From Mycobacterium barrassiae (lineage in GTDB: Bacteria; Actinomycetota; Actinomycetes; Mycobacteriales; Mycobacteriaceae): a DNA stretch of 64,000 nt. The notes beneath the pieces are model-generated. The model saw nothing but the letters and a program-made list of their open reading frames with translations. It made no database searches and was not told where the DNA came from. The position numbers and the translations under genes were made by a program. The stretch is taken from the NCBI RefSeq assembly GCF_025822765.1, contig NZ_JACKUK010000023.1:267535-331534 (forward strand), given 5' to 3'. Of this stretch, positions 1-64,000 are shown in pieces (the first letter of the stretch is position 1; each line of letters starts with the position of its first letter).

Positions 1-948
1 CCCCGAAGCGCGGTAGATCTGCCGCGGACCTGGAAACCGATTCGGATCGCCAAGGGCAGCGGCGTAATTGGAGACTCTCACCACACCCCAGCCCGGCACC
101 GAAATCAACGTGGCGTACGGACTTCGTGGCAGCAGCGCCGCCAATGCGGCCTCGGCTGCCTCGATCTGGGCGCTCAGATCGGTCAACAGCGCCAGGTCAG
201 CAGCTAGTATCCGGCGGGCGATCACCGCGTCTCGGGTGGGTAGCGCGTCGCGTGCCGCGGCCACCAGACGCTCGGCGACCGGACGGCGCAGCGCCAGATT
301 GCGGGTTGCGGCGAAGCGGATCAATCGGTTGACGCCGAGTGCGACCAACCGGGACGGGTCGGCGAACTCGGCGGCCACCAGCCGGCCGATCTTGGTACCC
401 AGCACGTCAGGCAGCGCCAGGGTCAGTCCAGGAAACGCTCGGTCGAGCTGGCCGAGCAGCTGGTTCTTCGTCGCGGTACGCGTGGCTACCCGCCGACTTC
501 GATGGGCGGCCCAGGCACTCAATTCGCCGATCACGACGTCGCGATCGGTCACCGGACTGCCGTGTCCGGCTAGCACGAGTTCGGTGATTGCCTCAAGGTC
601 GATCACGTCGGTCTTGATCCGTCGTCGACCCTGCACTCGGCGCTGCTCGGCGACATGAGCAGGATTGAGCTCCAACACTTCCCACCCTGACGGCCACTGA
701 TGGTCGAGCACAGGACGGTGATAATGACCGGCCGCCTCCACACCGACCTTTACCCGCCCCAACGGCGGCATCGAGGCCATCGCCGCAGTCGCGACCGCGG
801 TCAGACCAGATCGGTTCATCGCAAACTCCGACGGACCAAACAACCGATGGTGACGCGCATCGGTCACCGACAACAATGCCGAGCTCTTGCCGACATCAAC
901 GGCAACGACGATCGTGGAAGACGTGACTGGAGCAATCTGCACAGACAC
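1..948 (-). CDS. IS110-family transposase (C-terminus beyond window edge)
   Basis: The minus-strand frame is open from a GTG at 948 to base 1 (316 codons, no stop). The N-terminus contains VAVDVGKSSA, the start of the DEDD (RuvC-like) nuclease domain. A later stretch with IKTDVIDLEAI carries the usual paired acidic residues of that domain. Near the left edge, ISVPGWGVVRVSNYAA with GDPNRF matches the conserved IS116/IS110/IS902 C-terminal domain. A strong Shine-Dalgarno GGAGG (960-956) lies 7 nt before GTG948, which decides the start. The catalytic serine region of the C-terminal domain would lie outside the window, so activity cannot be judged. Confidence 0.85.
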   Translation of the reverse strand, partial: MSVQIAPVTSSTIVVAVDVGKSSALLSVTDARHHRLFGPSEFAMNRSGLTAVATAAMASMPPLGRVKVGVEAAGHYHRPVLDHQWPSGWEVLELNPAHVAEQRRVQGRRRIKTDVIDLEAITELVLAGHGSPVTDRDVVIGELSAWAAHRSRRVATRTATKNQLLGQLDRAFPGLTLALPDVLGTKIGRLVAAEFADPSRLVALGVNRLIRFAATRNLALRRPVAERLVAAARDALPTRDAVIARRILAADLALLTDLSAQIEAAEAALAALLPRSPYATLISVPGWGVVRVSNYAAALGDPNRFPGPRQIYRASG

Positions 949-959
949 AACAACACCTC

Positions 960-1206
960 CGGAGCGTGTCAGGAGAGGTCCACGTGCCACAACACACGGA
1001 CCCCAAACAGGAATCAGTTACAGATCCCTTCCTGACACCTCCGGAGGCATTTGAGAAGGACCAACTCGATCTATATCAGCGCGCGGAGCGTGTCAGGAGA
1101 GGTCCACGTGCCACAACACACGGACCCCAAACAGGAATCAGTTACAGATCCCTTCCTGACACCTCCGGAGGCATTTGAGAAGGACCAACTCGATCTATAT
1201 CAGCGC
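960..1206. repeat. 124-bp tandem duplication in the IS non-coding end
   Basis: Two head-to-tail copies (960-1082 and 1084-1206) are identical over 123 bases with a period of 124. Each copy contains GTGTCAGGA near its left end and TCCTGACAC about 65 bases later, so each can fold into a stem-loop. A shorter 12-base segment, ACACCTCCGGAG, occurs three times (953, 1035, 1159), the first at the transposase ribosome binding site. Short open frames across the duplication on the plus strand repeat the same peptide only because the DNA is duplicated, and are not genes. Confidence 0.9.
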
Positions 1207-1796
1207 TACCAGGTGCTGGTGCGCATCACGATCTCGGCGGCCAGCTGCGCCGTCGACTCCTGGGCGTTTCGCCGCCCCAGCAACTCGACCATCCGGTAGT
1301 CGCCGTATACGTAGCGCTGGCTGGCTTTGGCGACGGCGCGCGCCGCTGCGGTGCTGACGAGCGCGGTGGTGTTCATTTCCACCGGCGGGCAGTCGTTGTC
1401 GCGTACCACCCCGGCCTGGTCCGCGACGCGCGGGTGGCCGCGGTCGATGACCACCAGACCGATGAACCGATCCAGCCGGGTGGCAGCAAGCTCCCACGCC
1501 AGTTCGCCGCCGAGGCGGTCACCCACCAGCAGCGCCCACTTCACATCGAGCGCATCGAGGATGCCGATCACGGATTTCGCCGTCAGCCGTGGATCCGGTG
1601 CGATGACGATGGTCCGCAATGACGCGGTGTGCAGCCGCTGACACACCGCGTCGTATGCGGCGGGCGGACTGTTTGCGGCGCCGAGCACCACGACAAAGGA
1701 TCCCTTGTCGGGGCCTGCGACATCGACGGGGATACCAATGCCGTCGACGGTGACCGTGGTGGGCGGCATTCGGGCCACGCTACCGCCGGCCATCAT
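1206..1796 (-). CDS. Alpha/beta-hydrolase-like protein, probably 3'-truncated
   Basis: A 196-residue protein with an alpha/beta-hydrolase layout: an oxyanion-type strand FVVVLGAANSP near residues 33-43, then a nucleophile-elbow position reading LVGDRLGGELA, where the usual GxSxG serine is arginine, and a following strand FIGLVVIDRG. No C-terminal catalytic histidine segment is present, and the protein is shorter than typical members (about 250 residues or more). Its stop codon (1206-1208) lies at the boundary of the IS duplication, so the 3' end may have been removed by the insertion. An alternative start is ATG 1769. Function unknown; an active hydrolase is unlikely. Confidence 0.55.
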   Translation of the reverse strand: MMAGGSVARMPPTTVTVDGIGIPVDVAGPDKGSFVVVLGAANSPPAAYDAVCQRLHTASLRTIVIAPDPRLTAKSVIGILDALDVKWALLVGDRLGGELAWELAATRLDRFIGLVVIDRGHPRVADQAGVVRDNDCPPVEMNTTALVSTAAARAVAKASQRYVYGDYRMVELLGRRNAQESTAQLAAEIVMRTSTW

Positions 1797-1829
1797 GCAG
1801 CGGGCGGTTTTTCGCCCCCAGCGGACGGC

Positions 1830-2492
1830 TCAGCTCGACTGGGCGCGCTCGGCCTGCTTGGCCATCACATCCAGAAACGTCTGCGGCAGCGAACCTTTGA
1901 CGGGAATCGACGGATTGGGCGTCGGAAACGCGATCCCGAAAACCGCCGCGTCGCCGACGTTCTCGAACGAGAAGTAGACAGATTCCGTTGCATTGTTCAG
2001 TCGCATCGTCTGCTCGTACACCAGCGCGTCGGGCCTCGGTGTCTGCACTCTGGTGGTGGTCATCGGAATGCCGGGTGCCGACGGATCGAAGAACGTCTCA
2101 TACCGCGCGCACCGGTCGGCGACGGCGGCTAACTTTTGGAGGTCCAGCCGCCAGGTCAACACCGTGATGACCATCCGCGCGCCGTCGAATGCGACGAGAT
2201 ACTCCCCTGCGCTACCGGGACCGCGTTCGGCCGAGTCGGCGATCGCCCGGGTCAGCCCGTCCGAGCAGCCTTCGGGCCGAGACAGCATCGCGGGTGGTGC
2301 GCCGGCGCCGTCGGCCTGGCCGGGTGCGCGTTCGATGCGTTCGTACTGCACGCCCTCGGGGAAGTCCCCGGGGGTCAGCAACATCTTTTCCAGCCGCGCG
2401 CCGGGCCAGGTGGCGGTGCCTGCGATCGGCTGGGCACAACTTGCCGTCATGAGTGCCGTGGCGACGAGGACGAACACCTTGCGCCAGGTCAT
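1830..2492 (-). CDS. Putative secreted lipoprotein, mycobacterial, unknown function
   Basis: 220 residues starting with a lipoprotein signal: hydrophobic segment [14 protein letters not shown] with the lipidated Cys at about residue 19. The mature part has three further cysteines and no domain I recognise with confidence; it resembles the many mycobacterial Lpp/Lpq lipoproteins of unknown function. The ATG overlaps the TGA of cobQ in an ATGA (2489-2492), so it is translationally coupled to cobQ. Confidence 0.7.
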
Positions 2493-4003
2493 GGGGTCAG
2501 CTTAGTGGCGATCGTTGGCAGGTCCGGGGCGCCGCGCTCCAGGAGGGCCATCACGGCGTCGACGTCGACGTGGCTCGTGATGAGGTCGGCCATCACGTCC
2601 AGTTGGGCGTCGCGGCGCGCGCGGACGTCGATGTCGTCGGCGACGACGAATCCGGTGCGCCCGGCCGCGGCCGCAGCGGCGGTGAGCCATCGCCGCCGCA
2701 CGTCGTCATTGTCGAGCAGACCGTGCCAGTGGGTGCCGTAGACGGCTCCGCGACGAATTCCCACCGGCATGCCGGATTCGAACCAGTCGTCTTCGGTCGA
2801 TCGGCTTACCCGGCCGTGATGAATTTCGTAGCCGTGCAGCGGGGCATCCCGATGACTTCCGTGATGATGCAACACCTTGTCGGCGTCGAACTCGATGTCG
2901 GCGTCGAGCACCGCGAGTCCGTCGACGCGGCCGGCGCGCGATTCCACCGTGTCATCGATGCGCCGGCAGAGCATCTGGAATCCCCCGCAGACCCCCAGCA
3001 CCGCCTTGCCGGCGTGCGCGTGGGCCACGATCGCGTCGGCCAACCCGTGCTCCCGCAGCCAGGCCAGGTCCGTCACGGTCGACTTGCTGCCCGGCAACAC
3101 GATGACATCGGCGTCGGCCAGATCGGCGGGATCACTGACCCAGCGCACCAGTACGCCGGGCTCACAGGCCAAGGCCTCGACGTCCGTCGAATTGGAGATG
3201 CGCGGTAACCGGACCACCGCCACCCGCAGCCACTGATGACCGCGCGGGGTCTGCGGGTCGCCGACGACGCGGTGCGCGAGCACCGACAGCGAATCCTCGG
3301 TGTCGAGCCACAGCCCGTCGCAGTACGGGATCACGCCGTAGGTGGGCCTGCCGGTCAGCTCGAACAGCTGCGTCAAGCCCGGTTCCAGCAGTGCGGGGTC
3401 GCCGCGGAACTTGTTGACCACGAAGCCGCAGACGAGCCGCTGGTCCTCCGGTTCGAGCACCGCGACCGTCCCGTACAGATGCGCCAGCAACCCGCCGCGG
3501 TCGATGTCGCCGACGACGATGACGGGAAGATTCGCGGCGCGGGCCAGCCCCATGTTGGCGATATCGGTTGCCCGCAGATTGATCTCGGCGGGCGAACCCG
3601 CGCCCTCGACGATCACCGCGTCGAATTCTTCTCGCAGCGCGCGCAATTCGTCGGCGACGACGGCGGCGAGACGCTCGCGATGGGTGAAGTAGTCGCGGGC
3701 GCCGACGGTGTCGGTCACGCGTCCGCGCACGACGAGTTGTGAGGTGCGGTCGCTGCCCGGCTTGAGGAGCACGGGATTGAAGCGAACGCTCGGCGCCAGC
3801 CCCGCTGCCCTGGCCTGCATCGCCTGCGCACGGCCGATCTCACCGCCTTCGACCGTGACCGCCGAGTTGTTCGACATGTTCTGCGCCTTGAACGGCGCGA
3901 CGCGAATCCCCTTGCGCGCCAGCAGCCGACACAGTCCCGCGACGACCATGGACTTGCCGGCGTCAGACGTGGTGCCGGCGACCAGCAGCGCTCCCCCGGT
4001 CAC
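2489..4003 (-). CDS. cobQ: Cobyric acid synthase CobQ
   Basis: 504 residues, the usual length. CobQ amidates side chains b, d, e and g of adenosylcobyrinic a,c-diamide using glutamine and ATP in B12 synthesis. The N-terminal P-loop is [11 protein letters not shown] (residues 10-20), of the DTBS/CobQ type. The C-terminal class I glutamine amidotransferase has the nucleophile region GVCGGFQML (about residues 336-344) and a later HHGRV region. Start is GTG 4003. A large hairpin separates it from the downstream-facing end of mapB. Confidence 0.95.
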
Positions 4004-4011
4004 GTTTCTCC

Positions 4012-4073
4012 CGCGAGCAGACGCAAACTGTCCGTACGGCCCGGCGTGTCGGGGCTCTTTGCGTCTGCTCGCG
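4012..4073. terminator. Large hairpin between cobQ and mapB
   Basis: Perfect 16-base inverted repeat: CGCGAGCAGACGCAAA at 4012-4027 and its complement at 4058-4073, separated by 30 bases. It lies in the 79-bp gap upstream of cobQ and downstream of mapB (both minus strand), so it could end mapB transcription. The right arm sequence TTTGCGTCTGCTCGC recurs at 16633-16647 upstream of dipZ, so it behaves as a dispersed intergenic element. Confidence 0.6.
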
Positions 4074-4082
4074 AGGGAAGTC

Positions 4083-4940
4083 TCACAGCTGGGTCAGGAT
4101 TTCGGCGCCGTCGTCGGTGACCACCAGCGTGTGCTCGAACTGCGCGGTCCACTTCTTGTCCTTCGTGGCGACCGTCCAGTCGTCGTCCCAGATCTCGTAA
4201 TCCAGCGAGCCGAGGTTGATCATCGGCTCGATCGTGAACGTCATGCCGGGCTCGAGCACCGTCTGCACGGCGGGCTGGTCGTAGTGCAGCACCACCAACC
4301 CGTTGTGGAAGGTGGTCCCGATGCCGTGACCGGTGAAATCACGAACGACGTTGTAGCCGAACCGGTTTGCATAGGACTCGATGACACGGCCGACCACCGA
4401 GAGCGCGCGGCCGGGTTTGACGGCCTTGATCGCACGCATGGTGGCCTCATGGGTGCGCTCGACGAGCAGCCGGTGCTCCTCGGACACGTTGCCAGCCAGG
4501 AAGGTGGCGTTGGTGTCACCGTGCACGCCGTCGATGTAAGCGGTCACGTCGACGTTGACGATGTCGCCGTCCTCGATCACCGTCGAGTCGGGGATGCCGT
4601 GGCAGATGATCTCGTTCAGCGACGTGCAGCACGACTTCGGATAGCCCTTGTAGCCCAGCGTCGACGGGTACGCACCGTGGTCGATCATGTAGTCGTGGGC
4701 GATACGGTCCAGCTCGTCCGTGGTGACGCCCGGCGCGACGGCCTTACCCGCCTCGGCCAGCGCACCCGCCGCGATCCGGCCCGCCACGCGCATCTTCTCG
4801 ATCACCTCGGGGGTCTGCACCCACGGCTCGCTGCCCTCTTTGGCCGTCGGCTTCCAGGCGTACTCGGGCCGGGGAATCGAGTTGGGCACCGGCAGCGTCG
4901 GGGACACCACGCCCGGGCGAAGGGCGGTACGAACAGGCAT
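4083..4940 (-). CDS. map: Methionine aminopeptidase type I with N-terminal extension (MapB-like)
   Basis: 285 residues. Removes the initiator methionine from nascent proteins with a dinuclear metal centre. The five ligands are visible: two Asp in [19 protein letters not shown], His in GHGIGTTFH, Glu in FTIEPM and Glu in QFEHTLVV. The first ~40 residues are a proline-rich extension ([16 protein letters not shown]), as in M. tuberculosis MapB (Rv2861c), the likely ortholog. Confidence 0.95.
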
Positions 4941-4970
4941 GACGCCAGGATAGACGGCCGCGGCCAGTGG

Positions 4971-5573
4971 CTACTCGACGTGTAGCGACGACACCGCCGA
5001 CCGCACGCGGGCGGGCAGCGACCCGCCGTGCACCAGCCAGTCGTCGAGAGCGATCCGCACCGACGCCATGGCCATCGCTCCGATCAGGCGCGGACGCGGA
5101 TCGTCGGCCGTCAGATCGCCGAGCCTCGGCGCCACCAGTTCGGCGATCGCCGCCTCGTAGCGGAGGTAGCTCTGCAGCGTCCACGCACTCAACGCGGGCG
5201 AGGACCGGGTCAGGATCGCCAGCTCACGAACCTGCTCACTGACCGCGTCGAACCCCTCGCCGAGATCGCCGAATGCCGCCACCACCGCCCCGTGGGCCGA
5301 CAGCTCAGCAGGCTGGCGTGCGACGGCCGCGGTGATCGTGGCCAGCCACCGGTTCGTCATCCCTTCGGCGACGGCATCTTCCTTGGAGCTGAAGTACCGG
5401 AAGAACGTCGCGCGACCGACCTCGGCCGTCTGCGCGATCTGTTCGACCGTCGTCGCCGCCAGGCCGACCTCGGCGACCAGTTCCGCCGCCGCCGTCGCGA
5501 TCCGCACGCGGGTGGCCCGCTGCCGGCGGACGGTCAAACTTTCCCGCGAATTCTCTGGTGAGACGACGTCCAT
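4971..5573 (-). CDS. TetR-family transcriptional regulator
   Basis: 200 residues. The N-terminal helix-turn-helix ATTVEQIAQTAEVGRATFFRYF then SSKEDAV is typical TetR; the C-terminal ligand domain is alpha-helical and not assignable. Start ATG 5573 (MDVVSPENS) is chosen because the HTH then begins at the usual distance. It is divergent from the DUF1214 gene with only 19 bp between start codons, and a perfect palindrome fills that gap, so autoregulation and repression of the DUF1214-sulfotransferase pair is likely. Confidence 0.9.
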   Translation of the reverse strand: MDVVSPENSRESLTVRRQRATRVRIATAAAELVAEVGLAATTVEQIAQTAEVGRATFFRYFSSKEDAVAEGMTNRWLATITAAVARQPAELSAHGAVVAAFGDLGEGFDAVSEQVRELAILTRSSPALSAWTLQSYLRYEAAIAELVAPRLGDLTADDPRPRLIGAMAMASVRIALDDWLVHGGSLPARVRSAVSSLHVE

Positions 5574-5575
5574 GA

Positions 5576-5590
5576 TGAGACTATGTCTCA
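5576..5590. promoter_or_regulatory. TetR operator candidate
   Basis: Perfect inverted repeat TGAGAC-TAT-GTCTCA lies between the divergent start codons at 5573 and 5593. Its position and symmetry suit binding of the adjacent TetR protein. Both transcripts must have very short or no leaders. Confidence 0.7.
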
Positions 5591-5592
5591 CT

Positions 5593-6687
5593 ATGGATAC
5601 CGATGGCAATGAAGCCGCGCCGAAAACTCTGGAATCCTGGCATTTCGTCCAGCAAGTACTGGCCGACCTCACCAAGACGGTCATCGAGGACGCCATCGAC
5701 GAGCGAGAGCTGATCGAGGGCCTTCAGGTAGTGGCCAAGGTGACCGGACTTTGCGCTGAGCTGTCCGTTCAGGCCGACACCGAACGTCCACTGTTCTTCG
5801 ATATGTGCTCAGACACCCGGATGATCGGCGGCCCCAATCCCGACGGCCGATACCTGCTGGCGATGATCCGTGGCGATCGCGCCTATCGGGTGACCGGAAC
5901 GCGGGGCAGCACCGCATACCTCGGACTGCAGGTTCTCGCGGGCACCGGTCTGACACCGCGCCGCATGGCCGGCTACGTCAGCGACACCGACCTGCTGCTG
6001 GATTCCGAGTCATTCGCGTTGGTGTTCTCCGCCGCAGAACCGCCGCCCGCCGTCCTCGGCGCGGCGCAGTGGATCCCGATCCCCGAGGACGCCTCGTCGA
6101 TCGTCGTGCGTGAGTACATCGGCGATCCGGCCACCGAACACCCGGCGACCCTGCACATCGAGCCCGTTGACCCGGAACCGCTGCGCGCGATCACCGATGC
6201 CGATGCAGCAGAACAGTTCTCCGCGATGGGATGGTCCATCGTCAAGCTCGCGACCATGCACCGCACCATCAAGCCGGAGATGCTGACCCAGCCCAACGTC
6301 CTGTTGACCGCGGAGGCCGCCGACCTCGGCAGCGCCGACACCACGCCCGACAACCTGTACATGATCGGCAGTTTCGCGCTCGAACCCGATGAGTCGCTGG
6401 TGCTCGAATTCCGTCCGCCCGACACCCGGTACTGGAACGTCACGCTGGAAAGCATCTGGCACGAGTGCCTCGAGCCGAGACATCGCCACAGCTCCGTCAC
6501 CAACAAGGGGTTGGTTCCCGACGACGACGGTGTCGCACGGATCGCCATCGGCGCAAACGACTTCGGACACGGGCACTGGCTGGACACCGGGGGCCGGCGG
6601 CGGGGCTTCATCGTCCTGCGATGGCTCGACAACCCCGAACCACCCGAGGTGAAGACCAGCGTGCGGCGCGGTGGGAGCGCATCATGA
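5593..6687 (+). CDS. DUF1214 domain protein
   Basis: 364 residues. The C-terminal ~100 residues (FRPPDTRYWNVTLESIWHE and the ending segment RGFIVLRWLDNP) match DUF1214, a family often found near lipid and sulfotransferase genes and whose biochemical role is not established. ATG 5593 is taken as start because it follows the operator. Its TGA overlaps the ATG of the sulfotransferase (ATGA at 6684-6687), so the two are translationally coupled. Confidence 0.75.
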   Translation: MDTDGNEAAPKTLESWHFVQQVLADLTKTVIEDAIDERELIEGLQVVAKVTGLCAELSVQADTERPLFFDMCSDTRMIGGPNPDGRYLLAMIRGDRAYRVTGTRGSTAYLGLQVLAGTGLTPRRMAGYVSDTDLLLDSESFALVFSAAEPPPAVLGAAQWIPIPEDASSIVVREYIGDPATEHPATLHIEPVDPEPLRAITDADAAEQFSAMGWSIVKLATMHRTIKPEMLTQPNVLLTAEAADLGSADTTPDNLYMIGSFALEPDESLVLEFRPPDTRYWNVTLESIWHECLEPRHRHSSVTNKGLVPDDDGVARIAIGANDFGHGHWLDTGGRRRGFIVLRWLDNPEPPEVKTSVRRGGSAS

Positions 6688-7865
6688 GCGCCGATCGTTT
6701 CCAGCCCGACCGGCTCATCGAACAGGCGTGCGAACAGGCGGGCAGTGACGACTTCGGCGGCGACGACAGCTGGCGCGAAGGGTTGGGGCTGCTCTGTGAC
6801 GGGCTGGTTTCCGAGGCCCGCCTGAACGAGCTGGGCGTCGAGATCGCCGTGATGGACCTGGTCAACCCGATGGTCAGCCGGCTGCAGATCATGAAGTGGC
6901 GCAAGGAGAATCCCGATGTCGCCGCGCAGCCGATCAGCAGGCCGGTCTTCATCGTCGGGCAGCCCCGCACCGGCACCACGATCCTGTTCGACCTCCTCGC
7001 CCAGGACCCGGGCTTTCGGCCTCCGCTGACCTGGGAGGTGGACCATCCTCATCCGCTGCCGCGGCCGGAGACCTACGTCACCGACCCGCGCATCGCCGAA
7101 ACCCAGGCGAGCATCGAGATGTCCGAGCAGATCGTTCCCGGCCTGCTCGCGTTTCATCCGATGGGAGCGCTGGTGGGCCAGGAGTGCGTGCGGATCACCG
7201 CAGGAGAGTTCTGCAGCATGATCTTCTCCGTTCAGTATCGGCTGCCGACCTATTACAAGTGGCTGTTGTACAAGGCGGACCATCACCCGGCTTACAGCTA
7301 TCACCGAAAGTTCCTGCAGCACTTGCAGTCCGGAGTGCCGGGCGGGGCGTGTTCCTGGCTGTTGAAGTCGCCGGCGCATCTGTGGCAGCTCGACGCACTG
7401 GTCGCCGAGTATCCCGATGCGGTCATCGTGCAGACCCACCGCGACCCGCTGAACGTCATCTCGTCGATCAGTGCCCTGACGCATCATCTTCGCCGACTGG
7501 CGTCCAACGACAGCTCGATCACCGACTGCGCCGGCCAGTCGTGCGAGGAGATCGTGGTGGGGCTCGAGCGCGGTATGCGGCTGCGTGATTCGGAGGCGCT
7601 GGCCGGTCAGCAGATCATCGACGTGCAGTTCGCCGATTTCATCCGCGATCCGTTCGCCACCATCCGCGCGCTGTACGCCGAACTCGGACGTGAGCTGACG
7701 CCCGTCGCCGAGACCAACATGCGCGAGTTCCTGGCGGCGCATCCCGGCGACGGTGGCGGCAGCCGGTATACGTGGGCCGACACCGGTCTGGACGCGGGCG
7801 AGGTGCGTGAGCGGGTGCGCGAGTATCAGCAGCGATTCGCCGTGCCCGACGAACCGCTCAAGTGA
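6684..7865 (+). CDS. PAPS-dependent sulfotransferase family protein
   Basis: 393 residues. The 5'-phosphosulfate binding loop GQPRTGTTIL lies near residues 92-101, and the 3'-phosphate binding segment THRDPLNVISSISAL in the middle of the protein; together these define the sulfotransferase fold. It would transfer sulfate from PAPS to a hydroxyl of an unknown acceptor. Coupled to DUF1214 by an ATGA overlap and presumably controlled by the divergent TetR. The 3' end overlaps the convergent DUF1707 gene by 8 bp. Confidence 0.85.
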   Translation: MSADRFQPDRLIEQACEQAGSDDFGGDDSWREGLGLLCDGLVSEARLNELGVEIAVMDLVNPMVSRLQIMKWRKENPDVAAQPISRPVFIVGQPRTGTTILFDLLAQDPGFRPPLTWEVDHPHPLPRPETYVTDPRIAETQASIEMSEQIVPGLLAFHPMGALVGQECVRITAGEFCSMIFSVQYRLPTYYKWLLYKADHHPAYSYHRKFLQHLQSGVPGGACSWLLKSPAHLWQLDALVAEYPDAVIVQTHRDPLNVISSISALTHHLRRLASNDSSITDCAGQSCEEIVVGLERGMRLRDSEALAGQQIIDVQFADFIRDPFATIRALYAELGRELTPVAETNMREFLAAHPGDGGGSRYTWADTGLDAGEVRERVREYQQRFAVPDEPLK

Positions 7866-8439
7866 TCCGGCCGAAGCGCAAACCCTTGCGCGGGCCGCGG
7901 ATGTCGACGGAGCCGCAGACCACCTTGCCGGTCAGGATCACGTGCGGGGAACCCTCCGCGGGGGCATCTTTGCGGTGATCGTGGGCGCTGCCGACGACGA
8001 CCTCCACGTCGTCGATCGATGCGCTGGCGCCGTCGGGCAGACGCATGTCCAGCCCGCCGAACTTCAGGTCGAGTTCGACAACGACGATCGAGCCCGCGAA
8101 GCGCGCCTTGGTCAGATCCAGGTCGACCGATCCCATCCGCCGGTGCAGCGCCAGCCGCGTCGGCACGATCCACTCCCCCTGCCGCTTGAGCGAGCCCAGC
8201 ACGCCGCGCAGTTCCACCCGGTCGGTGGCCGTGGTGACGATCGCCCCGGGTCCGGGCAGGTCGCCCACGAGGGTGTCGAGGTCGGAATGCAGCCGCGCAC
8301 GCGACACCAGCGCCGACCGCTCCTCGAACTCGTCGATGTCGATCAGACCGAGGGCAACGGCGTTGTGCAGCCTGCGTAGCGTTCCGTTGCGATCGGCATC
8401 GGAAACGCGCATCCCTGCCTGGTCATCAAGCCCGGTCAT
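7858..8439 (-). CDS. DUF1707 and LiaF-like domain protein
   Basis: 193 residues. The N-terminus MRVSDADRNGTLRRLHNAV followed by a GLIDIDEFEER segment is the DUF1707 signature. The C-terminal half, with repeating beta segments ending in VDIRGP, resembles the LiaF-like cell-wall stress response domain. There is no membrane segment, so it is probably cytoplasmic. Function not established. Confidence 0.75.
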   Translation of the reverse strand: MTGLDDQAGMRVSDADRNGTLRRLHNAVALGLIDIDEFEERSALVSRARLHSDLDTLVGDLPGPGAIVTTATDRVELRGVLGSLKRQGEWIVPTRLALHRRMGSVDLDLTKARFAGSIVVVELDLKFGGLDMRLPDGASASIDDVEVVVGSAHDHRKDAPAEGSPHVILTGKVVCGSVDIRGPRKGLRFGRIT

Positions 8440-8487
8440 AACGGTTCAACGGTACCGTCCGATCGAACGGCGCACTGCCGCACCGGG

Positions 8488-10302
8488 TCAGGCCAGGTAG
8501 TTGTCGGGCAACGAGTCGAACATGGTCTTGAGCATCCGCACCGCGTATTCGGAGGATCCGCCGCCGACGATCAACGCGGCGAACGCCATGTCACCGCGGT
8601 AACCGGCGAACCACGAATGCGAGCCGCCGGCGAACTCGGCCTCACCGGTCTTACCGCGTACGTCGCCGACGCCTTGGAGATCCTTGGCGGTGCCGTTGGT
8701 GACCACCAAGCGCATCATCGGTCGCAGGCCATCGAGGATCTTGGGGCTGATCGGCGTCTGGTCGCCCGCGATTTCCGTCGGCCGGCCTTCGATCAGTTGT
8801 GGCACAGGCGTTTTCCCCGCTGCGACGGTCGCCGAAGCCAGCGCCATCCCGAACGGGCTGACCACCACCTTGCCCTGCCCGAATCCGTCTTCGGTGCGTT
8901 CGGCGAGGTCCACCGTCGGCGGCACCGAACCCGTCACCGTGGTCAGGCCCTCGATCTTGTAGTCCGTGCCGATGCCGTACTTGGCGGCCGCCTGCGTCAG
9001 CCCGCGCGGTGGCATTCGGCTGGCCAGCTCGGCGAACGTGGTGTTGCACGAACTGGCGAAGGCCCGCGACAACGGCACGGTGCCGAGGTCGAAGCCGCCG
9101 TAGTTGGGCACCGTGCGGTGGCCGATGTCCATGGTGCCTGGGCAGGGCAGCAGCGTGTTGGGGGTGGCCATGTCACGTTCGATCGCGGCACCGGCTGTGA
9201 CCATCTTGAACGTCGACCCTGGCGGGTAGAGGCCCGTCGTGGCCAGCGGACCCTGCGCGTCGGCTGCGGCGTTCTGTGCGACAGCGAGGATCTCGCCGGT
9301 GGACGGCTTGATCGCGACGATCATCGCCTGCTTGCCGGTGATGTTGACGGCGTTCTGGGCGGCGTTCTGCACAGCCCGGTCCAGGCTGATCGTGATCGAC
9401 GGCGCGGGTTGGGCGGGCACCTCGTTGAGCACGTCGACGTCGACGCCGTTCTGGTTGACGCTGACGACGCGCCAGCCGGGCTCGCCGTCGAGATCGTCGA
9501 CGACCGCCTTCTTGACCTCGTTGATGATGGCCGGTGCGAAAGTCTCGTCGGTGGGCAGCAATTCGGCCTGCGGCGTGATCACCACGCCCGGCATTTTCCC
9601 GATGGCGCCTGCGACCCGGTCGTGATCGGATTGGCGGAGCGTGATCAGGTACATCGGCTCCTTCGACGAGCTGGCCTGCTCGGCGAGTCGCTGCGGGTCC
9701 AGGGTGTTGTCGAACGGTCGCAGCGCGTCGACGACGGCGCGCGACGTTGTCATCAGCGACTCGCCCGCGGCCTTGGCGTCGAGCGAGAAGCTGTACAGAT
9801 AGCCGGGCACCAGCACATCGGTGCCGCTGCGTTCGTTCACCGAGGCTCGCCGGGGCGGATCCGCGCGCAGCGCCAGCGTCTGGTTCTCACCGAGCTTGGG
9901 GTGTACGCCCGTCGCGCTCCAGCGCACTTCCCAGCGGCCCTCGTTGCGGACCATGTTGAGCTGCCCGTCGTAGGTCCAGGTGCGGTCCTTGGGCAGGTGC
10001 CAGGTGTAGCGGTAGGTGACGCTGCCGGTGTCCTCGGCGTATTTCGAGCTGAGGATCTGGGCGTCGAGGTGGGTTGCCTGCAGCCCCGCCCATGCGTTGT
10101 TCAGCGCCTGGCGTGTGTCCGTCGGCCGGTCGCTGAGCTCTGCGGCGGCCGCGGTATCACCTTTGACCAGGGCGGCGAGGAACTGCTTTGCCGTCGGTTC
10201 AGGTCCGTTGGGCTTGGGGGTACAGGCGGTGAGCGCCCCGAGGGTCACTCCGACCGCCGCGACCATCAACAGCGCCGATACACGTGATACTGAAGTTGCC
10301 AT
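8488..10302 (-). CDS. Penicillin-binding lipoprotein (class B PBP-like), Rv2864c type
   Basis: 604 residues from ATG 10302. An N-terminal lipoprotein signal ends LGALTAC (Cys near residue 27), then an NTF2-like MecA_N domain, a PBP dimerisation domain, and a transpeptidase domain. The active-site motifs are SxxK in GSTFKMV (about residue 361), SxN as SCN (about 417) and KTG in GKTGEAE (about 549). It should crosslink peptidoglycan outside the membrane and be a beta-lactam target. All three catalytic motifs are intact. Confidence 0.93.
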   Translation of the reverse strand: MATSVSRVSALLMVAAVGVTLGALTACTPKPNGPEPTAKQFLAALVKGDTAAAAELSDRPTDTRQALNNAWAGLQATHLDAQILSSKYAEDTGSVTYRYTWHLPKDRTWTYDGQLNMVRNEGRWEVRWSATGVHPKLGENQTLALRADPPRRASVNERSGTDVLVPGYLYSFSLDAKAAGESLMTTSRAVVDALRPFDNTLDPQRLAEQASSSKEPMYLITLRQSDHDRVAGAIGKMPGVVITPQAELLPTDETFAPAIINEVKKAVVDDLDGEPGWRVVSVNQNGVDVDVLNEVPAQPAPSITISLDRAVQNAAQNAVNITGKQAMIVAIKPSTGEILAVAQNAAADAQGPLATTGLYPPGSTFKMVTAGAAIERDMATPNTLLPCPGTMDIGHRTVPNYGGFDLGTVPLSRAFASSCNTTFAELASRMPPRGLTQAAAKYGIGTDYKIEGLTTVTGSVPPTVDLAERTEDGFGQGKVVVSPFGMALASATVAAGKTPVPQLIEGRPTEIAGDQTPISPKILDGLRPMMRLVVTNGTAKDLQGVGDVRGKTGEAEFAGGSHSWFAGYRGDMAFAALIVGGGSSEYAVRMLKTMFDSLPDNYLA

Positions 10303-10357
10303 TGAGGCAGATGTTACGAATTCGAGACCCCAATATCGCGGAGGCGCGCAACGGTAT

Positions 10358-10413
10358 CCACGAATTGCAGACAAAGTTCGAGAGCAGCCCTGCAAATCGT
10401 GGTTAGCGATGCG
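10358..10413. repeat. Dispersed 56-bp hairpin-forming element, copy A
   Basis: The segment aligns without gaps over 56 bases to 57605-57660 (roughly 70-75 percent identity by eye; both contain AAGTTCGAG and GTGGTTAGCG). In this copy CCACGAATTGCAG and CTGCAAATCGTGG pair with one mismatch around a 19-base loop. It lies between the PBP start and the end of the GNAT gene. Confidence 0.55.
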
Positions 10414-10437
10414 GGCAAGACAGGCAGACCCGGGGCC

Positions 10438-11097
10438 CTATGCCCCAGCGGCGGGTGCGCGCACCACCAGCGGCACGGCCGGGAAGTACGCGGCCATCTC
10501 CGTACGCGACTTGCGAAGCACCGCAGTGCCGTAGCCCTGCTTGCGATGGTCGGGGTGGATCCAGATCCGCACGTTGACCTCGCCGGAGATCAGATCGCCG
10601 AACGCCATGCCGACCTTTTGTGAACCGTGGACCGCGACCAGCCACGCTGCCTCTTCGGCGTGGACCTTCGCGAGGCCGGCGCGGATCTCGTCTTCGAGAT
10701 CCCCGGCCGGTGCGCGCGACCCGTCGCCGGCTTCCCGCATGTCCGCGGTGCGCGCAGCGAAGATGTCGCGGTCGGTGTCCGGCGAGAACGGGCGCAGCAC
10801 CATGCTGTCCACCGAGCTCGCGGGCTCACCCATGGTGAAGCTCAGCTGGTTGTTCAGATCCTCGAGTTCGGCTGCGATCCTGCGCCGACCCACCTTGGTG
10901 AGCCGGTCGAACGACAGGCGCAACGCGGCTTCGGCGGCGGTCGCCGACGTGCCGAGATGACTTGCGATGGCCTCGATTGCGGCGTCGTAGTCCTCGGACT
11001 CGACGACGACGTCGAGGAGTTCGTGGCGCCGCTCGAGCGCACGCACCAGAGCGTCGGCGATCTCCCGACGCGCAACTCTTGGATCCTCGAAGGTCAT
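10438..11097 (-). CDS. GNAT acetyltransferase with GyrA/ParC-tail-like N-terminal segment
   Basis: 219 residues from ATG 11097 (GTG 11103 is an alternative). The C-terminal ~110 residues form a GNAT domain with the acetyl-CoA loop HPDHRKQGYGTAVL. The N-terminal ~90 residues (AAIEAIASHLGTS through RLTKVGRRRIAAELEDL) resemble the helical segment ending the GyrA/ParC breakage-reunion domain. The substrate is unknown. Lies between the PBP gene and a second GNAT gene on the same strand. Confidence 0.7.
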   Translation of the reverse strand: MTFEDPRVARREIADALVRALERRHELLDVVVESEDYDAAIEAIASHLGTSATAAEAALRLSFDRLTKVGRRRIAAELEDLNNQLSFTMGEPASSVDSMVLRPFSPDTDRDIFAARTADMREAGDGSRAPAGDLEDEIRAGLAKVHAEEAAWLVAVHGSQKVGMAFGDLISGEVNVRIWIHPDHRKQGYGTAVLRKSRTEMAAYFPAVPLVVRAPAAGA

Positions 11098-11124
11098 GAC
11101 CACGACCTTAAAGGCACTTGCAAA

Positions 11125-11979
11125 TCAGTCGAGCAGAACGGTCGCGAACGTGCCGACTTGAGTGAAGCCGATGCGGTCGTAGGTGGCACGGGCGACGGTG
11201 TTGAAACTGTTGACGTACAGGCTCGCGGTGCGTCCGCCACGTACCACCGCCGCCGCCAGCGTCGCTGTGCCCGCGGTACCGATTCCGCGACCCCGCCAGT
11301 CGGGATGCACCCACACGCCCTGGATCTGACCGACCGACGGGGACTGCGATCCCACCTCGGCCTTGAAGATCACCTCGCCGCGTTCGAAGCGCGCCCACGC
11401 CCGACCCGCGGCGATCAACCCCGCGACGCGGCGCCGGTACCCGCGGCCGCCGTCGCCGATCCGCGGGTCGATGCCGACCTCGCCGATGAACATGTCGATG
11501 GCCGCGACCAGGTAGGCGTCGAGCTCGTCGGCGCGCACCTGGCGCACCGCCGGATCAGTCGGACAGACGGGCGGCGTGCTCAACGCCATCAACGGTTGGT
11601 GTTCGCGGACGTCGCGCGCCGCGCCCCAGGCGGGCTCGAGCCGCTGCCACATCGGCAGCACCATCTCGGCGCGGCCGACCAACGACGAGCACCGCCGCGG
11701 CGTGCTCATCGCCTTGTCGGCGAACGCATACATGGCGTCGGCTCCGCCGCGCAGCGGAATCAGATTCGGCCCTGCGTAACAGAGGGATTCGGTCGGTCGC
11801 TGACGGGTCCAGAGCTCGCCGCCGATCGCCGCAGGCTCGATTCCATGCTCGAGTACTCGCGACGCGACCATGCAGCTGCCCACCGGATCCTCGTCGAGGA
11901 CGCGATATACCTCCCGCGCTTCGCGGACCACAGAGACCCGTCGCTCATCGATGCGGCGAAACAGCGGAGGAGCCGACAT
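11125..11979 (-). CDS. DUF4081-GNAT acetyltransferase, Rv2867c-like
   Basis: 284 residues. The N-terminal half matches the DUF4081 region common to mycobacterial GNATs; the C-terminal half carries the acetyl-CoA binding loop VHPDWRGRGIGTAGT and a typical final strand with NSFNTVARATYDRIGF. Position next to ispG matches Rv2867c. Substrate unknown. Confidence 0.85.
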   Translation of the reverse strand: MSAPPLFRRIDERRVSVVREAREVYRVLDEDPVGSCMVASRVLEHGIEPAAIGGELWTRQRPTESLCYAGPNLIPLRGGADAMYAFADKAMSTPRRCSSLVGRAEMVLPMWQRLEPAWGAARDVREHQPLMALSTPPVCPTDPAVRQVRADELDAYLVAAIDMFIGEVGIDPRIGDGGRGYRRRVAGLIAAGRAWARFERGEVIFKAEVGSQSPSVGQIQGVWVHPDWRGRGIGTAGTATLAAAVVRGGRTASLYVNSFNTVARATYDRIGFTQVGTFATVLLD

Positions 11980-12066
11980 GGAGACTCTTTCTAACCGATC
12001 CCGGCAGGTGCGGTGACCCCTGTTCGATGTCGCCGCCGAGGCAGCTCCATGCTCACAGAGTCACCA

Positions 12067-13230
12067 TCAGCTTACGGTCACGACAGGCGAACCGCTGGCG
12101 TCTGATCCGGGCGAAGTACCCATTTCTTCGGCAAGCCTCAACGCCTCCTCGATCAGTGTCTCGACGATCTGTGCCTCGGGCACCGTCTTGATGACCTCGC
12201 CCTTCACGAAGATCTGGCCCTTGCCGTTCCCCGACGCGACACCGAGGTCGGCCTCCCGCGCCTCACCCGGTCCGTTCACGACACAGCCCATGACCGCAAC
12301 GCGCAGCGGAACTTCCATGCCTTCCAGGCCTGCGGTCACTTCGTTGGCCAGGGTGTAGACGTCGACCTGCGCCCGGCCGCACGACGGGCACGACACGATC
12401 TCCAGGCCCCGCGGCCGCAGGTTCAACGACTCGAGGATCTGGTTGCCGACTTTGACCTCTTCGGCGGGCGGCGCGGACAGCGAGACGCGGATGGTGTCGC
12501 CGATGCCCTTGGACAGCAGCGCACCGAAGGCGACAGCCGACTTGATGGTGCCCTGAAACGCCGGCCCGGCTTCGGTGACGCCGAGGTGCAGCGGGTAATC
12601 GGTCTTGGAGGCCAACAGCTCGTAGGCGGCGACCATGACGACGGGGTCGTTGTGCTTGACGCTGATCTTGATGTCGCCGAAGCCGTGTTCCTCGAACAGC
12701 GAGGCCTCCCACAGCGCGGACTCGACCAGCGCCTCCGGCGTCGCCTTGCCGTACTTCTCCATGAAGCGCTTGTCCAGCGAGCCGGCGTTGACCCCGATCC
12801 TGATCGGAATGCCCGCTGCCCCAGCCGCTTTCGCGACCTCCTTGACCCGGCCGTCGAACTCCTTGATGTTGCCGGGGTTGACGCGGACGGCGGCGCAGCC
12901 GGCGTCGATCGCCGCGAAGATGTACTTGGGCTGGAAGTGGATGTCTGCGATGACGGGGATCTTCGACTTCTTCGCGATCGCGGGCAGCGCGTCGGCGTCC
13001 TCCTGACGCGGGCACGCGACGCGGACGATGTCGCAGCCCGACGCGGTCAGCTCGGCGATCTGCTGCAGTGTCGCGTTGATGTCGTGCGTCTTGGTGGTGC
13101 ACATCGACTGCACCGCGATCGGGTAGTCGCTGCCCACGCCGACGTCGCGCACCATCAGCTGGCGCGTCTTGCGGCGTGGAGCCAGGGTCGGCGCCGGCGG
13201 CGCCGGAATCCCCAGACCAATAGAGGTCAA
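12067..13230 (-). CDS. ispG: 4-hydroxy-3-methylbut-2-en-1-yl diphosphate synthase IspG (GcpE)
   Basis: 387 residues. Converts 2-C-methyl-D-erythritol 2,4-cyclodiphosphate to HMBPP in the MEP isoprenoid pathway, using a [4Fe-4S] cluster. The cluster cysteines are in SCPSCGR and [11 protein letters not shown] near the C-terminus; the N-terminal TIM-barrel part has [12 protein letters not shown]. Followed on the same strand by rip1 and dxr upstream, the conserved mycobacterial ispG-rip1-dxr order. Confidence 0.97.
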
Positions 13231-13240
13231 GAGTCTTCTC

Positions 13241-14455
13241 CTACTGGAACAACCTGATCGGGTTGACCAGGTCAGCGGTGACGGTCAGCAGCATGTAGCC
13301 GACCACCACGAACAAGATTACGTACGTGGCGGGCATCAGCTTGAGGTAGTTGACGGGGGCCGCAGCCACCCTGCCGCGCGCCGACCGAATCGTATTGCGG
13401 ATCTTCTCGAACACGGCGATCGCGATGTGCCCGCCGTCGAACGGCAGCAGCGGCAGCAGGTTGATCGCCCCGAGCACGAAGTTCAGCTGGGCCAGGAAGA
13501 ACCAGAACGCCACCCACAGCCCGGCATCGACGGTGTCACCACCGATGATGCTGGCGCCGACCACGCTGATCGGCGTCTCGGGATCGCGTTCCCCGCCGCC
13601 GATGGAGTGCACCAGCGCGCCGACCTTGGTCGGGATCTTGGCCAGCGATTTCGCCAGCTCAACGGATAGATCACCGGTGAACGCGAACGTGGCGGGGACC
13701 GCCGACAACGGGTTGTACTGCGTCGGCCCGAAGTCTGCCGCGGCGATACCGATGGCCCCGACGGTTGTCGGCTGGTCGCCGTCGCCGACGAACCGCTGCG
13801 TCTGGGTGACGTCGACGACCGTGCTGTTCGGCTGGCCGTCACGCTCGTAGCCGATGGTGGTCGGACCCGATGCGGCCTGCAGGGCGGTGCGCGCTTCGTC
13901 GAAGGTGGCGACGGGCTTGTCGCCAACCTTGACGATCACGTCGCCCGCGCGGATACCGGCCTCGGCCGCAGGGCCGGGACCGGTGCAGTCGGCCACCTTG
14001 TCCTTCGCGATCTGCGATGCGACACAACCAGTTTCACCGACGATCGCCTGCGTGGGTGGGTGCAGGTTGGGCAGCCCCCAGATCACGGCGATGGCGTAGA
14101 TCAGGACCAGTCCGACGATGAAGTTCATCGCGGGGCCCGCAGCCAGCACGGCGACGCGTTTCCATGTCTTCTGCAGGTACATCGCGTAGCGGCGGTCTTC
14201 GGGTGCGATCTCGTCGATCGAGGTCATGCCGGCGATATCGCAGAAGCCGCCGAGCGGGACGGCTTTGACTCCGTACTCGGTCTCCCCCAGCTTGTTGGGT
14301 CGGCGGGTCGACCACAGGGTGGGGCCGAAGCCCACGAAGTAGCGGCGCACCTTCATCCCGGTGGCGCGCGCCACCCACATGTGGCCGCATTCGTGCAGTG
14401 CAACCGACACGAGGATGCACAACGCGAACGCGATGATGCCGAGCACGAACATCAT
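13241..14455 (-). CDS. rip1: Site-2 intramembrane metalloprotease Rip1 (RseP/M50 family)
   Basis: 404 residues, matching M. tuberculosis Rip1. Start MMFVLG at 14455 overlaps the dxr stop. Catalytic zinc motif HECGH is at residues 21-25 in the first membrane helix; a central PDZ domain follows; the third motif, [12 protein letters not shown], supplies the Asp ligand. Rip1 cleaves anti-sigma factors (such as RskA, RslA, RsmA) and other membrane substrates. It is relevant here because anti-SigK cleavage controls mpt70/mpt83 in M. tuberculosis. Confidence 0.96.
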
Positions 14456-15672
14456 GAGGTGAGCAGTCCTTTTCTTGAAATCTCCCGCTCGACTTCGCGC
14501 TTTGCCCGCTCGCGGGCCCAGCGCTGGGCGTCGAGTACGTCTTCCACGGTAGCGGGTTCGGCGGCCCACTGGTCAGCAGCGCGCAGCACCTCGGCGATTG
14601 TTCGCACAATGGCCGGAAATCGGATGGTCCCATCGAGGAAGGCCGCCGCGGCCTCTTCGTTCGCTGCGTTGTACACCGCGGTGAGGCACCCGCCGCGCGC
14701 ACCGGCGTGCCGGGCGAGGTCGACGGCTGGGAACACCTCGGCGTCCAGCGGCAGGAACTCCCAGGTCGAGGCCTGTGAGAAGTCGCAGGCCAGGGCCGCG
14801 CCGGTCACGCGGGCGGGCCAGCCCAGCGCCAAGGCGATCGGCAGCTTCATATCGGGCGGGCTGGCCTGAGCCAGGGTCGAGCCGTCGGTGAACGTCACCA
14901 TCGAGTGCACGATCGACTGGGGGTGGACCACCACCTCGATGCGGTCGTAGTCGACGCCGAACAGCAGGTGGGTCTCGATGAGCTCGAGTCCCTTGTTGAC
15001 CAGCGTCGCTGAGTTCAGCGTGTTCATCGGCCCCATCGACCAGGTCGGATGCTTACCCGCCTGTTCGGGGGTGACGGAGTCGAGATCGTCGGCCGACCAG
15101 CCGAGGAACGGACCGCCCGACGCGGTGAGCACGATCTTCGCGACCTCGTCGGGCGTACCGCCGCGCAGGCACTGCGCCATGGCCGAGTGTTCGGAGTCGA
15201 CGGGGACGATCTGGCCGGGTTCGGCGGCTTTGAGTACCAGCGGACCGCCCGCGACCAGCGATTCCTTGTTGGCCAGCGCGAGCCGGGCACCGCCGGCCAA
15301 GGCCGCCAGCGTGGGTTCGAGGCCGAGGGCGCCGACCAGCGCGTTCAGCACGACGTCGACGCCGGTCGTCTCGTAGGCGTTCTCGACCAGGCGGGTGACC
15401 GCGTCAGGGCCCGCGAAGGTGACGTCACCGACCTGTGCGGCGGCTGCGGTGTCGGCGACGGCGACATTCGTCACACCGGTTTCGGCGCGCTGCTTGGCGA
15501 GCAGCTCAGGGTTGCCACCGCCGGCGGCCAGCCCGACCACCTCGAACCGGTCCTGGTTGGCGGCGATGACCTCCAGCGCCTGGGTGCCGATGGAGCCCGT
15601 GCTGCCGAGAATCAGCACCCGCACTCGGTCATTCCCCGCGCCACTTCGTTCCAGCCCGCCGGACCTACTCAC
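14452..15672 (-). CDS. dxr: 1-deoxy-D-xylulose-5-phosphate reductoisomerase Dxr (IspC)
   Basis: 406 residues from GTG 15672. Catalyses the first committed step of the MEP pathway, DXP to MEP, with NADPH; the fosmidomycin target. NADPH-binding [12 protein letters not shown] is near the N-terminus, the metal/substrate region reads VDSEHSA, and [12 protein letters not shown] is near the C-terminus. ATGA-type overlap with rip1 shows translational coupling. The start is inferred from the family N-terminus; no ATG is available in frame close to it. Confidence 0.95.
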
Positions 15673-15741
15673 CGATCTATTGTGACGCTCCCCGACCGAA
15701 GCGGCCCCATCCGCTCGGGTCGTCCTGAGCCGCAGCCGCAA

Positions 15742-15759
15742 ATGTGACGCAAATGTGAC
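15742..15759. promoter_or_regulatory. PhoP-box-like direct repeat
   Basis: Two copies of ATGTGAC (15742-15748 and 15753-15759) are separated by 4 bases, giving an 11-bp period. On the other strand this reads TCACAT-N5-TCACAT, close to the TCACAGC-N4-TCACAGC architecture recalled for mycobacterial PhoP sites. It lies between dxr and the mpt83-like gene. Confidence 0.35.
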
Positions 15760-15774
15760 CGAGTCGTCCGTCGC

Positions 15775-15801
15775 CCATCCGTGTCCGAGGTCACGTCGAA
15801 T
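15775..15801 (+). promoter_or_regulatory. SigK-type promoter candidate for the mpt83-like gene
   Basis: CCATCC (15775-15780), a 15-base spacer, then TCGAAT (15796-15801), 62 bases before ATG 15863. The SigK consensus as I remember it has CCATCC at -35 and CGAAT at -10. The same arrangement with the same spacer precedes the mpt70-like gene. Confidence 0.6.
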
Positions 15802-15862
15802 CCCCGTCGTCAACCGCAGGATGGCGGCCCGCGCCATCGACAGACAAGGGATGGGGACAGCA

Positions 15863-16540
15863 ATGAGAACAGTTCACCGCAAGGCAATCGCCGCCGCCGG
15901 TCTGGGTGCACTCGCGATGTTCGGCGCAGTGTCGTGTTCCAGTGACAGTTCAACGGAGGCCGGTTCGACCACGTCGGCCGCGACGGAGCCCGCATCGCCC
16001 GTCGCCGCAGCGCCAAATGCCACTCCGATGGCCGACCCCTGAGCGAACCTCGTGGGTACCGGCTGCGCGGCGTACGCCGAGCAGGTGCCGACCGGGCCTG
16101 GCTCGGTGACCGGCATGGCCGCCGACCCGGTGGCGATCGCGGCGTCGAACAACCCGATGCTCAAGACGCTGACGCAGGCGCTGTCGGGTCAGCTGAATCC
16201 GAACGTGAACCTCGTCGACACGTTGAACAGCAGTCCGGGGCTGACGGTGTTCGCGCCGACGGACGACGCCTTCGCCAAGATCGATCCGGCCACCATCGAA
16301 ACCCTCAAGACCGATTCGGACCTGCTGACCAGCATCCTGACCTATCACGTGGTCGAGGGTCAGGCCAGCCCGTCGGCGGTCGCCGGTGAGCACCCGACGC
16401 TCGAGGGCGACGCGGTGACGGTGACCGGAGCCGGGCCCGACCTGAAGGTCAACGACGCCGGACTGGTGTGCGGCGGCGTCCAGACCGGCAACGCGACCGT
16501 CTACATGATCGACACAGTTCTGATGCCGCCGGCCAACTAG
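15863..16540 (+). pseudogene. MPT83-like fasciclin lipoprotein interrupted by in-frame TGA
   Basis: Reading from ATG 15863 gives a lipoprotein signal (AIAAAGLGALAMFGAVSC), an Ala/Ser/Pro-rich linker ending ATPMADP, then a TGA at 16040-16042 (codon 60). The same frame continues with [14 protein letters not shown] and a complete fasciclin (FAS1) domain with FAPTDDAF and ILTYHVV, to a stop at 16540. The linker-to-domain order matches MPT83 (Rv2873), where that codon encodes a residue. A GTG at 16052 could restart translation but would give an unexported domain. Either a nonsense mutation or a sequence error; the rest of the frame is intact, which suggests a recent event. Confidence 0.75.
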
Positions 16541-16596
16541 GCCACCTCTCACTTCTCACTTCTCCTCGCGAGCTGGGCCCACACGAAGTAGGGGAA

Positions 16597-16638
16597 CGCA
16601 AAAGTCCCCGACACGCCGTGTTTTTCCGGACTTTTGCG
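16597..16638. terminator. Hairpin between the mpt83-like gene and dipZ
   Basis: CGCAAAAGTCC (16597-16607) pairs perfectly with GGACTTTTGCG (16628-16638) around a 20-base loop rich in T. It follows the fasciclin stop by 56 bases and continues into TTTGCGTCTGCTCGC (16633-16647), the element also seen at 4058. It probably acts as a terminator or processing site before dipZ. Confidence 0.55.
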
Positions 16639-16664
16639 TCTGCTCGCCCACATAAGGGACGCCC

Positions 16665-18395
16665 ATGTTCACGCTTGCATTGATCGGCTTTCTCGGCGGA
16701 CTGATCACCGGCATCTCGCCGTGCATCCTCCCCGTCCTGCCGGTGATCTTCTTCTCCGGCACGCAGAGCGCTCGTGCCGACGCCTCCCCCGGCGGCGTCG
16801 CGCTCGAGACCAAGCCGACACTGTCGGACAGGCTGCGGCCGTACCGCGTGATCGCCGGCCTGGTGCTGAGTTTCAGCGTCGTGACGTTGGCGGGTTCGGC
16901 GCTGCTGTCGCTGCTGCACCTGCCGCAGGACGCGATCCGGTGGGTCGCGCTGATCGCGTTGGTGTTGATCGGCGTCGGGTTGATCTTCCCCAAGTTCGAA
17001 GCCCTCCTCGAGAAGCCGTTCTCCAAGCTGCCGCAGAAGCAGTTCGGCTCCGGCAGCAGCGGTTTCGGGCTCGGGCTGGCGCTGGGCGTGCTCTATGTGC
17101 CCTGCGCGGGACCGGTGTTGGCGGCGATCGTCATCGCGGGAGCCACCGGCACCATCGGCATACCAACGATCGTGTTGACCCTGTCGTTCGCCGTCGGTGC
17201 GGCGCTGCCGCTGCTGTTCTTCGCCCTGGCCGGCCGTCGCGTCGCTGAGCGAGTGGCGGCATTCCGCAGCCGTCAGCGCCAGATCCGCATCACCGCGGGC
17301 GTCGTGACGATCCTCTTGGCCGTCGCGTTGGCGTTCAACGTCCCCGCCGCGCTGCAGCGCGCGATCCCCGACTACACCAGCACACTGCAAGAGCGAGTGG
17401 GTGGCGACGAGCAGATCCGCGAGAAGCTCAACCTGGCGGGGCTGGTCAACGACCAGAACCGGGAACTCGAGAACTGCACCAACGGCGCACCCGAGCTGGA
17501 GAGCTGCGGCACCGCGCCCGACATCAAGAACATCACCGCGTGGCTGAATACGCCGAACGGCGCCGCGGTCGATCTGAAGTCGTTGCGCGGCAAGGTCGTT
17601 CTCATCGACTTCTGGGCGTACTCGTGCATCAACTGCCAGCGCGCCGCGCCCCACATCGTCGACTGGTATGACACCTACCGCGATCTCGGGTTCGAGGTGA
17701 TCGGCGTGCACACCCCGGAGTACGCCTTCGAACGCGTCGAGGGCAACGTGGCAGCTGGCGCCCGGGACCTCAGCATCACCTATCCGGTGGCGCTGGACAA
17801 CGGCTATTCGACGTGGACGAACTACCGCAACCGGTACTGGCCGGCCAAGTACCTCGTTGACGCCAACGGCACGGTGCGCCACATCAAGTTCGGGGAAGGC
17901 GACTACGACACCACCGAGCGCCTCATCCGCCAGTTGCTCGCCGATGCCAACCCTGGCGCACAATTGCCGCCCCCGGTCGACGCCGAGGACACCACACCTC
18001 AAGTTGAGACGACACCCGAGACGTACCTCAGCGTGGGCAAGGTCGTCAACTACGGCGGAACCGGTCGTTACGACGAAGGAACATCGAATTTCACTTTTCC
18101 GCAACAACTTCGGCAGGACAGCTTCGCGCTCAACGGTGACTGGACGCTCGACTATCAGGGCGCGACGTCGCGCGGCGAGTCGGCCATCGCGCTGAACTAC
18201 CACGCCAAGGACGTCTACATCGTCGCAGGCGGCGAGGGCACCCTGACGGTGTCCCGCAACGGCAAGACCACCGAGGTACCCATCAGCGGCCCGCCGACTC
18301 TGCACCAGATAGTCGGCGATCCGGAGGTTGCGCAGGGGCAGCTCGAGGTCGCGGTACCTGCTGGCCTACAGGTCTTTTCGTTCACCTATGGCTGA
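16665..18395 (+). CDS. dipZ: DipZ: CcdA-like transmembrane and extracytoplasmic thioredoxin-like fusion
   Basis: 576 residues. The N-terminal ~200 residues form a CcdA/DsbD-type membrane domain with paired cysteines in SPCILPVLP (Cys20) and VPCAGPVLA (about residue 146). A thioredoxin-like domain follows with CxxC in SCINCQR (about residues 320-325). The last ~180 residues are a beta-rich domain without a motif I can name. It carries electrons across the membrane to extracytoplasmic thiols, plausibly for secreted fasciclin and MPT53-type proteins. Position between mpt83 and mpt70 matches Rv2874. Confidence 0.9.
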
Positions 18396-18399
18396 TGAC

Positions 18400-18426
18400 C
18401 CATCCGCATCGCCATCGGCTCCGAAT
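18400..18426 (+). promoter_or_regulatory. SigK-type promoter candidate for the mpt70-like gene
   Basis: CCATCC (18400-18405), 15 bases, CCGAAT (18421-18426), 59 bases before ATG 18485 and just after the dipZ stop. It matches the upstream element of the mpt83-like gene in sequence, spacer length and distance to the start codon. Confidence 0.65.
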
Positions 18427-18484
18427 AGCCAACGAAGGAAAAACGAGGCGGCATCGGCCGCTCGCAACGAAAGGAAGAGATCTC

Positions 18485-19063
18485 ATGCACGCAAAGAAGG
18501 CTCTGGGGGTTGGGTTCGCAGCGATTGCCGCGGTCGGATTGTCTCTCGGCACCGCGACGACCGCGCAAGCCGAATTGGTGGGCACCGGCTGTTCGGCCTA
18601 CGCGCAGCAGGTACCGACCGGGCCGGGTTCCGTCCAGGGCATGGCGATGGATCCCGTCGCGGTGGCCGCCTCGAACAACCCGATGCTGACCACGCTGACC
18701 AAAGCGCTTTCCGGGCAGTTGAATCCGCAGGTGAACCTTGTCGACACGCTCAACGGCGGCGAGTTCACGGTGTTCGCACCCACCGATGCCGCATTCGCCA
18801 AGATCGATCCCGCGACCATCGAGAAGCTGAAGACCGATGCGCCACTGCTGACAAGCATCCTCACCTACCACGTGGTGCCGGGGCAGGCCGCGCCCGCGCA
18901 GATCGCCGGCACGCACACCACGGTGCAGGGCGCCGACGTGACGGTCAGCGGCCAGGGCAACAACCTGAAGGTCAACAACGCATCCGTGGTCTGCGGCGGC
19001 GTGCAGACCGCCAACGCGACGGTGTACATGATTGACACCGTCCTGATGCCGCCGTCGAATTGA
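18485..19063 (+). CDS. mpt70: MPT70-like secreted fasciclin-domain protein
   Basis: 192 residues. A Sec signal peptide ([19 protein letters not shown], cleavage after TTAQA near residue 29) is followed by one FAS1 domain with FAPTDAAF and ILTYHVVPG, ending in [13 protein letters not shown]. Two cysteines (GTGCSAY and VVCGG) can form the conserved disulfide. There is no lipobox, unlike the mpt83-like gene. RBS GGAAGAGAT precedes ATG 18485. Secreted adhesion-type protein; exact role unclear. Confidence 0.92.
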
Positions 19064-19088
19064 TCTGCGGCACAACCTGAACCAGGAT

Positions 19089-19120
19089 GGCGGCCCGCGT
19101 TACCCCCAGCGCGGGTCGCC
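19089..19120. terminator. Convergent terminator hairpin
   Basis: GGCGGCCCGCG (19089-19099) pairs with CGCGGGTCGCC (19110-19120) with a single G-U wobble and a 10-base loop. It lies between the convergent ends of the mpt70-like gene (19063) and the sigma factor gene (19139). Confidence 0.6.
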
Positions 19121-19138
19121 TTCCCTGCCGTAGTCCGG

Positions 19139-19993
19139 TCAGCGCCTGGCGGCGGACGGATCGACAGTCGCCTCGATCTTGCAGACCAGGCCGTCGCGCA
19201 CCGTCAGCACCAGCACCGCGAACAGCCGGCGATTCATGAATGCCAGCAGCGCCGGCTGTCCCGCCGGACCGGTGACCAACGTGGCGCCGTGCCCGAGGTA
19301 ACGCAACAGATTGACGGCGACATCGTGCGGCCCGTGGTTCACCTGCGGCGGCGGTGCCCCATCGCCGAGCAGGGTGCCCGCACCCCACACCGTCGGATCC
19401 AGCACCGCCGTCAACGCCTGCAGGTCACCGTTCGCACACGCAGTGATGAACTTCTCGGCCACTGCTTGATGTTCGGTGTCGCTGACGTCGGCGACGCGCG
19501 GTGAGGCATCGGAGAACTTCGCTCGCGCACGTCTGGCCAGTTGCCGACATGTGCCTTCGGGCCGGCCGACTGTTTCGGCGATCTCGGTGAACGGCATCTG
19601 GAATACGTCGTGCAGCACGAAGGCCACCCGCTCGGCGGGACTCAGTCGGCGCAACATCTCCCACAGCGCCGTGCGGACCTCGTCGTCGAGGGTGACCCGA
19701 TCGGCGGGCTCCAGGTCCGCGGCGGCGGCGACATCGAGTTCGCCGGTCTCGTCGGGCCTTTCGTACCGGACGCGGGCGGAACGCAACTGGTCCAGGCAGA
19801 GCCGACCGGCGACGACGGTCAACCACGCGCGGACGTCGTCGATCTGCGCCGCATCCGTGCGCGCCAACCGCAGGAACGCCTCCTGCGCGACGTCCTCGGC
19901 GTCACCGACGTCGCCCAGCATCTGGTAAGCGAGATTCACCAGGTACGGACGGTGGCTGCGCCATGCGACGTCAACGCCCTCGGCATTACTCAT
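19139..19993 (-). CDS. ECF sigma factor with C-terminal SnoaL-like domain (SigI/SigJ type)
   Basis: 284 residues. Sigma region 2 spans about 10-75 (GDVGDAEDVAQEAFLRLAR), region 4 about 110-160 (RLSPAERVAFVLHDVF and PEGTCRQLARRAR), and residues ~170-280 are SnoaL/NTF2-like. Such extended ECF factors lack a dedicated anti-sigma factor and are thought to be controlled by their own C-terminal domain. By memory the sequence is closest to mycobacterial SigI. It is divergent from an NmrA-like gene, and identical ECF-type promoters face both ways between them, implying autoregulation. Confidence 0.85.
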   Translation of the reverse strand: MSNAEGVDVAWRSHRPYLVNLAYQMLGDVGDAEDVAQEAFLRLARTDAAQIDDVRAWLTVVAGRLCLDQLRSARVRYERPDETGELDVAAAADLEPADRVTLDDEVRTALWEMLRRLSPAERVAFVLHDVFQMPFTEIAETVGRPEGTCRQLARRARAKFSDASPRVADVSDTEHQAVAEKFITACANGDLQALTAVLDPTVWGAGTLLGDGAPPPQVNHGPHDVAVNLLRYLGHGATLVTGPAGQPALLAFMNRRLFAVLVLTVRDGLVCKIEATVDPSAARR

Positions 19994-20001
19994 GATCTGT
20001 A

Positions 20002-20027
20002 GACGAAACAGGGCGGCGAAAAGTTAC
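20002..20027 (-). promoter_or_regulatory. ECF-type promoter for the sigma factor gene
   Basis: On the minus strand: GTAACTTT (20027-20020), 14 bases, CGTC (20005-20002), followed within 8 bases by the ATG at 19993. CGTC is a common ECF -10 core. The same element occurs on the plus strand at 20039-20064. Confidence 0.65.
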
Positions 20028-20038
20028 GACGGCGACGT

Positions 20039-20064
20039 GTAACTTTCCGCGACGCCGCGTCGTC
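20039..20064 (+). promoter_or_regulatory. ECF-type promoter for the NmrA-Ddn operon
   Basis: GTAACTTT (20039-20046), 14 bases, CGTC (20061-20064), then ATG at 20074. It is an exact match in both boxes and in spacer length to the divergent promoter of the sigma factor gene. Confidence 0.65.
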
Positions 20065-20073
20065 CTTGGTGGC

Positions 20074-20934
20074 ATGAACGCAATTCTTGTCACGGGCGCC
20101 ACCGGCAACGTCGGCCGCCCTCTGGTTTCGCAACTCGTCGATGCGGGGGCCGACGTCCGCGCGGTCACCCGTGATCCCGACTCTGCGGATCTTCCCGCCC
20201 AGGTTCAGGTGGTGACCTCGGCCGCCGACGGTCTCGCCGGGGCGTCCGCGGTGTTCCTGAACTCGCGCGCACTCGGCGATGACCTCACCTCGTTGGTGCG
20301 AGCGGCCCGGCGGGCCGGCATCACCCGACTCGTCGCCCTGTCCGCGATCAACGCCGACGACGACTTCTCCCGACAACCGTCGCGATTCCGCGGCGATCGC
20401 AACAAGGAGGTCGAACAGCTCGCCGTCGACTCCGGCCTCGAGTGGGTGAGCCTGCGGCCCACGGTGTTCGTCACCAACTTCGTCGGCATGTGGGCACCGC
20501 AGATCGCGGCCGGCGACGTTGTCAGCGGTCCGTATGCGACGGCGTCGACCGCCCCGATCGCCGAAAGCGATATCGCCGCGGTCGCCGCGCGCGCTCTGCT
20601 CACCGACGAGCTTGTCGGACAGAAGATTCCGCTGACCGGCCCCCAGAGCCTGACCAATACCGAACTCGTCGAGATCATCGGCGGCGTTCTCGGGCGACGG
20701 CTGTCCTACCGCGAGATACCCGCCGAGGAGGTACGGCGCCACTTCGTCGCGGCCAACTTCCCGCCCGAATTCGCCGACGCCTACCTCGCCCTGCTCGCGG
20801 CGACCGTCGACACACCAGCCTTGGTGACCCACGACGTCGAGAAGATCCTCGGCCGCCCAGCCCAGCCGTTCGCCGACGAGGTTTCGGCACACCAGGAACT
20901 GTTCACGAAAAATCAAGGGAACGAACATGTCTGA
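20074..20934 (+). CDS. NmrA-like NAD(P)-binding oxidoreductase/epimerase
   Basis: 286 residues. Rossmann motif VTGATGNVGRPL at residues 5-16; overall the atypical-SDR NmrA/NDUFA9-like fold. No canonical YxxxK pair is obvious, as usual in this subgroup. It is probably a redox-sensing or quinone-type reductase; substrate unknown. First gene of an operon with the Ddn-like reductase and under the ECF-type promoter. Its last 8 bases overlap the next gene. Confidence 0.8.
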   Translation: MNAILVTGATGNVGRPLVSQLVDAGADVRAVTRDPDSADLPAQVQVVTSAADGLAGASAVFLNSRALGDDLTSLVRAARRAGITRLVALSAINADDDFSRQPSRFRGDRNKEVEQLAVDSGLEWVSLRPTVFVTNFVGMWAPQIAAGDVVSGPYATASTAPIAESDIAAVAARALLTDELVGQKIPLTGPQSLTNTELVEIIGGVLGRRLSYREIPAEEVRRHFVAANFPPEFADAYLALLAATVDTPALVTHDVEKILGRPAQPFADEVSAHQELFTKNQGNEHV

Positions 20935-21370
20935 TCGTCGTCCACCGTGGTATCTCAAGCCGATGAACCGCTTCGTCAAGGCGATTCAGAAGGCCGGCAT
21001 CCCTGCGGGGCCGTCCCAGATCTTGACGGTGCCGGGCCGGAAGTCGGGAAAGCCGCGCAGCACACCGATGACACCGTTCGAACACGACGGCGGCCTCTAC
21101 ACCGTCGCCGGCTATCCCGGTGCGGACTGGGCCGCCAATGCCCGCGCGGCAGGCGCGGGAACCCTCACCCGGGGCCGCAAGTCGCGGACGGTGAAGATCG
21201 TCGAGCTCAGTCCGCAGGACGCCGGGCCGGTGTTGCGCAGCTTCGCGGTGAAGGTTCCGGTCGGGGTCGGCTTCGCCAAGCGCTCGGGTCTGGTGCGCGA
21301 CGGCACGCAGGAGGAATTCGAAGCGCTCGCAGGAGAGCTGGCGGTGTTCCGGATCGACCCCGTCAACTAG
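20927..21370 (+). CDS. Deazaflavin (F420)-dependent nitroreductase family protein, Ddn-like
   Basis: 147 residues. Signature of the DUF385/Ddn split-barrel family: ILTVPGRKSGKPRSTPM and a central AGYPGADWAANARAAG segment. Family members reduce quinones, nitroimidazoles or other substrates with F420H2. It overlaps the NmrA-like gene, so the pair is likely one redox module controlled by the ECF sigma factor. Confidence 0.85.
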   Translation: MSDRRPPWYLKPMNRFVKAIQKAGIPAGPSQILTVPGRKSGKPRSTPMTPFEHDGGLYTVAGYPGADWAANARAAGAGTLTRGRKSRTVKIVELSPQDAGPVLRSFAVKVPVGVGFAKRSGLVRDGTQEEFEALAGELAVFRIDPVN

Positions 21371-21782
21371 CCGGGTTGGCCTGCAGCTGCTGGTAGAGCG
21401 CGTGCATGTCCAGCTGGCCACGATGCGTGACGAGCATGTCGCCCTGAAAGCGGTCGATGTGGATCCCGGATATCGACACCTGGACACCGGTCGGCGCGAT
21501 GCCCCGAAAGTCACCCGTGTGCGTGCCCACGAACCGGCAGCGGGAGACTCCGTGGGACCCGTCGACGAGAACCTCCTCGATTTCATGACGGGCGTCGGGA
21601 AAGCCGGCGGCGAACTCCTCGAGCCGGCCCATCCACTGGTCCCACCCGACAGGCCCGGCGCCACCGATATCGACGACCACCCGCGGTGACACCAGCGCCC
21701 GTAGCCTCGACCAATCGTGTCGGTCGATCGCGCCGTACAGGCTGTGTACGAGATCGCAGACCTCGTCACGCTCAAAGCTCAT
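21363..21782 (-). CDS. SnoaL/NTF2-like protein (ester cyclase-like)
   Basis: 139 residues from ATG 21782 (MSFERDEV). A single NTF2-fold domain with YGAIDRHDWSRLRALVSP near the N-terminus and a GIHIDRFQGDMLVTHRGQLD ending, resembling polyketide-cyclase SnoaL relatives. Whether it is an enzyme is unknown. The 3' end overlaps the convergent Ddn-like gene by 8 bp; the LLM monooxygenase gene is next on the same strand, 22 bp away. Confidence 0.75.
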   Translation of the reverse strand: MSFERDEVCDLVHSLYGAIDRHDWSRLRALVSPRVVVDIGGAGPVGWDQWMGRLEEFAAGFPDARHEIEEVLVDGSHGVSRCRFVGTHTGDFRGIAPTGVQVSISGIHIDRFQGDMLVTHRGQLDMHALYQQLQANPAS

Positions 21783-21804
21783 ACCGTCACTCGTTTCGGG
21801 CGAT

Positions 21805-22677
21805 TCATGTGCGCACCTTCTCGATGATGTTCTCGGCGAACCGCTCGATGGGCTCGCGGTAACGTTCGACGTCGGTTCCCGACGTGTCGACTCCACCCCA
21901 CGGGCTGCACATCACCGCGGTGATGCCGATCTCCTCGGCGCGCTTGTACAGATCCGGTGTCGGTGGCTCCATCAAGGCCAGCATGATGTCGAACGGTTCG
22001 CCGTCCCTTCCGTATTCGCGTCGAAGGTCGGTGAGCTTTCGCGCATAGTCCGCCGCATCGTCCCAGCCGTACGCGTAGCCGACCCAGCCGTCGCAGAGCT
22101 TGGCCGCGCGTCGCAACGCCGCATCCGATTCACCTCCGCAGAGGATCGGCACCGGCGCCGAAGGATGAGGTTCGATCATCATCTCGGGCACGTGGTAGTG
22201 CTCGCCGCTCCACGACACCCAGCCACCGGCCCACATCGCGCGCAGCGCCGGGATCATCTCGTTGAGCCGCTTGCCGCGGGTGGCGAAGTCCTGGCCGAGC
22301 AGCTCGTACTCCTCCCGCATCCATCCGACGCCGACGGCGAGTGACACCCGGTTCTGCGACAGCACCGCGGCGGTGGCGACCTGCCTGGCCACCTCCAGCA
22401 GTGGTCGCGCGGGCGCAATGTATACGGCGTTGGAGAAGCGCAGCCGACTGGTGACCGCGGCCATCGCGCCGATCTGCACCCAGCAGTCCGGCCACGCCGT
22501 CTCCGGGGGCCACGGCGGCTTCCCGCTGGGGTGATCCGGGTACGGCGACGCCAGGTTGCGGGGATAGATGAGGTGGTCGGCGCACACCATGCCGTCATAG
22601 CCGGCCTCGTCGAGCATCCTCGCCACGGGCAGAATTTCTGACGTCTTCATGAACGGGGTGCCGGACCAGAACTGCAT
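21805..22677 (-). CDS. LLM-class F420-dependent oxidoreductase
   Basis: 290 residues with a luciferase-like TIM barrel: ARMLDEAGYDGMVCADHL near residue 20, SRLRFSNAVYIAPARPLLEVARQ, and VSLAVGVGWMREEY. These features match F420-dependent LLM enzymes of mycobacteria. Substrate unknown. It is upstream of the SnoaL-like gene on the same strand and divergent from photolyase, with 39 bp between the starts. Confidence 0.85.
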   Translation of the reverse strand: MQFWSGTPFMKTSEILPVARMLDEAGYDGMVCADHLIYPRNLASPYPDHPSGKPPWPPETAWPDCWVQIGAMAAVTSRLRFSNAVYIAPARPLLEVARQVATAAVLSQNRVSLAVGVGWMREEYELLGQDFATRGKRLNEMIPALRAMWAGGWVSWSGEHYHVPEMMIEPHPSAPVPILCGGESDAALRRAAKLCDGWVGYAYGWDDAADYARKLTDLRREYGRDGEPFDIMLALMEPPTPDLYKRAEEIGITAVMCSPWGGVDTSGTDVERYREPIERFAENIIEKVRT

Positions 22678-22716
22678 CCTGTTTCTCTACAGGGAAATTC
22701 GGGCAGCATCAATGAC

Positions 22717-24009
22717 ATGCCCACAGTGTTGTGGTTCCGGCGCGATCTGCGGCTGCGCGACCTGCCCGCCCTGCTGGACGCGGCCGCCCCCGACGGCGAG
22801 GTCCTCGCCTGCTATGTCCTGGACCCCCGGTTGACGGCATCGTCGGGGCAGCGCCGGCTGCAATACCTGTACGACGCCCTTCGAAATCTGCGTGACAGCC
22901 TCGACGGGCGGCTGCACGTAAGCCGCGGCCGTCCGGAGAAACGAATACCGGCATTGGCCAAGGCGATCGGTGCGACATCGGTGCACGTGTCCGGCGACTA
23001 CGCCCCGTTCGGACGTCGGCGCGACGACGCGGTTCGCGAAGCGCTGGGCGATATCCCGCTGGAGGCCACCGGATCGCCCTATCTGGTGTCGCCGGGCAGA
23101 GTGACCAAGGACGACGGCACGCCCTACAAGGTGTTCACCCCGTACTTCGCCGCCTGGCGCAGACACGGTTGGCGGCCGCCGGCATCGACGGGCCCGAAAT
23201 CCGCGCAGTGGATCGACCCCGATGACGTGCGCGGCGCGGTGGCGATCCCGGATCTCGGGATCGAGTTGGAACTGCCGGCCGGAGAGAGCGCGGCCAGGCG
23301 CGGTTGGAAATCGTTCGTGCAGAAGCAACTCGACGGCTACGACGAGAATCGCAACCGTCCGGACCTGCCCGCCACCAGTCGGATGTCGGCGCACCTCAAG
23401 TTCGGCACCATCCACCCGCGCACCATGGCGGCCGACCTCGGAAAGAGCGCGGGCGCGCAGGCGTACCTGCGTGAACTGGCGTTCCGGGACTTCTACGCCT
23501 CGGTTCTCAACGAATGGCCCAACAGCGCGTGGTGGAACTGGAACCCGTCCTTCGACAAGATCCAGGTCGACACCGACGAGCACGCTCACGAATTGTTCGA
23601 TGCGTGGAAGGCGGGCCGAACGGGCTACCCCATCGTCGACGCCGGCATGCGGCAGCTGGCGGAGACCGGCTTCATGCACAACCGGGTGCGCATGATCGTG
23701 GCGTCGTTTCTGGTCAAGGATCTGCACCTGCCGTGGCAGTGGGGCGCGCGCTGGTTCCTCGACCAACTGGTCGACGGCGATATGGCCAACAATCAGCACG
23801 GGTGGCAGTGGGCAGCGGGCTGCGGCACCGACGCCGCGCCGTACTTCCGGGTGTTCAACCCGACGACACAGGGTGAGAAGTTCGATCCCCACGGTGATTA
23901 CGTGCGCCGGTGGGTCCCCGACGTCGACGATGAGGACTACCCGGAGCCGATCGTCGACCACAAGACCGAGCGGGCCGAGGCCCTGCGCCGCTACGGGCAG
24001 ATCACTTGA
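22717..24009 (+). CDS. phr: Deoxyribodipyrimidine photolyase (class I CPD photolyase)
   Basis: 430 residues. Light-driven repair of cyclobutane pyrimidine dimers using FAD. The N-terminal antenna domain starts VLWFRRDLRLRDLPAL; the C-terminal FAD domain has ELAFRDFYASVL and the DNA/FAD-binding regions PIVDAGMRQL, HNRVRMIVASFLVKDL and the conserved tail GYVR-equivalent DYVRRWVP. All are at the expected positions. The 3' end overlaps the convergent SDR gene by 8 bp. Confidence 0.95.
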   Translation: MPTVLWFRRDLRLRDLPALLDAAAPDGEVLACYVLDPRLTASSGQRRLQYLYDALRNLRDSLDGRLHVSRGRPEKRIPALAKAIGATSVHVSGDYAPFGRRRDDAVREALGDIPLEATGSPYLVSPGRVTKDDGTPYKVFTPYFAAWRRHGWRPPASTGPKSAQWIDPDDVRGAVAIPDLGIELELPAGESAARRGWKSFVQKQLDGYDENRNRPDLPATSRMSAHLKFGTIHPRTMAADLGKSAGAQAYLRELAFRDFYASVLNEWPNSAWWNWNPSFDKIQVDTDEHAHELFDAWKAGRTGYPIVDAGMRQLAETGFMHNRVRMIVASFLVKDLHLPWQWGARWFLDQLVDGDMANNQHGWQWAAGCGTDAAPYFRVFNPTTQGEKFDPHGDYVRRWVPDVDDEDYPEPIVDHKTERAEALRRYGQIT

Positions 24010-24835
24010 CGATCTGCCCGCCGTCGACCGGCAACGCCACCCCCGTGACATACCGGCCCGCCGCGCCGCACAGGTAGACCATCGTGTCGCTGATGACCTC
24101 GGGCTCGACCGGCGGGTTGGCCAGCAGGGGTTGCTGCGACGGACTGAAGTTCGGATGCTCGACGGACCACTCCGCCATCGCCTCGTTGTAGATCATGGGT
24201 GTGGCGACGCCGCCCGGATGCACTGTGTTCACGCGAATATTCTTCTCGGCCAATGCTATTGCGAAATGGCGCATGATGCCGATCACGCCGTGCTTGGCGG
24301 CGGTGTATCCGGCCGCACCGTGGCTGGCCGTGCCGAAGTCGACGGTCACCGGCTTGAAACCGGCTGCGGAGCTGGTGATCACGATGGCCCCGCCCTCGCC
24401 GTGCGCCAACATCGCGGGCAGCGCGGCAACGATCGTGTAGTAGACACCGTTGAGCATCACGTTCACCGCGTCGACAAACGCTCCGATCTGGGTGCCCTGT
24501 TCCCCAGCGGCCGGCAGGATCCCCGCGTTCGCAAGGACGAAGTCGATCCGCCCGAACTCGGCCACCCCGTTGGCCACAACTGCCTTGAGCCGCTCCAGAT
24601 CACGGACGTCGGCGCGTTCGGCGACAATGCGGCGCCCGGTCTTCTCGACCAGGTTGACCGTCTCCTCGAGGTCCTCCGGGGTCGCCATCGGATACGCGAC
24701 GCTGTCCAGCTGGTCGCACAGGTCCACCGCGATGATGTCGGCGCCCTCTTCGGCGAACCGGACGGCGTGTGCCCGTCCCTGCCCCCGCGCAGCGCCGGTG
24801 ATGAACGCGACTTTGCCCTCGAACTGATCAGTCAT
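24002..24835 (-). CDS. Mycofactocin-coupled SDR family oxidoreductase
   Basis: 277 residues from ATG 24835. NAD-binding TGAARGQGRAHAVRFAEEG and VDLCDQ with the inserted MATPEDLEETVNLVE segment are typical of mycofactocin-dependent SDRs, in which NADH stays bound and electrons leave through mycofactocin. Active-site Ser is in VITSSAAG and Y-x3-K in YTAAK. Substrate likely an alcohol; unknown. Confidence 0.88.
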   Translation of the reverse strand: MTDQFEGKVAFITGAARGQGRAHAVRFAEEGADIIAVDLCDQLDSVAYPMATPEDLEETVNLVEKTGRRIVAERADVRDLERLKAVVANGVAEFGRIDFVLANAGILPAAGEQGTQIGAFVDAVNVMLNGVYYTIVAALPAMLAHGEGGAIVITSSAAGFKPVTVDFGTASHGAAGYTAAKHGVIGIMRHFAIALAEKNIRVNTVHPGGVATPMIYNEAMAEWSVEHPNFSPSQQPLLANPPVEPEVISDTMVYLCGAAGRYVTGVALPVDGGQIVK

Positions 24836-24846
24836 GACGCAAGACC

Positions 24847-24862
24847 CTACGCACGTGTGTAG
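24847..24862. promoter_or_regulatory. Near-palindrome between SDR and DUF2631 genes
   Basis: CTACGCAC-GTGTGTAG, a 16-base inverted repeat with one mismatch, lies between the divergent starts at 24835 and 24925. A possible operator for an unidentified regulator; no regulator gene is adjacent. Confidence 0.3.
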
Positions 24863-24924
24863 TACCTCCCTAACACCCGTATGCCAGAATGTCGGCAGTT
24901 GTCCGCCCACCATGAGGAGCAAGC

Positions 24925-25188
24925 GTGGCCACCACCGAGGTCGAACGACGCACCGTCAGCAACAACGTTGACGTCGAAGATGTGCCGTCCGCCGAATGGG
25001 GCTGGTCGAAGGAGAACCACAAGCTGATCCACATCGGCGGGCTGATCGCTGCGGCGTTCCTGCTGGCCATGCTGCGTGGCAACCACGTGGGACACGTCGA
25101 AGATGCCTTTCTGATCGGCTTCGCCACGCTGATCCTCGTCCTGGTCGGGCGCGACTGGTGGCTGCGTCGCCGCGGCTGGATCCGCTAG
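24925..25188 (+). CDS. DUF2631 small membrane protein, Rv2876-like
   Basis: 87 residues from GTG 24925, with GAGGAGC upstream. A conserved motif [17 protein letters not shown] is followed by two hydrophobic segments (about residues 36-50 and 56-73) and a basic C-terminus LRRRGWIR. By context it is the homolog of Rv2876, which follows mpt70 in M. tuberculosis; here about 6 kb of other genes lies between. Function unknown. Confidence 0.8.
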
Positions 25189-25718
25189 ACGGAATACAAC
25201 GGGCGCAGCGCGTCCGGGCCGAGGCTGAACAGCGTCTCGGTGCCCGTGACCGGGCCGTTCGACGCCCGCGCCGCCCCTAGGGCGTGCGCCTTGAACGCTC
25301 GGGCCGCCGAACTCAGCTGGTGCTCGACCGGGTCTGCCTGACGACCGAAGTCGGTCGGCCAATCCTCGCCCCACACGGTCACGTGGGTCATGCCGCTCTC
25401 CACGGCGCCGACCACGCCCGCGCGGATTCGATCGTCGGCCAGGGCAGCGGTGCTGATCGCCAGCGCGCCGTCGCGTGATGCCGTCTTGATCACGTCCAGC
25501 AACTCTGCGTCGACCTCCAGTGGCGATGCACCCAGGATCGCGAGGGGCCGAGTTTCGTGGTCGTCGGTGAGCACCACCTTGACGTCCCATCCGGCCCTCG
25601 CCCTGTCACACATCCACCCGCCTGCCGATCCGACCACGTCGGCAACACTGCAGGCGACCACGGTCAGCTGGTAGCAGCGGCCCCCGATGGGGTTCGACTC
25701 GTTGAGCGGCAGAGGCAC
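25185..25718 (-). CDS. Conserved hypothetical protein
   Basis: 177 residues from GTG 25718. I do not recognise a family. There is a possible Rossmann-like beginning ([25 protein letters not shown]) and a DD-x-E segment ([10 protein letters not shown]), but no clear catalytic motif and no membrane segment. Its start is 10 bp from one of the 26-bp regulatory elements, so it probably belongs to the accessory regulon. The stop overlaps the convergent DUF2631 gene by 4 bp. Confidence 0.65.
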
Positions 25719-25728
25719 CTATGCAGCG

Positions 25729-25754
25729 TGACATTTTCCCGATGATCTGTAAAG
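25729..25754. promoter_or_regulatory. 26-bp regulon element, site 1
   Basis: TGACAT at 25729 and TGTAAAG at 25748-25754, 19-bp phase. Located immediately upstream of the minus-strand hypothetical gene (start 25718); there is no plus-strand gene downstream. Confidence 0.6.
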
Positions 25755-25774
25755 GATGAGTTTTCGGGCCGACC

Positions 25775-25799
25775 TGACGAATTCCCACAATTTGTAAAG
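25775..25799. promoter_or_regulatory. 26-bp regulon element, weaker second site
   Basis: TGACGA at 25775 and TGTAAAG at 25793-25799, phase 18 instead of 19. It lies 45 bp from site 1 in the same gap between the WS/DGAT stop and the hypothetical gene start, so this promoter may carry two operators. Confidence 0.4.
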
Positions 25800-25832
25800 G
25801 CCCAGTTAAAGCGTCAGCAGGTCAGTGCGATG

Positions 25833-27260
25833 TCAGCTCGCCACGGCCATCGGTAGGACGGCCCCCACCGCGGTCAACTCGCCGGGCAGTCCGGAGGCCT
25901 CCCGCATCTCGACGAACGCGGCGATCATCGCGTCGGTCGCCTCGTGCGGGTCGGCGAGGGTGCTGTCATCGGTCAGCACCGAGATCGCGAGCTGGTCAAC
26001 GTAGCTCCAGACGGTGACGTTCATCCCGCTGCCCGCGACCACGGGCCCCACCGAATAGATCTCCGTGACCATGCCGCCCTCGATGGACCCCCGATCGCGG
26101 GGGCCTGCCACATTCGAGACCGTCAGATTGAACACGCTCGCGGATTCCACCCGCCGGGCCTGGCGGCGGAAGATCGCGGGCGCCATCGCCGGCGGCAGGT
26201 AGGACATCCACGCGGGCAGCACCGAAGGCCCTAGCAGCTGGTGATTCTCCTTGGCGATGCCAGTGGACAACGCGGTCAGCCGCACCCGCTCCAGCGGATC
26301 GTCGATGTGCACGGGCAGTGACGGGGTCATATAGGTGAACTCGTTGCCCGCCAACCGTTCTCGTGAGGGATTGGTGCTCACCGGCACCCCTGCCAGCAGC
26401 GGCGAGTCGGCATGCCCGTCGTAGCGCAACTGCAGACGGCGCAGCGCGCCCGCGACCGTCGCCAGCACGACATCGTTCAACGTCACGCCCAGGTGCTTGC
26501 TGGTCTCCTTCACATCCGCCAACGCCAGCGGCGCCGTCGCGAACCGCCGCCCCGGTGTCACCACGTGGTTGAGGAAGCACGGCGGCGGCGCGAAGTTGCG
26601 GGCCAGTTCCGGGTGGGCCCCGCGCTCCTTGGCTCGCCGTCGGACCCGGGAGGCGCCCGCAGCGGTCTCGCTCACCAGCCGGGGCAGCTTGCGGATCAGG
26701 CCGACGTGATCGCGGCCCGCGGCGGCCAGCAGCCGCGCCCTGGTGCCGGGCATGCCCTCCAGCCGGGGCGGCACCGCGTGCGCGATGTCGGCCGACTCGA
26801 GCGCCTTCGCCATCTGATTGGCCGACGCGACCCCGTCGGCGAGAACGTGATGCACCTTGTGCACGATCGCGATCCGGTCGTCGGCCAGGCCCTCGACGAG
26901 ATACATCTCCCACAGCGGGCGGCTGCGGTCCAGCGGCGTACTGGCGATCTGACCGATCATGCCGTCGAGTTCACGCCTGCCGCCGGGGGCGGGCACACGC
27001 GCACGGCGCAGGTGGTAGTCGAGATCGATGTCGTCGTTCTCCACCCACATGGGATGGTGAAGCTTGAACGGGATGTCGACGAGCTGATAGCGCAGCGGCG
27101 TCAACGCCATCAGCCGCGGATAGGCGATACGCCGGAACATCTCGAAGCTGAAGTCGTCGACGCCCGAGACATCCAGGATCCCGATCTTCAGCGTGTGCAT
27201 GTGCACTTCGGGCGTTTCGCTGTACAGCATCAAGGCGTCGACGCCGTTGAGTCGTTTCAT
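25833..27260 (-). CDS. Wax ester synthase/diacylglycerol acyltransferase (WS/DGAT)
   Basis: 475 residues from ATG 27260. The acyl-transfer motif HHxxxDG is present as KVHHVLADGVAS (about residues 130-140); the N-terminus MKRLNGVDALMLYSE and the C-terminal SNVAGPRD region are family-typical. It transfers an acyl group from acyl-CoA to a diacylglycerol or long-chain alcohol to store lipid. Divergent from DUF427, with a 26-bp regulon element between. Confidence 0.93.
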   Translation of the reverse strand: MKRLNGVDALMLYSETPEVHMHTLKIGILDVSGVDDFSFEMFRRIAYPRLMALTPLRYQLVDIPFKLHHPMWVENDDIDLDYHLRRARVPAPGGRRELDGMIGQIASTPLDRSRPLWEMYLVEGLADDRIAIVHKVHHVLADGVASANQMAKALESADIAHAVPPRLEGMPGTRARLLAAAGRDHVGLIRKLPRLVSETAAGASRVRRRAKERGAHPELARNFAPPPCFLNHVVTPGRRFATAPLALADVKETSKHLGVTLNDVVLATVAGALRRLQLRYDGHADSPLLAGVPVSTNPSRERLAGNEFTYMTPSLPVHIDDPLERVRLTALSTGIAKENHQLLGPSVLPAWMSYLPPAMAPAIFRRQARRVESASVFNLTVSNVAGPRDRGSIEGGMVTEIYSVGPVVAGSGMNVTVWSYVDQLAISVLTDDSTLADPHEATDAMIAAFVEMREASGLPGELTAVGAVLPMAVAS

Positions 27261-27320
27261 GTCCCCCGCTTCCCCGCAGCTTCCCCACTCGGTGATGTCG
27301 TCATTCCTTCGGCAAAGAAA

Positions 27321-27346
27321 TGACACTTGTTCAAGACTTTGTGAAG
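27321..27346. promoter_or_regulatory. 26-bp regulon element, site 2
   Basis: TGACAC at 27321 and TGTGAAG at 27340-27346, 19-bp phase, between the divergent WS/DGAT and DUF427 genes. ATG 27355 follows after exactly 8 bases, as at sites 5 and 8. Confidence 0.6.
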
Positions 27347-27354
27347 CTGGGTTC

Positions 27355-28032
27355 ATGAGTCTCGTCACCGGGCGTGGTCCGCTGAGTACCCATCCTGCCG
27401 GATGGTTTACCCCGCCGCTGGCCGTAGGCAGCGTCTTCGTCGAACCTCATCCGCGACGGGTCCAGGCCTTGCGCGACGGTGTCGCGGTGATCGACACCGA
27501 GCGGGCGCTGTTGGTGCATCGACCTGACCGACCGCTGAGTTATGCATTCATTCCAGAGGACATCGGGGAGCTGCTCAGTGAGCCGGTCGCCGAGGCGCCG
27601 GGATACGTCCAGGTGCCGTGGGACGCGGTCGACACCTGGCTGGAGGAAGGCCGCCGCCTCGTTCACTACCCGCCGAATCCGTACCACCGCGTCGACTGCA
27701 GGCCGACCGATCGCGCACTGCGCGTCACACTCGGCGACGAGGTCCTGGTGGACACGTCGGACACAATGATCGTCTTCGAGACGGCGCTCGAACCCCGCCT
27801 CTACGTCGCGCCGTCGCTGGTGCGCACCGACCTGCTACAGCGCTCACCGACAACCAGCTACTGCAATTACAAGGGTTACGCGACCTACTGGTCGGCGGTA
27901 AACGGTGACGACGTCGTCGCCGATGTCGCCTGGAGTTACGAGGAACCCCTACCCGAAACCTTGCCCATCAAGGGCTATTTCAGCTTCGACCCCGAACGTG
28001 TCGAGGTGGTGGCGCAGCTGCCGCGAGCGTGA
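27355..28032 (+). CDS. DUF427 domain protein
   Basis: 225 residues from ATG 27355. Two DUF427-like segments appear: RRVQALRDGVAVIDTERALLVHR in the N-terminal half, and the better conserved TPTSYCNYKG-type region (SPTTSYCNYKGYATYWSA) with VAWSYEEPLPE in the C-terminal half. The family's role is not known. The start codon is 8 bases after a regulon element, so the mRNA may be leaderless. Confidence 0.85.
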   Translation: MSLVTGRGPLSTHPAGWFTPPLAVGSVFVEPHPRRVQALRDGVAVIDTERALLVHRPDRPLSYAFIPEDIGELLSEPVAEAPGYVQVPWDAVDTWLEEGRRLVHYPPNPYHRVDCRPTDRALRVTLGDEVLVDTSDTMIVFETALEPRLYVAPSLVRTDLLQRSPTTSYCNYKGYATYWSAVNGDDVVADVAWSYEEPLPETLPIKGYFSFDPERVEVVAQLPRA

Positions 28033-28065
28033 GGTGACCGTGTATCGGTCCCCTGCGCCTACGGC

Positions 28066-28080
28066 ACCGTAAGTTACGGT
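28066..28080. promoter_or_regulatory. Palindromic operator candidate upstream of the acyl-CoA dehydrogenase
   Basis: Perfect inverted repeat ACCGTAA-G-TTACGGT, 59 bp before GTG 28139, within the 106-bp gap between DUF427 and the FadE5-like gene. It differs from the 26-bp regulon element, so this gene appears to be under separate control. Confidence 0.55.
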
Positions 28081-28138
28081 TGCGTACATTTCCCCTGCTC
28101 AGCCACACTTCCATCGGCTAGAGCGAAGGGAAACAGCT

Positions 28139-29971
28139 GTGGGGCACTACATCAGCAACGTGCGCGATATCGAGTTCAACCTCTTCGAGGTGCTCGGACT
28201 CGAAGAGGTCCTGGATTCCGGCGGTTACGGCGACCTCGACACCGACACCGTGCGCACCATGCTCGACGAGGTCGTCAGGCTCGCCGAAGGACCTGTCGCG
28301 GAATCGTTCGCCAGCGCCGACCGTCATCCGCCCGTGTTCGACCCGAAGACCCATTCCATCAGCGTCCCCGGCGAATTGGCCAAGTCCATTCAGGCGATCA
28401 AGGACTCCGACTGGTGGCGCATCGGCCTCGCGGAGGAAATCGGTGGAGTGCCTGCGCCGGCGCCTCTGGTGTGGGCCGTCAACGAGATGCTGCTCGTCGC
28501 CAACTCGTCGGCGGCCTTCTGGTGGGCGCTGGGACCGACCATGGCGCACGCGCTGTACATCGAAGGCAATGACGAGCAGAAGCGCTGGGCCGCAGTCGGT
28601 GTCGAGCGCGGCTGGGCGGCGACCATGGTCCTGACCGAACCCGACGCCGGATCCGATGTCGGGGCGGGCCGCACTAAAGCCATCGCTCAACCGGATGGCA
28701 CCTGGCATATCGAGGGCGTCAAACGCTTCATCTCCGGCGGCGACGTCGGCGACACCGCGGAGAACATCTTCCATCTCGTGCTCGCACGCCCTGAGGGTGC
28801 GGGGCCGGGCACCAAGGGGCTGAGCCTGTTCTACGTTCCCAAGTTCCTCTTCGACCCCGAGACATTCGAACTCGGCGCTCGCAACGGCGTTTTCGTGACC
28901 GGCCTGGAACACAAGATGGGCATCAAGTCGTCGCCGACGTGCGAGCTGACGTTCGGCGCTGACGGCGTTCCGGCCGTCGGCTATCTGGTCGGCGATGTCC
29001 ACAACGGCATCGCGCAGATGTTCACGGTGATCGAAAACGCGCGGATGACGATCGGCGTCAAGTCGGCAGGCACACTGTCGACGGGATATCTCAACGCGCT
29101 GGCATACGCCAAGGAGCGCATCCAGGGCGCCGATATGACCCAGATGACCGACAAGACCGCGCCCCGGGTGGCGATCATCGCCCATCCCGACGTGCGGCGA
29201 AGTCTGATGACCCAGAAGGCGTACGCCGAAGGATTGCGAGCGCTGTACATGTACGCCGCGGCGCACCAGAACAACGATGTCGCCCAACATGTCTCGGGCG
29301 CGGACCCGGATCTGGCGCACCGCGTGGACGATCTGCTGCTGCCGATTGTCAAGGGTGTCGGTTCCGAACGGGCCTACGAGATCCTGACCGAGTCGCTGCA
29401 GACGCTCGGCGGGTCCGGGTTCTTGCAGGACTACCCGATCGAGCAGTACATCCGTGACGCGAAGATCGACTCGCTATATGAGGGCACGACTGCCATCCAA
29501 GCGCTGGACCTGATCTTCCGCAAGATCTTCCGCGACAACGGCGCGGCGCTGGCGCATGTGTCAGCGCAGATCAGCAAGACCATCGAAACGTGTGATGCCG
29601 CACTGAAACCGCAGGCGGAACTGCTTCGGGTCGCTCTCGGCGACGTGGAGGCGATGACGGCCGCGCTGACCGGTTACCTGATGGCGGCCTCAGAGCAGCC
29701 GTCCGAGATCTACAAGATCGGCCTGTCGTCGGTGCGTTACCTGATGGCCGTCGGCGACCTGATCATCGGGTGGCGGCTGTTGGCGCAGGCGGACGTCGCG
29801 CACGCGGCGCTGGCGGCCGGCGCGTCGGGCAGTGACGAGGCCTTCTATCAGGGCAAGATCGCGACCGCGATGTTCTTCGCGTCGAACATGCTGCCTAGGA
29901 TCAGCACTGTGCGCGCGACGGTGGAGACGGTCGACGACGACATCATGCGGCTGCCGGAGGCGTCGTTCTAA
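28139..29971 (+). CDS. Acyl-CoA dehydrogenase, FadE5-like
   Basis: 610 residues from GTG 28139 (GAAGGGAAAC upstream), the long acyl-CoA dehydrogenase class with an extra C-terminal domain. [14 protein letters not shown] is the FAD/substrate region; the catalytic Glu lies in [14 protein letters not shown]. It catalyses alpha,beta-dehydrogenation of acyl-CoA with FAD, feeding beta-oxidation. By length and N-terminus ([17 protein letters not shown]) it resembles mycobacterial FadE5. Confidence 0.92.
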
Positions 29972-30061
29972 CTCTTGATCGCCGAGGCTGCGGGGAGATC
30001 GCCGTTTCGCGGAAAACCACGCTCTCTCAGCAGTTTCGATTCAGAGGAGCGGGTGTCGCGC

Positions 30062-31174
30062 TCAGCCGCCGACGCCGGCGGCCACCACTGACGTCGATCG
30101 CGGCCGGATCGAGACGGCTGCACCGACGCACAGCGCCGCCACCACGAAACTCACCACGGCATACAGCAGGCTTCCCGTCGGCGTGCCATCGCTTGTCACA
30201 CCGTCGACAGCAGCGAAATACGCGGGCAGCGCGCTGATCCACAGCACGGCGAGCACGCCGAGGTAAACAGGCCCGAAGATTCGCACGAAGGGACTGGGCG
30301 CCGCATCGCGGTCGCCCCGCACTCGCGACCACTGCCCGATCAGCACCGGAACGGCGATGGCGGCGACGATGACGAGTTCGACCGAGAACACGATCGCCTG
30401 CGCGGTGGCCTTCCCGCTGAACAGCGAGGACGGGGTGCTCAGAACCGCGATACCGATGGGCGTCAGCACCCCGGCGACCCCGACGCGCCACGCGAGACCC
30501 CAACCACGTCGTCGACCTCGGCCCGTCAACAGCAGGACGAGCAGCGTCACCACCACCGGGCCGAGCGTGGCGAAGATGAAGACACTGGTCATCGGGACCG
30601 AAGCGAGCATCGGCCAGTTGATCGCGTTGTCGGTATTCCAAGCCCACCATCGCAATTGAGGTCCGAGTTGATCGAACACCTCGTAGAGGCAGTGGTGCAC
30701 GAAGCCGACGCAGACAGCGCCCACCACGATGCCGCGATCGCGGAACACCCCGAGCGAGCGAACGATCTCGTAGGCCAAGGTGACCACCGCTGGGTAGAGC
30801 GCCACGATATAGAGCGGTAACCGCTCGAACAGGAACTGCACAGTGAAGACGTTGTGCGCGAAGACGACTCCCAGGGACTCCTCGATCCCGAACACGTTCG
30901 GGAAGTACAACGGAATCTCGATGACGAACAGATAGAGAACGGTGGCGACCCACAACGCCAGGTTGATCGGGTCACCGTATCGCCGCAGTCGGTGGATCGA
31001 ATACAGCAGTGCGAACACCGCACCCGCCACCATCATCAACTCGAGCACCGGCAGCGTCGAGTTCGACAAGGCGAACGGATTGCGCAGATGGATGACGGCG
31101 GGGGCGTTCTGACAGGTGAAATCACCTAGCGCATTGGCGATATCGTCGAAGACCTCGTAGCACTGTGCGGCCAT
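30062..31174 (-). CDS. Polytopic membrane protein of unknown function
   Basis: 370 residues with about eight hydrophobic segments (for example LELMMVAGAVFALLYSI, LALWVATVLYLFVIEIPLYF, LVVALCVGAAV-type C-terminal helices). An acidic, Cys-containing N-terminus (MAAQCYEVFDDIANAL) precedes the first helix. No transporter signature is recognised. It starts 3 bp after the stop of the metal-dependent hydrolase-like gene, so the two are co-transcribed. Confidence 0.75.
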   Translation of the reverse strand: MAAQCYEVFDDIANALGDFTCQNAPAVIHLRNPFALSNSTLPVLELMMVAGAVFALLYSIHRLRRYGDPINLALWVATVLYLFVIEIPLYFPNVFGIEESLGVVFAHNVFTVQFLFERLPLYIVALYPAVVTLAYEIVRSLGVFRDRGIVVGAVCVGFVHHCLYEVFDQLGPQLRWWAWNTDNAINWPMLASVPMTSVFIFATLGPVVVTLLVLLLTGRGRRRGWGLAWRVGVAGVLTPIGIAVLSTPSSLFSGKATAQAIVFSVELVIVAAIAVPVLIGQWSRVRGDRDAAPSPFVRIFGPVYLGVLAVLWISALPAYFAAVDGVTSDGTPTGSLLYAVVSFVVAALCVGAAVSIRPRSTSVVAAGVGG

Positions 31175-31177
31175 GAT

Positions 31178-32089
31178 TCACCCCGCGCGTTCCGCGGAAT
31201 ACCAACGTGTGACGTCCTCGCCGCGGTCCCATCTGGCGAACCATTGGTCGGCGAACTCCGGCAGCGGTTCGTGCGCCGGATTGTGGAACGGCGTCTGGCT
31301 CAGCAGCACACGTGCCGCCGCGACGGCCTTTTCCTTGGGCGCAACGCTGCTGAATGCCGGCGCCACCCCGTCGCGTCCGCCGAAGGTCAGCTTCTGGCGC
31401 AGCGCATTACGAATTCGGAACGTGGGCAGGAAAGTTCGCGCGTCGACCTTGCGATCCTCGAGCGGGACGTGCTTGTTCACGCCGTTGGCGATGATCGCCG
31501 CCACTTCGAGGAGGTGTTTGAAGATCCCCGGCAGCATCCGCATGCGGTACCACGGCTTGCCCACGACGGCGTCGTAGATGATCAGCGCCGAGCTGCGGTG
31601 TTCGACCTCCTCGACGAAGTGCCAGAGAAACAGTGACGCCACCCGTTCGTCGCCGGGCCGGAACAGGGTGCGCTCGTTGTCGAGCATCATCTTGAAACTG
31701 GGCGTGAATGTCGCCTCGGTGTCGGCGACGTAGGCGAGCCGGAACTCCAACGGCCTTGTCGCCGTGACATTGTCAAAGCTCGCGAGCATCTCGTCGAAGG
31801 TCTCCTGCAGCCCCGGGTAGTGCCGGATGAGTGCGTTGACGTGCTTGCGGTGCGTGCTCGAGTGCTGCGCCTCCTGACGCAGAAACGCCATCGCCTCGAC
31901 GTCCACCGCGGGATCGGTGATGAGTGGCCGGGCCTCCTGCACGGCGGCGACGATCATCTGCTCGAATCCGATCGCGATCATCGACGTCGCGTTCATCGAA
32001 AACGAGAACGCGGGGCTGGTGGGGTTCCACATCCACGGCACGTCCGCCGTGAAGTCGAACTTGGGTCGCCGGATTTCCAGCTCGGTCAC
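31178..32089 (-). CDS. PF10118-type predicted metal-dependent hydrolase (ferritin-like)
   Basis: 303 residues. Helical protein with paired carboxylate/histidine motifs EAQHSSTHRKHVNAL and EEVEHRSSALIIYD, typical of the PF10118 family and suggestive of a di-iron-type site. The substrate is unknown; it is often found near lipid genes. First gene of a pair with the membrane protein, divergent from a TetR regulator with a clear operator between. Confidence 0.82.
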   Translation of the reverse strand: MTELEIRRPKFDFTADVPWMWNPTSPAFSFSMNATSMIAIGFEQMIVAAVQEARPLITDPAVDVEAMAFLRQEAQHSSTHRKHVNALIRHYPGLQETFDEMLASFDNVTATRPLEFRLAYVADTEATFTPSFKMMLDNERTLFRPGDERVASLFLWHFVEEVEHRSSALIIYDAVVGKPWYRMRMLPGIFKHLLEVAAIIANGVNKHVPLEDRKVDARTFLPTFRIRNALRQKLTFGGRDGVAPAFSSVAPKEKAVAAARVLLSQTPFHNPAHEPLPEFADQWFARWDRGEDVTRWYSAERAG

Positions 32090-32103
32090 GACTCACCCAC
32101 TCA

Positions 32104-32137
32104 TTACACATTGAGACATCACGTGTATCATGTGTAA
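32104..32137. promoter_or_regulatory. TetR operator candidate (TTACACAT/ATGTGTAA)
   Basis: TTACACAT (32104-32111) and ATGTGTAA (32130-32137) form a perfect inverted repeat of 8-base arms with an 18-base spacer, in the 76-bp gap between the divergent starts at 32089 and 32166. The site differs from the nearby 26-bp regulon elements in spacing. Confidence 0.65.
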
Positions 32138-32165
32138 TTGTTAACCGGCCGGCGTGGAGGAGTCA

Positions 32166-32768
32166 ATGGGCCGCAAGGGCTGGGCGGGCGCACCGCCGGC
32201 GGACGATGATGATGCCCGTAAGCGCATCATCAACGCGGCGCTGACCTGCATTGAACGCCAAGGCCCCGCACAGACCACACTGTCGGATGTCGCCGACTCG
32301 CTTGGCATCACCCGACGAACGGTCTACCGCTACTTCGCCAACACTGAGGAACTGTTTCTCGCCGCGGCCGACGTCGCCTTGAACGGCTTCGTGGCCAACA
32401 TCGAACACATCACCTCGGAGTTCGACGACGTCGCACACCAGATGGTCGACGTCGTCGCGTACATCATCGAGCAGCTGCCGGAACAGCCCTTGTTGACCCT
32501 GTTGCTCGAGAACGACCGGGCCAACCAGTTCAGCCGACGCATGTTGGAGCCCGTCGTGATCGCACGATGCCGGGTCATCCTGCAGCACACCCGAATCGAC
32601 TGGGCGGCGCTGGGATACACCGAAACCGACATCGACGAACTCGTCGAGTTCCTGTTGCGCATCATCCAATCGATGGTCATCGCGCCCGCCGAACCCCCGC
32701 GCACCGGCGCACAATTACGGGCCTATCTGCGCCGATGGATCGCGCCCGCGCTCAGCCCGCGGCCTTGA
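32166..32768 (+). CDS. TetR-family transcriptional regulator
   Basis: 200 residues from ATG 32166, preceded by GGAGG with good spacing (GTG 32154 is an alternative). HTH: TTLSDVADSLGITRRTVYRYF followed by ANTEELF. Divergent from the PF10118/membrane protein pair, which it most likely represses through the inverted repeat at 32104. The 3' end overlaps the convergent LLM gene by 17 bp. Confidence 0.88.
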   Translation: MGRKGWAGAPPADDDDARKRIINAALTCIERQGPAQTTLSDVADSLGITRRTVYRYFANTEELFLAAADVALNGFVANIEHITSEFDDVAHQMVDVVAYIIEQLPEQPLLTLLLENDRANQFSRRMLEPVVIARCRVILQHTRIDWAALGYTETDIDELVEFLLRIIQSMVIAPAEPPRTGAQLRAYLRRWIAPALSPRP

Positions 32769-33672
32769 TCACCGAACTGCCGAAGCGGTCGATGGTCTCC
32801 AGCACATGCGTCAGGCTGTCGCCCGGCATCCCGACCTGAACCCACGTAACACCCGCGGCCGCAAGCTTTTCCAGACCGGTGAGATAGGCGTCGGCGTTGA
32901 AGTCGTCGTCGCCCGGGCTGCCACCCTCGGCGTTGGTGAACGTGATGTCGATGCCCGCGAAGTCCCGGCCGGCGGCGTCGAACCTGCGGCGCAGATCCTC
33001 GATCCCGTCGACCAGGGTCTCGGCATCCATGACGGCGGTGCGCGCGGTCTGCGCCAGCATCGCCGGTGCGGGAAACGGGCACCAGCCGTCGCCGTGTTCG
33101 ACGACACGCTTACGCGCCGCGGAGGTGTTGCCGCCGATCCAGATGGGCGGATGCGGTGTGCTCACGGGCCTCGGGTGTGCGGTGATGCCCTTGGCGCTGA
33201 AATGTCGTCCTTCGTAGGAGAAGTCGTCGGTGGTCCAGATCCCCCGGATCACCTCGAGCGCCTCCTCGAACAGCGCGGCACGTTCGTCGAAGTCCACCCC
33301 GAGCGCGGTGAACTCCCGCTTCAGGTAGCCCACGCCGACCCCGAGCGTGAACCGGCCGTCCGACAGCAGGTCGAGCGTCGCTCCCGCCTTGGCCACCACG
33401 AACGGATTGCGGTACGGCAACACGACGATGTTCGGGATCAGCCGCAGTGTCGTGGTCCGCGCCGCGGCGTAACCCATCGCGACGAACGGGTCGACCGCGT
33501 CGTGCCCGCCGGACTCCAACCATCTCTGCGACGGCGCCGGATGATCGGTGAACCCGAAGCCGTGGAAGCCGGCCGCCTCGGCCGCCGCTGCGACGGTCGC
33601 GATGCCCGAGCCGGTCACCAGCTCCGGGTTGTACGGATGGCTGTGCATCGGGTGGGTGAACGTGAACCGCAT
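32752..33672 (-). CDS. LLM-class F420-dependent oxidoreductase
   Basis: 306 residues from ATG 33672 (MRFTFTHPMHSH). LLM barrel features: AAEAAGFHGFGFTDHPAPSQRW, TLRLIPNIVVLPYRNPFVVAK, FTLGVGVGYLKREF and IWIGGNTSAARKR. Probably F420H2-dependent; substrate unknown. Divergent from the MaoC-type dehydratase gene. An upstream ATG 33753 is possible, but the extra residues do not look like this family. Confidence 0.85.
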   Translation of the reverse strand: MRFTFTHPMHSHPYNPELVTGSGIATVAAAAEAAGFHGFGFTDHPAPSQRWLESGGHDAVDPFVAMGYAAARTTTLRLIPNIVVLPYRNPFVVAKAGATLDLLSDGRFTLGVGVGYLKREFTALGVDFDERAALFEEALEVIRGIWTTDDFSYEGRHFSAKGITAHPRPVSTPHPPIWIGGNTSAARKRVVEHGDGWCPFPAPAMLAQTARTAVMDAETLVDGIEDLRRRFDAAGRDFAGIDITFTNAEGGSPGDDDFNADAYLTGLEKLAAAGVTWVQVGMPGDSLTHVLETIDRFGSSVIKAAG

Positions 33673-33799
33673 GTAGTGCTCCGCTTCCGCGCGGCCGAGC
33701 CGCACATCCAACACCAGAACAATCTTCTCGATTTCTGAGAATGTCGTTACCATGCGAACCACCGAAAGTACAGAGTTCACGGCAGAAGGGTCACCCGGG

Positions 33800-34636
33800 A
33801 TGAGCGAGTTGGGCGTGGCCGCCGTCCGGCACGGCCCGTTCACCGGGCGCCTGGACCCCGAGACCATCGCCCGCTATGCCGCTGTGACAGGTGACCGCAC
33901 GGCAGCCGTGCTCGACGGCGGCGCGGTGCCCGCGGTGTTCCCGGTGCTTCTGGTCTTCGCCCCGAATGAGGTCGCGCGGGCAGACCTGCCCCATGCGGCG
34001 TACCAGGGTGCCCGCGGCGGCGTTCACGGCGAGCACGACATCGTGCTGCACCGGCCGCTACGTCCTGGCGAGATGCTGGAGACCTGGTCGCAGATTTCAG
34101 CGATTCGGACGACGCGGGCAGGCACCCAGGTGGTGATGCACTTCGACCAGGTGGACGAGCACGGGGCTGTCGTCGTCGAACAATGGTGGACGATGATGCT
34201 GCTCGGCTTGCACGGCATGGCGGACCTCGGTACGACGCCGGCCGGGCACCGGTTCCCGGATGCGGCGCGCGCCCGCCCACTCGGCACGGCCAGTCATCAC
34301 ATCGAAGCAGACATCACGCGCCGCTACGCCGAATTGTCCGGCGACTGGGCCGCACATCATTTCGACATCGAGTTGGCCCGCGAGGCCGGCTTCGGCTTCG
34401 TGTTCGCACACGGCCTGTGCACGATGGCGATCTGCACCCACCGCGTGCTCGGCCTCCTGGGTGTCGACGACCCGGGCCGGGTTCGACGCGTCGCCGTGCG
34501 GTTCGCCGCACCCACCCCGCTGAACTGTGACCTGACGGTGAATGCCTTTGGCATCTCACAGCATTCGTTCGCGTTCGAGGCCGAGACTGACGGGACGAAG
34601 ACCATCACCCATGGAAGATTGGAGCTGCGGCAATGA
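33800..34636 (+). CDS. MaoC-like/FAS1-like acyl dehydratase
   Basis: 278 residues from ATG 33800 (AGAAGGG upstream; ATG 33752 is an alternative). Double hot-dog architecture: an N-terminal FAS1-like dehydratase domain (IARYAAVTGDRT) and a C-terminal MaoC hydratase domain with SGDWAAHHFD and VFAHGLCTMA, carrying the Asp/His pair. It likely hydrates an enoyl-CoA. The stop overlaps the next LLM gene's ATG. Confidence 0.8.
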   Translation: MSELGVAAVRHGPFTGRLDPETIARYAAVTGDRTAAVLDGGAVPAVFPVLLVFAPNEVARADLPHAAYQGARGGVHGEHDIVLHRPLRPGEMLETWSQISAIRTTRAGTQVVMHFDQVDEHGAVVVEQWWTMMLLGLHGMADLGTTPAGHRFPDAARARPLGTASHHIEADITRRYAELSGDWAAHHFDIELAREAGFGFVFAHGLCTMAICTHRVLGLLGVDDPGRVRRVAVRFAAPTPLNCDLTVNAFGISQHSFAFEAETDGTKTITHGRLELRQ

Positions 34637-35565
34637 GAAGGCCGGAGATCGGTGTCTATCTGCCTCAGATGGGCTTCACCTACGACGAGGTCCTTCACCG
34701 CACACAGCGCTGCGAGCAGCTGGGCATCGACTCGGTCTGGCTCTACGACCATCTCTACGCGCCCGGCATGCCGGACTATCCGTCGATGGAGGCGTGGACC
34801 CTGGCCACGGCGCTGCTGAGCCGCACCGAACGCATTCGGATCGGACATATGGTGCTGTGCAACCAGTTCCGCCATCCCGCGGTGCTGGCCAAGATGGCGA
34901 CGACGCTGGACCAGATCTCTGGAGGCAGGCTTGCGCTCGGCATCGGCAGCGGCTCCATCGAGGACGAGCACTCCCGCCTCGGGCTGCCGTGGGGCACGTT
35001 CGCCGAGCGTTCCGAGCGTCTCGGCGAGACGCTGCAGATCCTGCATCAGGCGTTCGCCGACGAGGTGATCGACTTTGCCGGAAAGCATTTCACCGTCCGC
35101 GACATGCCGATCAAGCCATCGGCGGTGCAGCAGCCCCGACCACCGGTCGTCGTGGGCGGGGTCGGCGAGAAGTACACGCTACCGCTGGTGGCACGCTATG
35201 CCGACGTCTGGAATGTCCCCACCTATGCGCTCGGCGAGCTCGAACACAAGATCTCCGTGCTGCGGTCGATATGCGACGAGGTCGGCCGTGACCCGTCGAC
35301 CATCGTCATGTCGATCGAGGCGGTGATGGCGTTGGCGGCCGACGACGCGTCACTGCCCACGGTGCGACAGCTCGCCGAGAAGCGTTTCGGCATGCCGGCA
35401 TTCGGACTCCGGGAGGGCGGCCTGATCGGAACACCGCCGCAGATCGTCGACCGACTGAACCAATTGAAGGAACTGGGGTTCGGCCAGATCGTGTTGTTCA
35501 CCCACGACCGCGGCTCCGACGAGACGCTCGACCTGCTGGCGGCCGAGGTGATCGCGAAACTCTAA
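34633..35565 (+). CDS. LLM-class F420-dependent oxidoreductase
   Basis: 310 residues. Family features include EQLGIDSVWLYDHLYAPGMP, RIRIGHMVLCNQFRHPAVLAKM and LALGIGSGSIEDEH. Translationally coupled to the dehydratase by an ATGA overlap (34633-34636). The 3' end overlaps the convergent acyl-CoA dehydrogenase by 4 bp. Substrate unknown; the pairing suggests it acts on the same CoA- or acid-type intermediate. Confidence 0.87.
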   Translation: MRRPEIGVYLPQMGFTYDEVLHRTQRCEQLGIDSVWLYDHLYAPGMPDYPSMEAWTLATALLSRTERIRIGHMVLCNQFRHPAVLAKMATTLDQISGGRLALGIGSGSIEDEHSRLGLPWGTFAERSERLGETLQILHQAFADEVIDFAGKHFTVRDMPIKPSAVQQPRPPVVVGGVGEKYTLPLVARYADVWNVPTYALGELEHKISVLRSICDEVGRDPSTIVMSIEAVMALAADDASLPTVRQLAEKRFGMPAFGLREGGLIGTPPQIVDRLNQLKELGFGQIVLFTHDRGSDETLDLLAAEVIAKL

Positions 35566-36725
35566 GTGGTCTTCGCCACCGGCGCAGCATAGGCCGGGCG
35601 GCCGAGGCCCAGCACGTGTTGCGCGATCATGTTGCGGAACACCTCGAGGGTGCCGCCGTAGATGCCGGTGGGTCCGGCCAACCGGAAGATGTACTCGGCT
35701 CCCCCGTCGTCGGCGGCGCCCGAAGTCCCGACGGGCAGCGCTGATTCGGTCCCGAGGAGGTCCATCAGGTCCGGGGTCAGGTCACGCATGGTCTGTGCGA
35801 TCGCCACCCTGCCGAACATCCCCGGCGCGCTCATCGCCGCTTCCATCCGCGCGATGCTGCGCCCCAACCGGTATCGCGCCGCGTCATCGTGCGGTGCTTT
35901 CGCGGCCACCCCGTCGATGGCCTCGGCGAGCAGCAGCACGTGTTCGGTCATCGCCGCGATCTTGTCCAGGCCGTCGTCACCCCGATCGATCGTGCCGTGC
36001 TCGTCGTTGAGCGCTTCCCGCAGCACGGCCCAGCCGCCGTTGACCTCACCGATCCGGTACCTGTCGTCGACGCGCACATCGCTGTAGTACGTGATGTTGG
36101 TGCGGTCGCCGTCCACGGTGCGCAGCGGCTGAATCTCGACACCCGGCGAGTCCAGCGGCACGAGGAACATGGTGAGGCTCTGATGTTTGGGCGCGTCGGG
36201 GTCGGTGTTGGTGATCAGGAAGACGTATTGGGCGTTCTGCGCATTGGACGTGAACATCTTGGAGCCGTTGATGATCCATCCGTTCCCGTCGCGCACCGCC
36301 CGCGTCTTGCAGGTGGCGACGTCGGATCCGCCCTCGGGCTCCGTGTAACCCAGGCAGAGCCGGACCTGCCCCGACAACGCCCGCTCCATCACCTCAGCTT
36401 TTAATTCCTCTGATCCGAAGTCCCGCACGGCCCTGGCAACCATCGCCGTCGTGCCCCAGTGGAACCACGGTGTGTGGGCGCGGCCGATCTCGAGGTTCCA
36501 GATACGACGGCGTAGGCGCGAGAAACCGCCGTCGGCTTCGTCCTTGAAATCGCTTGCCAGATATCCGGCTTCGCCCAGCGCCAGGTGCACGCCTTCGTCG
36601 AAGTTCTCGCCTGTCTGCCGGTCCCGCTCGATGACCTCGTCGGTGACGATCTCCTTCAGAAAGCTGCGCAGGTCGTGCTGAAACGCCCGGTCCTCGTCCG
36701 GCAGTTCGACGTGTGAGAAATCCAC
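35562..36725 (-). CDS. Acyl-CoA dehydrogenase
   Basis: 387 residues from GTG 36725. FAD-binding TEPEGGSDVATCKT, the MFTSNAQNAQYVFLIT core segment, and C-terminal GIYGGTLEVFRNMIAQHVLG. The sequence style resembles mycobacterial FadE paralogs used on steroid side chains and branched acids. No partner subunit is adjacent, so a homomeric enzyme is assumed. Its promoter region holds a 26-bp regulon element shared with the divergent GAP-family gene. Confidence 0.9.
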   Translation of the reverse strand: MDFSHVELPDEDRAFQHDLRSFLKEIVTDEVIERDRQTGENFDEGVHLALGEAGYLASDFKDEADGGFSRLRRRIWNLEIGRAHTPWFHWGTTAMVARAVRDFGSEELKAEVMERALSGQVRLCLGYTEPEGGSDVATCKTRAVRDGNGWIINGSKMFTSNAQNAQYVFLITNTDPDAPKHQSLTMFLVPLDSPGVEIQPLRTVDGDRTNITYYSDVRVDDRYRIGEVNGGWAVLREALNDEHGTIDRGDDGLDKIAAMTEHVLLLAEAIDGVAAKAPHDDAARYRLGRSIARMEAAMSAPGMFGRVAIAQTMRDLTPDLMDLLGTESALPVGTSGAADDGGAEYIFRLAGPTGIYGGTLEVFRNMIAQHVLGLGRPAYAAPVAKTT

Positions 36726-36735
36726 CAGTTGAGCG

Positions 36736-36761
36736 TGACACTTTCTCGCCCATCTGTAAAG
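36736..36761. promoter_or_regulatory. 26-bp regulon element, site 3
   Basis: TGACAC at 36736 and TGTAAAG at 36755-36761, 19-bp phase, between the divergent acyl-CoA dehydrogenase (36725) and GAP-family (36794) genes. Confidence 0.65.
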
Positions 36762-36793
36762 TCATGCCGAGTCTGTCTGTAGAGTCTCGTCCG

Positions 36794-37447
36794 ATGTGGT
36801 CAGTGTTGAGCCAGCTTTTGGCGCCGGCGATGGTGGTCGCGGTATCACCGTTCTCGATAATCGTCGCCATTTTTCTCGTCCTCCACACCGACCGCGCCCA
36901 GGCAAACGGCTGGGCATTTTTGGCTGGCCGACTGCTTGCCCTGGCCGCTGTGACGGTGGCTGTCCTGCAGGCGCCGCGCCTCATCGGCAGCCTCAACCGG
37001 CCTGCCTCGCCGGGTGTGTTCATCGTTCTCGGCGTCGTACTCGTGCTGATCGGCGTGTGGGTCTGGTTGCGACGGGACCGGATGACCGAGGAGCCAGCGT
37101 GGCTGGCCAGGCTCGACCGGCTCTCGCCCGTCGGCGCAGCGGCGATCGGAATACTGCTCGTGGTGTCGAATCCGAAGATGCTGGCCGCCACCGCTGCTGC
37201 CGGATTGCTGATCGGCACTGCGGGCGTCGGCATCGCCGGCGCAGGTGGCGCGGTCGTGTACTACTCCGCCGTCGCGAGTTCGACGGTCGCCGTTCCGGTA
37301 CTCGCCTACGCAGCGGTCGGCGCACGCACCCACGAGCAGCTCTCCCGCTTCAAAAAGTGGCTGCACCACCACAACGGACACGTCACCGCCGTCATCCTGT
37401 TGGCTGCCGGAATCGCCTTGCTGTTCACCGGAATCATCGGACTCTAA
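36794..37447 (+). CDS. GAP/Sap-family membrane protein (LysE-like)
   Basis: 217 residues from ATG 36794 with about six hydrophobic segments (LAPAMVVAVSPFSIIVAIFLV, VFIVLGVVLVLIGVWVWL and others). The first helix with a Pro-Phe pair and the NPKMLAA segment between helices are typical of the GAP family that includes Sap (sulfolipid-addressing protein). Probably exports or supports export of a lipid or small molecule. First gene of a pair with the SRPBCC protein. Confidence 0.78.
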   Translation: MWSVLSQLLAPAMVVAVSPFSIIVAIFLVLHTDRAQANGWAFLAGRLLALAAVTVAVLQAPRLIGSLNRPASPGVFIVLGVVLVLIGVWVWLRRDRMTEEPAWLARLDRLSPVGAAAIGILLVVSNPKMLAATAAAGLLIGTAGVGIAGAGGAVVYYSAVASSTVAVPVLAYAAVGARTHEQLSRFKKWLHHHNGHVTAVILLAAGIALLFTGIIGL

Positions 37448-37463
37448 CCGAAGGAGTAAGACC

Positions 37464-37943
37464 TTGGGCATCGTCACCACAAGCTCGGAAACGGCATTCA
37501 GCCAACCGCCGGATGCGATCTACGATTTCGTGACGAATCCCGCCAACTGGACCAAGACGTACCCCGGCGGTCCAGATATCCGCAACCTGCCGGACCGGTT
37601 ACCGCTGCAGGTCGGCGACACCTGGGACGAGGCCCATCCCGATCCCGCCAAGGATCGCGTCTTCACCTGGCAGCTGGCGATGGCGGTACGGCCAAGCCTG
37701 TTCGTGTTCAGCTCCGTCGGGCGCCTGGGACACGACAGTCAGGGCGAGGGCGGGCTCGAGGGCCGCATGACGATCGAGTACCACTTCACGGCGCCGGGTG
37801 ACGGCGTAACGCTCTTCCGCCGGACCATGACCATCGAGGCCTACCGGCACGCACCGCTCACCGACGGCTTCTTCCGGATGGTCAATCCGGCCCACATCGA
37901 CGCCTATCACGCCGCGGTGGCGCGGGAACTCACTGCGACGTAG
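37464..37943 (+). CDS. SRPBCC (START/Bet v1-like) family protein
   Basis: 159 residues from TTG 37464, chosen because AAGGAG (37451-37456) sits 7 nt upstream and the domain begins directly: SSETAFSQPPDAIYDFVTNPANWTK. A hydrophobic-ligand-binding fold; function unknown. It follows the GAP-family gene by 16 bp and its end overlaps the convergent esterase by 14 bp. Confidence 0.78.
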   Translation: MGIVTTSSETAFSQPPDAIYDFVTNPANWTKTYPGGPDIRNLPDRLPLQVGDTWDEAHPDPAKDRVFTWQLAMAVRPSLFVFSSVGRLGHDSQGEGGLEGRMTIEYHFTAPGDGVTLFRRTMTIEAYRHAPLTDGFFRMVNPAHIDAYHAAVARELTAT

Positions 37944-38856
37944 CCGAGAACACCTTCCGCAGCGCCGCTCCCTGCATCTCGAACAGCCGGCGGCTCGTCT
38001 CCCACTCCGGCAGCAGCGAGTCGAACCCGTGGCAGGTGCCGGGAAAGACGTGGAGTTCGGTCGCGACGCCGGCCTCCATCAGTCTGCGCGCATAGTCGAC
38101 GGCTTCGTCTCGCAAGGGATCGAGTTCCGAGCAGGTGATCAACGCGCTTGCGACACCGGACAACTCGGGTGCCCGGCCGGGCGCGGCGTCCGCAGGCACA
38201 GATCCGTCGCCGACGTAGTGCCGCCACATCTGTTCGACCGCCGGTCGGTCGAACCCGGGGGTGGCGACGAATTCGTCCTTGGACGGCGTCGGGCGGTCGT
38301 CGAGCACGGGCTGGTGCAGCAGTTGGAACACGACCGGTGGCGCGGCATCCTCGGCCGCGCACTGTGCCAGCCGTGCGGCGAGTGCCGCACCGGCGCTGCT
38401 GCCGGCCACCGCGATCCTGCCGGTGTCCACACCCAGTTCGGTCGCGTTCTCGGCTACCCCGGTGAGCACCGTCATCGCGTCGTCGCGCGCCGCGGGGTAC
38501 GGGTGTTCGGGGGCCAACCGGTAGTCGACGGAGATGACTGTGCAGCCGCCCTGCCGGGCTAATTGAACGCACTGCCGGTGATCCGTGTCGAGGTTGCCGA
38601 GCACGAAAGCCCCTGAGTGGCAGTAGATCACCACGGGTGATGGAGCTGCCGCGCCTCGATAGATGCGCACTGGCACGGCGCCCATGTCGTGCTCGTCGAT
38701 TTCCACCCCGGCGGTGTTGACGTCTCGCGCGGCGTCGGCGCGGCGCTGATTCAGGGAGTCGCGAACTACGCCGAGCACGGTCGGCGACAGGTCGGTTCTG
38801 GCCTCCGCCAGGTGACGCAGCGCGGGGTCGAGTCGCGCGACGAAGTCCGCCTCCAT
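37930..38856 (-). CDS. Alpha/beta hydrolase fold-3 (HSL-family) esterase
   Basis: 308 residues. HSL-type oxyanion region is YCHSGAFVLG (HSG instead of HGG), nucleophile elbow GSSAGAA, acid in SELDPLRDEA, and His in CHGFDSL. All catalytic residues are present. It is the last gene of the 7-gene minus operon, 4 bp after the BVMO, which fits hydrolysis of the ester formed by Baeyer-Villiger oxidation. Confidence 0.92.
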   Translation of the reverse strand: MEADFVARLDPALRHLAEARTDLSPTVLGVVRDSLNQRRADAARDVNTAGVEIDEHDMGAVPVRIYRGAAAPSPVVIYCHSGAFVLGNLDTDHRQCVQLARQGGCTVISVDYRLAPEHPYPAARDDAMTVLTGVAENATELGVDTGRIAVAGSSAGAALAARLAQCAAEDAAPPVVFQLLHQPVLDDRPTPSKDEFVATPGFDRPAVEQMWRHYVGDGSVPADAAPGRAPELSGVASALITCSELDPLRDEAVDYARRLMEAGVATELHVFPGTCHGFDSLLPEWETSRRLFEMQGAALRKVFSATSQ

Positions 38857-38860
38857 GGCA

Positions 38861-40369
38861 CTACCGGTTCGCCGTGCTGTGGGATCCCACCTCGACGGCG
38901 GGCAGTCGCGCGGGAGGTTCGAAGGTGTATTCGGCAGGCCGGAAGCGACGCGTCATCCCCCAGAACGCCCGCGCGCTGCGCGGCCACTGGGTCACGACCC
39001 GACCGTTGGGCGCGCGGAAGTAGTTGCTGCACCGGGTCAACCACACGGTGCCCTGCATCCATTCGTCGATCCTGGCGATGAAATCCGTCATCGTCGTGGT
39101 GCGCACCGCAACGTAGGACTTACGCTTGCGCCGCATGTACTTCAGGGCACGCACGATGTAGTGAGCCTGCGCCTCCAGCATGAAGATCACGCTGTTGGAG
39201 CCGACGTTGGTGTTCGGGCCGTACAGCATGAAGAAGTTCGGGAAGCCCGGGACCGCCATGCCCAGATACGCATACGCTCCGTCGCTCCACGTCTCACGCA
39301 AAGAGGTGAATTCTTCACCGACGACGTCGATCTGACCCAGATAGTCCGCTGCGGCGTAACCCGTCGCGCACAGTACGACGTCGACGTCGAGTTCGCGGCC
39401 GTCGGCGGTCACCAGCGAGCGGGAGCGCAGCGCCTTGGCCGGACTCGACACCACCTCGACGTGCGACTGCGTGAGGGTCTGTAGGTAGTCGGTCGCGAAC
39501 ACCAACCGCTTGCAGCCGAACGGGTGCTCGGGAGTCAGCCTGCGCCGCAACTCCTCGTCCGGCACCGCGGCTTCGAGGGTGCGCAGGGCGATGTCCCGGA
39601 ACTCCTGGGTCTTGTCGCTGCCGTTCTCGATGACGCCGATGTTGGACTCGCTACGCAGCCACAGCCGCGTCCGATAGACCTTCTTGGCGAACGGAACATG
39701 AGCGAACAGCCACTTCTCCCGATCGGTATAGGGACGGTCGGGTTTGGGCAGGATCCACGTCGGCGAGCGCTGCACCGAGTACACCTTCTTGGCCACCTTC
39801 GCGACCTCGGGGATCAACTGTGCCGCCGTCGACCCGGTGCCGAGGACGGCCACCCGCGCATCCGCGAGATCGGCCGAGTGGTCCCACCGCGCGGTGTGCA
39901 TCAGCGTCCCGGTGAACGGCTCCTCCTCGACGAGATCGGGAAGCACCGGCTGGGTGAACAGACCGACCGCCGAGACCACCACGTCGAAGGTGTAGGACTC
40001 GCCTGCCGTGGTGATGAGCTGCCACGTTCTGGTCTCGGCGTCCCAACTGGCCGAAGCGATCTCAGTCTGGAGTTTCAGATGTCTGTCGAGCTGATAGCGC
40101 TCGGCGCAGCGCTCAAAATACTCCAGAATCTCCGGTTGCGCGGACCAGAGGCGCGACCAGTGCGCGTTGAGGTCGAACGAGTACGAGTAGAGGTGCGACT
40201 TCACATCGCAGGCCAGCCCGGGGTACGTGTTGATTCGCCACGTGCCGCCGACACCGTCTTCCCTGTCGAAGATCGTGAAGTCGTCGAACCCGTTCTTTCT
40301 CAGGAAGATTCCCAGCGCCAGACCGCCCGGGCCGGCGCCGATGATTCCCACCGAGAGCGATTTCGCCAT
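38861..40369 (-). CDS. Flavin-containing Baeyer-Villiger-type monooxygenase
   Basis: 502 residues from ATG 40369. FAD Rossmann motif GIIGAGPGGLALGI, the Baeyer-Villiger fingerprint FxGxxxHxxxWD (FTGTLMHTARWD), then an NADPH Rossmann motif AVLGTGSTAAQLI. It inserts oxygen next to a ketone to make an ester or lactone. It is preceded in the operon by SDR, aldolase, ADH and P450, and followed by the esterase, an ordered oxidation route. Confidence 0.92.
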   Translation of the reverse strand: MAKSLSVGIIGAGPGGLALGIFLRKNGFDDFTIFDREDGVGGTWRINTYPGLACDVKSHLYSYSFDLNAHWSRLWSAQPEILEYFERCAERYQLDRHLKLQTEIASASWDAETRTWQLITTAGESYTFDVVVSAVGLFTQPVLPDLVEEEPFTGTLMHTARWDHSADLADARVAVLGTGSTAAQLIPEVAKVAKKVYSVQRSPTWILPKPDRPYTDREKWLFAHVPFAKKVYRTRLWLRSESNIGVIENGSDKTQEFRDIALRTLEAAVPDEELRRRLTPEHPFGCKRLVFATDYLQTLTQSHVEVVSSPAKALRSRSLVTADGRELDVDVVLCATGYAAADYLGQIDVVGEEFTSLRETWSDGAYAYLGMAVPGFPNFFMLYGPNTNVGSNSVIFMLEAQAHYIVRALKYMRRKRKSYVAVRTTTMTDFIARIDEWMQGTVWLTRCSNYFRAPNGRVVTQWPRSARAFWGMTRRFRPAEYTFEPPARLPAVEVGSHSTANR

Positions 40370-40373
40370 CAGT

Positions 40374-41096
40374 TCATCCGATCTGCAAGGACTGCCCGCC
40401 GTCGACGACGAGTTCGGATCCGGTGATGAACGAGGCGTGATCGGATACCAGGAAGGCCACCGCGTCGGCGATCTCCATCGGTGTCCCGAGCCGGCCCTTC
40501 TCGGCGAGTCGCGCCTGCGTCGCCGCGTCGAGCATCGGAGTCTCGACCGGTCCGGGCAGCACGGCGTTGACACGGATACCCGATGGTGCAAGCTCTGCGG
40601 CCGCGATCTGGGTGAGGCCCCGCAAAGCCCACTTCGATGAACCGTACGCCGCGTGGTTGGGGAATGCGCGGATCGCACCGGTGCTGCAGGTGTTGACGAT
40701 CGCCGCGCCGTCGGCCCGCCGCAGGTGCTCCAGTGCGGCTTGGATCCCCAGGAACGGCCCGAGGCAATTCACCCGCCAGCTGCTCTCGAATCCCGCAGCG
40801 GTCTCGTCGGCGAGCGAAGCACGGTGCAGGACACCGGCATTGTTGACCAGCGTGGTCAGCGAGCCGAACCGGTCGGCGGTCTGCTGCACCGCGCTGCCCC
40901 ACTGCCCTTCGGACGTGACGTCGAGTTCAACGGCGAGTACATCCTTACCGAGCTCGTCGACGCCCGCCTTCAGTTCACTGACCAGCAGGTCGCACGCCGC
41001 TACCCGGAAGCCGTCCGACAACAGCCGTTTGACGATCGCCGCGCCCTGCCCGCGGGCCGCACCGGTGACCAGGGCGACGCGGGTCGCCGACGTCAC
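40374..41096 (-). CDS. Short-chain dehydrogenase/reductase
   Basis: 240 residues from GTG 41096, which overlaps the aldolase stop in a GTGA. Motifs: VTGAARGQGAAIV, NNAGVLH, Ser in NTCSTGA, and YGSSK (catalytic Tyr and Lys). The C-terminus ITGSELVVDGGQSLQIG is classical. It probably oxidises a secondary alcohol to the ketone used by the BVMO; substrate unproven. Confidence 0.9.
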   Translation of the reverse strand: MTSATRVALVTGAARGQGAAIVKRLLSDGFRVAACDLLVSELKAGVDELGKDVLAVELDVTSEGQWGSAVQQTADRFGSLTTLVNNAGVLHRASLADETAAGFESSWRVNCLGPFLGIQAALEHLRRADGAAIVNTCSTGAIRAFPNHAAYGSSKWALRGLTQIAAAELAPSGIRVNAVLPGPVETPMLDAATQARLAEKGRLGTPMEIADAVAFLVSDHASFITGSELVVDGGQSLQIG

Positions 41097-41836
41097 TGCG
41101 CCTCCTCGAGGTGTGCGGCTGCGCCACGTCGCAGCGCCTGTGATTCCGATGTCAGCGTGATCATGCGAAAGCCCAATTCGGCCATGGCTTTTCCGTGGGT
41201 TCCGGAGCCTGCGTGAATACCTGCTACCAATCCGGCTGAGGACGCGCCTGCCTGGATCCGTTCCATCGCGTCGCGCACCGACGGTTCGCTCCATGCCTGT
41301 GCCGGGGTGTGCCCCAGCGAGATCGCCAGATCGGCGGGGCCGACGTACACGCCGGACAGCCCGGGGACGGCGCAGATCTCGTCGAGCGCCGACACTCCCC
41401 GCACCGTCTCGATCATCGCGAACACACTGACGCGTTCCTCGTGCGCGGCGGGATCGAGACCGAGGCTCGCACTCAGCGGTCCGTAGCTGCGCACACCCGC
41501 GGGTGCGTACCGGGTTGCGGCCACAGCGGCGGCGGCCGTTTCCGCCGATTCGACCATGGCGATGATGACCGCGTCGGCGCCGGCGTCGAGCACCCGACCG
41601 ATGGGCGCGGGATCCGCAGACGGCAGCCGCACCGCGGTGGCGATCGGGACGTGCTCGAGCCGTCGCAGCAGCAGCGCGACGTCGGCCTCGTCGAGATAGC
41701 CGTGCTGGACGTCGAATCCGACGTAGTCGTAGCCCGCCCTGGCGAACTCCTCGGGCCCGATGATGGTCGGCCCCACCACCCATCCGCCCCAGATCTGTCG
41801 CTTCGCGGCGAGGGCGTCCTGCAACCTGCTGGTCAT
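41093..41836 (-). CDS. HpcH/HpaI-family aldolase
   Basis: 247 residues from ATG 41836. Class II aldolase features: GYDYVGFDVQHGYLD, metal ligand Glu in FAMIETVRG, and Asp in GVYVGPADLAISLG. It cleaves or forms hydroxy-keto acids with pyruvate or a similar donor. Overlaps the ADH stop and the SDR start by 4 bp each. Confidence 0.88.
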   Translation of the reverse strand: MTSRLQDALAAKRQIWGGWVVGPTIIGPEEFARAGYDYVGFDVQHGYLDEADVALLLRRLEHVPIATAVRLPSADPAPIGRVLDAGADAVIIAMVESAETAAAAVAATRYAPAGVRSYGPLSASLGLDPAAHEERVSVFAMIETVRGVSALDEICAVPGLSGVYVGPADLAISLGHTPAQAWSEPSVRDAMERIQAGASSAGLVAGIHAGSGTHGKAMAELGFRMITLTSESQALRRGAAAHLEEAQ

Positions 41837-42801
41837 TCGGCGATCGCGATCTTCACGCGTTCGGGCACCGGCCGGCAGGCCAGATCGAACGCCGACTGCA
41901 CGTCGTCGACACCAAACGTGTGGGTGACGTAGGCCGCCAACAGCTCGGGATGGTCCTTGGCAAACTCGTTGGCGGCGGCCAGAACTCGCCGGCGCTCGAG
42001 TGTCACGCCGGACTTGAGCGTCAGATTCTTGCGCAGCATGGCACGCATGCTGATCGGATAGCTGTCGTCGTCGGGCACTCCGAAATAGAGCACGGTGCCA
42101 CCCGGCGCTGCAGCGTCGATCGCGTGGCCGAGGGTCGCGACCTGATGACCGACCGCCTCGATCACGACGTCCGGCCGATCGTTGGGCTCCAGGTGGCTCA
42201 CCCACCGGTCGCTGGTCGCACGCACGATGGAGTCCACCCCGAATTCCTTGCCGACGCCGTCACGGTCGACGGGGTCGACACCGGTCACGTGGCGCGCCCC
42301 CAGAGCCTTTGCCGCATAGGAGAACAACAGCCCGATCGAACCCTGTCCGATGACGGCGACGTGCTGACCCTTCAGCGCATCGAGCTGCTCCAACGCATAC
42401 AGCACGCACGCGAGTGGCTGCAGGGCGACGGCGTGGGCCGGGCTCAGCGCGGGATCGTAGGGCGCCAGCCCGTCGCCGTCGGCCACCACGAGTCCCATCA
42501 GACCGTCGAAGCCCGAGGCCCAGCCAACGACGCGGTCGCCGACCCGGTGGTCGTCGTGACGGCTCGCCAGCACCTCCCCGACCACCTCGTGGACGGGAAA
42601 GCCGACCATTTCGGCCGCGTTCAGCCCGGTGTCGCCGGCGATCTTCCCGCGCACCCCACGAAACGGCGGCAGGTCGCTGCCGCAGACGCCTGCCGCCATG
42701 AAGCGCAGCAGCACCTGACGGTCACCGAGATCGTCAGCGGTCTTGGCGGGAACAACCAGGCGCTCAAAGGTATAGGGCGCAACGAGTCGATATGCCCACA
42801 C
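41833..42801 (-). CDS. Zinc-type (MDR) alcohol dehydrogenase
   Basis: 322 residues from GTG 42801. GroES-like N-terminus with AAGVCGSDLPPFRGVRG; NAD-binding segment AVIGQGSIGLLFSYAAKALG. The four-cysteine structural zinc lobe is not obvious. It starts 1 bp after the P450 stop. Likely oxidises the alcohol made by the P450. Confidence 0.87.
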   Translation of the reverse strand: MWAYRLVAPYTFERLVVPAKTADDLGDRQVLLRFMAAGVCGSDLPPFRGVRGKIAGDTGLNAAEMVGFPVHEVVGEVLASRHDDHRVGDRVVGWASGFDGLMGLVVADGDGLAPYDPALSPAHAVALQPLACVLYALEQLDALKGQHVAVIGQGSIGLLFSYAAKALGARHVTGVDPVDRDGVGKEFGVDSIVRATSDRWVSHLEPNDRPDVVIEAVGHQVATLGHAIDAAAPGGTVLYFGVPDDDSYPISMRAMLRKNLTLKSGVTLERRRVLAAANEFAKDHPELLAAYVTHTFGVDDVQSAFDLACRPVPERVKIAIAE

Positions 42802-42802
42802 C

Positions 42803-44038
42803 TCACACCTCCACCGGCAGGTTATTCCAGCTCCACTGGAAGCTCGACGGCGGGCGCGCGGCGCCCTCGCTGATTATCCGCCAGTCCGGCACCCGCTTGA
42901 GCCATTCGGTGACCATGACCGCGATTTCGAGGCGGGCCATGTGCACGCCGAGGCAGAAATGCTGCCCGCGGCCGAACGCCAGCAGACGTTCGATGCGGCG
43001 GTCCCAGATGAATTCTTCGGGCTCGGGATACTCGCGCTCGTCGCGGTTGGCCGAGGCGAGCAGCGTGATGACCCGCTGGCCGGGATTCATCGTCGTGTCG
43101 TGCAGGGTGAACGGTTTGCGCAGCGTGCGCGCAAACCATTGCGCGGGTGCGCAATAGCGGATCATCTCCTCACGCGCGACGGGGACGTTGGCGTCGAGAT
43201 CGGAACGTACGGCTGTCAACTGGTCGGAATGCCTGCCCAACTCCCAGAGTCCGTGCGCGACGATCTTGGGCACGGTTTCGGTGCCGCCGATGAAGACGCC
43301 GAGCATCTGCACCGCCGCCTCCATGTCGGAGAGCGCGGAACCATCGGGAAGGCGATAGTCGATGAGCGCGTCGGCGATCGGCAGTTCAGCGCCCTCGCCG
43401 GCACGCCTGCGTTCGATGATCGGAACCAGATATTCCAGATAACCGGGCCGGGCGTTGGCCACCTCCACCCCGCTGCCCGGCTCCGCCAAGCTCCCGGCGT
43501 TGACGGTCGCCAGCACCTCGGACGCCAAATCGACCGGCAGCCCGACCAATTCGCATACCACCGACGCCGCGACGATGCCGCCATAGTCTTGCGTCAGGTC
43601 GAACGTCCCGCGCGGCAGTAGTTCGTCGAGTCGCTCATTGGCCAGGGTGCGGATCCGATCCGCCCACGTGGAAACGGATCTCGGCCGGAACTGGCTCGAC
43701 GTGCACCGCCGCACCGAGTCATAGATCGGGGCGTCGAAGTTCGCGTGAAACGGCAACGGGTGCAGCGGCGGATCGGGCACCGGACCGTCGTTCCTCTTCG
43801 CCAAAACCGTTGCCGCGGGCAGTGTTCCCTCGGAGGCGACGAACGTTCCGTCGTTGATCCCCAACACCTGCCAGATGTCCTCGAACCGCGACAACGCGAA
43901 GGTGTCCCACTTGTCGATGTAGTACACCGGATGTTCGTCACGCAGCACGCGGTAGTACGACGGCGGGTCGGCCATCACCGCGGGATCGAACGGATCGTAG
44001 GAGAACTTCGGCATCGTCTGCGTCGCTTGTGAGTTCAT
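42803..44038 (-). CDS. Cytochrome P450
   Basis: 411 residues. Heme-binding loop FGRGQHFCLGVH with the Cys thiolate, K-helix EMIR within REEMIRYCAP, and I-helix GGTETVPK. A soluble bacterial class I P450 that needs a ferredoxin; the nearest one is encoded at 47461. It would hydroxylate the pathway substrate. Coupled upstream to the NIPSNAP gene by a 4-bp overlap. Confidence 0.93.
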   Translation of the reverse strand: MNSQATQTMPKFSYDPFDPAVMADPPSYYRVLRDEHPVYYIDKWDTFALSRFEDIWQVLGINDGTFVASEGTLPAATVLAKRNDGPVPDPPLHPLPFHANFDAPIYDSVRRCTSSQFRPRSVSTWADRIRTLANERLDELLPRGTFDLTQDYGGIVAASVVCELVGLPVDLASEVLATVNAGSLAEPGSGVEVANARPGYLEYLVPIIERRRAGEGAELPIADALIDYRLPDGSALSDMEAAVQMLGVFIGGTETVPKIVAHGLWELGRHSDQLTAVRSDLDANVPVAREEMIRYCAPAQWFARTLRKPFTLHDTTMNPGQRVITLLASANRDEREYPEPEEFIWDRRIERLLAFGRGQHFCLGVHMARLEIAVMVTEWLKRVPDWRIISEGAARPPSSFQWSWNNLPVEV

Positions 44039-44748
44039 TGGAGCGGGGACGGGGGTAGCGCCTGCAGTATCGAGTCCTCCCAGCCGTCACGCAGCGCGGG
44101 CGCGACGCTCATCCAGGTGACGATCTCCGCGGGCGGGCTCTCCTTCCACGACGGGTAGTGGTTTTCGAAGCAGTCCCAGTCGCCGTCGAGCGCCCAGTAG
44201 TGGATCACCTCGTTGAATCGGAAGGTCGTGATGAACGAACCAAGCCAACGCTTTCCGGTGCGCTCCGACCACGGCACGTACAGCCGCTCGAGTTCCCTGA
44301 TGTAGTCGTCCTGGCGCCCCGGCTTGGTCTGCATGATCTCCTGGATCACCAGGCCTGCACCGAATCCGGTCTCCTTCAGCTGAGCCAGCGTCCGGTTGTA
44401 CTTGCCGGCGTACATGATTCGGCCCTCACCGGATGCGCGGATCTCGGCGAGGAACGTCGACCATTTGGCCGCCGCGCCCGCGTGGCTACCGCCGCGCGCC
44501 TGCGCCCGTCCGATGCGGGCATAGTCGGCGAACGCGTCGATCTCCCAGATGATCGTCACCTGCGGCCAATGCCCGTTGTACGGCGTGGTCTCCCATATCG
44601 CGAACAGGCGCGCGCCGAGGTCCTCCATCATCGGCTGATAGACCTCGCCGAAGACCTCTATGAAGCGATCGCTGCGCCCTTCACCCAAGGCAATCGTCTC
44701 GTGAAGGTAGAGAAGCGTGTGGCCGTAGAACTTCTTCAAGGCAGGCAC
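44035..44748 (-). CDS. NIPSNAP-family protein
   Basis: 237 residues from GTG 44748 (GTG 44781 lies inside the operator and is less likely). N-terminal LYLHETIALGEGRSDRFIEVF and C-terminal EWERLYV-type repeat (ELERLYVPWSERTGKRW) show two ferredoxin-like NIPSNAP domains. Function not known; these genes are common in hydrophobic-compound catabolic clusters. First gene of the 7-gene minus operon. Confidence 0.75.
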   Translation of the reverse strand: MPALKKFYGHTLLYLHETIALGEGRSDRFIEVFGEVYQPMMEDLGARLFAIWETTPYNGHWPQVTIIWEIDAFADYARIGRAQARGGSHAGAAAKWSTFLAEIRASGEGRIMYAGKYNRTLAQLKETGFGAGLVIQEIMQTKPGRQDDYIRELERLYVPWSERTGKRWLGSFITTFRFNEVIHYWALDGDWDCFENHYPSWKESPPAEIVTWMSVAPALRDGWEDSILQALPPSPLQ

Positions 44749-44775
44749 CCAGTTGACAGTCGCACCCTGCGAGCG

Positions 44776-44801
44776 TGACACTTGTGCCGTGATTTGTAAA
44801 G
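44776..44801. promoter_or_regulatory. 26-bp regulon element, site 4
   Basis: TGACAC at 44776 and TGTAAAG at 44795-44801, 19-bp phase, between the divergent NIPSNAP-led operon (44748) and the SMP-30 gene. It therefore controls the main catabolic operon. Confidence 0.68.
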
Positions 44802-45634
44802 GTGCCGACACGCTGACGACACTGGCCGAGGGTTTCTGCTTCGGCGAGGGCCCGCGGTGGTTCGAGGGATTGCTGTGGTTCTCGGACATGCTGGGCGAGG
44901 CGGTGCACACCGTCAACCTGCTCGGCGACCTGACCACGCTGCCGCTTCCCGGTCACCGCCCGTCCGGCCTCGGGTTCCGACCCGACGGGACGTTGCTGAT
45001 CGTGTCCGGCGCACACCGGCGGCTGCTGCGCTACGACGGCTACACCGTCGAACCGTTCGCCGATCTTTCCGGCCACGTGTCTGCGGACCTCGGCGACATG
45101 GTCGTCGACGCCGCCGGCCGCGCATACGTCGGAGTCCAGGCTCGTGAGGGTGGCGTCATCGCCCGTGTCGATCCCGACGGGTCGGTGACGATCGTCGCCG
45201 CGAACCTCGACTTCCCGAACGGGATGGTGATCACGCCGGACCACGCCACGCTGATCGTCGCCGAGTCGACGGGCAGGCGATTGACCGCGTTCACCATCGG
45301 CACCGACGGGTCGCTCAGCGACCGGCGGAGCTTCGCCGACGGGCTCGACGGGCCGCCCGACGGCATCTGCCTCGACGCCGAAGGCGGCGTATGGGTGGCG
45401 ATGACCCTGGCCAATCAGTTCGAGCGGATCGTCGAGGGCGGTGGCAAAGCCGATGTCACCGACCGGATCGAGATGGGTGACCGCATCGCGATCGCCTGCG
45501 CGCTGGGCGGGCCGGAACGGCGCACCCTGTTCCTGCTGACCAGTACGGACGCGTATCCGGAGCGGCTGATCGGAACGACGGGGTCACGCCTGGACGCGAT
45601 GACCGTCGCCGTCCCGGGAGCCGGGCTGCCGTGA
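44789..45634 (+). CDS. SMP-30/gluconolactonase-like family protein
   Basis: 281 residues from GTG 44789. Six-bladed propeller features: EGFCFGEGPRWFEG (metal Glu), GRAYVGVQ, DFPNGMVITPDHATLIVAES and DGICLDAEGGVWVA. Family members hydrolyse lactones with a divalent metal, which fits a BVMO product. The start is uncertain: the position used as ATG in co-regulated genes (8 bases after the regulon element) reads ACG at 44810 here. Followed by a thioesterase in a GTGA overlap. Confidence 0.82.
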   Translation: MICKGADTLTTLAEGFCFGEGPRWFEGLLWFSDMLGEAVHTVNLLGDLTTLPLPGHRPSGLGFRPDGTLLIVSGAHRRLLRYDGYTVEPFADLSGHVSADLGDMVVDAAGRAYVGVQAREGGVIARVDPDGSVTIVAANLDFPNGMVITPDHATLIVAESTGRRLTAFTIGTDGSLSDRRSFADGLDGPPDGICLDAEGGVWVAMTLANQFERIVEGGGKADVTDRIEMGDRIAIACALGGPERRTLFLLTSTDAYPERLIGTTGSRLDAMTVAVPGAGLP

Positions 45635-46446
45635 GCGATTCCTACTACGAGTTGATCGACGGCGACGACCCACTGGGTGAGAAGTTTGCCGCGACCGATC
45701 TGGTGCGCAGTACCTGGTCGGCCGAGATCCAGCACGGTGCGCCACCGTCGGCGCTGCTGGTGCGCGCGCTGGAGCGGTGTGAGGCCCGGGACGACACCCG
45801 CCTGAGCCGCGTGATGATCGACCTTCTCGGGGCTGTGCCCGCCGAGGGAGATCTGTGGGTACGATCGCGAATCGAGCGTTCCGGCAAGCAGATCGAGCTC
45901 GTCAGCGCCGAGATGCTGGCACCTGGGCGTGACGGTGGGCCACGCGCGGTGGCGCGGGCCAGCGGCTGGCGGATGAAGACCATGGACACCGCTGCGATCG
46001 TCCACACGTCGGCACCGCCGCTGCGGCCTCTTGCCGAGGCGCGCAGCCGCGATATGAAGAAGGACTGGGACCGCAACTATGTGCACAGCCTCGACTGGCG
46101 GTGGTTGACGGAGCCGATGAGCGACGGGCCCGGTGAATCCTGGATTCGCCCGGAGGTCGACCTCGTCAAAGGCGAGACCATGACCGCCCTTGAGCGGCTG
46201 TTCGCGGTCGCCGACGATGCCAACGGCATCGGCACCAAGCTCGACATCAGGCGGTGGACGTTCATGAACACCGACCTCGTCGTGCACGTGCACCGTCTTC
46301 CGGAGGGCGAGTGGATCGGAATACGCGCCGAGACGAACTACGGGCCCGACGGGATCGGTACGACGATCGGCACCCTGTTCGACGAGTCGGGTCCGGTCGG
46401 CGCGATTCAGGAGTCGGTGCTGGTCCGTCCGATGCCGGGCCGCTGA
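45631..46446 (+). CDS. Acyl-CoA thioesterase-like (double hot-dog) protein
   Basis: 271 residues from GTG 45631, overlapping the SMP-30 stop. Similar to TesB-like thioesterase family proteins, with a substrate-entry half (FAATDLVRSTWSAEIQHG) and a C-terminal hot-dog ending in GPVGAIQESVLVRP. Probably hydrolyses a CoA thioester; specificity unknown. Convergent with the protease gene, 4 bp between stops. Confidence 0.7.
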   Translation: MSDSYYELIDGDDPLGEKFAATDLVRSTWSAEIQHGAPPSALLVRALERCEARDDTRLSRVMIDLLGAVPAEGDLWVRSRIERSGKQIELVSAEMLAPGRDGGPRAVARASGWRMKTMDTAAIVHTSAPPLRPLAEARSRDMKKDWDRNYVHSLDWRWLTEPMSDGPGESWIRPEVDLVKGETMTALERLFAVADDANGIGTKLDIRRWTFMNTDLVVHVHRLPEGEWIGIRAETNYGPDGIGTTIGTLFDESGPVGAIQESVLVRPMPGR

Positions 46447-46450
46447 GCCG

Positions 46451-47227
46451 TCAGCGTACGCACGCGCCCGTCGCGACCGGCTCCGCCGGAACCGAGTCGA
46501 TGACGTGGGGGTAGACCTGCTTCGAAGTGAGGACGAAGCCGATTTCCGGATCGTGCATCGCCGTGGCGAAACTCATGCCGAGCACCCGGCCGTCGCGGTC
46601 TATCAGCGGTCCGCCGGAGTCGCCGCGCCCCACTTTGCCTCGGATGGTGTAGACCTCGCGGAAGACGGTCGTGGTGCGGTAGATGTCCGGTCCGTTGAGT
46701 TGGACGACTTCACGCACCCGTGCCGGGTAGGCGACGAACGGCCCGCCGCCGGGATACCCGAGCACGACGGCGTCGGTGCCGCGCCATGCGATGTCGTCGG
46801 CGAAGTTCAGTGGCGGCGCCTGCAGGCCGGGGACGTCCAGCACGGAGATGTCGGCGGCCGGGTCGTAGGCCACCACTGTCGCCTCGAATTTATGGCCGTC
46901 GACCGAGACGGTGACGCCGTCGGCACCCGCCACCACGTGCGCGTTGGTCATCACACGCTGCGGCGCGACGACGAAGCCGCTGCCCGACATGAGCGTCAGG
47001 CACGCATATGAGGTGCTTTCAACCTTGACCACGCTGTGCGCTGCAGTGTCGACGACAGCATCGCGGGCCAGCGTGGCATCGGGTGGTTCCACGCTGACCA
47101 CCTGGCTGATCGGCTCGGTCAACTCGGTCGCGCGGTAAACCGATTCCGGGTAGGTGCCGCGGCCGGCCAGGGCGCCCAGCCCCAGGGTGACCGCGAGTAG
47201 TGCGAATCCGAGTTGAATCCACCTCAC
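46451..47227 (-). CDS. Membrane-anchored trypsin-like serine protease, MarP-protease-domain-like
   Basis: 258 residues from GTG 47227 (TTG 47233 possible). One N-terminal membrane anchor (LGFALLAVTLGLGALAG), then a chymotrypsin-fold domain with triad residues in MTNAHVVAG (His), ADISVLDVP (Asp) and GRGDSGGPL (Ser). The tail TGACVR and two Cys suggest a disulfide. It resembles the protease half of MarP (Rv3671c) without the CvpA-like helices. Its role in this catabolic cluster is unclear. Confidence 0.82.
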   Translation of the reverse strand: MRWIQLGFALLAVTLGLGALAGRGTYPESVYRATELTEPISQVVSVEPPDATLARDAVVDTAAHSVVKVESTSYACLTLMSGSGFVVAPQRVMTNAHVVAGADGVTVSVDGHKFEATVVAYDPAADISVLDVPGLQAPPLNFADDIAWRGTDAVVLGYPGGGPFVAYPARVREVVQLNGPDIYRTTTVFREVYTIRGKVGRGDSGGPLIDRDGRVLGMSFATAMHDPEIGFVLTSKQVYPHVIDSVPAEPVATGACVR

Positions 47228-47269
47228 CGACAAAACGATAGACCTAATGGCCCGCCGGCGGCGCGTTGC

Positions 47270-47461
47270 TCAGTCGGCGAGGCGCAACGCCGAGACGGGA
47301 CACTGCGTCACGGCCTGCTGCATGCGATCGCGATCCGCTTCGGGCCGTTCGCTGTCGTGGATCACGACGATGCCGTCGTCGGACACCTCGAACACGTCTT
47401 CGGCGATCGATTCGCAGATGCCGTGGCCGGTGCACCTGTCGAGGTCCACTTCCACCCTCAT
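47270..47461 (-). CDS. Ferredoxin, [3Fe-4S] P450-partner type
   Basis: 63 residues from ATG 47461, chosen because AGGAG lies 6 nt upstream. Cluster ligands: Cys in RCTGHGIC (C-x2-H-x2-C variant) and the final Cys in QCPVSAL. His in place of the second Cys is typical of mycobacterial P450-redox ferredoxins. It lies 8 bp after the P450 stop, so it is the electron donor for that P450 and perhaps for the one at 42803. Confidence 0.92.
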   Translation of the reverse strand: MRVEVDLDRCTGHGICESIAEDVFEVSDDGIVVIHDSERPEADRDRMQQAVTQCPVSALRLAD

Positions 47462-47469
47462 GAGCACTC

Positions 47470-48723
47470 CTATCGAACGCAGGCAGGTAGGCGTTTGACA
47501 CCGTGGACGAAGTTGCTGTACAGCAGGTCAGGCTCGCCGAACTCGATGGTGGTCAAGCGAGTCAGCAACTCGCGGAACAAGTTTCGCAGCTCTGTCTTGG
47601 CCAGTTGGTTACCCAGGCAGAAGTGTGGACCCCCGCCGCCGAAGCCGAGATGTGGATTGGGTGAACGCGACAGGTCGAAGACACCCGGATCGGCGAAGGC
47701 GGCCTCATCACGGTTGGCCGAGCAGTAGAACAGGCCCACTTTCTCGCCTGCCTGCACGGGCTGACCGTTGATCTCGGTGTGCTGGGTCGCGAAGCGGGCG
47801 AACTGCAGCACCGGCGAGGACCACCGCACGAATTCCTCGACGGCGGTCCCGATGCGGTTCTCGAAATCGTCCATCAGCCAGTCGCGCTGGGCGGGATTGG
47901 CAACCAGAGCCATCATCGCGTGCGTGGTGGCCTGTTTGGTCGTGTCGTTGCCGGCCGACGCCAACAAGATCAGGAAGGCACCGATCTCCTCGTCGGTCAG
48001 CCGGTGCCCGTCGACCTCGGCGTTGACGATGGCCGTCATCAGGTCGTCGCCGGGGTTCTTGCGCCGGAACTGCGCCAACTCGATCCCCGTGTTGGAGAGC
48101 AGCGTGATCTGCGCGATCGGGTCCTCGGCCCGCTCCTCGGGCGTGGCGTACTCGTCGTCGCTCATGCCGAACAGCTTCTCGGCGGCGTAGGCCACCGCCG
48201 GCTGGTCTGCGGTCGGCACGCCGAGCATGTCCATGATGGTCAGCATCGGCAGTCGCGCCGAGCAGGCGGCCACGAAATCGACGTCGCCCGCGCCGACGAG
48301 ATCGTTGACGATCGCGACGGCGTTGCGCTGGATCTGCTCCTCGATCTGGCGGACGTTGCGCGGCGTGAACGCCGAACTGATGAGCCTCCGGTACACGGTG
48401 TGCTGGGGCGGATCCATGCTGAGGAAGAACGACGCGAACCGCTGGATCTCAGCGGGCATCGGGTTCAGCGCGATGCCTTGTGCCGAGGTGAACAGATCGG
48501 GATGCTGGCTGACGAACGCGATGTCGGCGCGGCGCGTCAACGCCCAGAAGCCGGGTTCTTCCATCGGGAACAGCGAGTCGAACGGGCGGTGCCAGGTAAG
48601 ACCGTCACCCGCCCGCAGCCGGGCGAAAACCTCGTCACGTTCGTCGAACGGCCGACTCCAGAAGTCGTGCGAGGTGATGTCGAACTGGCTGTATTCGCGT
48701 ACCTGCACGGGTGGGGCTGTCAC
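47470..48723 (-). CDS. Cytochrome P450, CYP125/CYP142-like
   Basis: 417 residues from GTG 48723. Heme loop FGGGGPHFCLGNQLAK, I-helix ASAGNDTTKQA, K-helix EEFVRW. The GGGPHFCLG style and the SAFTPRNVRQIEEQI segment resemble P450s of steroid side-chain and terpenoid oxidation, but the substrate cannot be fixed. Operon with the ferredoxin. The start codon lies 10 bp from regulon site 5. Confidence 0.92.
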   Translation of the reverse strand: MTAPPVQVREYSQFDITSHDFWSRPFDERDEVFARLRAGDGLTWHRPFDSLFPMEEPGFWALTRRADIAFVSQHPDLFTSAQGIALNPMPAEIQRFASFFLSMDPPQHTVYRRLISSAFTPRNVRQIEEQIQRNAVAIVNDLVGAGDVDFVAACSARLPMLTIMDMLGVPTADQPAVAYAAEKLFGMSDDEYATPEERAEDPIAQITLLSNTGIELAQFRRKNPGDDLMTAIVNAEVDGHRLTDEEIGAFLILLASAGNDTTKQATTHAMMALVANPAQRDWLMDDFENRIGTAVEEFVRWSSPVLQFARFATQHTEINGQPVQAGEKVGLFYCSANRDEAAFADPGVFDLSRSPNPHLGFGGGGPHFCLGNQLAKTELRNLFRELLTRLTTIEFGEPDLLYSNFVHGVKRLPACVR

Positions 48724-48733
48724 AGAATCAGCG

Positions 48734-48759
48734 TGACACTTCCTCAAAAATTTGTAAAG
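48734..48759. promoter_or_regulatory. 26-bp regulon element, site 5
   Basis: TGACAC at 48734 and TGTAAAG at 48753-48759, 19-bp phase, between the divergent P450 (48723) and TetR (48768) genes. ATG 48768 follows after 8 bases. It lies directly upstream of a regulator gene, as expected for autoregulation. Confidence 0.7.
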
Positions 48760-48767
48760 CTATGGCG

Positions 48768-49316
48768 ATGGACGAACCGTGGGTCGAGACCGACAGCTCG
48801 ACGCGACAGCGAATTCTCGCCGCCACCGCGGAAGTTCTCGGCCGCAACGGGATGACGAAACTCAGCCTGTCGGAGGTCGCCTCGCAGGCCGGCGTATCTC
48901 GGCCCACGCTCTATCGGTGGTTCGATTCGAAAAAGGATCTGCTCGAAGCGTTCGTGGTGTGGGAGCGGCAGTTCTACGAACGCGCGGTGTCGGATGCGAC
49001 CGCCGATCTTCCGGCGGAAGAGAAGCTCGATGCCGCGCTTCGGGTGATCGTGGACTATCAGCAGTCCTATCCGGGGCTGCGCATGATCGACATCGAGCCT
49101 GCGCAGGTCCTGCGGCGGCTGTCACGGGTCATTCCGCTCATGCGGCAGCGACTCGAGCGCCTCGCACAGGGTCCCGATGCCGCCCTGGCGGTGTCGACGG
49201 CTGTACGCGTGGCGATTTCGCACTACGTGGTGCGCAGCGACGACGACGGCGACTTCCTCGATCAGCTTCGGCATGCCGCCCGTGTCAAGCACCACCCTCC
49301 CGGGGGTACGCAGTGA
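48768..49316 (+). CDS. TetR-family regulator, paralog of 55107-55655; candidate regulon repressor
   Basis: 182 residues from ATG 48768, giving exactly the length of its paralog (ATG 48762 is also possible). HTH region LSLSEVASQAGVSRPTLYRWF then DSKKDLLEAF is nearly identical to the second TetR, so they should recognise similar DNA. The C-terminus HYVVRSDDDGDFLDQLRHAA is also shared. It is transcribed from regulon site 5 and coupled to the following phosphotransferase gene by a GTGA overlap. Confidence 0.9.
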   Translation: MDEPWVETDSSTRQRILAATAEVLGRNGMTKLSLSEVASQAGVSRPTLYRWFDSKKDLLEAFVVWERQFYERAVSDATADLPAEEKLDAALRVIVDYQQSYPGLRMIDIEPAQVLRRLSRVIPLMRQRLERLAQGPDAALAVSTAVRVAISHYVVRSDDDGDFLDQLRHAARVKHHPPGGTQ

Positions 49317-50362
49317 CAATCCCGTCTACCGTCGACGAGCTCACCCCCGAATGGTTCACCGACGCGTTGAACGTCGGCGTGGACGCGGTGGAGATCCTGG
49401 ACGCACATTCCGGCACCACGGGTCGTGCCCGGATCGGGTTGACCGGGTCGTCGCCGGACGTTCCGGAGACCGTGTTCGTCAAGCTGCAACCGTTCGCCGA
49501 AGAGCAGCGCACTTTCCTGCGTCAGATCGGTCTTGGCGTGGCCGAAGCGAGGCTCTACGCCGAAGTGGGTAGGGACCTTCCTGTGCGGGCGCCGACGGTG
49601 TTTCATTCCGACTACGACGAATTCGACGGGTCGTTCGTGATGGTGCTCGAGGATCTCACCGCCGCGGGTTGTCGCTTCCCCACCCCGAGCGATGACGACA
49701 TCGTCGACGTCGCGGCATCGGCGATGGATGAGATGGCGCTGCTGCACGCCGCGTTTCAGGGCCGCGACCTGGCGTGGCTGCGCACGGCCAAGGGGATGAA
49801 ACGCAAACCGGCAGATTCGGAAACCGCTTCCCGCCGTGCGCAGTTCATCGTCTCCGCGCTCGAGCAGTTCGCAGATGACATGCCGGCGGTGTTCCGTCGC
49901 CTCGGTGACCTCTACGCCTCGCGGTCACTCGATATCGTGGCACTGTTCGCCGAGGGCGAGCGCACCCTGATCCATGGCGACACCCACAGCGGCAATCTGT
50001 TCGTCGACGGAAGTCGTACCGGTTTCTACGACTGGGCGGTCGCCGGTCGGGGTCCAGGAGTGCGCGATGTCGGCTATTTCCTGTGCAACTCGCTGCCGAT
50101 CGAAACGCGGCGCGCCGAGGAGGAGGCACTACTGACGCGGTATCGGTCTGCGCTGGCGCGCAACGGCGTCGGACTCGACGCAGCCACAGCGCATGAGCAG
50201 TACCGGCTGTTCGCGGTGTACTCATGGATTGCCGCCGCGTCCACCGCGGCGATGGGATCGCAGTGGCAACCGATCGACGTATCCCTTGCGGCCATGGCAA
50301 GCACCACACAGGCCATCGAGGATCTCGACTCTGTCGGCCTGCTCGAGGAGCGGCTCAGCTGA
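49313..50362 (+). CDS. APH-like (choline/aminoglycoside kinase fold) phosphotransferase
   Basis: 349 residues from GTG 49313. The kinase-fold catalytic loop is LIHGDTHSGNLF, and the metal-binding Asp is in FYDWAVAGRGPG; N-lobe Lys in VFVKLQPF. It phosphorylates an unknown small molecule; antibiotic resistance should not be assumed, because this branch is common in mycobacterial lipid and xenobiotic clusters. Coupled to TetR upstream. Similar to the gene at 53958. Confidence 0.82.
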   Translation: MTIPSTVDELTPEWFTDALNVGVDAVEILDAHSGTTGRARIGLTGSSPDVPETVFVKLQPFAEEQRTFLRQIGLGVAEARLYAEVGRDLPVRAPTVFHSDYDEFDGSFVMVLEDLTAAGCRFPTPSDDDIVDVAASAMDEMALLHAAFQGRDLAWLRTAKGMKRKPADSETASRRAQFIVSALEQFADDMPAVFRRLGDLYASRSLDIVALFAEGERTLIHGDTHSGNLFVDGSRTGFYDWAVAGRGPGVRDVGYFLCNSLPIETRRAEEEALLTRYRSALARNGVGLDAATAHEQYRLFAVYSWIAAASTAAMGSQWQPIDVSLAAMASTTQAIEDLDSVGLLEERLS

Positions 50363-50370
50363 TTGAACGC

Positions 50371-51447
50371 CTAGTGCGCCGACTGCACGGCCTTCATCCG
50401 TTCCTCGCTGGGCAGCACCGGGCCGTCGTCGAGTTGCTCGGTGACCCCGAGATCATCAAGGCCCATCTTCGTGAACATCGAAATGCCGTAGGCATTCAGC
50501 ATGAAACGCTGGTCGTCGGTGACTCCGTCGTCGAACAGCCGTGAGCCGATCAGATTGATCACCGCGAGCTTGAAGGCCGCCAGCGCCCGGTACCACTCGC
50601 GATTGACGACGGTGACTCCACCGGCTGCGGCGTAGTGCGCGAGGAGACCGTCAATCGTCATCGCCGCCTCATGGCTGGGAATCCCGACCGGCATGCGCCA
50701 CAACAACTCCAGGTATCCGATGTCGGTCAGTGGATCGCCGACGGTGGTCAACTCCCAGTCGAACACCGCGCTCACCTCATCGCGGACGAAGGCGAAGTTG
50801 CCCGGTTTGGCATCGCCGTGGACCAGAGTGACAGCCGCCGATGACGCGGGTTGAGTGGCCTTGAGTTCTTGCTGCAGTCGCTCGAGAGCCGGCAGCGTAC
50901 CGCGCTTGACCCGTTGCATCTCCGAAGTCCAGTGCTCGATTTCGCGGTCCAAGTGGCTGGGGCCGTCGTCGAGGGATTCCAGGTTCACGGCGACGATGTC
51001 GACGGTGTGGATCGCGGCGAGCTGCTCGGCCATGCTTTCGCACATCCGCGCGACTCCGGCGGCACCGACCTCCGGTCCTTGTGGTGCGTCCATCTCGTAG
51101 ACGGTGCCCGGCAACCGTTCCATGACGAAGAACGGCCGGCCCAAGACATCACCGGAATCCTCGAGCCACAGCGCACGCGGCACCCGCACATTCGAGCCTT
51201 CCAACGCGCGCAGCACGGTGAATTGCTTTGCGAGGTCATAGGGTTCGAGGAGTGCCGGTGATGGCGGCCGTAGCCGAAGCACGACGTCGCGGCTCTCTCC
51301 GCCCGCGACGATCGTCAACACCATCATCTCGGCCGAATGACCGAACTCCACACGATCGAGTCCCTCGAGCCGTAGGTCGTCGACATCTTCAAGCTGGGTA
51401 CGCAGCCATCCGGCAAGCTGATCACGCACGTCGTCGGCGTAGCTCAT
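50371..51447 (-). CDS. APH-like phosphotransferase (ACAD10/11-kinase type)
   Basis: 358 residues from ATG 51447. Catalytic loop LVHGDAKPGNFAF and metal Asp in AVFDWELTTVGDPLTDIGY, the form found in ACAD10/11-like kinases that phosphorylate hydroxyacyl-CoA. This suggests a hydroxy-acid or hydroxyacyl-CoA substrate. Overlaps the upstream lipocalin-like gene by 4 bp. Confidence 0.85.
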   Translation of the reverse strand: MSYADDVRDQLAGWLRTQLEDVDDLRLEGLDRVEFGHSAEMMVLTIVAGGESRDVVLRLRPPSPALLEPYDLAKQFTVLRALEGSNVRVPRALWLEDSGDVLGRPFFVMERLPGTVYEMDAPQGPEVGAAGVARMCESMAEQLAAIHTVDIVAVNLESLDDGPSHLDREIEHWTSEMQRVKRGTLPALERLQQELKATQPASSAAVTLVHGDAKPGNFAFVRDEVSAVFDWELTTVGDPLTDIGYLELLWRMPVGIPSHEAAMTIDGLLAHYAAAGGVTVVNREWYRALAAFKLAVINLIGSRLFDDGVTDDQRFMLNAYGISMFTKMGLDDLGVTEQLDDGPVLPSEERMKAVQSAH

Positions 51448-52577
51448 CGCTTGTCTGCTCTCCGTACTGCCCCACGGTCGACCGTTTTCCTGCCCTGTTT
51501 GAACTTCGACATGTCCATCGGAGACCAATTCGGGTAGCGAGGGTATGCATCTCCCCCCATCAGGATTTCGAAGATGCCCCACCCCATGCGGCCGTCGAAG
51601 TCGAACCGCATCAACTGATCGACGGCCATCGCCTTGTCTTCGTTCTCGACCAGCTCGTCGCGATCATTGCTGTCCCAGCGGAAATGGATGAAGTACGCAC
51701 CCCCACCGAGGTCTTCATAGGTGCACTTCGACATCGGTAGCCCGTAGTAGGCGTTGACGTGTTGGTGCGGCGACTCAGCGGTGACGCGATACTGCGCCCC
51801 GTCCTCGTCCGTGAATACCAGCACTGCCCGGGCAGGCCGCTTACGGTCACCATCGAATTCGACGTCGTGCTCGATCTTCACGAAACGCTTCGACAGGGTG
51901 CCGTCGTTGTGGGTGATGCCGCCGTCGACATAGGTCACTGTGCCGTCGGCGGTCTCGAAGATCCAGGCTTCGATGGCACGATCCTCGAATCCCGCGTCGA
52001 GCCACAGCCAGAAGTCGATCTCGTCAGCCACGCGCACACCGAAGGTTCGGTCCCGACCGCCGTGAAATCCGTCGACGGAGATCCGTTCACCCTCGACCTC
52101 GACCCAACCGGTCCACTTCCCCGGCTCCTTCATGTGGTACATATCCGCGATGAGACGGCCGTTCTTGCCAGTTACCTTGAGCGGCAGGAGCTCCCACATC
52201 GGGGCGGTCGGTTCGTAGTGCAACTCCCAGGCGATCCCCGAGTTGTTGGGCTCGACCTCGAGCTTCCATTTCTTCAGCGGTTCGACGCATGTCCACCGCA
52301 TCGGGCCTGCGCCGACCTCGGCGCGTCCGCCACCGTCGACCGGTCGGCCGGCCAGCAGGTCGTAGTGGCGCCCGTCCGCGAATGTCACCTTGACGTAGCC
52401 GAGGCCGGACTTGGTGTTGGGATTGTTGCCGTATCCAGATGCCAGGAGCAGATCCCCATCGGGCGAGGCGGCGAAGAAGTAGCACCGGTCCGACCAGGTC
52501 GAGTCTGGGTGATGCACCTCGTCGAATGGCCGAGGCAGTTGGTGAGTGAACGACTCGTCTGCGGCGGAATAGCCCAT
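51444..52577 (-). CDS. Lipocalin/CrtC-like domain protein of unknown function
   Basis: 377 residues from ATG 52577. A beta-rich protein with repeated Trp/Gly segments (DGFHGGRDRTFGVR, DEIDFWLWLDAGF), similar in style to hydroxyneurosporene synthase (CrtC)/AttH-like lipocalin-fold proteins. No catalytic motif is identified. It is coupled to the kinase downstream (4-bp overlap) and has regulon site 6 upstream. It could bind or hydrate a hydrophobic substrate. Confidence 0.6.
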   Translation of the reverse strand: MGYSAADESFTHQLPRPFDEVHHPDSTWSDRCYFFAASPDGDLLLASGYGNNPNTKSGLGYVKVTFADGRHYDLLAGRPVDGGGRAEVGAGPMRWTCVEPLKKWKLEVEPNNSGIAWELHYEPTAPMWELLPLKVTGKNGRLIADMYHMKEPGKWTGWVEVEGERISVDGFHGGRDRTFGVRVADEIDFWLWLDAGFEDRAIEAWIFETADGTVTYVDGGITHNDGTLSKRFVKIEHDVEFDGDRKRPARAVLVFTDEDGAQYRVTAESPHQHVNAYYGLPMSKCTYEDLGGGAYFIHFRWDSNDRDELVENEDKAMAVDQLMRFDFDGRMGWGIFEILMGGDAYPRYPNWSPMDMSKFKQGRKTVDRGAVRRADKR

Positions 52578-52628
52578 GCCTGCCCTCTCGTGATCGACGC
52601 GCCCCCGTTGGCGGCGATTCACAGAGCG

Positions 52629-52654
52629 TGACATTATTGGCGGAATCTGTAAAG
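52629..52654. promoter_or_regulatory. 26-bp regulon element, site 6
   Basis: TGACAT at 52629 and TGTAAAG at 52648-52654, 19-bp phase. It lies 52 bp upstream of the minus-strand lipocalin-like gene (52577); no plus-strand gene starts nearby, so here the element must serve the minus strand. Confidence 0.65.
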
Positions 52655-52720
52655 TAGCGACTCGGGGGACTGATCTCACATCTGGCGGGCCAGGGACGAG
52701 CTGCGTCGCCGCTTCGCGCC

Positions 52721-53902
52721 CTACGTCGAACGTTTCGTGCGCTGACGGTCCGCCAGTTCGGCGAGCACCTCGGCGGTGTGTTGCCCCAGTTCCGGTGCGG
52801 GCGAACGCGGTTGCCACGGCGTGCCGTGGAAGTCGGCGGGCGAGGCGACCATCGGGATGCCTCCCTCGCCGTCGGGCACATTGACGATGCCGCCCGCGGC
52901 GTGGAACTGTTCGTCGCCGAGCACGTCTTCGAGCGAGTTGATGGGTGACCAGAACAATTCCGGTTCGCCCGCGAAGATTTCGGCCCACTCGGCGAGCGTC
53001 TTGGTCGCGAAGATCTCGTCGAGCTCGGCGATCAACTCCCGCGCGTTGATCGCCCGGTTGAGCGGTGTGTCGAAGCGGGGGTCGGTCAGCCAGCCGTTCC
53101 GCCCGACGGCGCGACACAGTGGTGGCCAGTGCCGGCCGGCCTGCAGTCCCACGATCCAGAACCGGCGGCCGTCCCCGGCGGCGTAGTTGTTCATACACGG
53201 ATTGCCCATCGTCTCGCGTTGGCCGATCGCGATGGGGTTGCCCGTCATCAGGAATGTGTTGAGATCGAAGCTCACGGTGTAGACGCCCTGCCGGTACAGC
53301 GACGTGCTCACCATCTGCCCCCGGCCGGTGCGCCCGCGTGACACCAGTGCCGCGCAGACCGCACCGGCCAGGGTCATGCCCGCGGTGTGGTCACCCATTC
53401 CGCCGCGCTGAAACGGCGGGGTGTCGCCGGGCCGCGTCAACAGATGCGCCAGACCCGATCTGGCCCAGTAGGCGGCGACGTCGAATGCCGCGCGGTCGGC
53501 GTCGGGGCCCGTTTCGCCGTACCCGGTGATGAGGCCGTAGACCAGGGCCGGATTGTCCGTCGCGACCGACTCGAAGTCCAGACCCAACCGCGCGAGCGCA
53601 CCAGGTCGCACGTTCGTGAGGAAAACGTCGGCGTCGCTTAGCAATTCACGCGCCGTCGCCCTCCCCTCGTCGGTCGTCACGTCGAGCACGATGCTGCGCT
53701 TGCCGCGATTGTCCATGTCGAAGGGCGGGCTGGAGCCGTCCTCAACGCCCAGCATCCGGCCGAACATCCGCGCCGGATCGCCCGTCGGCGGTTCGATCTT
53801 GACGACATCGGCGCCCCAGTCCGCCAGAATTCCACCGGCCGCCGGACCCGCGACCCACACACCGAGTTCGACGACTCTGATGCCTTCCAACGGTCCGGCC
53901 AT
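52721..53902 (-). CDS. CaiB/BaiF family III CoA-transferase
   Basis: 393 residues from ATG 53902. N-terminal LEGIRVVELGVWVAGPAAGGILADWGADVVKIE is highly typical. DMDNRGKRSIVLD and the catalytic Asp in RGGMGDHTAGM are present. It transfers CoA between carboxylic acids and so activates or releases the pathway acid. Divergent from the kinase gene at 53958, with regulon site 7 between. Confidence 0.93.
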   Translation of the reverse strand: MAGPLEGIRVVELGVWVAGPAAGGILADWGADVVKIEPPTGDPARMFGRMLGVEDGSSPPFDMDNRGKRSIVLDVTTDEGRATARELLSDADVFLTNVRPGALARLGLDFESVATDNPALVYGLITGYGETGPDADRAAFDVAAYWARSGLAHLLTRPGDTPPFQRGGMGDHTAGMTLAGAVCAALVSRGRTGRGQMVSTSLYRQGVYTVSFDLNTFLMTGNPIAIGQRETMGNPCMNNYAAGDGRRFWIVGLQAGRHWPPLCRAVGRNGWLTDPRFDTPLNRAINARELIAELDEIFATKTLAEWAEIFAGEPELFWSPINSLEDVLGDEQFHAAGGIVNVPDGEGGIPMVASPADFHGTPWQPRSPAPELGQHTAEVLAELADRQRTKRST

Positions 53903-53924
53903 CGGGGAACCCTTTCGAGTGGCT

Positions 53925-53950
53925 TTACAAATCATAGCAAATTTGTAAAC
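53925..53950. promoter_or_regulatory. 26-bp regulon element, site 7 (most symmetrical)
   Basis: TTACAAATC at 53925 and TGTAAAC at 53944-53950, 19-bp phase, forming TTTACAAAT-N7-ATTTGTAAA. It is the most symmetrical copy and shows that the element is an inverted repeat. It lies between the divergent CoA-transferase (53902) and kinase (53958) genes; GTG 53958 follows after 7 bases. Confidence 0.7.
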
Positions 53951-53957
53951 TGGCGAG

Positions 53958-55061
53958 GTGAATCGAGTCGCGCCCGCCGTCGGCCTCGCCGCGCATATCG
54001 GACGCGGGGTACAACGTATCGTCACCGACGCCGCCATCGGCCGGGTTCGATCCCTCCCCCGCACCATCGACGAACTCGACGCAACATACCTGTCCCAGGT
54101 GATGGGCCGAACGGTCACGTCGATGTCGGTCATCAGCGGCGACGCGGGCACGTCGTCGCGCGCCAGGCTCGCGCTCACCGGCGACGGCGTCCCGGAATCG
54201 GTGTTCGTCAAGATGTCCGCCGAAACCGTCGCCACCCGCCTGATGGGCGAGATGGGCCGGCTCGCCGCAACCGAGACCCGGTTCTACCGCGAGTTGTCCC
54301 CGCAACTCGATGGGCTCCCCGCCTCCTACGGATCTGTATTCGACCCAGTGACCGGGCGCTTCGTCCTGGTGCTGGAGGATCTCGCCGCATACGACTGCGA
54401 ATTCCCCGACACGCTTCATCCGCTCAGTACCGAGCGGGCCGGCCTGATCGTGGAACTCCTGGCCCGGCTGCACGGGAAGTTCTGGGGCCGGATCCCCGAC
54501 TGGCTGTACTCCGCCTCCGCGGACAGTGCCTCGCTGTTGACGGGTCCGCTGCTCAAGACCTCGTCGCGCCGCATCGCCGAACGCACCGACATCCCCGTCG
54601 AACGGGGGCGGTTCATCGAGAAGAACTATCGCGCGGTCGCGCGGCTGATCGACACGCCACCGCACACGGTCATGCACGGCGACGCCCACCCGGGCAACGT
54701 CTACTTCCGCGACGGCGCGGCGGGCCTGTTGGACTGGCAGGCCGTGCGGCGCGGCCACCCGAGCCGCGAACTGGCATACACCCTGGTCACGAGCATGACG
54801 ACCGAGGACCGACAGGCCAATGAGCGCGACATCCTCGACGGGTATCGCCGCGCGCTGGCGGCCGCGGGCGGGCCGGACCTGGATCGCGACGACCTGTGGA
54901 CGCGCTACCGGCAGGGCGCGCTGTACGCCTACGTCGCCGCCCTGATCACCGCCGGAATGGGGGGCATGCAGGACGAAGGGATCGCGTTAGAAGGTTTGCG
55001 GCGCGCCGTCGCGGCGCTGGAGGACCTCGACACGGTCGCCGTCCTCAGGAAAGCCCTGTGA
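53958..55061 (+). CDS. APH-like phosphotransferase
   Basis: 367 residues from GTG 53958. Catalytic loop VMHGDAHPGNVYF and metal Asp in LLDWQAVRRGHPS; N-lobe Lys in VFVKMSAE. Substrate unknown. Its sequence parallels the kinase at 49313, and it is followed by a TetR gene paralogous to the one preceding that kinase, so the two regulator-kinase modules are related by duplication. Confidence 0.83.
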   Translation: MNRVAPAVGLAAHIGRGVQRIVTDAAIGRVRSLPRTIDELDATYLSQVMGRTVTSMSVISGDAGTSSRARLALTGDGVPESVFVKMSAETVATRLMGEMGRLAATETRFYRELSPQLDGLPASYGSVFDPVTGRFVLVLEDLAAYDCEFPDTLHPLSTERAGLIVELLARLHGKFWGRIPDWLYSASADSASLLTGPLLKTSSRRIAERTDIPVERGRFIEKNYRAVARLIDTPPHTVMHGDAHPGNVYFRDGAAGLLDWQAVRRGHPSRELAYTLVTSMTTEDRQANERDILDGYRRALAAAGGPDLDRDDLWTRYRQGALYAYVAALITAGMGGMQDEGIALEGLRRAVAALEDLDTVAVLRKAL

Positions 55062-55106
55062 CTGACGCACTACCATCATGGAACCCAAGCGATTGAGGCC
55101 ACTGAC

Positions 55107-55655
55107 GTGAACGAACCGCTGCGCGATGCAACCGGAGCCGTCGAGGACACCTCGACTCGACACCGGATCCTCGTCGCGACCGCCGAGGTGCTCGCCCGCA
55201 GCGGACAGACCAAGCTCAGCCTCTCGGAGGTCGCGCTGCAGGCCGGGGTCTCGCGGCCCACGCTGTACCGCTGGTTCGCCTCCAAGCAGGAACTGCTCGA
55301 TGCGTTCGGGGTGTACGAGCGCGAGATGTTCGACAACGGCATCAGCAAGGCCACGGCCGGGCTGCGGGGCACGGAGAAACTCGATGCCGCGCTGCGGTTC
55401 ATCGTCGAGTACCAGCACTCGTACTCGGGCGTGCGGCTCGTCGACATCGAACCCGAGGTCGTGATCGGGCAGCTGGGGCGAATCCTGCCGATCATGCGTG
55501 CCCGCCTGGAGAAGCTGTTGAGCGGTCCCAACGGAGGAGTCAAGGCGGCCACCGCAATTCGCGTCGCGATATCGCACTACATCGTGCGCAGCGATGACGA
55601 CGACCAGTTCTTGGCGCAACTCCGACACGCGGCGGGCATCAAACAACCAGGCTGA
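55107..55655 (+). CDS. TetR-family regulator, paralog of 48768-49316
   Basis: 182 residues from ATG 55107. HTH LSLSEVALQAGVSRPTLYRWF then ASKQELLDAF. Equal in length and similar throughout to the other TetR of this region. It lies 45 bp after the kinase gene and upstream of the ALDH gene, whose promoter has regulon site 8. Confidence 0.9.
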   Translation: MNEPLRDATGAVEDTSTRHRILVATAEVLARSGQTKLSLSEVALQAGVSRPTLYRWFASKQELLDAFGVYEREMFDNGISKATAGLRGTEKLDAALRFIVEYQHSYSGVRLVDIEPEVVIGQLGRILPIMRARLEKLLSGPNGGVKAATAIRVAISHYIVRSDDDDQFLAQLRHAAGIKQPG

Positions 55656-55677
55656 GCCCCCGTCTGCGCCGAAGTAG

Positions 55678-55703
55678 TGACACTTCCGTCAAAGTTTGTA
55701 ATG
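55678..55703. promoter_or_regulatory. 26-bp regulon element, site 8
   Basis: TGACAC at 55678 and TGTAATG at 55697-55703, 19-bp phase, upstream of the aldehyde dehydrogenase; ATG 55712 follows after 8 bases. It lies just after the second TetR gene. Confidence 0.6.
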
Positions 55704-55711
55704 CTGAGCAC

Positions 55712-57196
55712 ATGACCAGCGTGCAGGACGAAACAGGAGTGTTGGCCGGCGAAGAGCGGATGCTCATCGACGGCGAACTGCAATTCACCGGTAGCGGTGC
55801 GAAATTCGACGTGATCCACCCGGCCAGCGAGGAAGTCGCCGGCCAGGCGACCGACGGAACGGTCGAGGACATGGAGCGCGCGGTCGCTGCCGCGCGGCGC
55901 GCGTTCGATGCTGGCGAATGGTCGCGCGACCTCGACTTCCGTTATCACTGCCTCACGCAGCTGCACACCGCGCTGGAGAAGGAGAAGGAGCGGTTGCGTC
56001 GCATCCTCATCACCGAGGTCGGCTGTCCCGTCACGGTGTCAGGCAGTCAGATCGAGAGTCCGATCGACGAGGTCAAGCACTGGGCCGAGCACGGCAAGAA
56101 CTTCGACTACCTGGTCGACACCGGCGTGCATCCCACCCAGCTCGGCCCGGCACGGCGCAAGATCCACTACGAGCCCGTCGGGGTGGTCGGCGCGATCACG
56201 CCGTGGAACGTGCCGTTCTACCTCAACATCGCGGAGACGGTGCCTGCGTTGATGGCGGGCAACACGGTCGTGCTGAAACCCGCGCAGTTGACGCCGTGGT
56301 CGGGCAGTGAACTCGGCCGCATCATCGCCGAGGAGACCGACATCCCCGCCGGGGTGTTCAACGTCGTGGTCTCCAATGCCAACGAGGTGGGCGCGGCGTT
56401 GTCGGCCGATCCGCGGGTCGACATGATCACCTTCACGGGCTCGACGGCGACCGGCCGCGCGATCCTTGCCGCGGGTGCGCCGACGGTGAAGAAGACGCTG
56501 CTGGAGCTGGGCGGCAAGTCCGCGCACATCGTGCTCGACGACGCCGATTTCAACTCGGCGCTGTCGATGGCGGCGATGATGGCGTGTGTGATGAGCGGTC
56601 AGTCGTGCATCCTGCCGAGCCGGATCCTGTTGCCGCGCAGCCGGTATGACGAAGGCATCGAGATCCTCAAGAACATGATGGAGAGCTTCCCCGTCGGTGA
56701 CCCGTGGACGCCGGGCAACATGCAGGGTCCGCAGATCAGCGAGACCCAGCGCCAGAAGGTGCTCGGCCTGATCAAGAGCGGCATCGACTCGGGTGCACGG
56801 TTGGTGACCGGTGGCGGAATCCCGGAGAACCTGCCGAAGGGCTACTACACGCAGGCCACGCTGCTGGCCGATGTGGATCCGAATTCGCAGGTGGCGCAGG
56901 AGGAGATCTTCGGCCCGGTGCTGACGGTGACGCCGTACGACACCGACGACGAAGCGGTCGCGATCGCCAACAATTCGATCTACGGTCTCTCCGGCGAGGT
57001 CAGCGGCGGCGACCTGGACCGGGCGTTCGAGGTGGCCACGCGGATGCGGACCGGCAACGTCACCATCAACGGCAAGAGCCACTTCGGCATCACCAGCCCG
57101 TTCGGTGGCACCAAGCAGAGCGGGCTGGGCTACCGCAACGGCGAAGAGGGTTACAAGGAGTACCTGGAGGCCAAGACCATCGGCATGCCCGAATGA
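55712..57196 (+). CDS. NAD(P)-dependent aldehyde dehydrogenase
   Basis: 494 residues. Catalytic Glu in LLELGGKSAHIV and Cys in SGQSCILPSR; cofactor region ITFTGSTATGR. It oxidises an aldehyde to the acid, the natural feed for the CoA-transferase. Translationally coupled to the SnoaL-like gene (ATGA overlap at 57193). Confidence 0.94.
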   Translation: MTSVQDETGVLAGEERMLIDGELQFTGSGAKFDVIHPASEEVAGQATDGTVEDMERAVAAARRAFDAGEWSRDLDFRYHCLTQLHTALEKEKERLRRILITEVGCPVTVSGSQIESPIDEVKHWAEHGKNFDYLVDTGVHPTQLGPARRKIHYEPVGVVGAITPWNVPFYLNIAETVPALMAGNTVVLKPAQLTPWSGSELGRIIAEETDIPAGVFNVVVSNANEVGAALSADPRVDMITFTGSTATGRAILAAGAPTVKKTLLELGGKSAHIVLDDADFNSALSMAAMMACVMSGQSCILPSRILLPRSRYDEGIEILKNMMESFPVGDPWTPGNMQGPQISETQRQKVLGLIKSGIDSGARLVTGGGIPENLPKGYYTQATLLADVDPNSQVAQEEIFGPVLTVTPYDTDDEAVAIANNSIYGLSGEVSGGDLDRAFEVATRMRTGNVTINGKSHFGITSPFGGTKQSGLGYRNGEEGYKEYLEAKTIGMPE

Positions 57197-57603
57197 GCGA
57201 CGAGACCGAAATCGCCCGACTGCTATATCGATACGCCCGCGCCGTCGACACCAAGGACTGGGAGCTGTATCGGTCGGTGTTCACCGACGACGCGCACATC
57301 GACTATTCGTCGGCGGGCGCCATCGTGGGCAGTCGCGATGAGGTCGTCGACTGGTTCGCGGCGAATTTCGGCGTGATCCCGTGGAGCATGCACTACATCA
57401 CGAACATCGAAAGTGAGATCTCCGGCGACACCGCGGCGGTTCGCGCGATGTTCTACAACCCGATGCAGTTGCCCGGCATGGCTGAGATGAGTTCGTGCGG
57501 CGGCTACTACCACCACGAACTGGTACACACCTCCGATGGTTGGCGCAGCCGCCGACTGGTCGAGGAGAACATGTGGTTCGTCAACCAGGCCGGCGCATCG
57601 TGA
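57193..57603 (+). CDS. SnoaL-like/NTF2-fold protein
   Basis: 136 residues starting at ATG 57193. N-terminal LLYRYARAVDTKDWELYRSVF with a D-x-H-x-D-Y pattern (DDAHIDYSS) is typical of SnoaL_4-like dehydratase or isomerase folds. Function unknown; co-transcribed with the aldehyde dehydrogenase. Confidence 0.82.
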   Translation: MSDETEIARLLYRYARAVDTKDWELYRSVFTDDAHIDYSSAGAIVGSRDEVVDWFAANFGVIPWSMHYITNIESEISGDTAAVRAMFYNPMQLPGMAEMSSCGGYYHHELVHTSDGWRSRRLVEENMWFVNQAGAS

Positions 57604-57604
57604 A

Positions 57605-57660
57605 CCACGTTCTGCAGAAGAAGTTCGAGTAAACCCCTGCATTTGGTGGTTAGCGTCGCG
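57605..57660. repeat. Dispersed 56-bp element, copy B
   Basis: Ungapped partner of 10358-10413. Outer pieces CCACG, TCTGCAGA, AAGTTCGAG and GGTGGTTAGCG are kept; the inner stem bases differ. It sits directly after the SnoaL-like gene stop and before a strong convergent terminator. Confidence 0.5.
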
Positions 57661-57674
57661 GCCCCGGCCCCGGC

Positions 57675-57734
57675 GTCGAGACTGCTCACAGATCGCGGTT
57701 TTACGCCGAACCGCGATCTGTGCGCAGTCTCGAC
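57675..57734. terminator. Bidirectional terminator hairpin
   Basis: A 26-base stem (57675-57700 with 57709-57734) has a single mismatch and an 8-base loop; arms begin GTCGAGACTGC. It lies between the convergent ends of the SnoaL-like gene (57603) and rlmN (57744), separating the accessory region from the backbone. Confidence 0.75.
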
Positions 57735-57743
57735 GGGATCAAC

Positions 57744-58868
57744 TCAGCCTTCGGCGGCCAATTGACCACAGGCGGCGGCGATTTCGCGGCCACGCGTGTC
57801 GCGCACGGTGCATGACACCCCGCGTTCCCGGACCCGCCTGACGAATTCCCGCTCGGCGGCCTTCGGACTGGCGTCCCACTCACTGCCCGGCGTCGGATTC
57901 AGCGGAATGACGTTGACGTGCGCGAGGGGTCCCAGCGCTCCGTGCAACCGCTTACCCAACAGGTCCGCCCGCCACGGCTGATCGTTGACATCACGGATGA
58001 GCGCGTATTCGATCGACACCCGCCGTCCCGTCACATCCGCGTAATACCTTGCCGCATCGAGCGCTTCGGACACCTTCCAGCGACTGTTCACCGGGACCAG
58101 CGTGTCGCGCAGTTCGTCGTCGGGCGCATGCAGTGACAGCGCGAGCGTCACACCGAGGCGTTCGTCGGCCAGCTTGCGGATCGCCGGCGCCAGCCCGACC
58201 GTCGACACCGTCACCGATCGCGCCGAGATCCCGAATCCGTTCGGCGGCGCCGCGGTGATGCGACGCACCGCAGCGAGCACCCGGTTGTAGTTGGCCAGCG
58301 GCTCGCCCATCCCCATGAAGACGATGTTCGACAGCCTGCCGCCGCGCGCGGGCGGCGCGATCCCGTCACCGTCGCGATCGCGCAATTCGACGGCTGCGGC
58401 CCGCACCTGCTCGAGAATCTCCGCCGTCGACAGGTTGCGCTGCAACCCGCCCTGGCCCGTCGCGCAGAACGGGCACGCCATTCCACAGCCGGCCTGCGAC
58501 GAGATACACACCGTATTGCGCTGCGGATAGCGCATCAGCACCGACTCGAACGTTGTGCCGTCGACCGCGCGCCACAGCATCTTGCGGGTTTCCCCCGAGT
58601 CGCATTCGATCTCCCGCACCGGGTCCAGCAGCTTCGGGAACAGCGCATCCGCGATCTGATCGCGCAGCGCCGCGGGCAGATCGGTCATCTCGTGCGGGTC
58701 GGCGATCAGTCGTCCGTAGTACTGGTTGGCCAGCTGTTTACCCCGAAAAGCGGGCAGCCCGAGCTCCGCGACGGCGGCGGTGCGCGCGTCTTCATCGAGG
58801 TCGGCGAGGTGACGCGGCGGCATTGCGCGTCGCGGCGGGTCGAAGACGAGGGGCAGAGAGGTGGCCAT
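57744..58868 (-). CDS. rlmN: 23S rRNA/tRNA adenine-C2 methyltransferase RlmN
   Basis: 374 residues from ATG 58868 ([10 protein letters not shown]). Radical SAM cluster motif CGMACPFC. The GMGEPLANY segment and the C-terminal Cys of the [18 protein letters not shown] tail (catalytic pair) are present. It methylates A2503 of 23S rRNA and A37 of some tRNAs. Position before cdsA-frr-pyrH matches Rv2880c. Confidence 0.96.
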
Positions 58869-58937
58869 GAGCTGTTGCCAGTATCTCATTGCCGAGCGCC
58901 CGAAATTAATTCGCGAACTTCGGCGTTGGCCGCAACT

Positions 58938-59885
58938 ATGGACCGCATGCCCACCAGGACCATGCCGCTGGGAGCAGCGTCGACCTTGACGTTCTTCTAT
59001 GCGCTGGGTTATCCCGTTGGCGCGCTTGCTGTTTCGGCGATGTCGCCGATGGCGGTCCTGGTATTTCGGTTCGGTCTGGCCGCCGCGATCCTGGCCGCGT
59101 GGGCCAAATTGGCGAAGGTGAGCTGGCCCACAGGCCGCGCGCTGGTGCATGTCCTGATCAGCGGACTCCTCGCCCAGGGCCTGCTGTTCACCTGTTTGTA
59201 TGTGGCGCTCATGCACGGTGCTCCTGCGGTGCTCGGGGCCGTGATCATCTCGATGAATCCCGTCGTCACGGCGGTCCTCGCGGCGATGTTCCTCAACGAG
59301 GGCCTCACCTGGACGCGGATCGGGGCACTCGTGCTGGGTGTGCTGGCCGTTCTCGCGTCCTGCGCGGCACGGCTGATCGCCGTCGGCGGCATCGACCCGG
59401 CCGTCCTGCTGATCCTCGTCTCGTTGTTCAGCGTCGCCGCAGGCGGCGTGTACCAGCAGCGGTTCTGCTCCGGCGTCGACTTCCGGGCGACGGCGGCGTT
59501 GCAGAACGGCGCATGCATCCTGCCGGTGGCCGCGTTGGCCGCGGTGATGCCGTGGACGGTGACTGACCCGTGGAAGGCGGTCGGTGCCGTCGCGGCCGTC
59601 GTCCTGCTGAACGCGGTGCTGTCGATGACCCTGTACGTCCGCGGCATCAACGAATACGGCGCCGCAGCCGTGGCGATGCTGTTCGCCGTAATCCCCGCGG
59701 TGGCGGGTGTGCTGTCGTGGGTGATGCTGGGTCAGCGCCCCGACATTGGGATCGCCGCCGGCCTCATCATCGGTGCAGCCGCGTGTTGGCTCAACGCCAG
59801 GAGCAAAGCTCAGCGTTCGGTGGCGGAGCCGACGGCCTCCATCATGCGGGCCAACTCGCCTGCGACGTCCGGACCCGCCGGCTGA
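58938..59885 (+). CDS. EamA (DMT superfamily) transporter
   Basis: 315 residues from ATG 58938 (ATG 58947 possible). About ten hydrophobic segments in two EamA repeats; ends of repeats carry conserved Pro/Glu features ([23 protein letters not shown] and [20 protein letters not shown]). Likely exports a metabolite; substrate unknown. Its last 76 bases lie antisense to the end of the LLM gene. Confidence 0.88.
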
Positions 59886-60805
59886 TAGACGAGTTCCGTC
59901 ACGCCGCCCGCCTCGTATTCGGCGACCCGGTCCCGCAGCTGCGCGGCGGTTCCGGTGAAGGTGAACTGCGGCAGTAGGTCGGCGGCGATCCGCACCGCTT
60001 CCTGGTCGACTGCCGTCAACCGCACCAGGTGGCCTTCGTGCGTGACGAGGTGCCGCTCGGGCGGTGGAATCGCGTTGATGGCAGCCACCCACTCGGGTCC
60101 GCCCGGAAGTTCGAGCATCGCATCGGCGCCCATCCGCTCGTACATGGCGTGGAACACCACTGCGAGGCCGTGCCCGGCTCGATCCAACAGCGCCTGGCTG
60201 CGCAGGTCTTCGCCATCCTCGAGGACCGTTCCGAACTGGAGAAGCGCATAGGGCCGGCCGGCCGCCGCCGGATTGGGCACTCCCGCCGCGAACACGACGT
60301 CGCCGACGCGTTCGGCGACGGCGGTGCCCTTGGGTCCGTCGGCGCCGATGAACACCTCGACGTCGACGGGCCGGTCCGGTAGGAAGCCGTCCGCATGCAT
60401 CATGCGGATCGCGGCACCGTCCCACTCGACGGTCTCGCCGCGCAGCAGCGCCCGCAGCGTCGTCACGTACTCCTCGACCACCGCCCAGCGCAGGGGTCGT
60501 TTCCCGAGCGTGTATCGACCGGTGAACCCGGAACCGACGGCCACCGCCACACGACCGGGCGCCAGCGCGGTGAGATTGGCGATCGCCGCCGCGTTGATCA
60601 TCGGGTGCCGCAGGCTCGGTACGAGGACGCCGGGACCGAGTCCGATCCTCGACGTGCGCTCGGCGGCGAGCGCCAACGCCATCCACACGTCCGACGTGAT
60701 GGCCGGGGAGTCATACAGCCACGCCCGGTGATAACCAAGGCGTTCCGCCTCCGCGATGAGGTCCGGTGAGTCGACGTTGGTCACCAGTGCGCACGACAAT
60801 TTCAT
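59810..60805 (-). CDS. LLM-class F420-dependent oxidoreductase
   Basis: 331 residues from ATG 60805. Barrel features: [53 protein letters not shown]. It resembles mycobacterial F420-dependent methylene-H4MPT-reductase-like monooxygenases. No operon partner; cdsA follows on the same strand after 57 bp. Overlaps EamA at the 3' end. Confidence 0.85.
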
Positions 60806-60862
60806 GCGCGCAAACGCTACCTCAACTGCGAATAATGCTGGGCCAGAAGGCGAAAGGCGCTG

Positions 60863-61741
60863 TCACGCAAGCAGAGTGAGGACGATCCAGCCCGCAACGG
60901 CTGCGGGCAGCATCGCGTCGATCCTGTCCATCATGCCCCCGTGGCCGGGCAGCAGCTTGCCCATGTCCTTGATCCCGAGGTCGCGCTTGATCTGCGACTC
61001 GACGAGGTCGCCCAGCACGCCCGTGATGACCAACAGCAGACCCAGCGGGATCCCGACCCACCACTGGTTGTGCAGAAGGAACACCACCGAGAACACCGCC
61101 GCGCCGATCCCGAACAGCAGTGAGCCGCCCAGGCCTTCCCACGATTTCTTCGGGCTGATCGCGGGCACCATCAGATGCTTGCCGAACAACACGCCCGCCA
61201 CGTAGCCGCCGATGTCGGCGAACACCGCCGTCGCGATCACCGCGAACACGCGGCGCCCGCCCTCGTCCTGGAAGATCAGCAGCGCACTGAAACTCGCGAA
61301 CAGCGGGACCCACGTCGCGAGCAGCACCGAGGCCGAGAGGTCGCGCAGATAGTTCACCGGCTGCTCGCGAAGCCCCTGCCCGACCAGGCGCCACACCATG
61401 CACACCACGATCGTTCCGGCGTAGGCACCCAGCAGACCGGCGGGGCCGAAGGGCCACGTCAACCAGATCATCGCCTGGCCGCCGAGCAGCAGTGGTATCG
61501 CGGGAAGGGCGTAGCCGGCCTCACGAAGCCGGCTGATGACCTCGTACATACCGATCGGGATCGCGATCGCGAGCACCGGTATCCACCCGATGGGCCAGAA
61601 GATCAGGACGCCGATCGCGATCGCGCCGAGCAGAACGCCGACGCCGATCGCGGCGGGCAGGTCGCGACCGGCCCGGGACTTCTTCTTGGGCGGCCCTTCG
61701 ACCGGCGTATCTGCCACGGGAGTCCTGTGCTGATCGGTCAC
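60863..61741 (-). CDS. cdsA: Phosphatidate cytidylyltransferase CdsA
   Basis: 292 residues from GTG 61741, overlapping the frr stop by one base. Makes CDP-diacylglycerol from phosphatidate and CTP. About eight membrane segments; C-terminal family signature S-x-I-K-R...KDMGKLLPGHGGMMDR is intact. The basic N-terminus (PPKKKSRAGRD) is cytoplasmic. Confidence 0.95.
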   Translation of the reverse strand: MTDQHRTPVADTPVEGPPKKKSRAGRDLPAAIGVGVLLGAIAIGVLIFWPIGWIPVLAIAIPIGMYEVISRLREAGYALPAIPLLLGGQAMIWLTWPFGPAGLLGAYAGTIVVCMVWRLVGQGLREQPVNYLRDLSASVLLATWVPLFASFSALLIFQDEGGRRVFAVIATAVFADIGGYVAGVLFGKHLMVPAISPKKSWEGLGGSLLFGIGAAVFSVVFLLHNQWWVGIPLGLLLVITGVLGDLVESQIKRDLGIKDMGKLLPGHGGMMDRIDAMLPAAVAGWIVLTLLA

Positions 61742-62298
61742 TAGACCTCCAGCAACTCGCCTTCTTTGTGCTTGACCAGTTCGTCGATCTGATTGGTGTA
61801 GGTGTGGGTGATCTTGTCGAGATCCTTCTCGGCCCTGCTCACCTCGTCCTCGCCCGCCTCGCCGTCCTTCTTGATGCGGTGCAACTCCTCCATCGCCTTG
61901 CGGCGGATGTTGCGTACCGACACCCGGGCGTCCTCGCCCTTGGCCTTGGCCTGCTTCACCAGGTCACGACGGCGTTCCTCGGTCAGCTGCGGAATGGACA
62001 CCCGAATGACGTTCCCATCGTTCGTCGGGTTCACACCGAGGTCGGAGTTGCGGATCGCTTCTTCGATGTTGCGCAGTTGGTTGGCCTCGTACGGCTTGAT
62101 GACGACCAGCCGCGGCTCGGGAACGTTGATGCTCGACAGCTGCGTGATCGGCGTGGGCGAACCGTAGTAGTCCATGTTCACGCGGGCGAACATGCCCGGG
62201 TTGGCGCGGCCGGTACGGATCGACGACAGGTCGTCGCGCGCCACTGCCACCGCCTTCTCCATCTTCTCTTCGGCATCGAAGAGGGTTTCGTCGATCAC
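61741..62298 (-). CDS. frr: Ribosome recycling factor Frr
   Basis: 185 residues, the standard length. Splits post-termination ribosomes with EF-G. Family features: [15 protein letters not shown] near residue 26, [14 protein letters not shown] and [21 protein letters not shown]. pyrH lies 41 bp upstream and cdsA overlaps downstream, the conserved pyrH-frr-cdsA operon. Confidence 0.98.
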
Positions 62299-62339
62299 GT
62301 TGCTCTCCTCATGACGGGCTCCTCGCGGGCGCGTCCGTA

Positions 62340-63149
62340 TTACGTGGTGACCAGTGTTCCGATCTTCTCACCTGCGACCGCACGCGCGATATTGCCATCG
62401 GTGAGCAGGTTGAACACCAAGATCGGCATGCCATTGTCCATGCACAGGCTGAACGCGGTCGCATCGGCGACCTTCAGACCGCGGTCGATCACCTCACGGT
62501 GGCTGATCGCGGTCAACAGTTCGGCGTTGGGATCCACCCTCGGATCGGCGGTGAAGACGCCGTCGACGGCCTTGGCCATCAGCACCACCTCGGCGCCGAT
62601 CTCGAGCGCCCGCTGCGCGGCCGTGGTGTCGGTCGAGAAGTACGGCAGGCCCATGCCTGCGCCGAAGATGACCACCCGGCCCTTTTCGAGATGTCGACGG
62701 GCGCGAAGGGGGATGTACGGTTCGGCGACCTGGCCCATCGTGATCGCGGTCTGAACGCGGGTCTGAATACCTTCCTTCTCCAGGAAGTCTTGCAGCGCAA
62801 GGCTGTTCATCACCGTGCCGAGCATGCCCATGTAGTCGCTGCGGGTTCGCTCCATGCCCCGCTGCTGCAGTTGGGCACCGCGGAAGAAGTTGCCGCCACC
62901 GATGACGACGGCCACCTGCACACCGCTGCGAACGACTTCGGCGATCTGTTGGGCCACCTGGTGAACGACGTCAGGGTCCAGGCCCACTTCCCCACCGCCG
63001 AACATCTCCCCGCCGAGCTTGAGGAGCACGCGGGAGTACACCGGCCGAAGCGCTGTATCGGCGTGCGGATCGGATGAGGAAGCGGGGGCGGCACCGTTGG
63101 AGCTGGTCGGCTCCGGAACCGCCGGGCCGGCGACATTTGATTCCGCCAT
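62340..63149 (-). CDS. pyrH: UMP kinase PyrH
   Basis: 269 residues. ATP- and UMP-binding amino-acid-kinase fold: [26 protein letters not shown] and [13 protein letters not shown]. The first ~38 residues ([16 protein letters not shown]...) are a low-complexity extension typical of mycobacterial PyrH. Phosphorylates UMP to UDP; essential. Confidence 0.97.
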
Positions 63150-63235
63150 CCGACTCCTTCGGGTCCTCGCTGAGACTCCCCTAATCCTGCCTCATGGCGG
63201 CCTCGAGACCGGCATCCGGGGTCGCGCGTGGCGGA

Positions 63236-63958
<723 letters not shown>

Positions 63959-63959
<1 letters not shown>

Positions 63960-64000
63960 TGGAAGAGCTGCTCGAGGATCAGCCGCTGGGCTATCTCCTG
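63959..64000 (+). CDS. MarR-family regulator (start only)
   Basis: Fourteen codons from ATG 63959 (MEELLEDQPLGYLL) reach the window edge. The LGYLL segment is the usual N-terminal helix of MarR proteins, and the divergent palindromic operators support a regulator. Too short for certainty. Confidence 0.5.

What the first reader, a model, noticed from the sequence alone, without database searches (positions are those of the whole stretch)
25729..55703. A 26-bp palindromic element repeated nine times ties the accessory region into one regulon
Seen directly: at 25729, 25775 (weaker), 27321, 36736, 44776, 48734, 52629, 53925 and 55678 the plus strand carries TGACA(C/T) (or TTACA) followed by TGT(A/G)A(A/T)G-type sequence with the second T exactly 19 bases after the first in eight of nine cases. 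All are intergenic, mostly between divergent genes. The most symmetrical copy (53925-53950) reads TTTACAAAT-N7-ATTTGTAAA, so the element is an inverted repeat. At 27355, 48768 and 55712 an ATG follows 8 bases after it, and at 53958 a GTG after 7, pointing to leaderless transcripts. Sites 25729 and 52629 serve only minus-strand genes, so it is better read as an operator overlapping promoters than as a one-way promoter. The two paralogous TetR genes at 48768 and 55107 are the candidate regulators. It does not match the KstR or KstR2 motifs as I remember them. The regulon would cover WS/DGAT, DUF427, acyl-CoA dehydrogenase, GAP protein, the P450-BVMO operon, SMP-30, P450-ferredoxin, kinases, CoA-transferase and ALDH.
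Basis: partly seen in the sequence, partly recalled or inferred. Interest (0 to 1): 0.8.

Follow-up and report, generated by a model that had tools for sequence, protein, structure and literature searches.

The report
Mycobacterial TetR operator built into promoters
A short mirror-image DNA element sits in front of a set of lipid- or terpenoid-breakdown genes in an environmental mycobacterium, and in the genomes compared it turned up only alongside one particular family of TetR repressors, so it is very probably that repressor's landing site.

Summary
Seven of nine sites share the exact core TKACA-N14-TGTMA; 27321 has one mismatch and 25775 is an off-register (N13) copy. The core occurs 7 times in the window against 0.06 expected and 13 times in the 5.9 Mb genome against 1 for the reversed pattern.

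Of 148 Mycobacterium genomes, 115 of 123 with this TetR family carry the motif, 0 of 25 without it do. All 20 TetR2-type and 8 third-paralogue-type proteins examined have an exact site upstream, but only 4 of 33 TetR3-type. First genes of transcription units mostly keep the site; internal genes mostly lack it.

The element is also a promoter: each half-site fits a -35 box 17 bp from a xAxGCT -10, with the start codon often where transcription should begin. At ALDH sites the -10 triplet is only on the gene side, which separates operator from promoter. Third-paralogue loci use a half-site changed at one position.

Binding, start sites and ligand are untested. A new regulon of a known kind.

The parts
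25729..25754 (.). operator/promoter site 1; minus-strand start GTG 25718 at offset 34
   Evidence: exact core; orthologous site and offset in L182, L183
25775..25800 (.). weak off-register (N13, TGACG) copy, possible auxiliary half-operator
   Evidence: similar copy in 2 of 6 relatives looked at
27321..27346 (.). operator/promoter site 2 (one core mismatch); DUF427 ATG 27355 at offset 34
   Evidence: exact core in L182, L183, L184
36736..36761 (.). operator/promoter site 3; acyl-CoA dehydrogenase GTG 36725 at offset 34 (minus)
   Evidence: exact core; orthologous sites in L182-L185, but 0 of 2 orthologues
44776..44801 (.). operator/promoter site 4 between NIPSNAP-like gene and SMP-30 gene
   Evidence: exact core; kept at 21 of 25 and 27 of 28 orthologues
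48734..48759 (.). operator/promoter site 5; TetR2 ATG 48768 (+) and CYP268 GTG 48723 (-) both at offset 34
   Evidence: exact core; 16 of 17 CYP268 orthologues; 20 of 20 TetR2-type proteins
52629..52654 (.). operator/promoter site 6, upstream of Rv3169-family gene and kinase (minus)
   Evidence: exact core; 3 of 4 Rv3169-family orthologues
53925..53950 (.). operator/promoter site 7, most symmetrical copy, between CoA-transferase and EcKL kinase-TetR3 genes
   Evidence: exact core; EcKL 16 of 16, CoA-transferase 15 of 22
55678..55703 (.). operator/promoter site 8; ALDH ATG 55712 at offset 34
   Evidence: exact core; ALDH 15 of 15
48768..49316 (+). TetR2, candidate regulator
   Evidence: TetR_N over cut-off; model of moderate confidence, mean pLDDT 70
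55119..55655 (+). TetR3, paralogue and candidate regulator (open frame from 55107; start chosen by alignment)
   Evidence: (63% to TetR2)
25185..25718 (-). 177-aa protein without Pfam match, regulon member
   Evidence: no orthologue passed the 45% filter
25833..27260 (-). WS/DGAT acyltransferase (start inferred), possible member
   Evidence: 1 of 2
27355..28032 (+). DUF427 protein
   Evidence: 5 of 8; 4 of 4 further loci, one with a core mismatch
35562..36725 (-). acyl-CoA dehydrogenase
   Evidence: 0 of 2, 4 of 4 further loci
36764..37447 (+). SfLAP membrane protein (start inferred), weakly supported member
   Evidence: no orthologue passed the filter
37930..44757 (-). probable operon: NIPSNAP-like (below cut-off), P450, Zn-ADH, HpcH aldolase, SDR, flavin monooxygenase, alpha/beta hydrolase
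   Evidence: internal genes lack sites: P450 0 of 23, ADH 0 of 20, HpcH 0 of 15, monooxygenase 0 of 12
44807..46446 (+). SMP-30/gluconolactonase (start uncertain) and thioesterase
   Evidence: 27 of 28 and 1 of 28 with a site
47270..48723 (-). CYP268-family P450 and ferredoxin
   Evidence: 6bld CYP268A2, 422 bits; ferredoxin
49313..50362 (+). APH/EcKL kinase behind TetR2
   Evidence: 0 of 3 with own site
50371..52577 (-). Rv3169-family protein and, behind it, a kinase related to the ACAD11 kinase domain
   Evidence: kinase 0 of 4 with own site
52721..53902 (-). type III CoA-transferase (start inferred)
53958..55061 (+). EcKL-type kinase, directly before TetR3
55712..57196 (+). aldehyde dehydrogenase

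Best explanation
The repeated element is the operator of a TetR subfamily, found here only in Mycobacterium (TetR2 at 48768, TetR3 at 55119, and a third paralogue on contig C25). It controls one catabolic regulon and the repressors' own genes. The operator is fused to the promoter: each half-site (TTTACA or xTGACA) is the -35 box for transcription leaving across the other half-site, the -10 (xAxGCT) overlaps that other half-site 17 bp on, and the mRNA often begins at or near the start codon. A bound repressor would shut one or both directions at once; a pathway-derived ligand would release it. Shown by computation: motif, enrichment, co-occurrence, placement, promoter geometry, half-site shift at third-paralogue loci. 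Inferred: binding, repression rather than activation, leaderless starts, ligand. The regulon's genes (CYP268-type and second P450, flavin monooxygenase, lactonase, thioesterase, CoA-transferase, ACAD11- and EcKL-type kinases, acyl-CoA and aldehyde dehydrogenases) suggest breakdown of a hydrophobic substrate such as an isoprenoid or methyl-branched lipid.
For: Genome enrichment 13 versus 1. Motif in 115 of 123 TetR-bearing and 0 of 25 TetR-lacking genomes. Exact-core counts: mean 11.7 in 10 TetR-bearing genomes and 3.1 in 10 TetR-lacking ones, reversed-pattern controls 2.8 and 3.6 (p 0.0004). Exact site upstream in 20 of 20 TetR2-type and 8 of 8 third-type proteins. Sites at first genes (ALDH 15/15, EcKL 16/16, SMP-30 27/28, CYP268 16/17) against internal ones (0/12, 0/15, 0/20, 0/23, thioesterase 1/28, ferredoxin 3/19). 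Spacer N14 146 times, any other spacer from 6 to 23 at most 5. Start codon at offset 34 in 62 of 272 outward views, GCT in 52 of those 62 and in 64 of the other 210. ALDH sites: -10 triplet on the gene side 14/15, on the other side 0/15; CYP268/TetR2 sites: 15/15 and 14/15. Half-site position +5 is T in 29/36 at third-paralogue loci versus 20/236 elsewhere.
Against: No binding, expression or start-site data. All genomes are of one genus, so counts are not independent, and many loci were fetched because they held the TetR gene or the motif. Eight TetR-bearing genomes miss the model; with laxer filters (E<=0.5) only two of them gain a match, one of those away from its TetR. Exact cores lie near the TetR gene in three (L119, L120, L125), not in four (L121-L124); G070 was not examined. 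Only 4 of 33 TetR3-type proteins have an exact site directly upstream. Of the 58 top-listed sites with a listed TetR on the contig, 55 lie within 15 kb, one at 19.7 kb and two megabases away. First genes without a site: acyl-CoA dehydrogenase 2 of 2, DUF427 3 of 8, CoA-transferase 7 of 22. The third-paralogue site scored only E 0.25 with the model. The -10 lacks the first T of TANNNT. At 44776 and 52629 no usable start codon is at offset 34.
Confidence: 0.83

Rival explanations
1. The element is only a promoter signal, two overlapping divergent promoters of the main or an alternative sigma factor, and no dedicated repressor reads it.
For: Both half-sites fit -35 boxes, spacer 17, xAxGCT at -10, start codon at offset 34.
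Against: At ALDH sites both half-sites are kept in 15 of 15 orthologues though the reverse -10 triplet is absent in 15 of 15 and, in the 12 of 15 loci checked, the gene upstream is TetR3 on the same strand; the motif model finds nothing in the 25 genomes without the TetR family; a housekeeping promoter would not be confined to about ten places in 5.9 Mb.
Confidence: 0.07
2. A different regulator (AraC, MarR, GntR or another TetR) reads the element, and the TetR genes are only members of its regulon.
For: TetR2 and the third paralogue carry the site in their own promoters, which fits targets as well as regulators; other regulators with the same distribution were not searched for.
Against: Motif-bearing genomes nest inside genomes with this subfamily; the half-site differs between TetR types; single-paralogue genomes G073, G016 and G060 keep several sites.
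Confidence: 0.08
3. The element belongs to the KstR, KstR2, Rv0767c (motif X) or Rv3167c regulons already described.
For: P450, ALDH and SDR targets resemble the motif X regulon of PMC6593523; the Rv3169-family gene resembles Rv3167c targets (PMC5340868).
Against: TetR2 scores 29 bits against KstR's cut-off of 280; the own-genome locus that I take for the cyp51 locus shows GGACA-NN-TGTCC palindromes instead, and its TetR is not among the matches; the TetR beside the best own-genome Rv3169-family gene is of another kind. KstR2 was not tested. The letters of motif X and of the Rv3167c palindrome are in figures I could not see.
Confidence: 0.04

Closest known systems
Rv3167c (M. tuberculosis TetR repressor of Rv3168-Rv3169; PMC5340868, passages seen)
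   Same: Autoregulated TetR repressor binding a palindrome in its own promoter and controlling Rv3168 and Rv3169; an Rv3169-family gene with a kinase is in this regulon.
   Different: The TetR beside the own genome's best Rv3169-family gene has another recognition region, and no exact TKACA-N14-TGTMA site is in that 12-kb stretch; its orthology with Rv3167c is inferred from the neighbours.
Motif X / Rv0767c regulon (PMC6593523, section 8 and passages seen)
   Same: Palindromic motif beside P450, alcohol and aldehyde dehydrogenase and TetR genes in a mycobacterium, predicted by computation; 14 operons, 12 of them raised more than 3-fold on phytosterol.
   Different: In this genome the TetR-aldA intergenic region of the locus I take for cyp51 shows GGACA-NN-TGTCC palindromes (read by eye).
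KstR / KstR2 cholesterol regulons
   Same: Mycobacterial TetR repressors of catabolic genes (KstR2 passage; KstR among the fold matches).
   Different: 29 bits versus cut-off 280 for KstR; KstR2 not tested; their palindromes are recalled to differ.
QacR and DarR, TetR proteins binding as two dimers (QacR: passage of PMC4482099; DarR: passages of PMC10636190)
   Same: Operators bound by two dimers; here the half-site centres are about 20 bp apart, which one dimer may not span (inference).
   Different: DarR operator is ATACT-N4-AGTAT; dimer number here is untested.
CYP268A2 of M. marinum (PDB 6bld)
   Same: The P450 divergent from TetR2 matches it over its full length at 422 bits.
   Different: No account of its regulation appeared in the listing; its terpenoid-like substrates are recalled.

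Membership tests
TetR family regulator | N-terminal TetR_N helix-turn-helix | tested here: met
   TetR2 55.7 and TetR3 47 bits against cut-off 24
TetR family regulator | all-helical TetR fold with ligand domain | tested here: met
   AlphaFold2 model of TetR2 (mean pLDDT 70.4, pTM 0.54, C-terminal half weaker) and PDB matches many of which are named TetR regulators, best E 1.1e-4; moderate confidence
TetR family regulator | binds the palindrome as dimer(s) | not testable with these tools
   needs EMSA or footprinting
Autoregulated TetR regulon | operator in the regulator's own promoter | tested here: met
   20 of 20 TetR2-type and 8 of 8 third-type proteins; TetR3-type only 4 of 33 directly, in the window and several relatives through the kinase gene before it
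Autoregulated TetR regulon | motif restricted to genomes with the regulator | tested here: met
   0 of 25 TetR-lacking versus 115 of 123 TetR-bearing genomes at E<=0.01; 0 of 7 TetR-lacking genomes at E<=0.5 with laxer filters
KstR | NCBIfam NF033703 equivalog cut-off 280 bits | tested here: not met
   29.1, 25.7 and 35.2 bits for TetR2, TetR3 and the third paralogue
KstR2 | orthology with KstR2 | not tested
   no model of it was listed at E<=1e-5; no direct comparison made
Rv0767c / motif X | regulator orthologous to the TetR of the cyp51 locus | tested here: not met
   contig C42 is not among the 18 matches to TetR2 at E<=1e-5; the palindrome there differs; identity of the locus inferred from gene order
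Rv3167c | orthologous TetR beside Rv3168-Rv3169 | tested here: not met
   own-genome counterpart L181:8042-8656 (contig C11) is a different TetR and C11 is not among the 18 matches
Leaderless mycobacterial promoter | -35, 17-bp spacer, -10 with A at position 2 and T at position 6, start codon at +1 | tested here: met
   start codon at offset 34 in 62 of 272 outward views, 58 of these with the A and the T; consensus recalled, no mapped 5' ends
Leaderless mycobacterial promoter | mapped transcription start | not testable with these tools
   no transcript data held

The most novel reading that the evidence does not exclude
Operator and promoter are one module of shared bases: each half-site is both a repressor half-site and a -35 box, so the fixed N14 spacing is set by the 17-bp promoter spacer, and directions are added or removed by gaining or losing a single GCT triplet. 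After duplication of the repressor one base of the half-site (position +5, A/C to T) changed with the third paralogue and insulated its regulon from the other two.
Probability: 0.5. Interest if true: 0.66.

Novelty: new member of a known kind. Interest (0 to 1): 0.56.

Why it matters
It assigns a regulator family, a binding motif and a set of target genes to a catabolic cluster of environmental mycobacteria, and gives ready test fragments. It gives a predicted regulon to a TetR subfamily that I did not find described, points to kinase-dependent breakdown of hydroxylated lipids in bacteria, and offers a natural case of repressor duplication with a one-position change in the operator. The merged operator-promoter could serve as a compact two-way regulated promoter for laboratory mycobacteria.

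Tried and rejected
Rv3167c was my guess for the regulator family; the TetR beside the own genome's best Rv3169-family gene has an unlike recognition region, so dropped. Motif X of PMC6593523 looked like a published version; the corresponding own-genome locus shows a different palindrome, though the published logo could not be seen. A pure promoter or alternative sigma-factor reading was rejected on the ALDH sites. 25775 as a full site: rejected (N13), kept as a possible auxiliary copy. The 3-mismatch pattern search gave only background beyond the first nine hits. The intergenic test on crude gene calls (44 of 136 sites inside predicted genes against 86% expected) is weak because ORFs were extended to their first start. 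Tree of 61 TetR sequences, two of them outgroups: the outgroups sit on very long branches, so root and paralogue order are not trusted. Literature: the listings of searches and the passages read showed no paper with this motif or regulon; only the held open-access library was searched, and figures and supplements were not available. The substrate of CYP268A2 and the KstR, KstR2 and sigma-A consensus sequences are recalled, not read.

Selection and dropped rows. TetR2, TetR3 and third types are labels by best BLAST match. Of the 20 TetR2-type proteins, 9 (L044-L052) came from a protein search alone; most others lie in stretches chosen with both the motif and the TetR listings in view. In some searches the loci are therefore not a random sample. 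The four loci were chosen after one search had listed sites or genomes there; 4 loci known to duplicate others (L049, L050, L051, L142) dropped, 45 of 49 used; orthologues under 45% identity or not aligned near their start left out; its TetR2 and TetR3 rows (29 and 13 of 43) mix the paralogues and are not used; 136 of the 146 core hits used, the rest duplicate context or too near a locus end; 10 of 25 TetR-lacking and 10 of 123 TetR-bearing genomes, chosen by me. distances: 68 of the listed sites, both listings truncated; 58 had a listed TetR on the contig, 10 did not; upstream neighbour checked for 12 of the 15 ALDH sites.

Full report
What was checked. Seven have the exact core TKACA-N14-TGTMA; 27321 has one mismatch and 25775 is TGACG with a spacer of 13. 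In the window the exact core is found 7 times, against a mean of 0.057 in 300 Markov simulations. In the whole 5.9 Mb genome it is found at 13 places, against 1 for the reversed control: seven in the window, one beside a SnoaL-like gene at C23:415048, two at the C25 locus of a third TetR paralogue, and three others (C16:107778, C33:808, C44:111710) that I take as background.

Regulator. TetR2 (48768) has exactly two other full-length relatives in the genome: TetR3 in the window (63%) and one on C25 (44%); the next of the 18 matches are partial and weak. The C25 paralogue has the site 32 bp upstream. In 148 Mycobacterium genomes the motif model (E<=0.01) is found in 115 and the TetR family (E<=1e-25) in 123; motif without TetR 0, TetR without motif 8, neither 25 (Fisher p 1e-21, but the genomes are related and the model search used strict filters). 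With laxer filters and E<=0.5, the 7 TetR-lacking genomes searched again (of 25) still had none, and of the 8 TetR-only genomes two gained a match, G138 near its TetR and G078 elsewhere. In 249 genomes of the order the TetR family occurred in 29, all in the window's genus (1 of 68 genera). Exact-core counts per genome: 0-7 in 10 TetR-lacking genomes and 5-18 in 10 TetR-bearing ones, with the reversed pattern at 0-7 and 1-5 (Mann-Whitney p 0.0004). Of the eight TetR-only genomes, stretches of seven were fetched; three have an exact core near the TetR gene (L119, L120, L125) and four do not. Of 68 top-listed motif sites, 58 had a listed TetR on the same contig: 55 within 15 kb (18 within 100 bp), one at 19.7 kb, two megabases away.

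Placement. An exact site lies within 160 bp upstream of 20 of 20 distinct TetR2-type proteins and 8 of 8 of the third type, but of only 4 of 33 of the TetR3 type. In the window and several relatives TetR3 follows an EcKL kinase gene, whose promoter has the site in 16 of 16 orthologues. Other first genes: ALDH 15 of 15, SMP-30 27 of 28, CYP268 16 of 17, NIPSNAP-like 21 of 25, CoA-transferase 15 of 22, DUF427 5 of 8, Rv3169-family 3 of 4, WS/DGAT 1 of 2, acyl-CoA dehydrogenase 35562 0 of 2. Internal genes: flavin monooxygenase 0 of 12, HpcH 0 of 15, ADH 0 of 20, P450 0 of 23, kinases 0 of 3 and 0 of 4, thioesterase 1 of 28, ferredoxin 3 of 19. In four further loci, chosen, acyl-CoA dehydrogenase 35562 and DUF427 each have the site in 4 of 4 (one DUF427 site with a core mismatch), with the start codon at offset 34 in 7 of these 8 and 35 in the other. 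In 887 kb of loci, spacer 14 occurs 146 times and no other spacer from 6 to 23 more than 5 times; the loci were picked for the TetR gene or the motif.

Promoter geometry. In 272 outward views of 136 sites an ATG or GTG with an open frame lies at offset 34 in 62, against at most 22 at any other offset; GCT stands at offsets 25-27 in 52 of the 62 and in 64 of the other 210. This places a -35 (xTKACA) 17 bp from a -10 (xAxGCT) with the start codon at the expected first base of the RNA (sigma-A consensus recalled). At 48734 this holds in both directions, TetR2 ATG at 48768 and CYP268 GTG at 48723, 45 bp apart. Two comparisons separate operator from promoter: at ALDH sites the forward -10 triplet is present in 14 of 15 and the reverse one in 0 of 15 although both half-sites are there, and in the 12 of these 15 loci checked the gene upstream is TetR3 on the same strand; at the divergent CYP268/TetR2 sites the triplets are present in 15 of 15 and 14 of 15. 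So both half-sites are kept even where only one promoter is apparent.

Paralogue shift. At the eight third-paralogue loci (18 sites) the base after TKACA is T in 29 of 36 half-sites; at the others (118 sites) it is T in 20 of 236.

Function. The regulon joins a CYP268-family P450 with ferredoxin, a second P450, flavin monooxygenase, SDR, ADH, HpcH aldolase, lactonase, thioesterase, CoA-transferase, kinases of the APH and EcKL families, acyl-CoA and aldehyde dehydrogenases. One kinase (50371) matches the ACAD11 kinase domain at E 5.6e-29, second to 9o56, named only aminoglycoside phosphotransferase. ACAD10/11 kinases phosphorylate 4-hydroxyacyl-CoAs (abstract starts of PMC12440821 and PMC11342911 seen; the elimination that follows is recalled). 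I infer breakdown of a hydrophobic, probably isoprenoid or methyl-branched, substrate; the ligand of the TetR proteins would be an intermediate. This is inference from families only.

Comparison. Not KstR, MftR or FasR by curated cut-offs. Not the counterpart of Rv3167c or of the cyp51-locus TetR, as far as the own genome shows and with those loci identified by gene order. Papers: PMC6593523 (section 8 and passages), and passages found by term in PMC4482099, PMC11667970, PMC5340868, PMC5895659, PMC10636190, PMC7810876, PMC13254585 and PMC9655578. No passage shown gives this motif; motif logos sit in figures that are not held.

Verdict. A real, conserved regulon of a mycobacterial TetR subfamily for which I found no description, with an operator merged into its promoters. 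A new member of a known kind; the shared-base design and the one-position shift between paralogues are its most interesting parts.

Noticed in passing
window 32063-32154: Upstream of the unrelated TetR gene at 32154 there is an inverted repeat ATTACACAT ... ATGTGTAAT with TTACA and TGTAA 24 bases apart, ten more than in the main element, and a one-mismatch core match at 32114 overlapping it; perhaps that TetR's own operator (read by eye). Only a partial orthologue was in the four loci searched, so it could not be compared.
   Followed up: partly
window 1033 and 1157: A 26-mer (TGACACCTCCGGAGGCATTTGAGAAG) occurs twice 124 bp apart here and again at the very ends of contigs C14, C28 and C29, as expected of a multicopy element where the assembly breaks.
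   Followed up: no
G000 C11:97816-98871, C25:313655-314743, window 51444-52577: Three Rv3169-family genes over the cut-off in this genome, each near a TetR gene, of two different TetR subfamilies; a kinase is near at C25 and in the window, and a 377-aa neighbour at C11 that I take for a kinase was not scanned.
   Followed up: partly
window 25775-25800: The off-register N13 copy recurs 45-46 bp from the main site in two near relatives (once as TAACG) and is absent in four others.
   Followed up: partly
G000, whole genome: 70 matching stretches to the P450 family PF00067 (some genes give more than one), a large P450 complement.
   Followed up: no
L152 6229/6299, L155 8229/8301, L137 14133/14259/14339: Clusters of two or three exact sites 70-130 bp apart in some relatives, perhaps for cooperative binding.
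   Followed up: no
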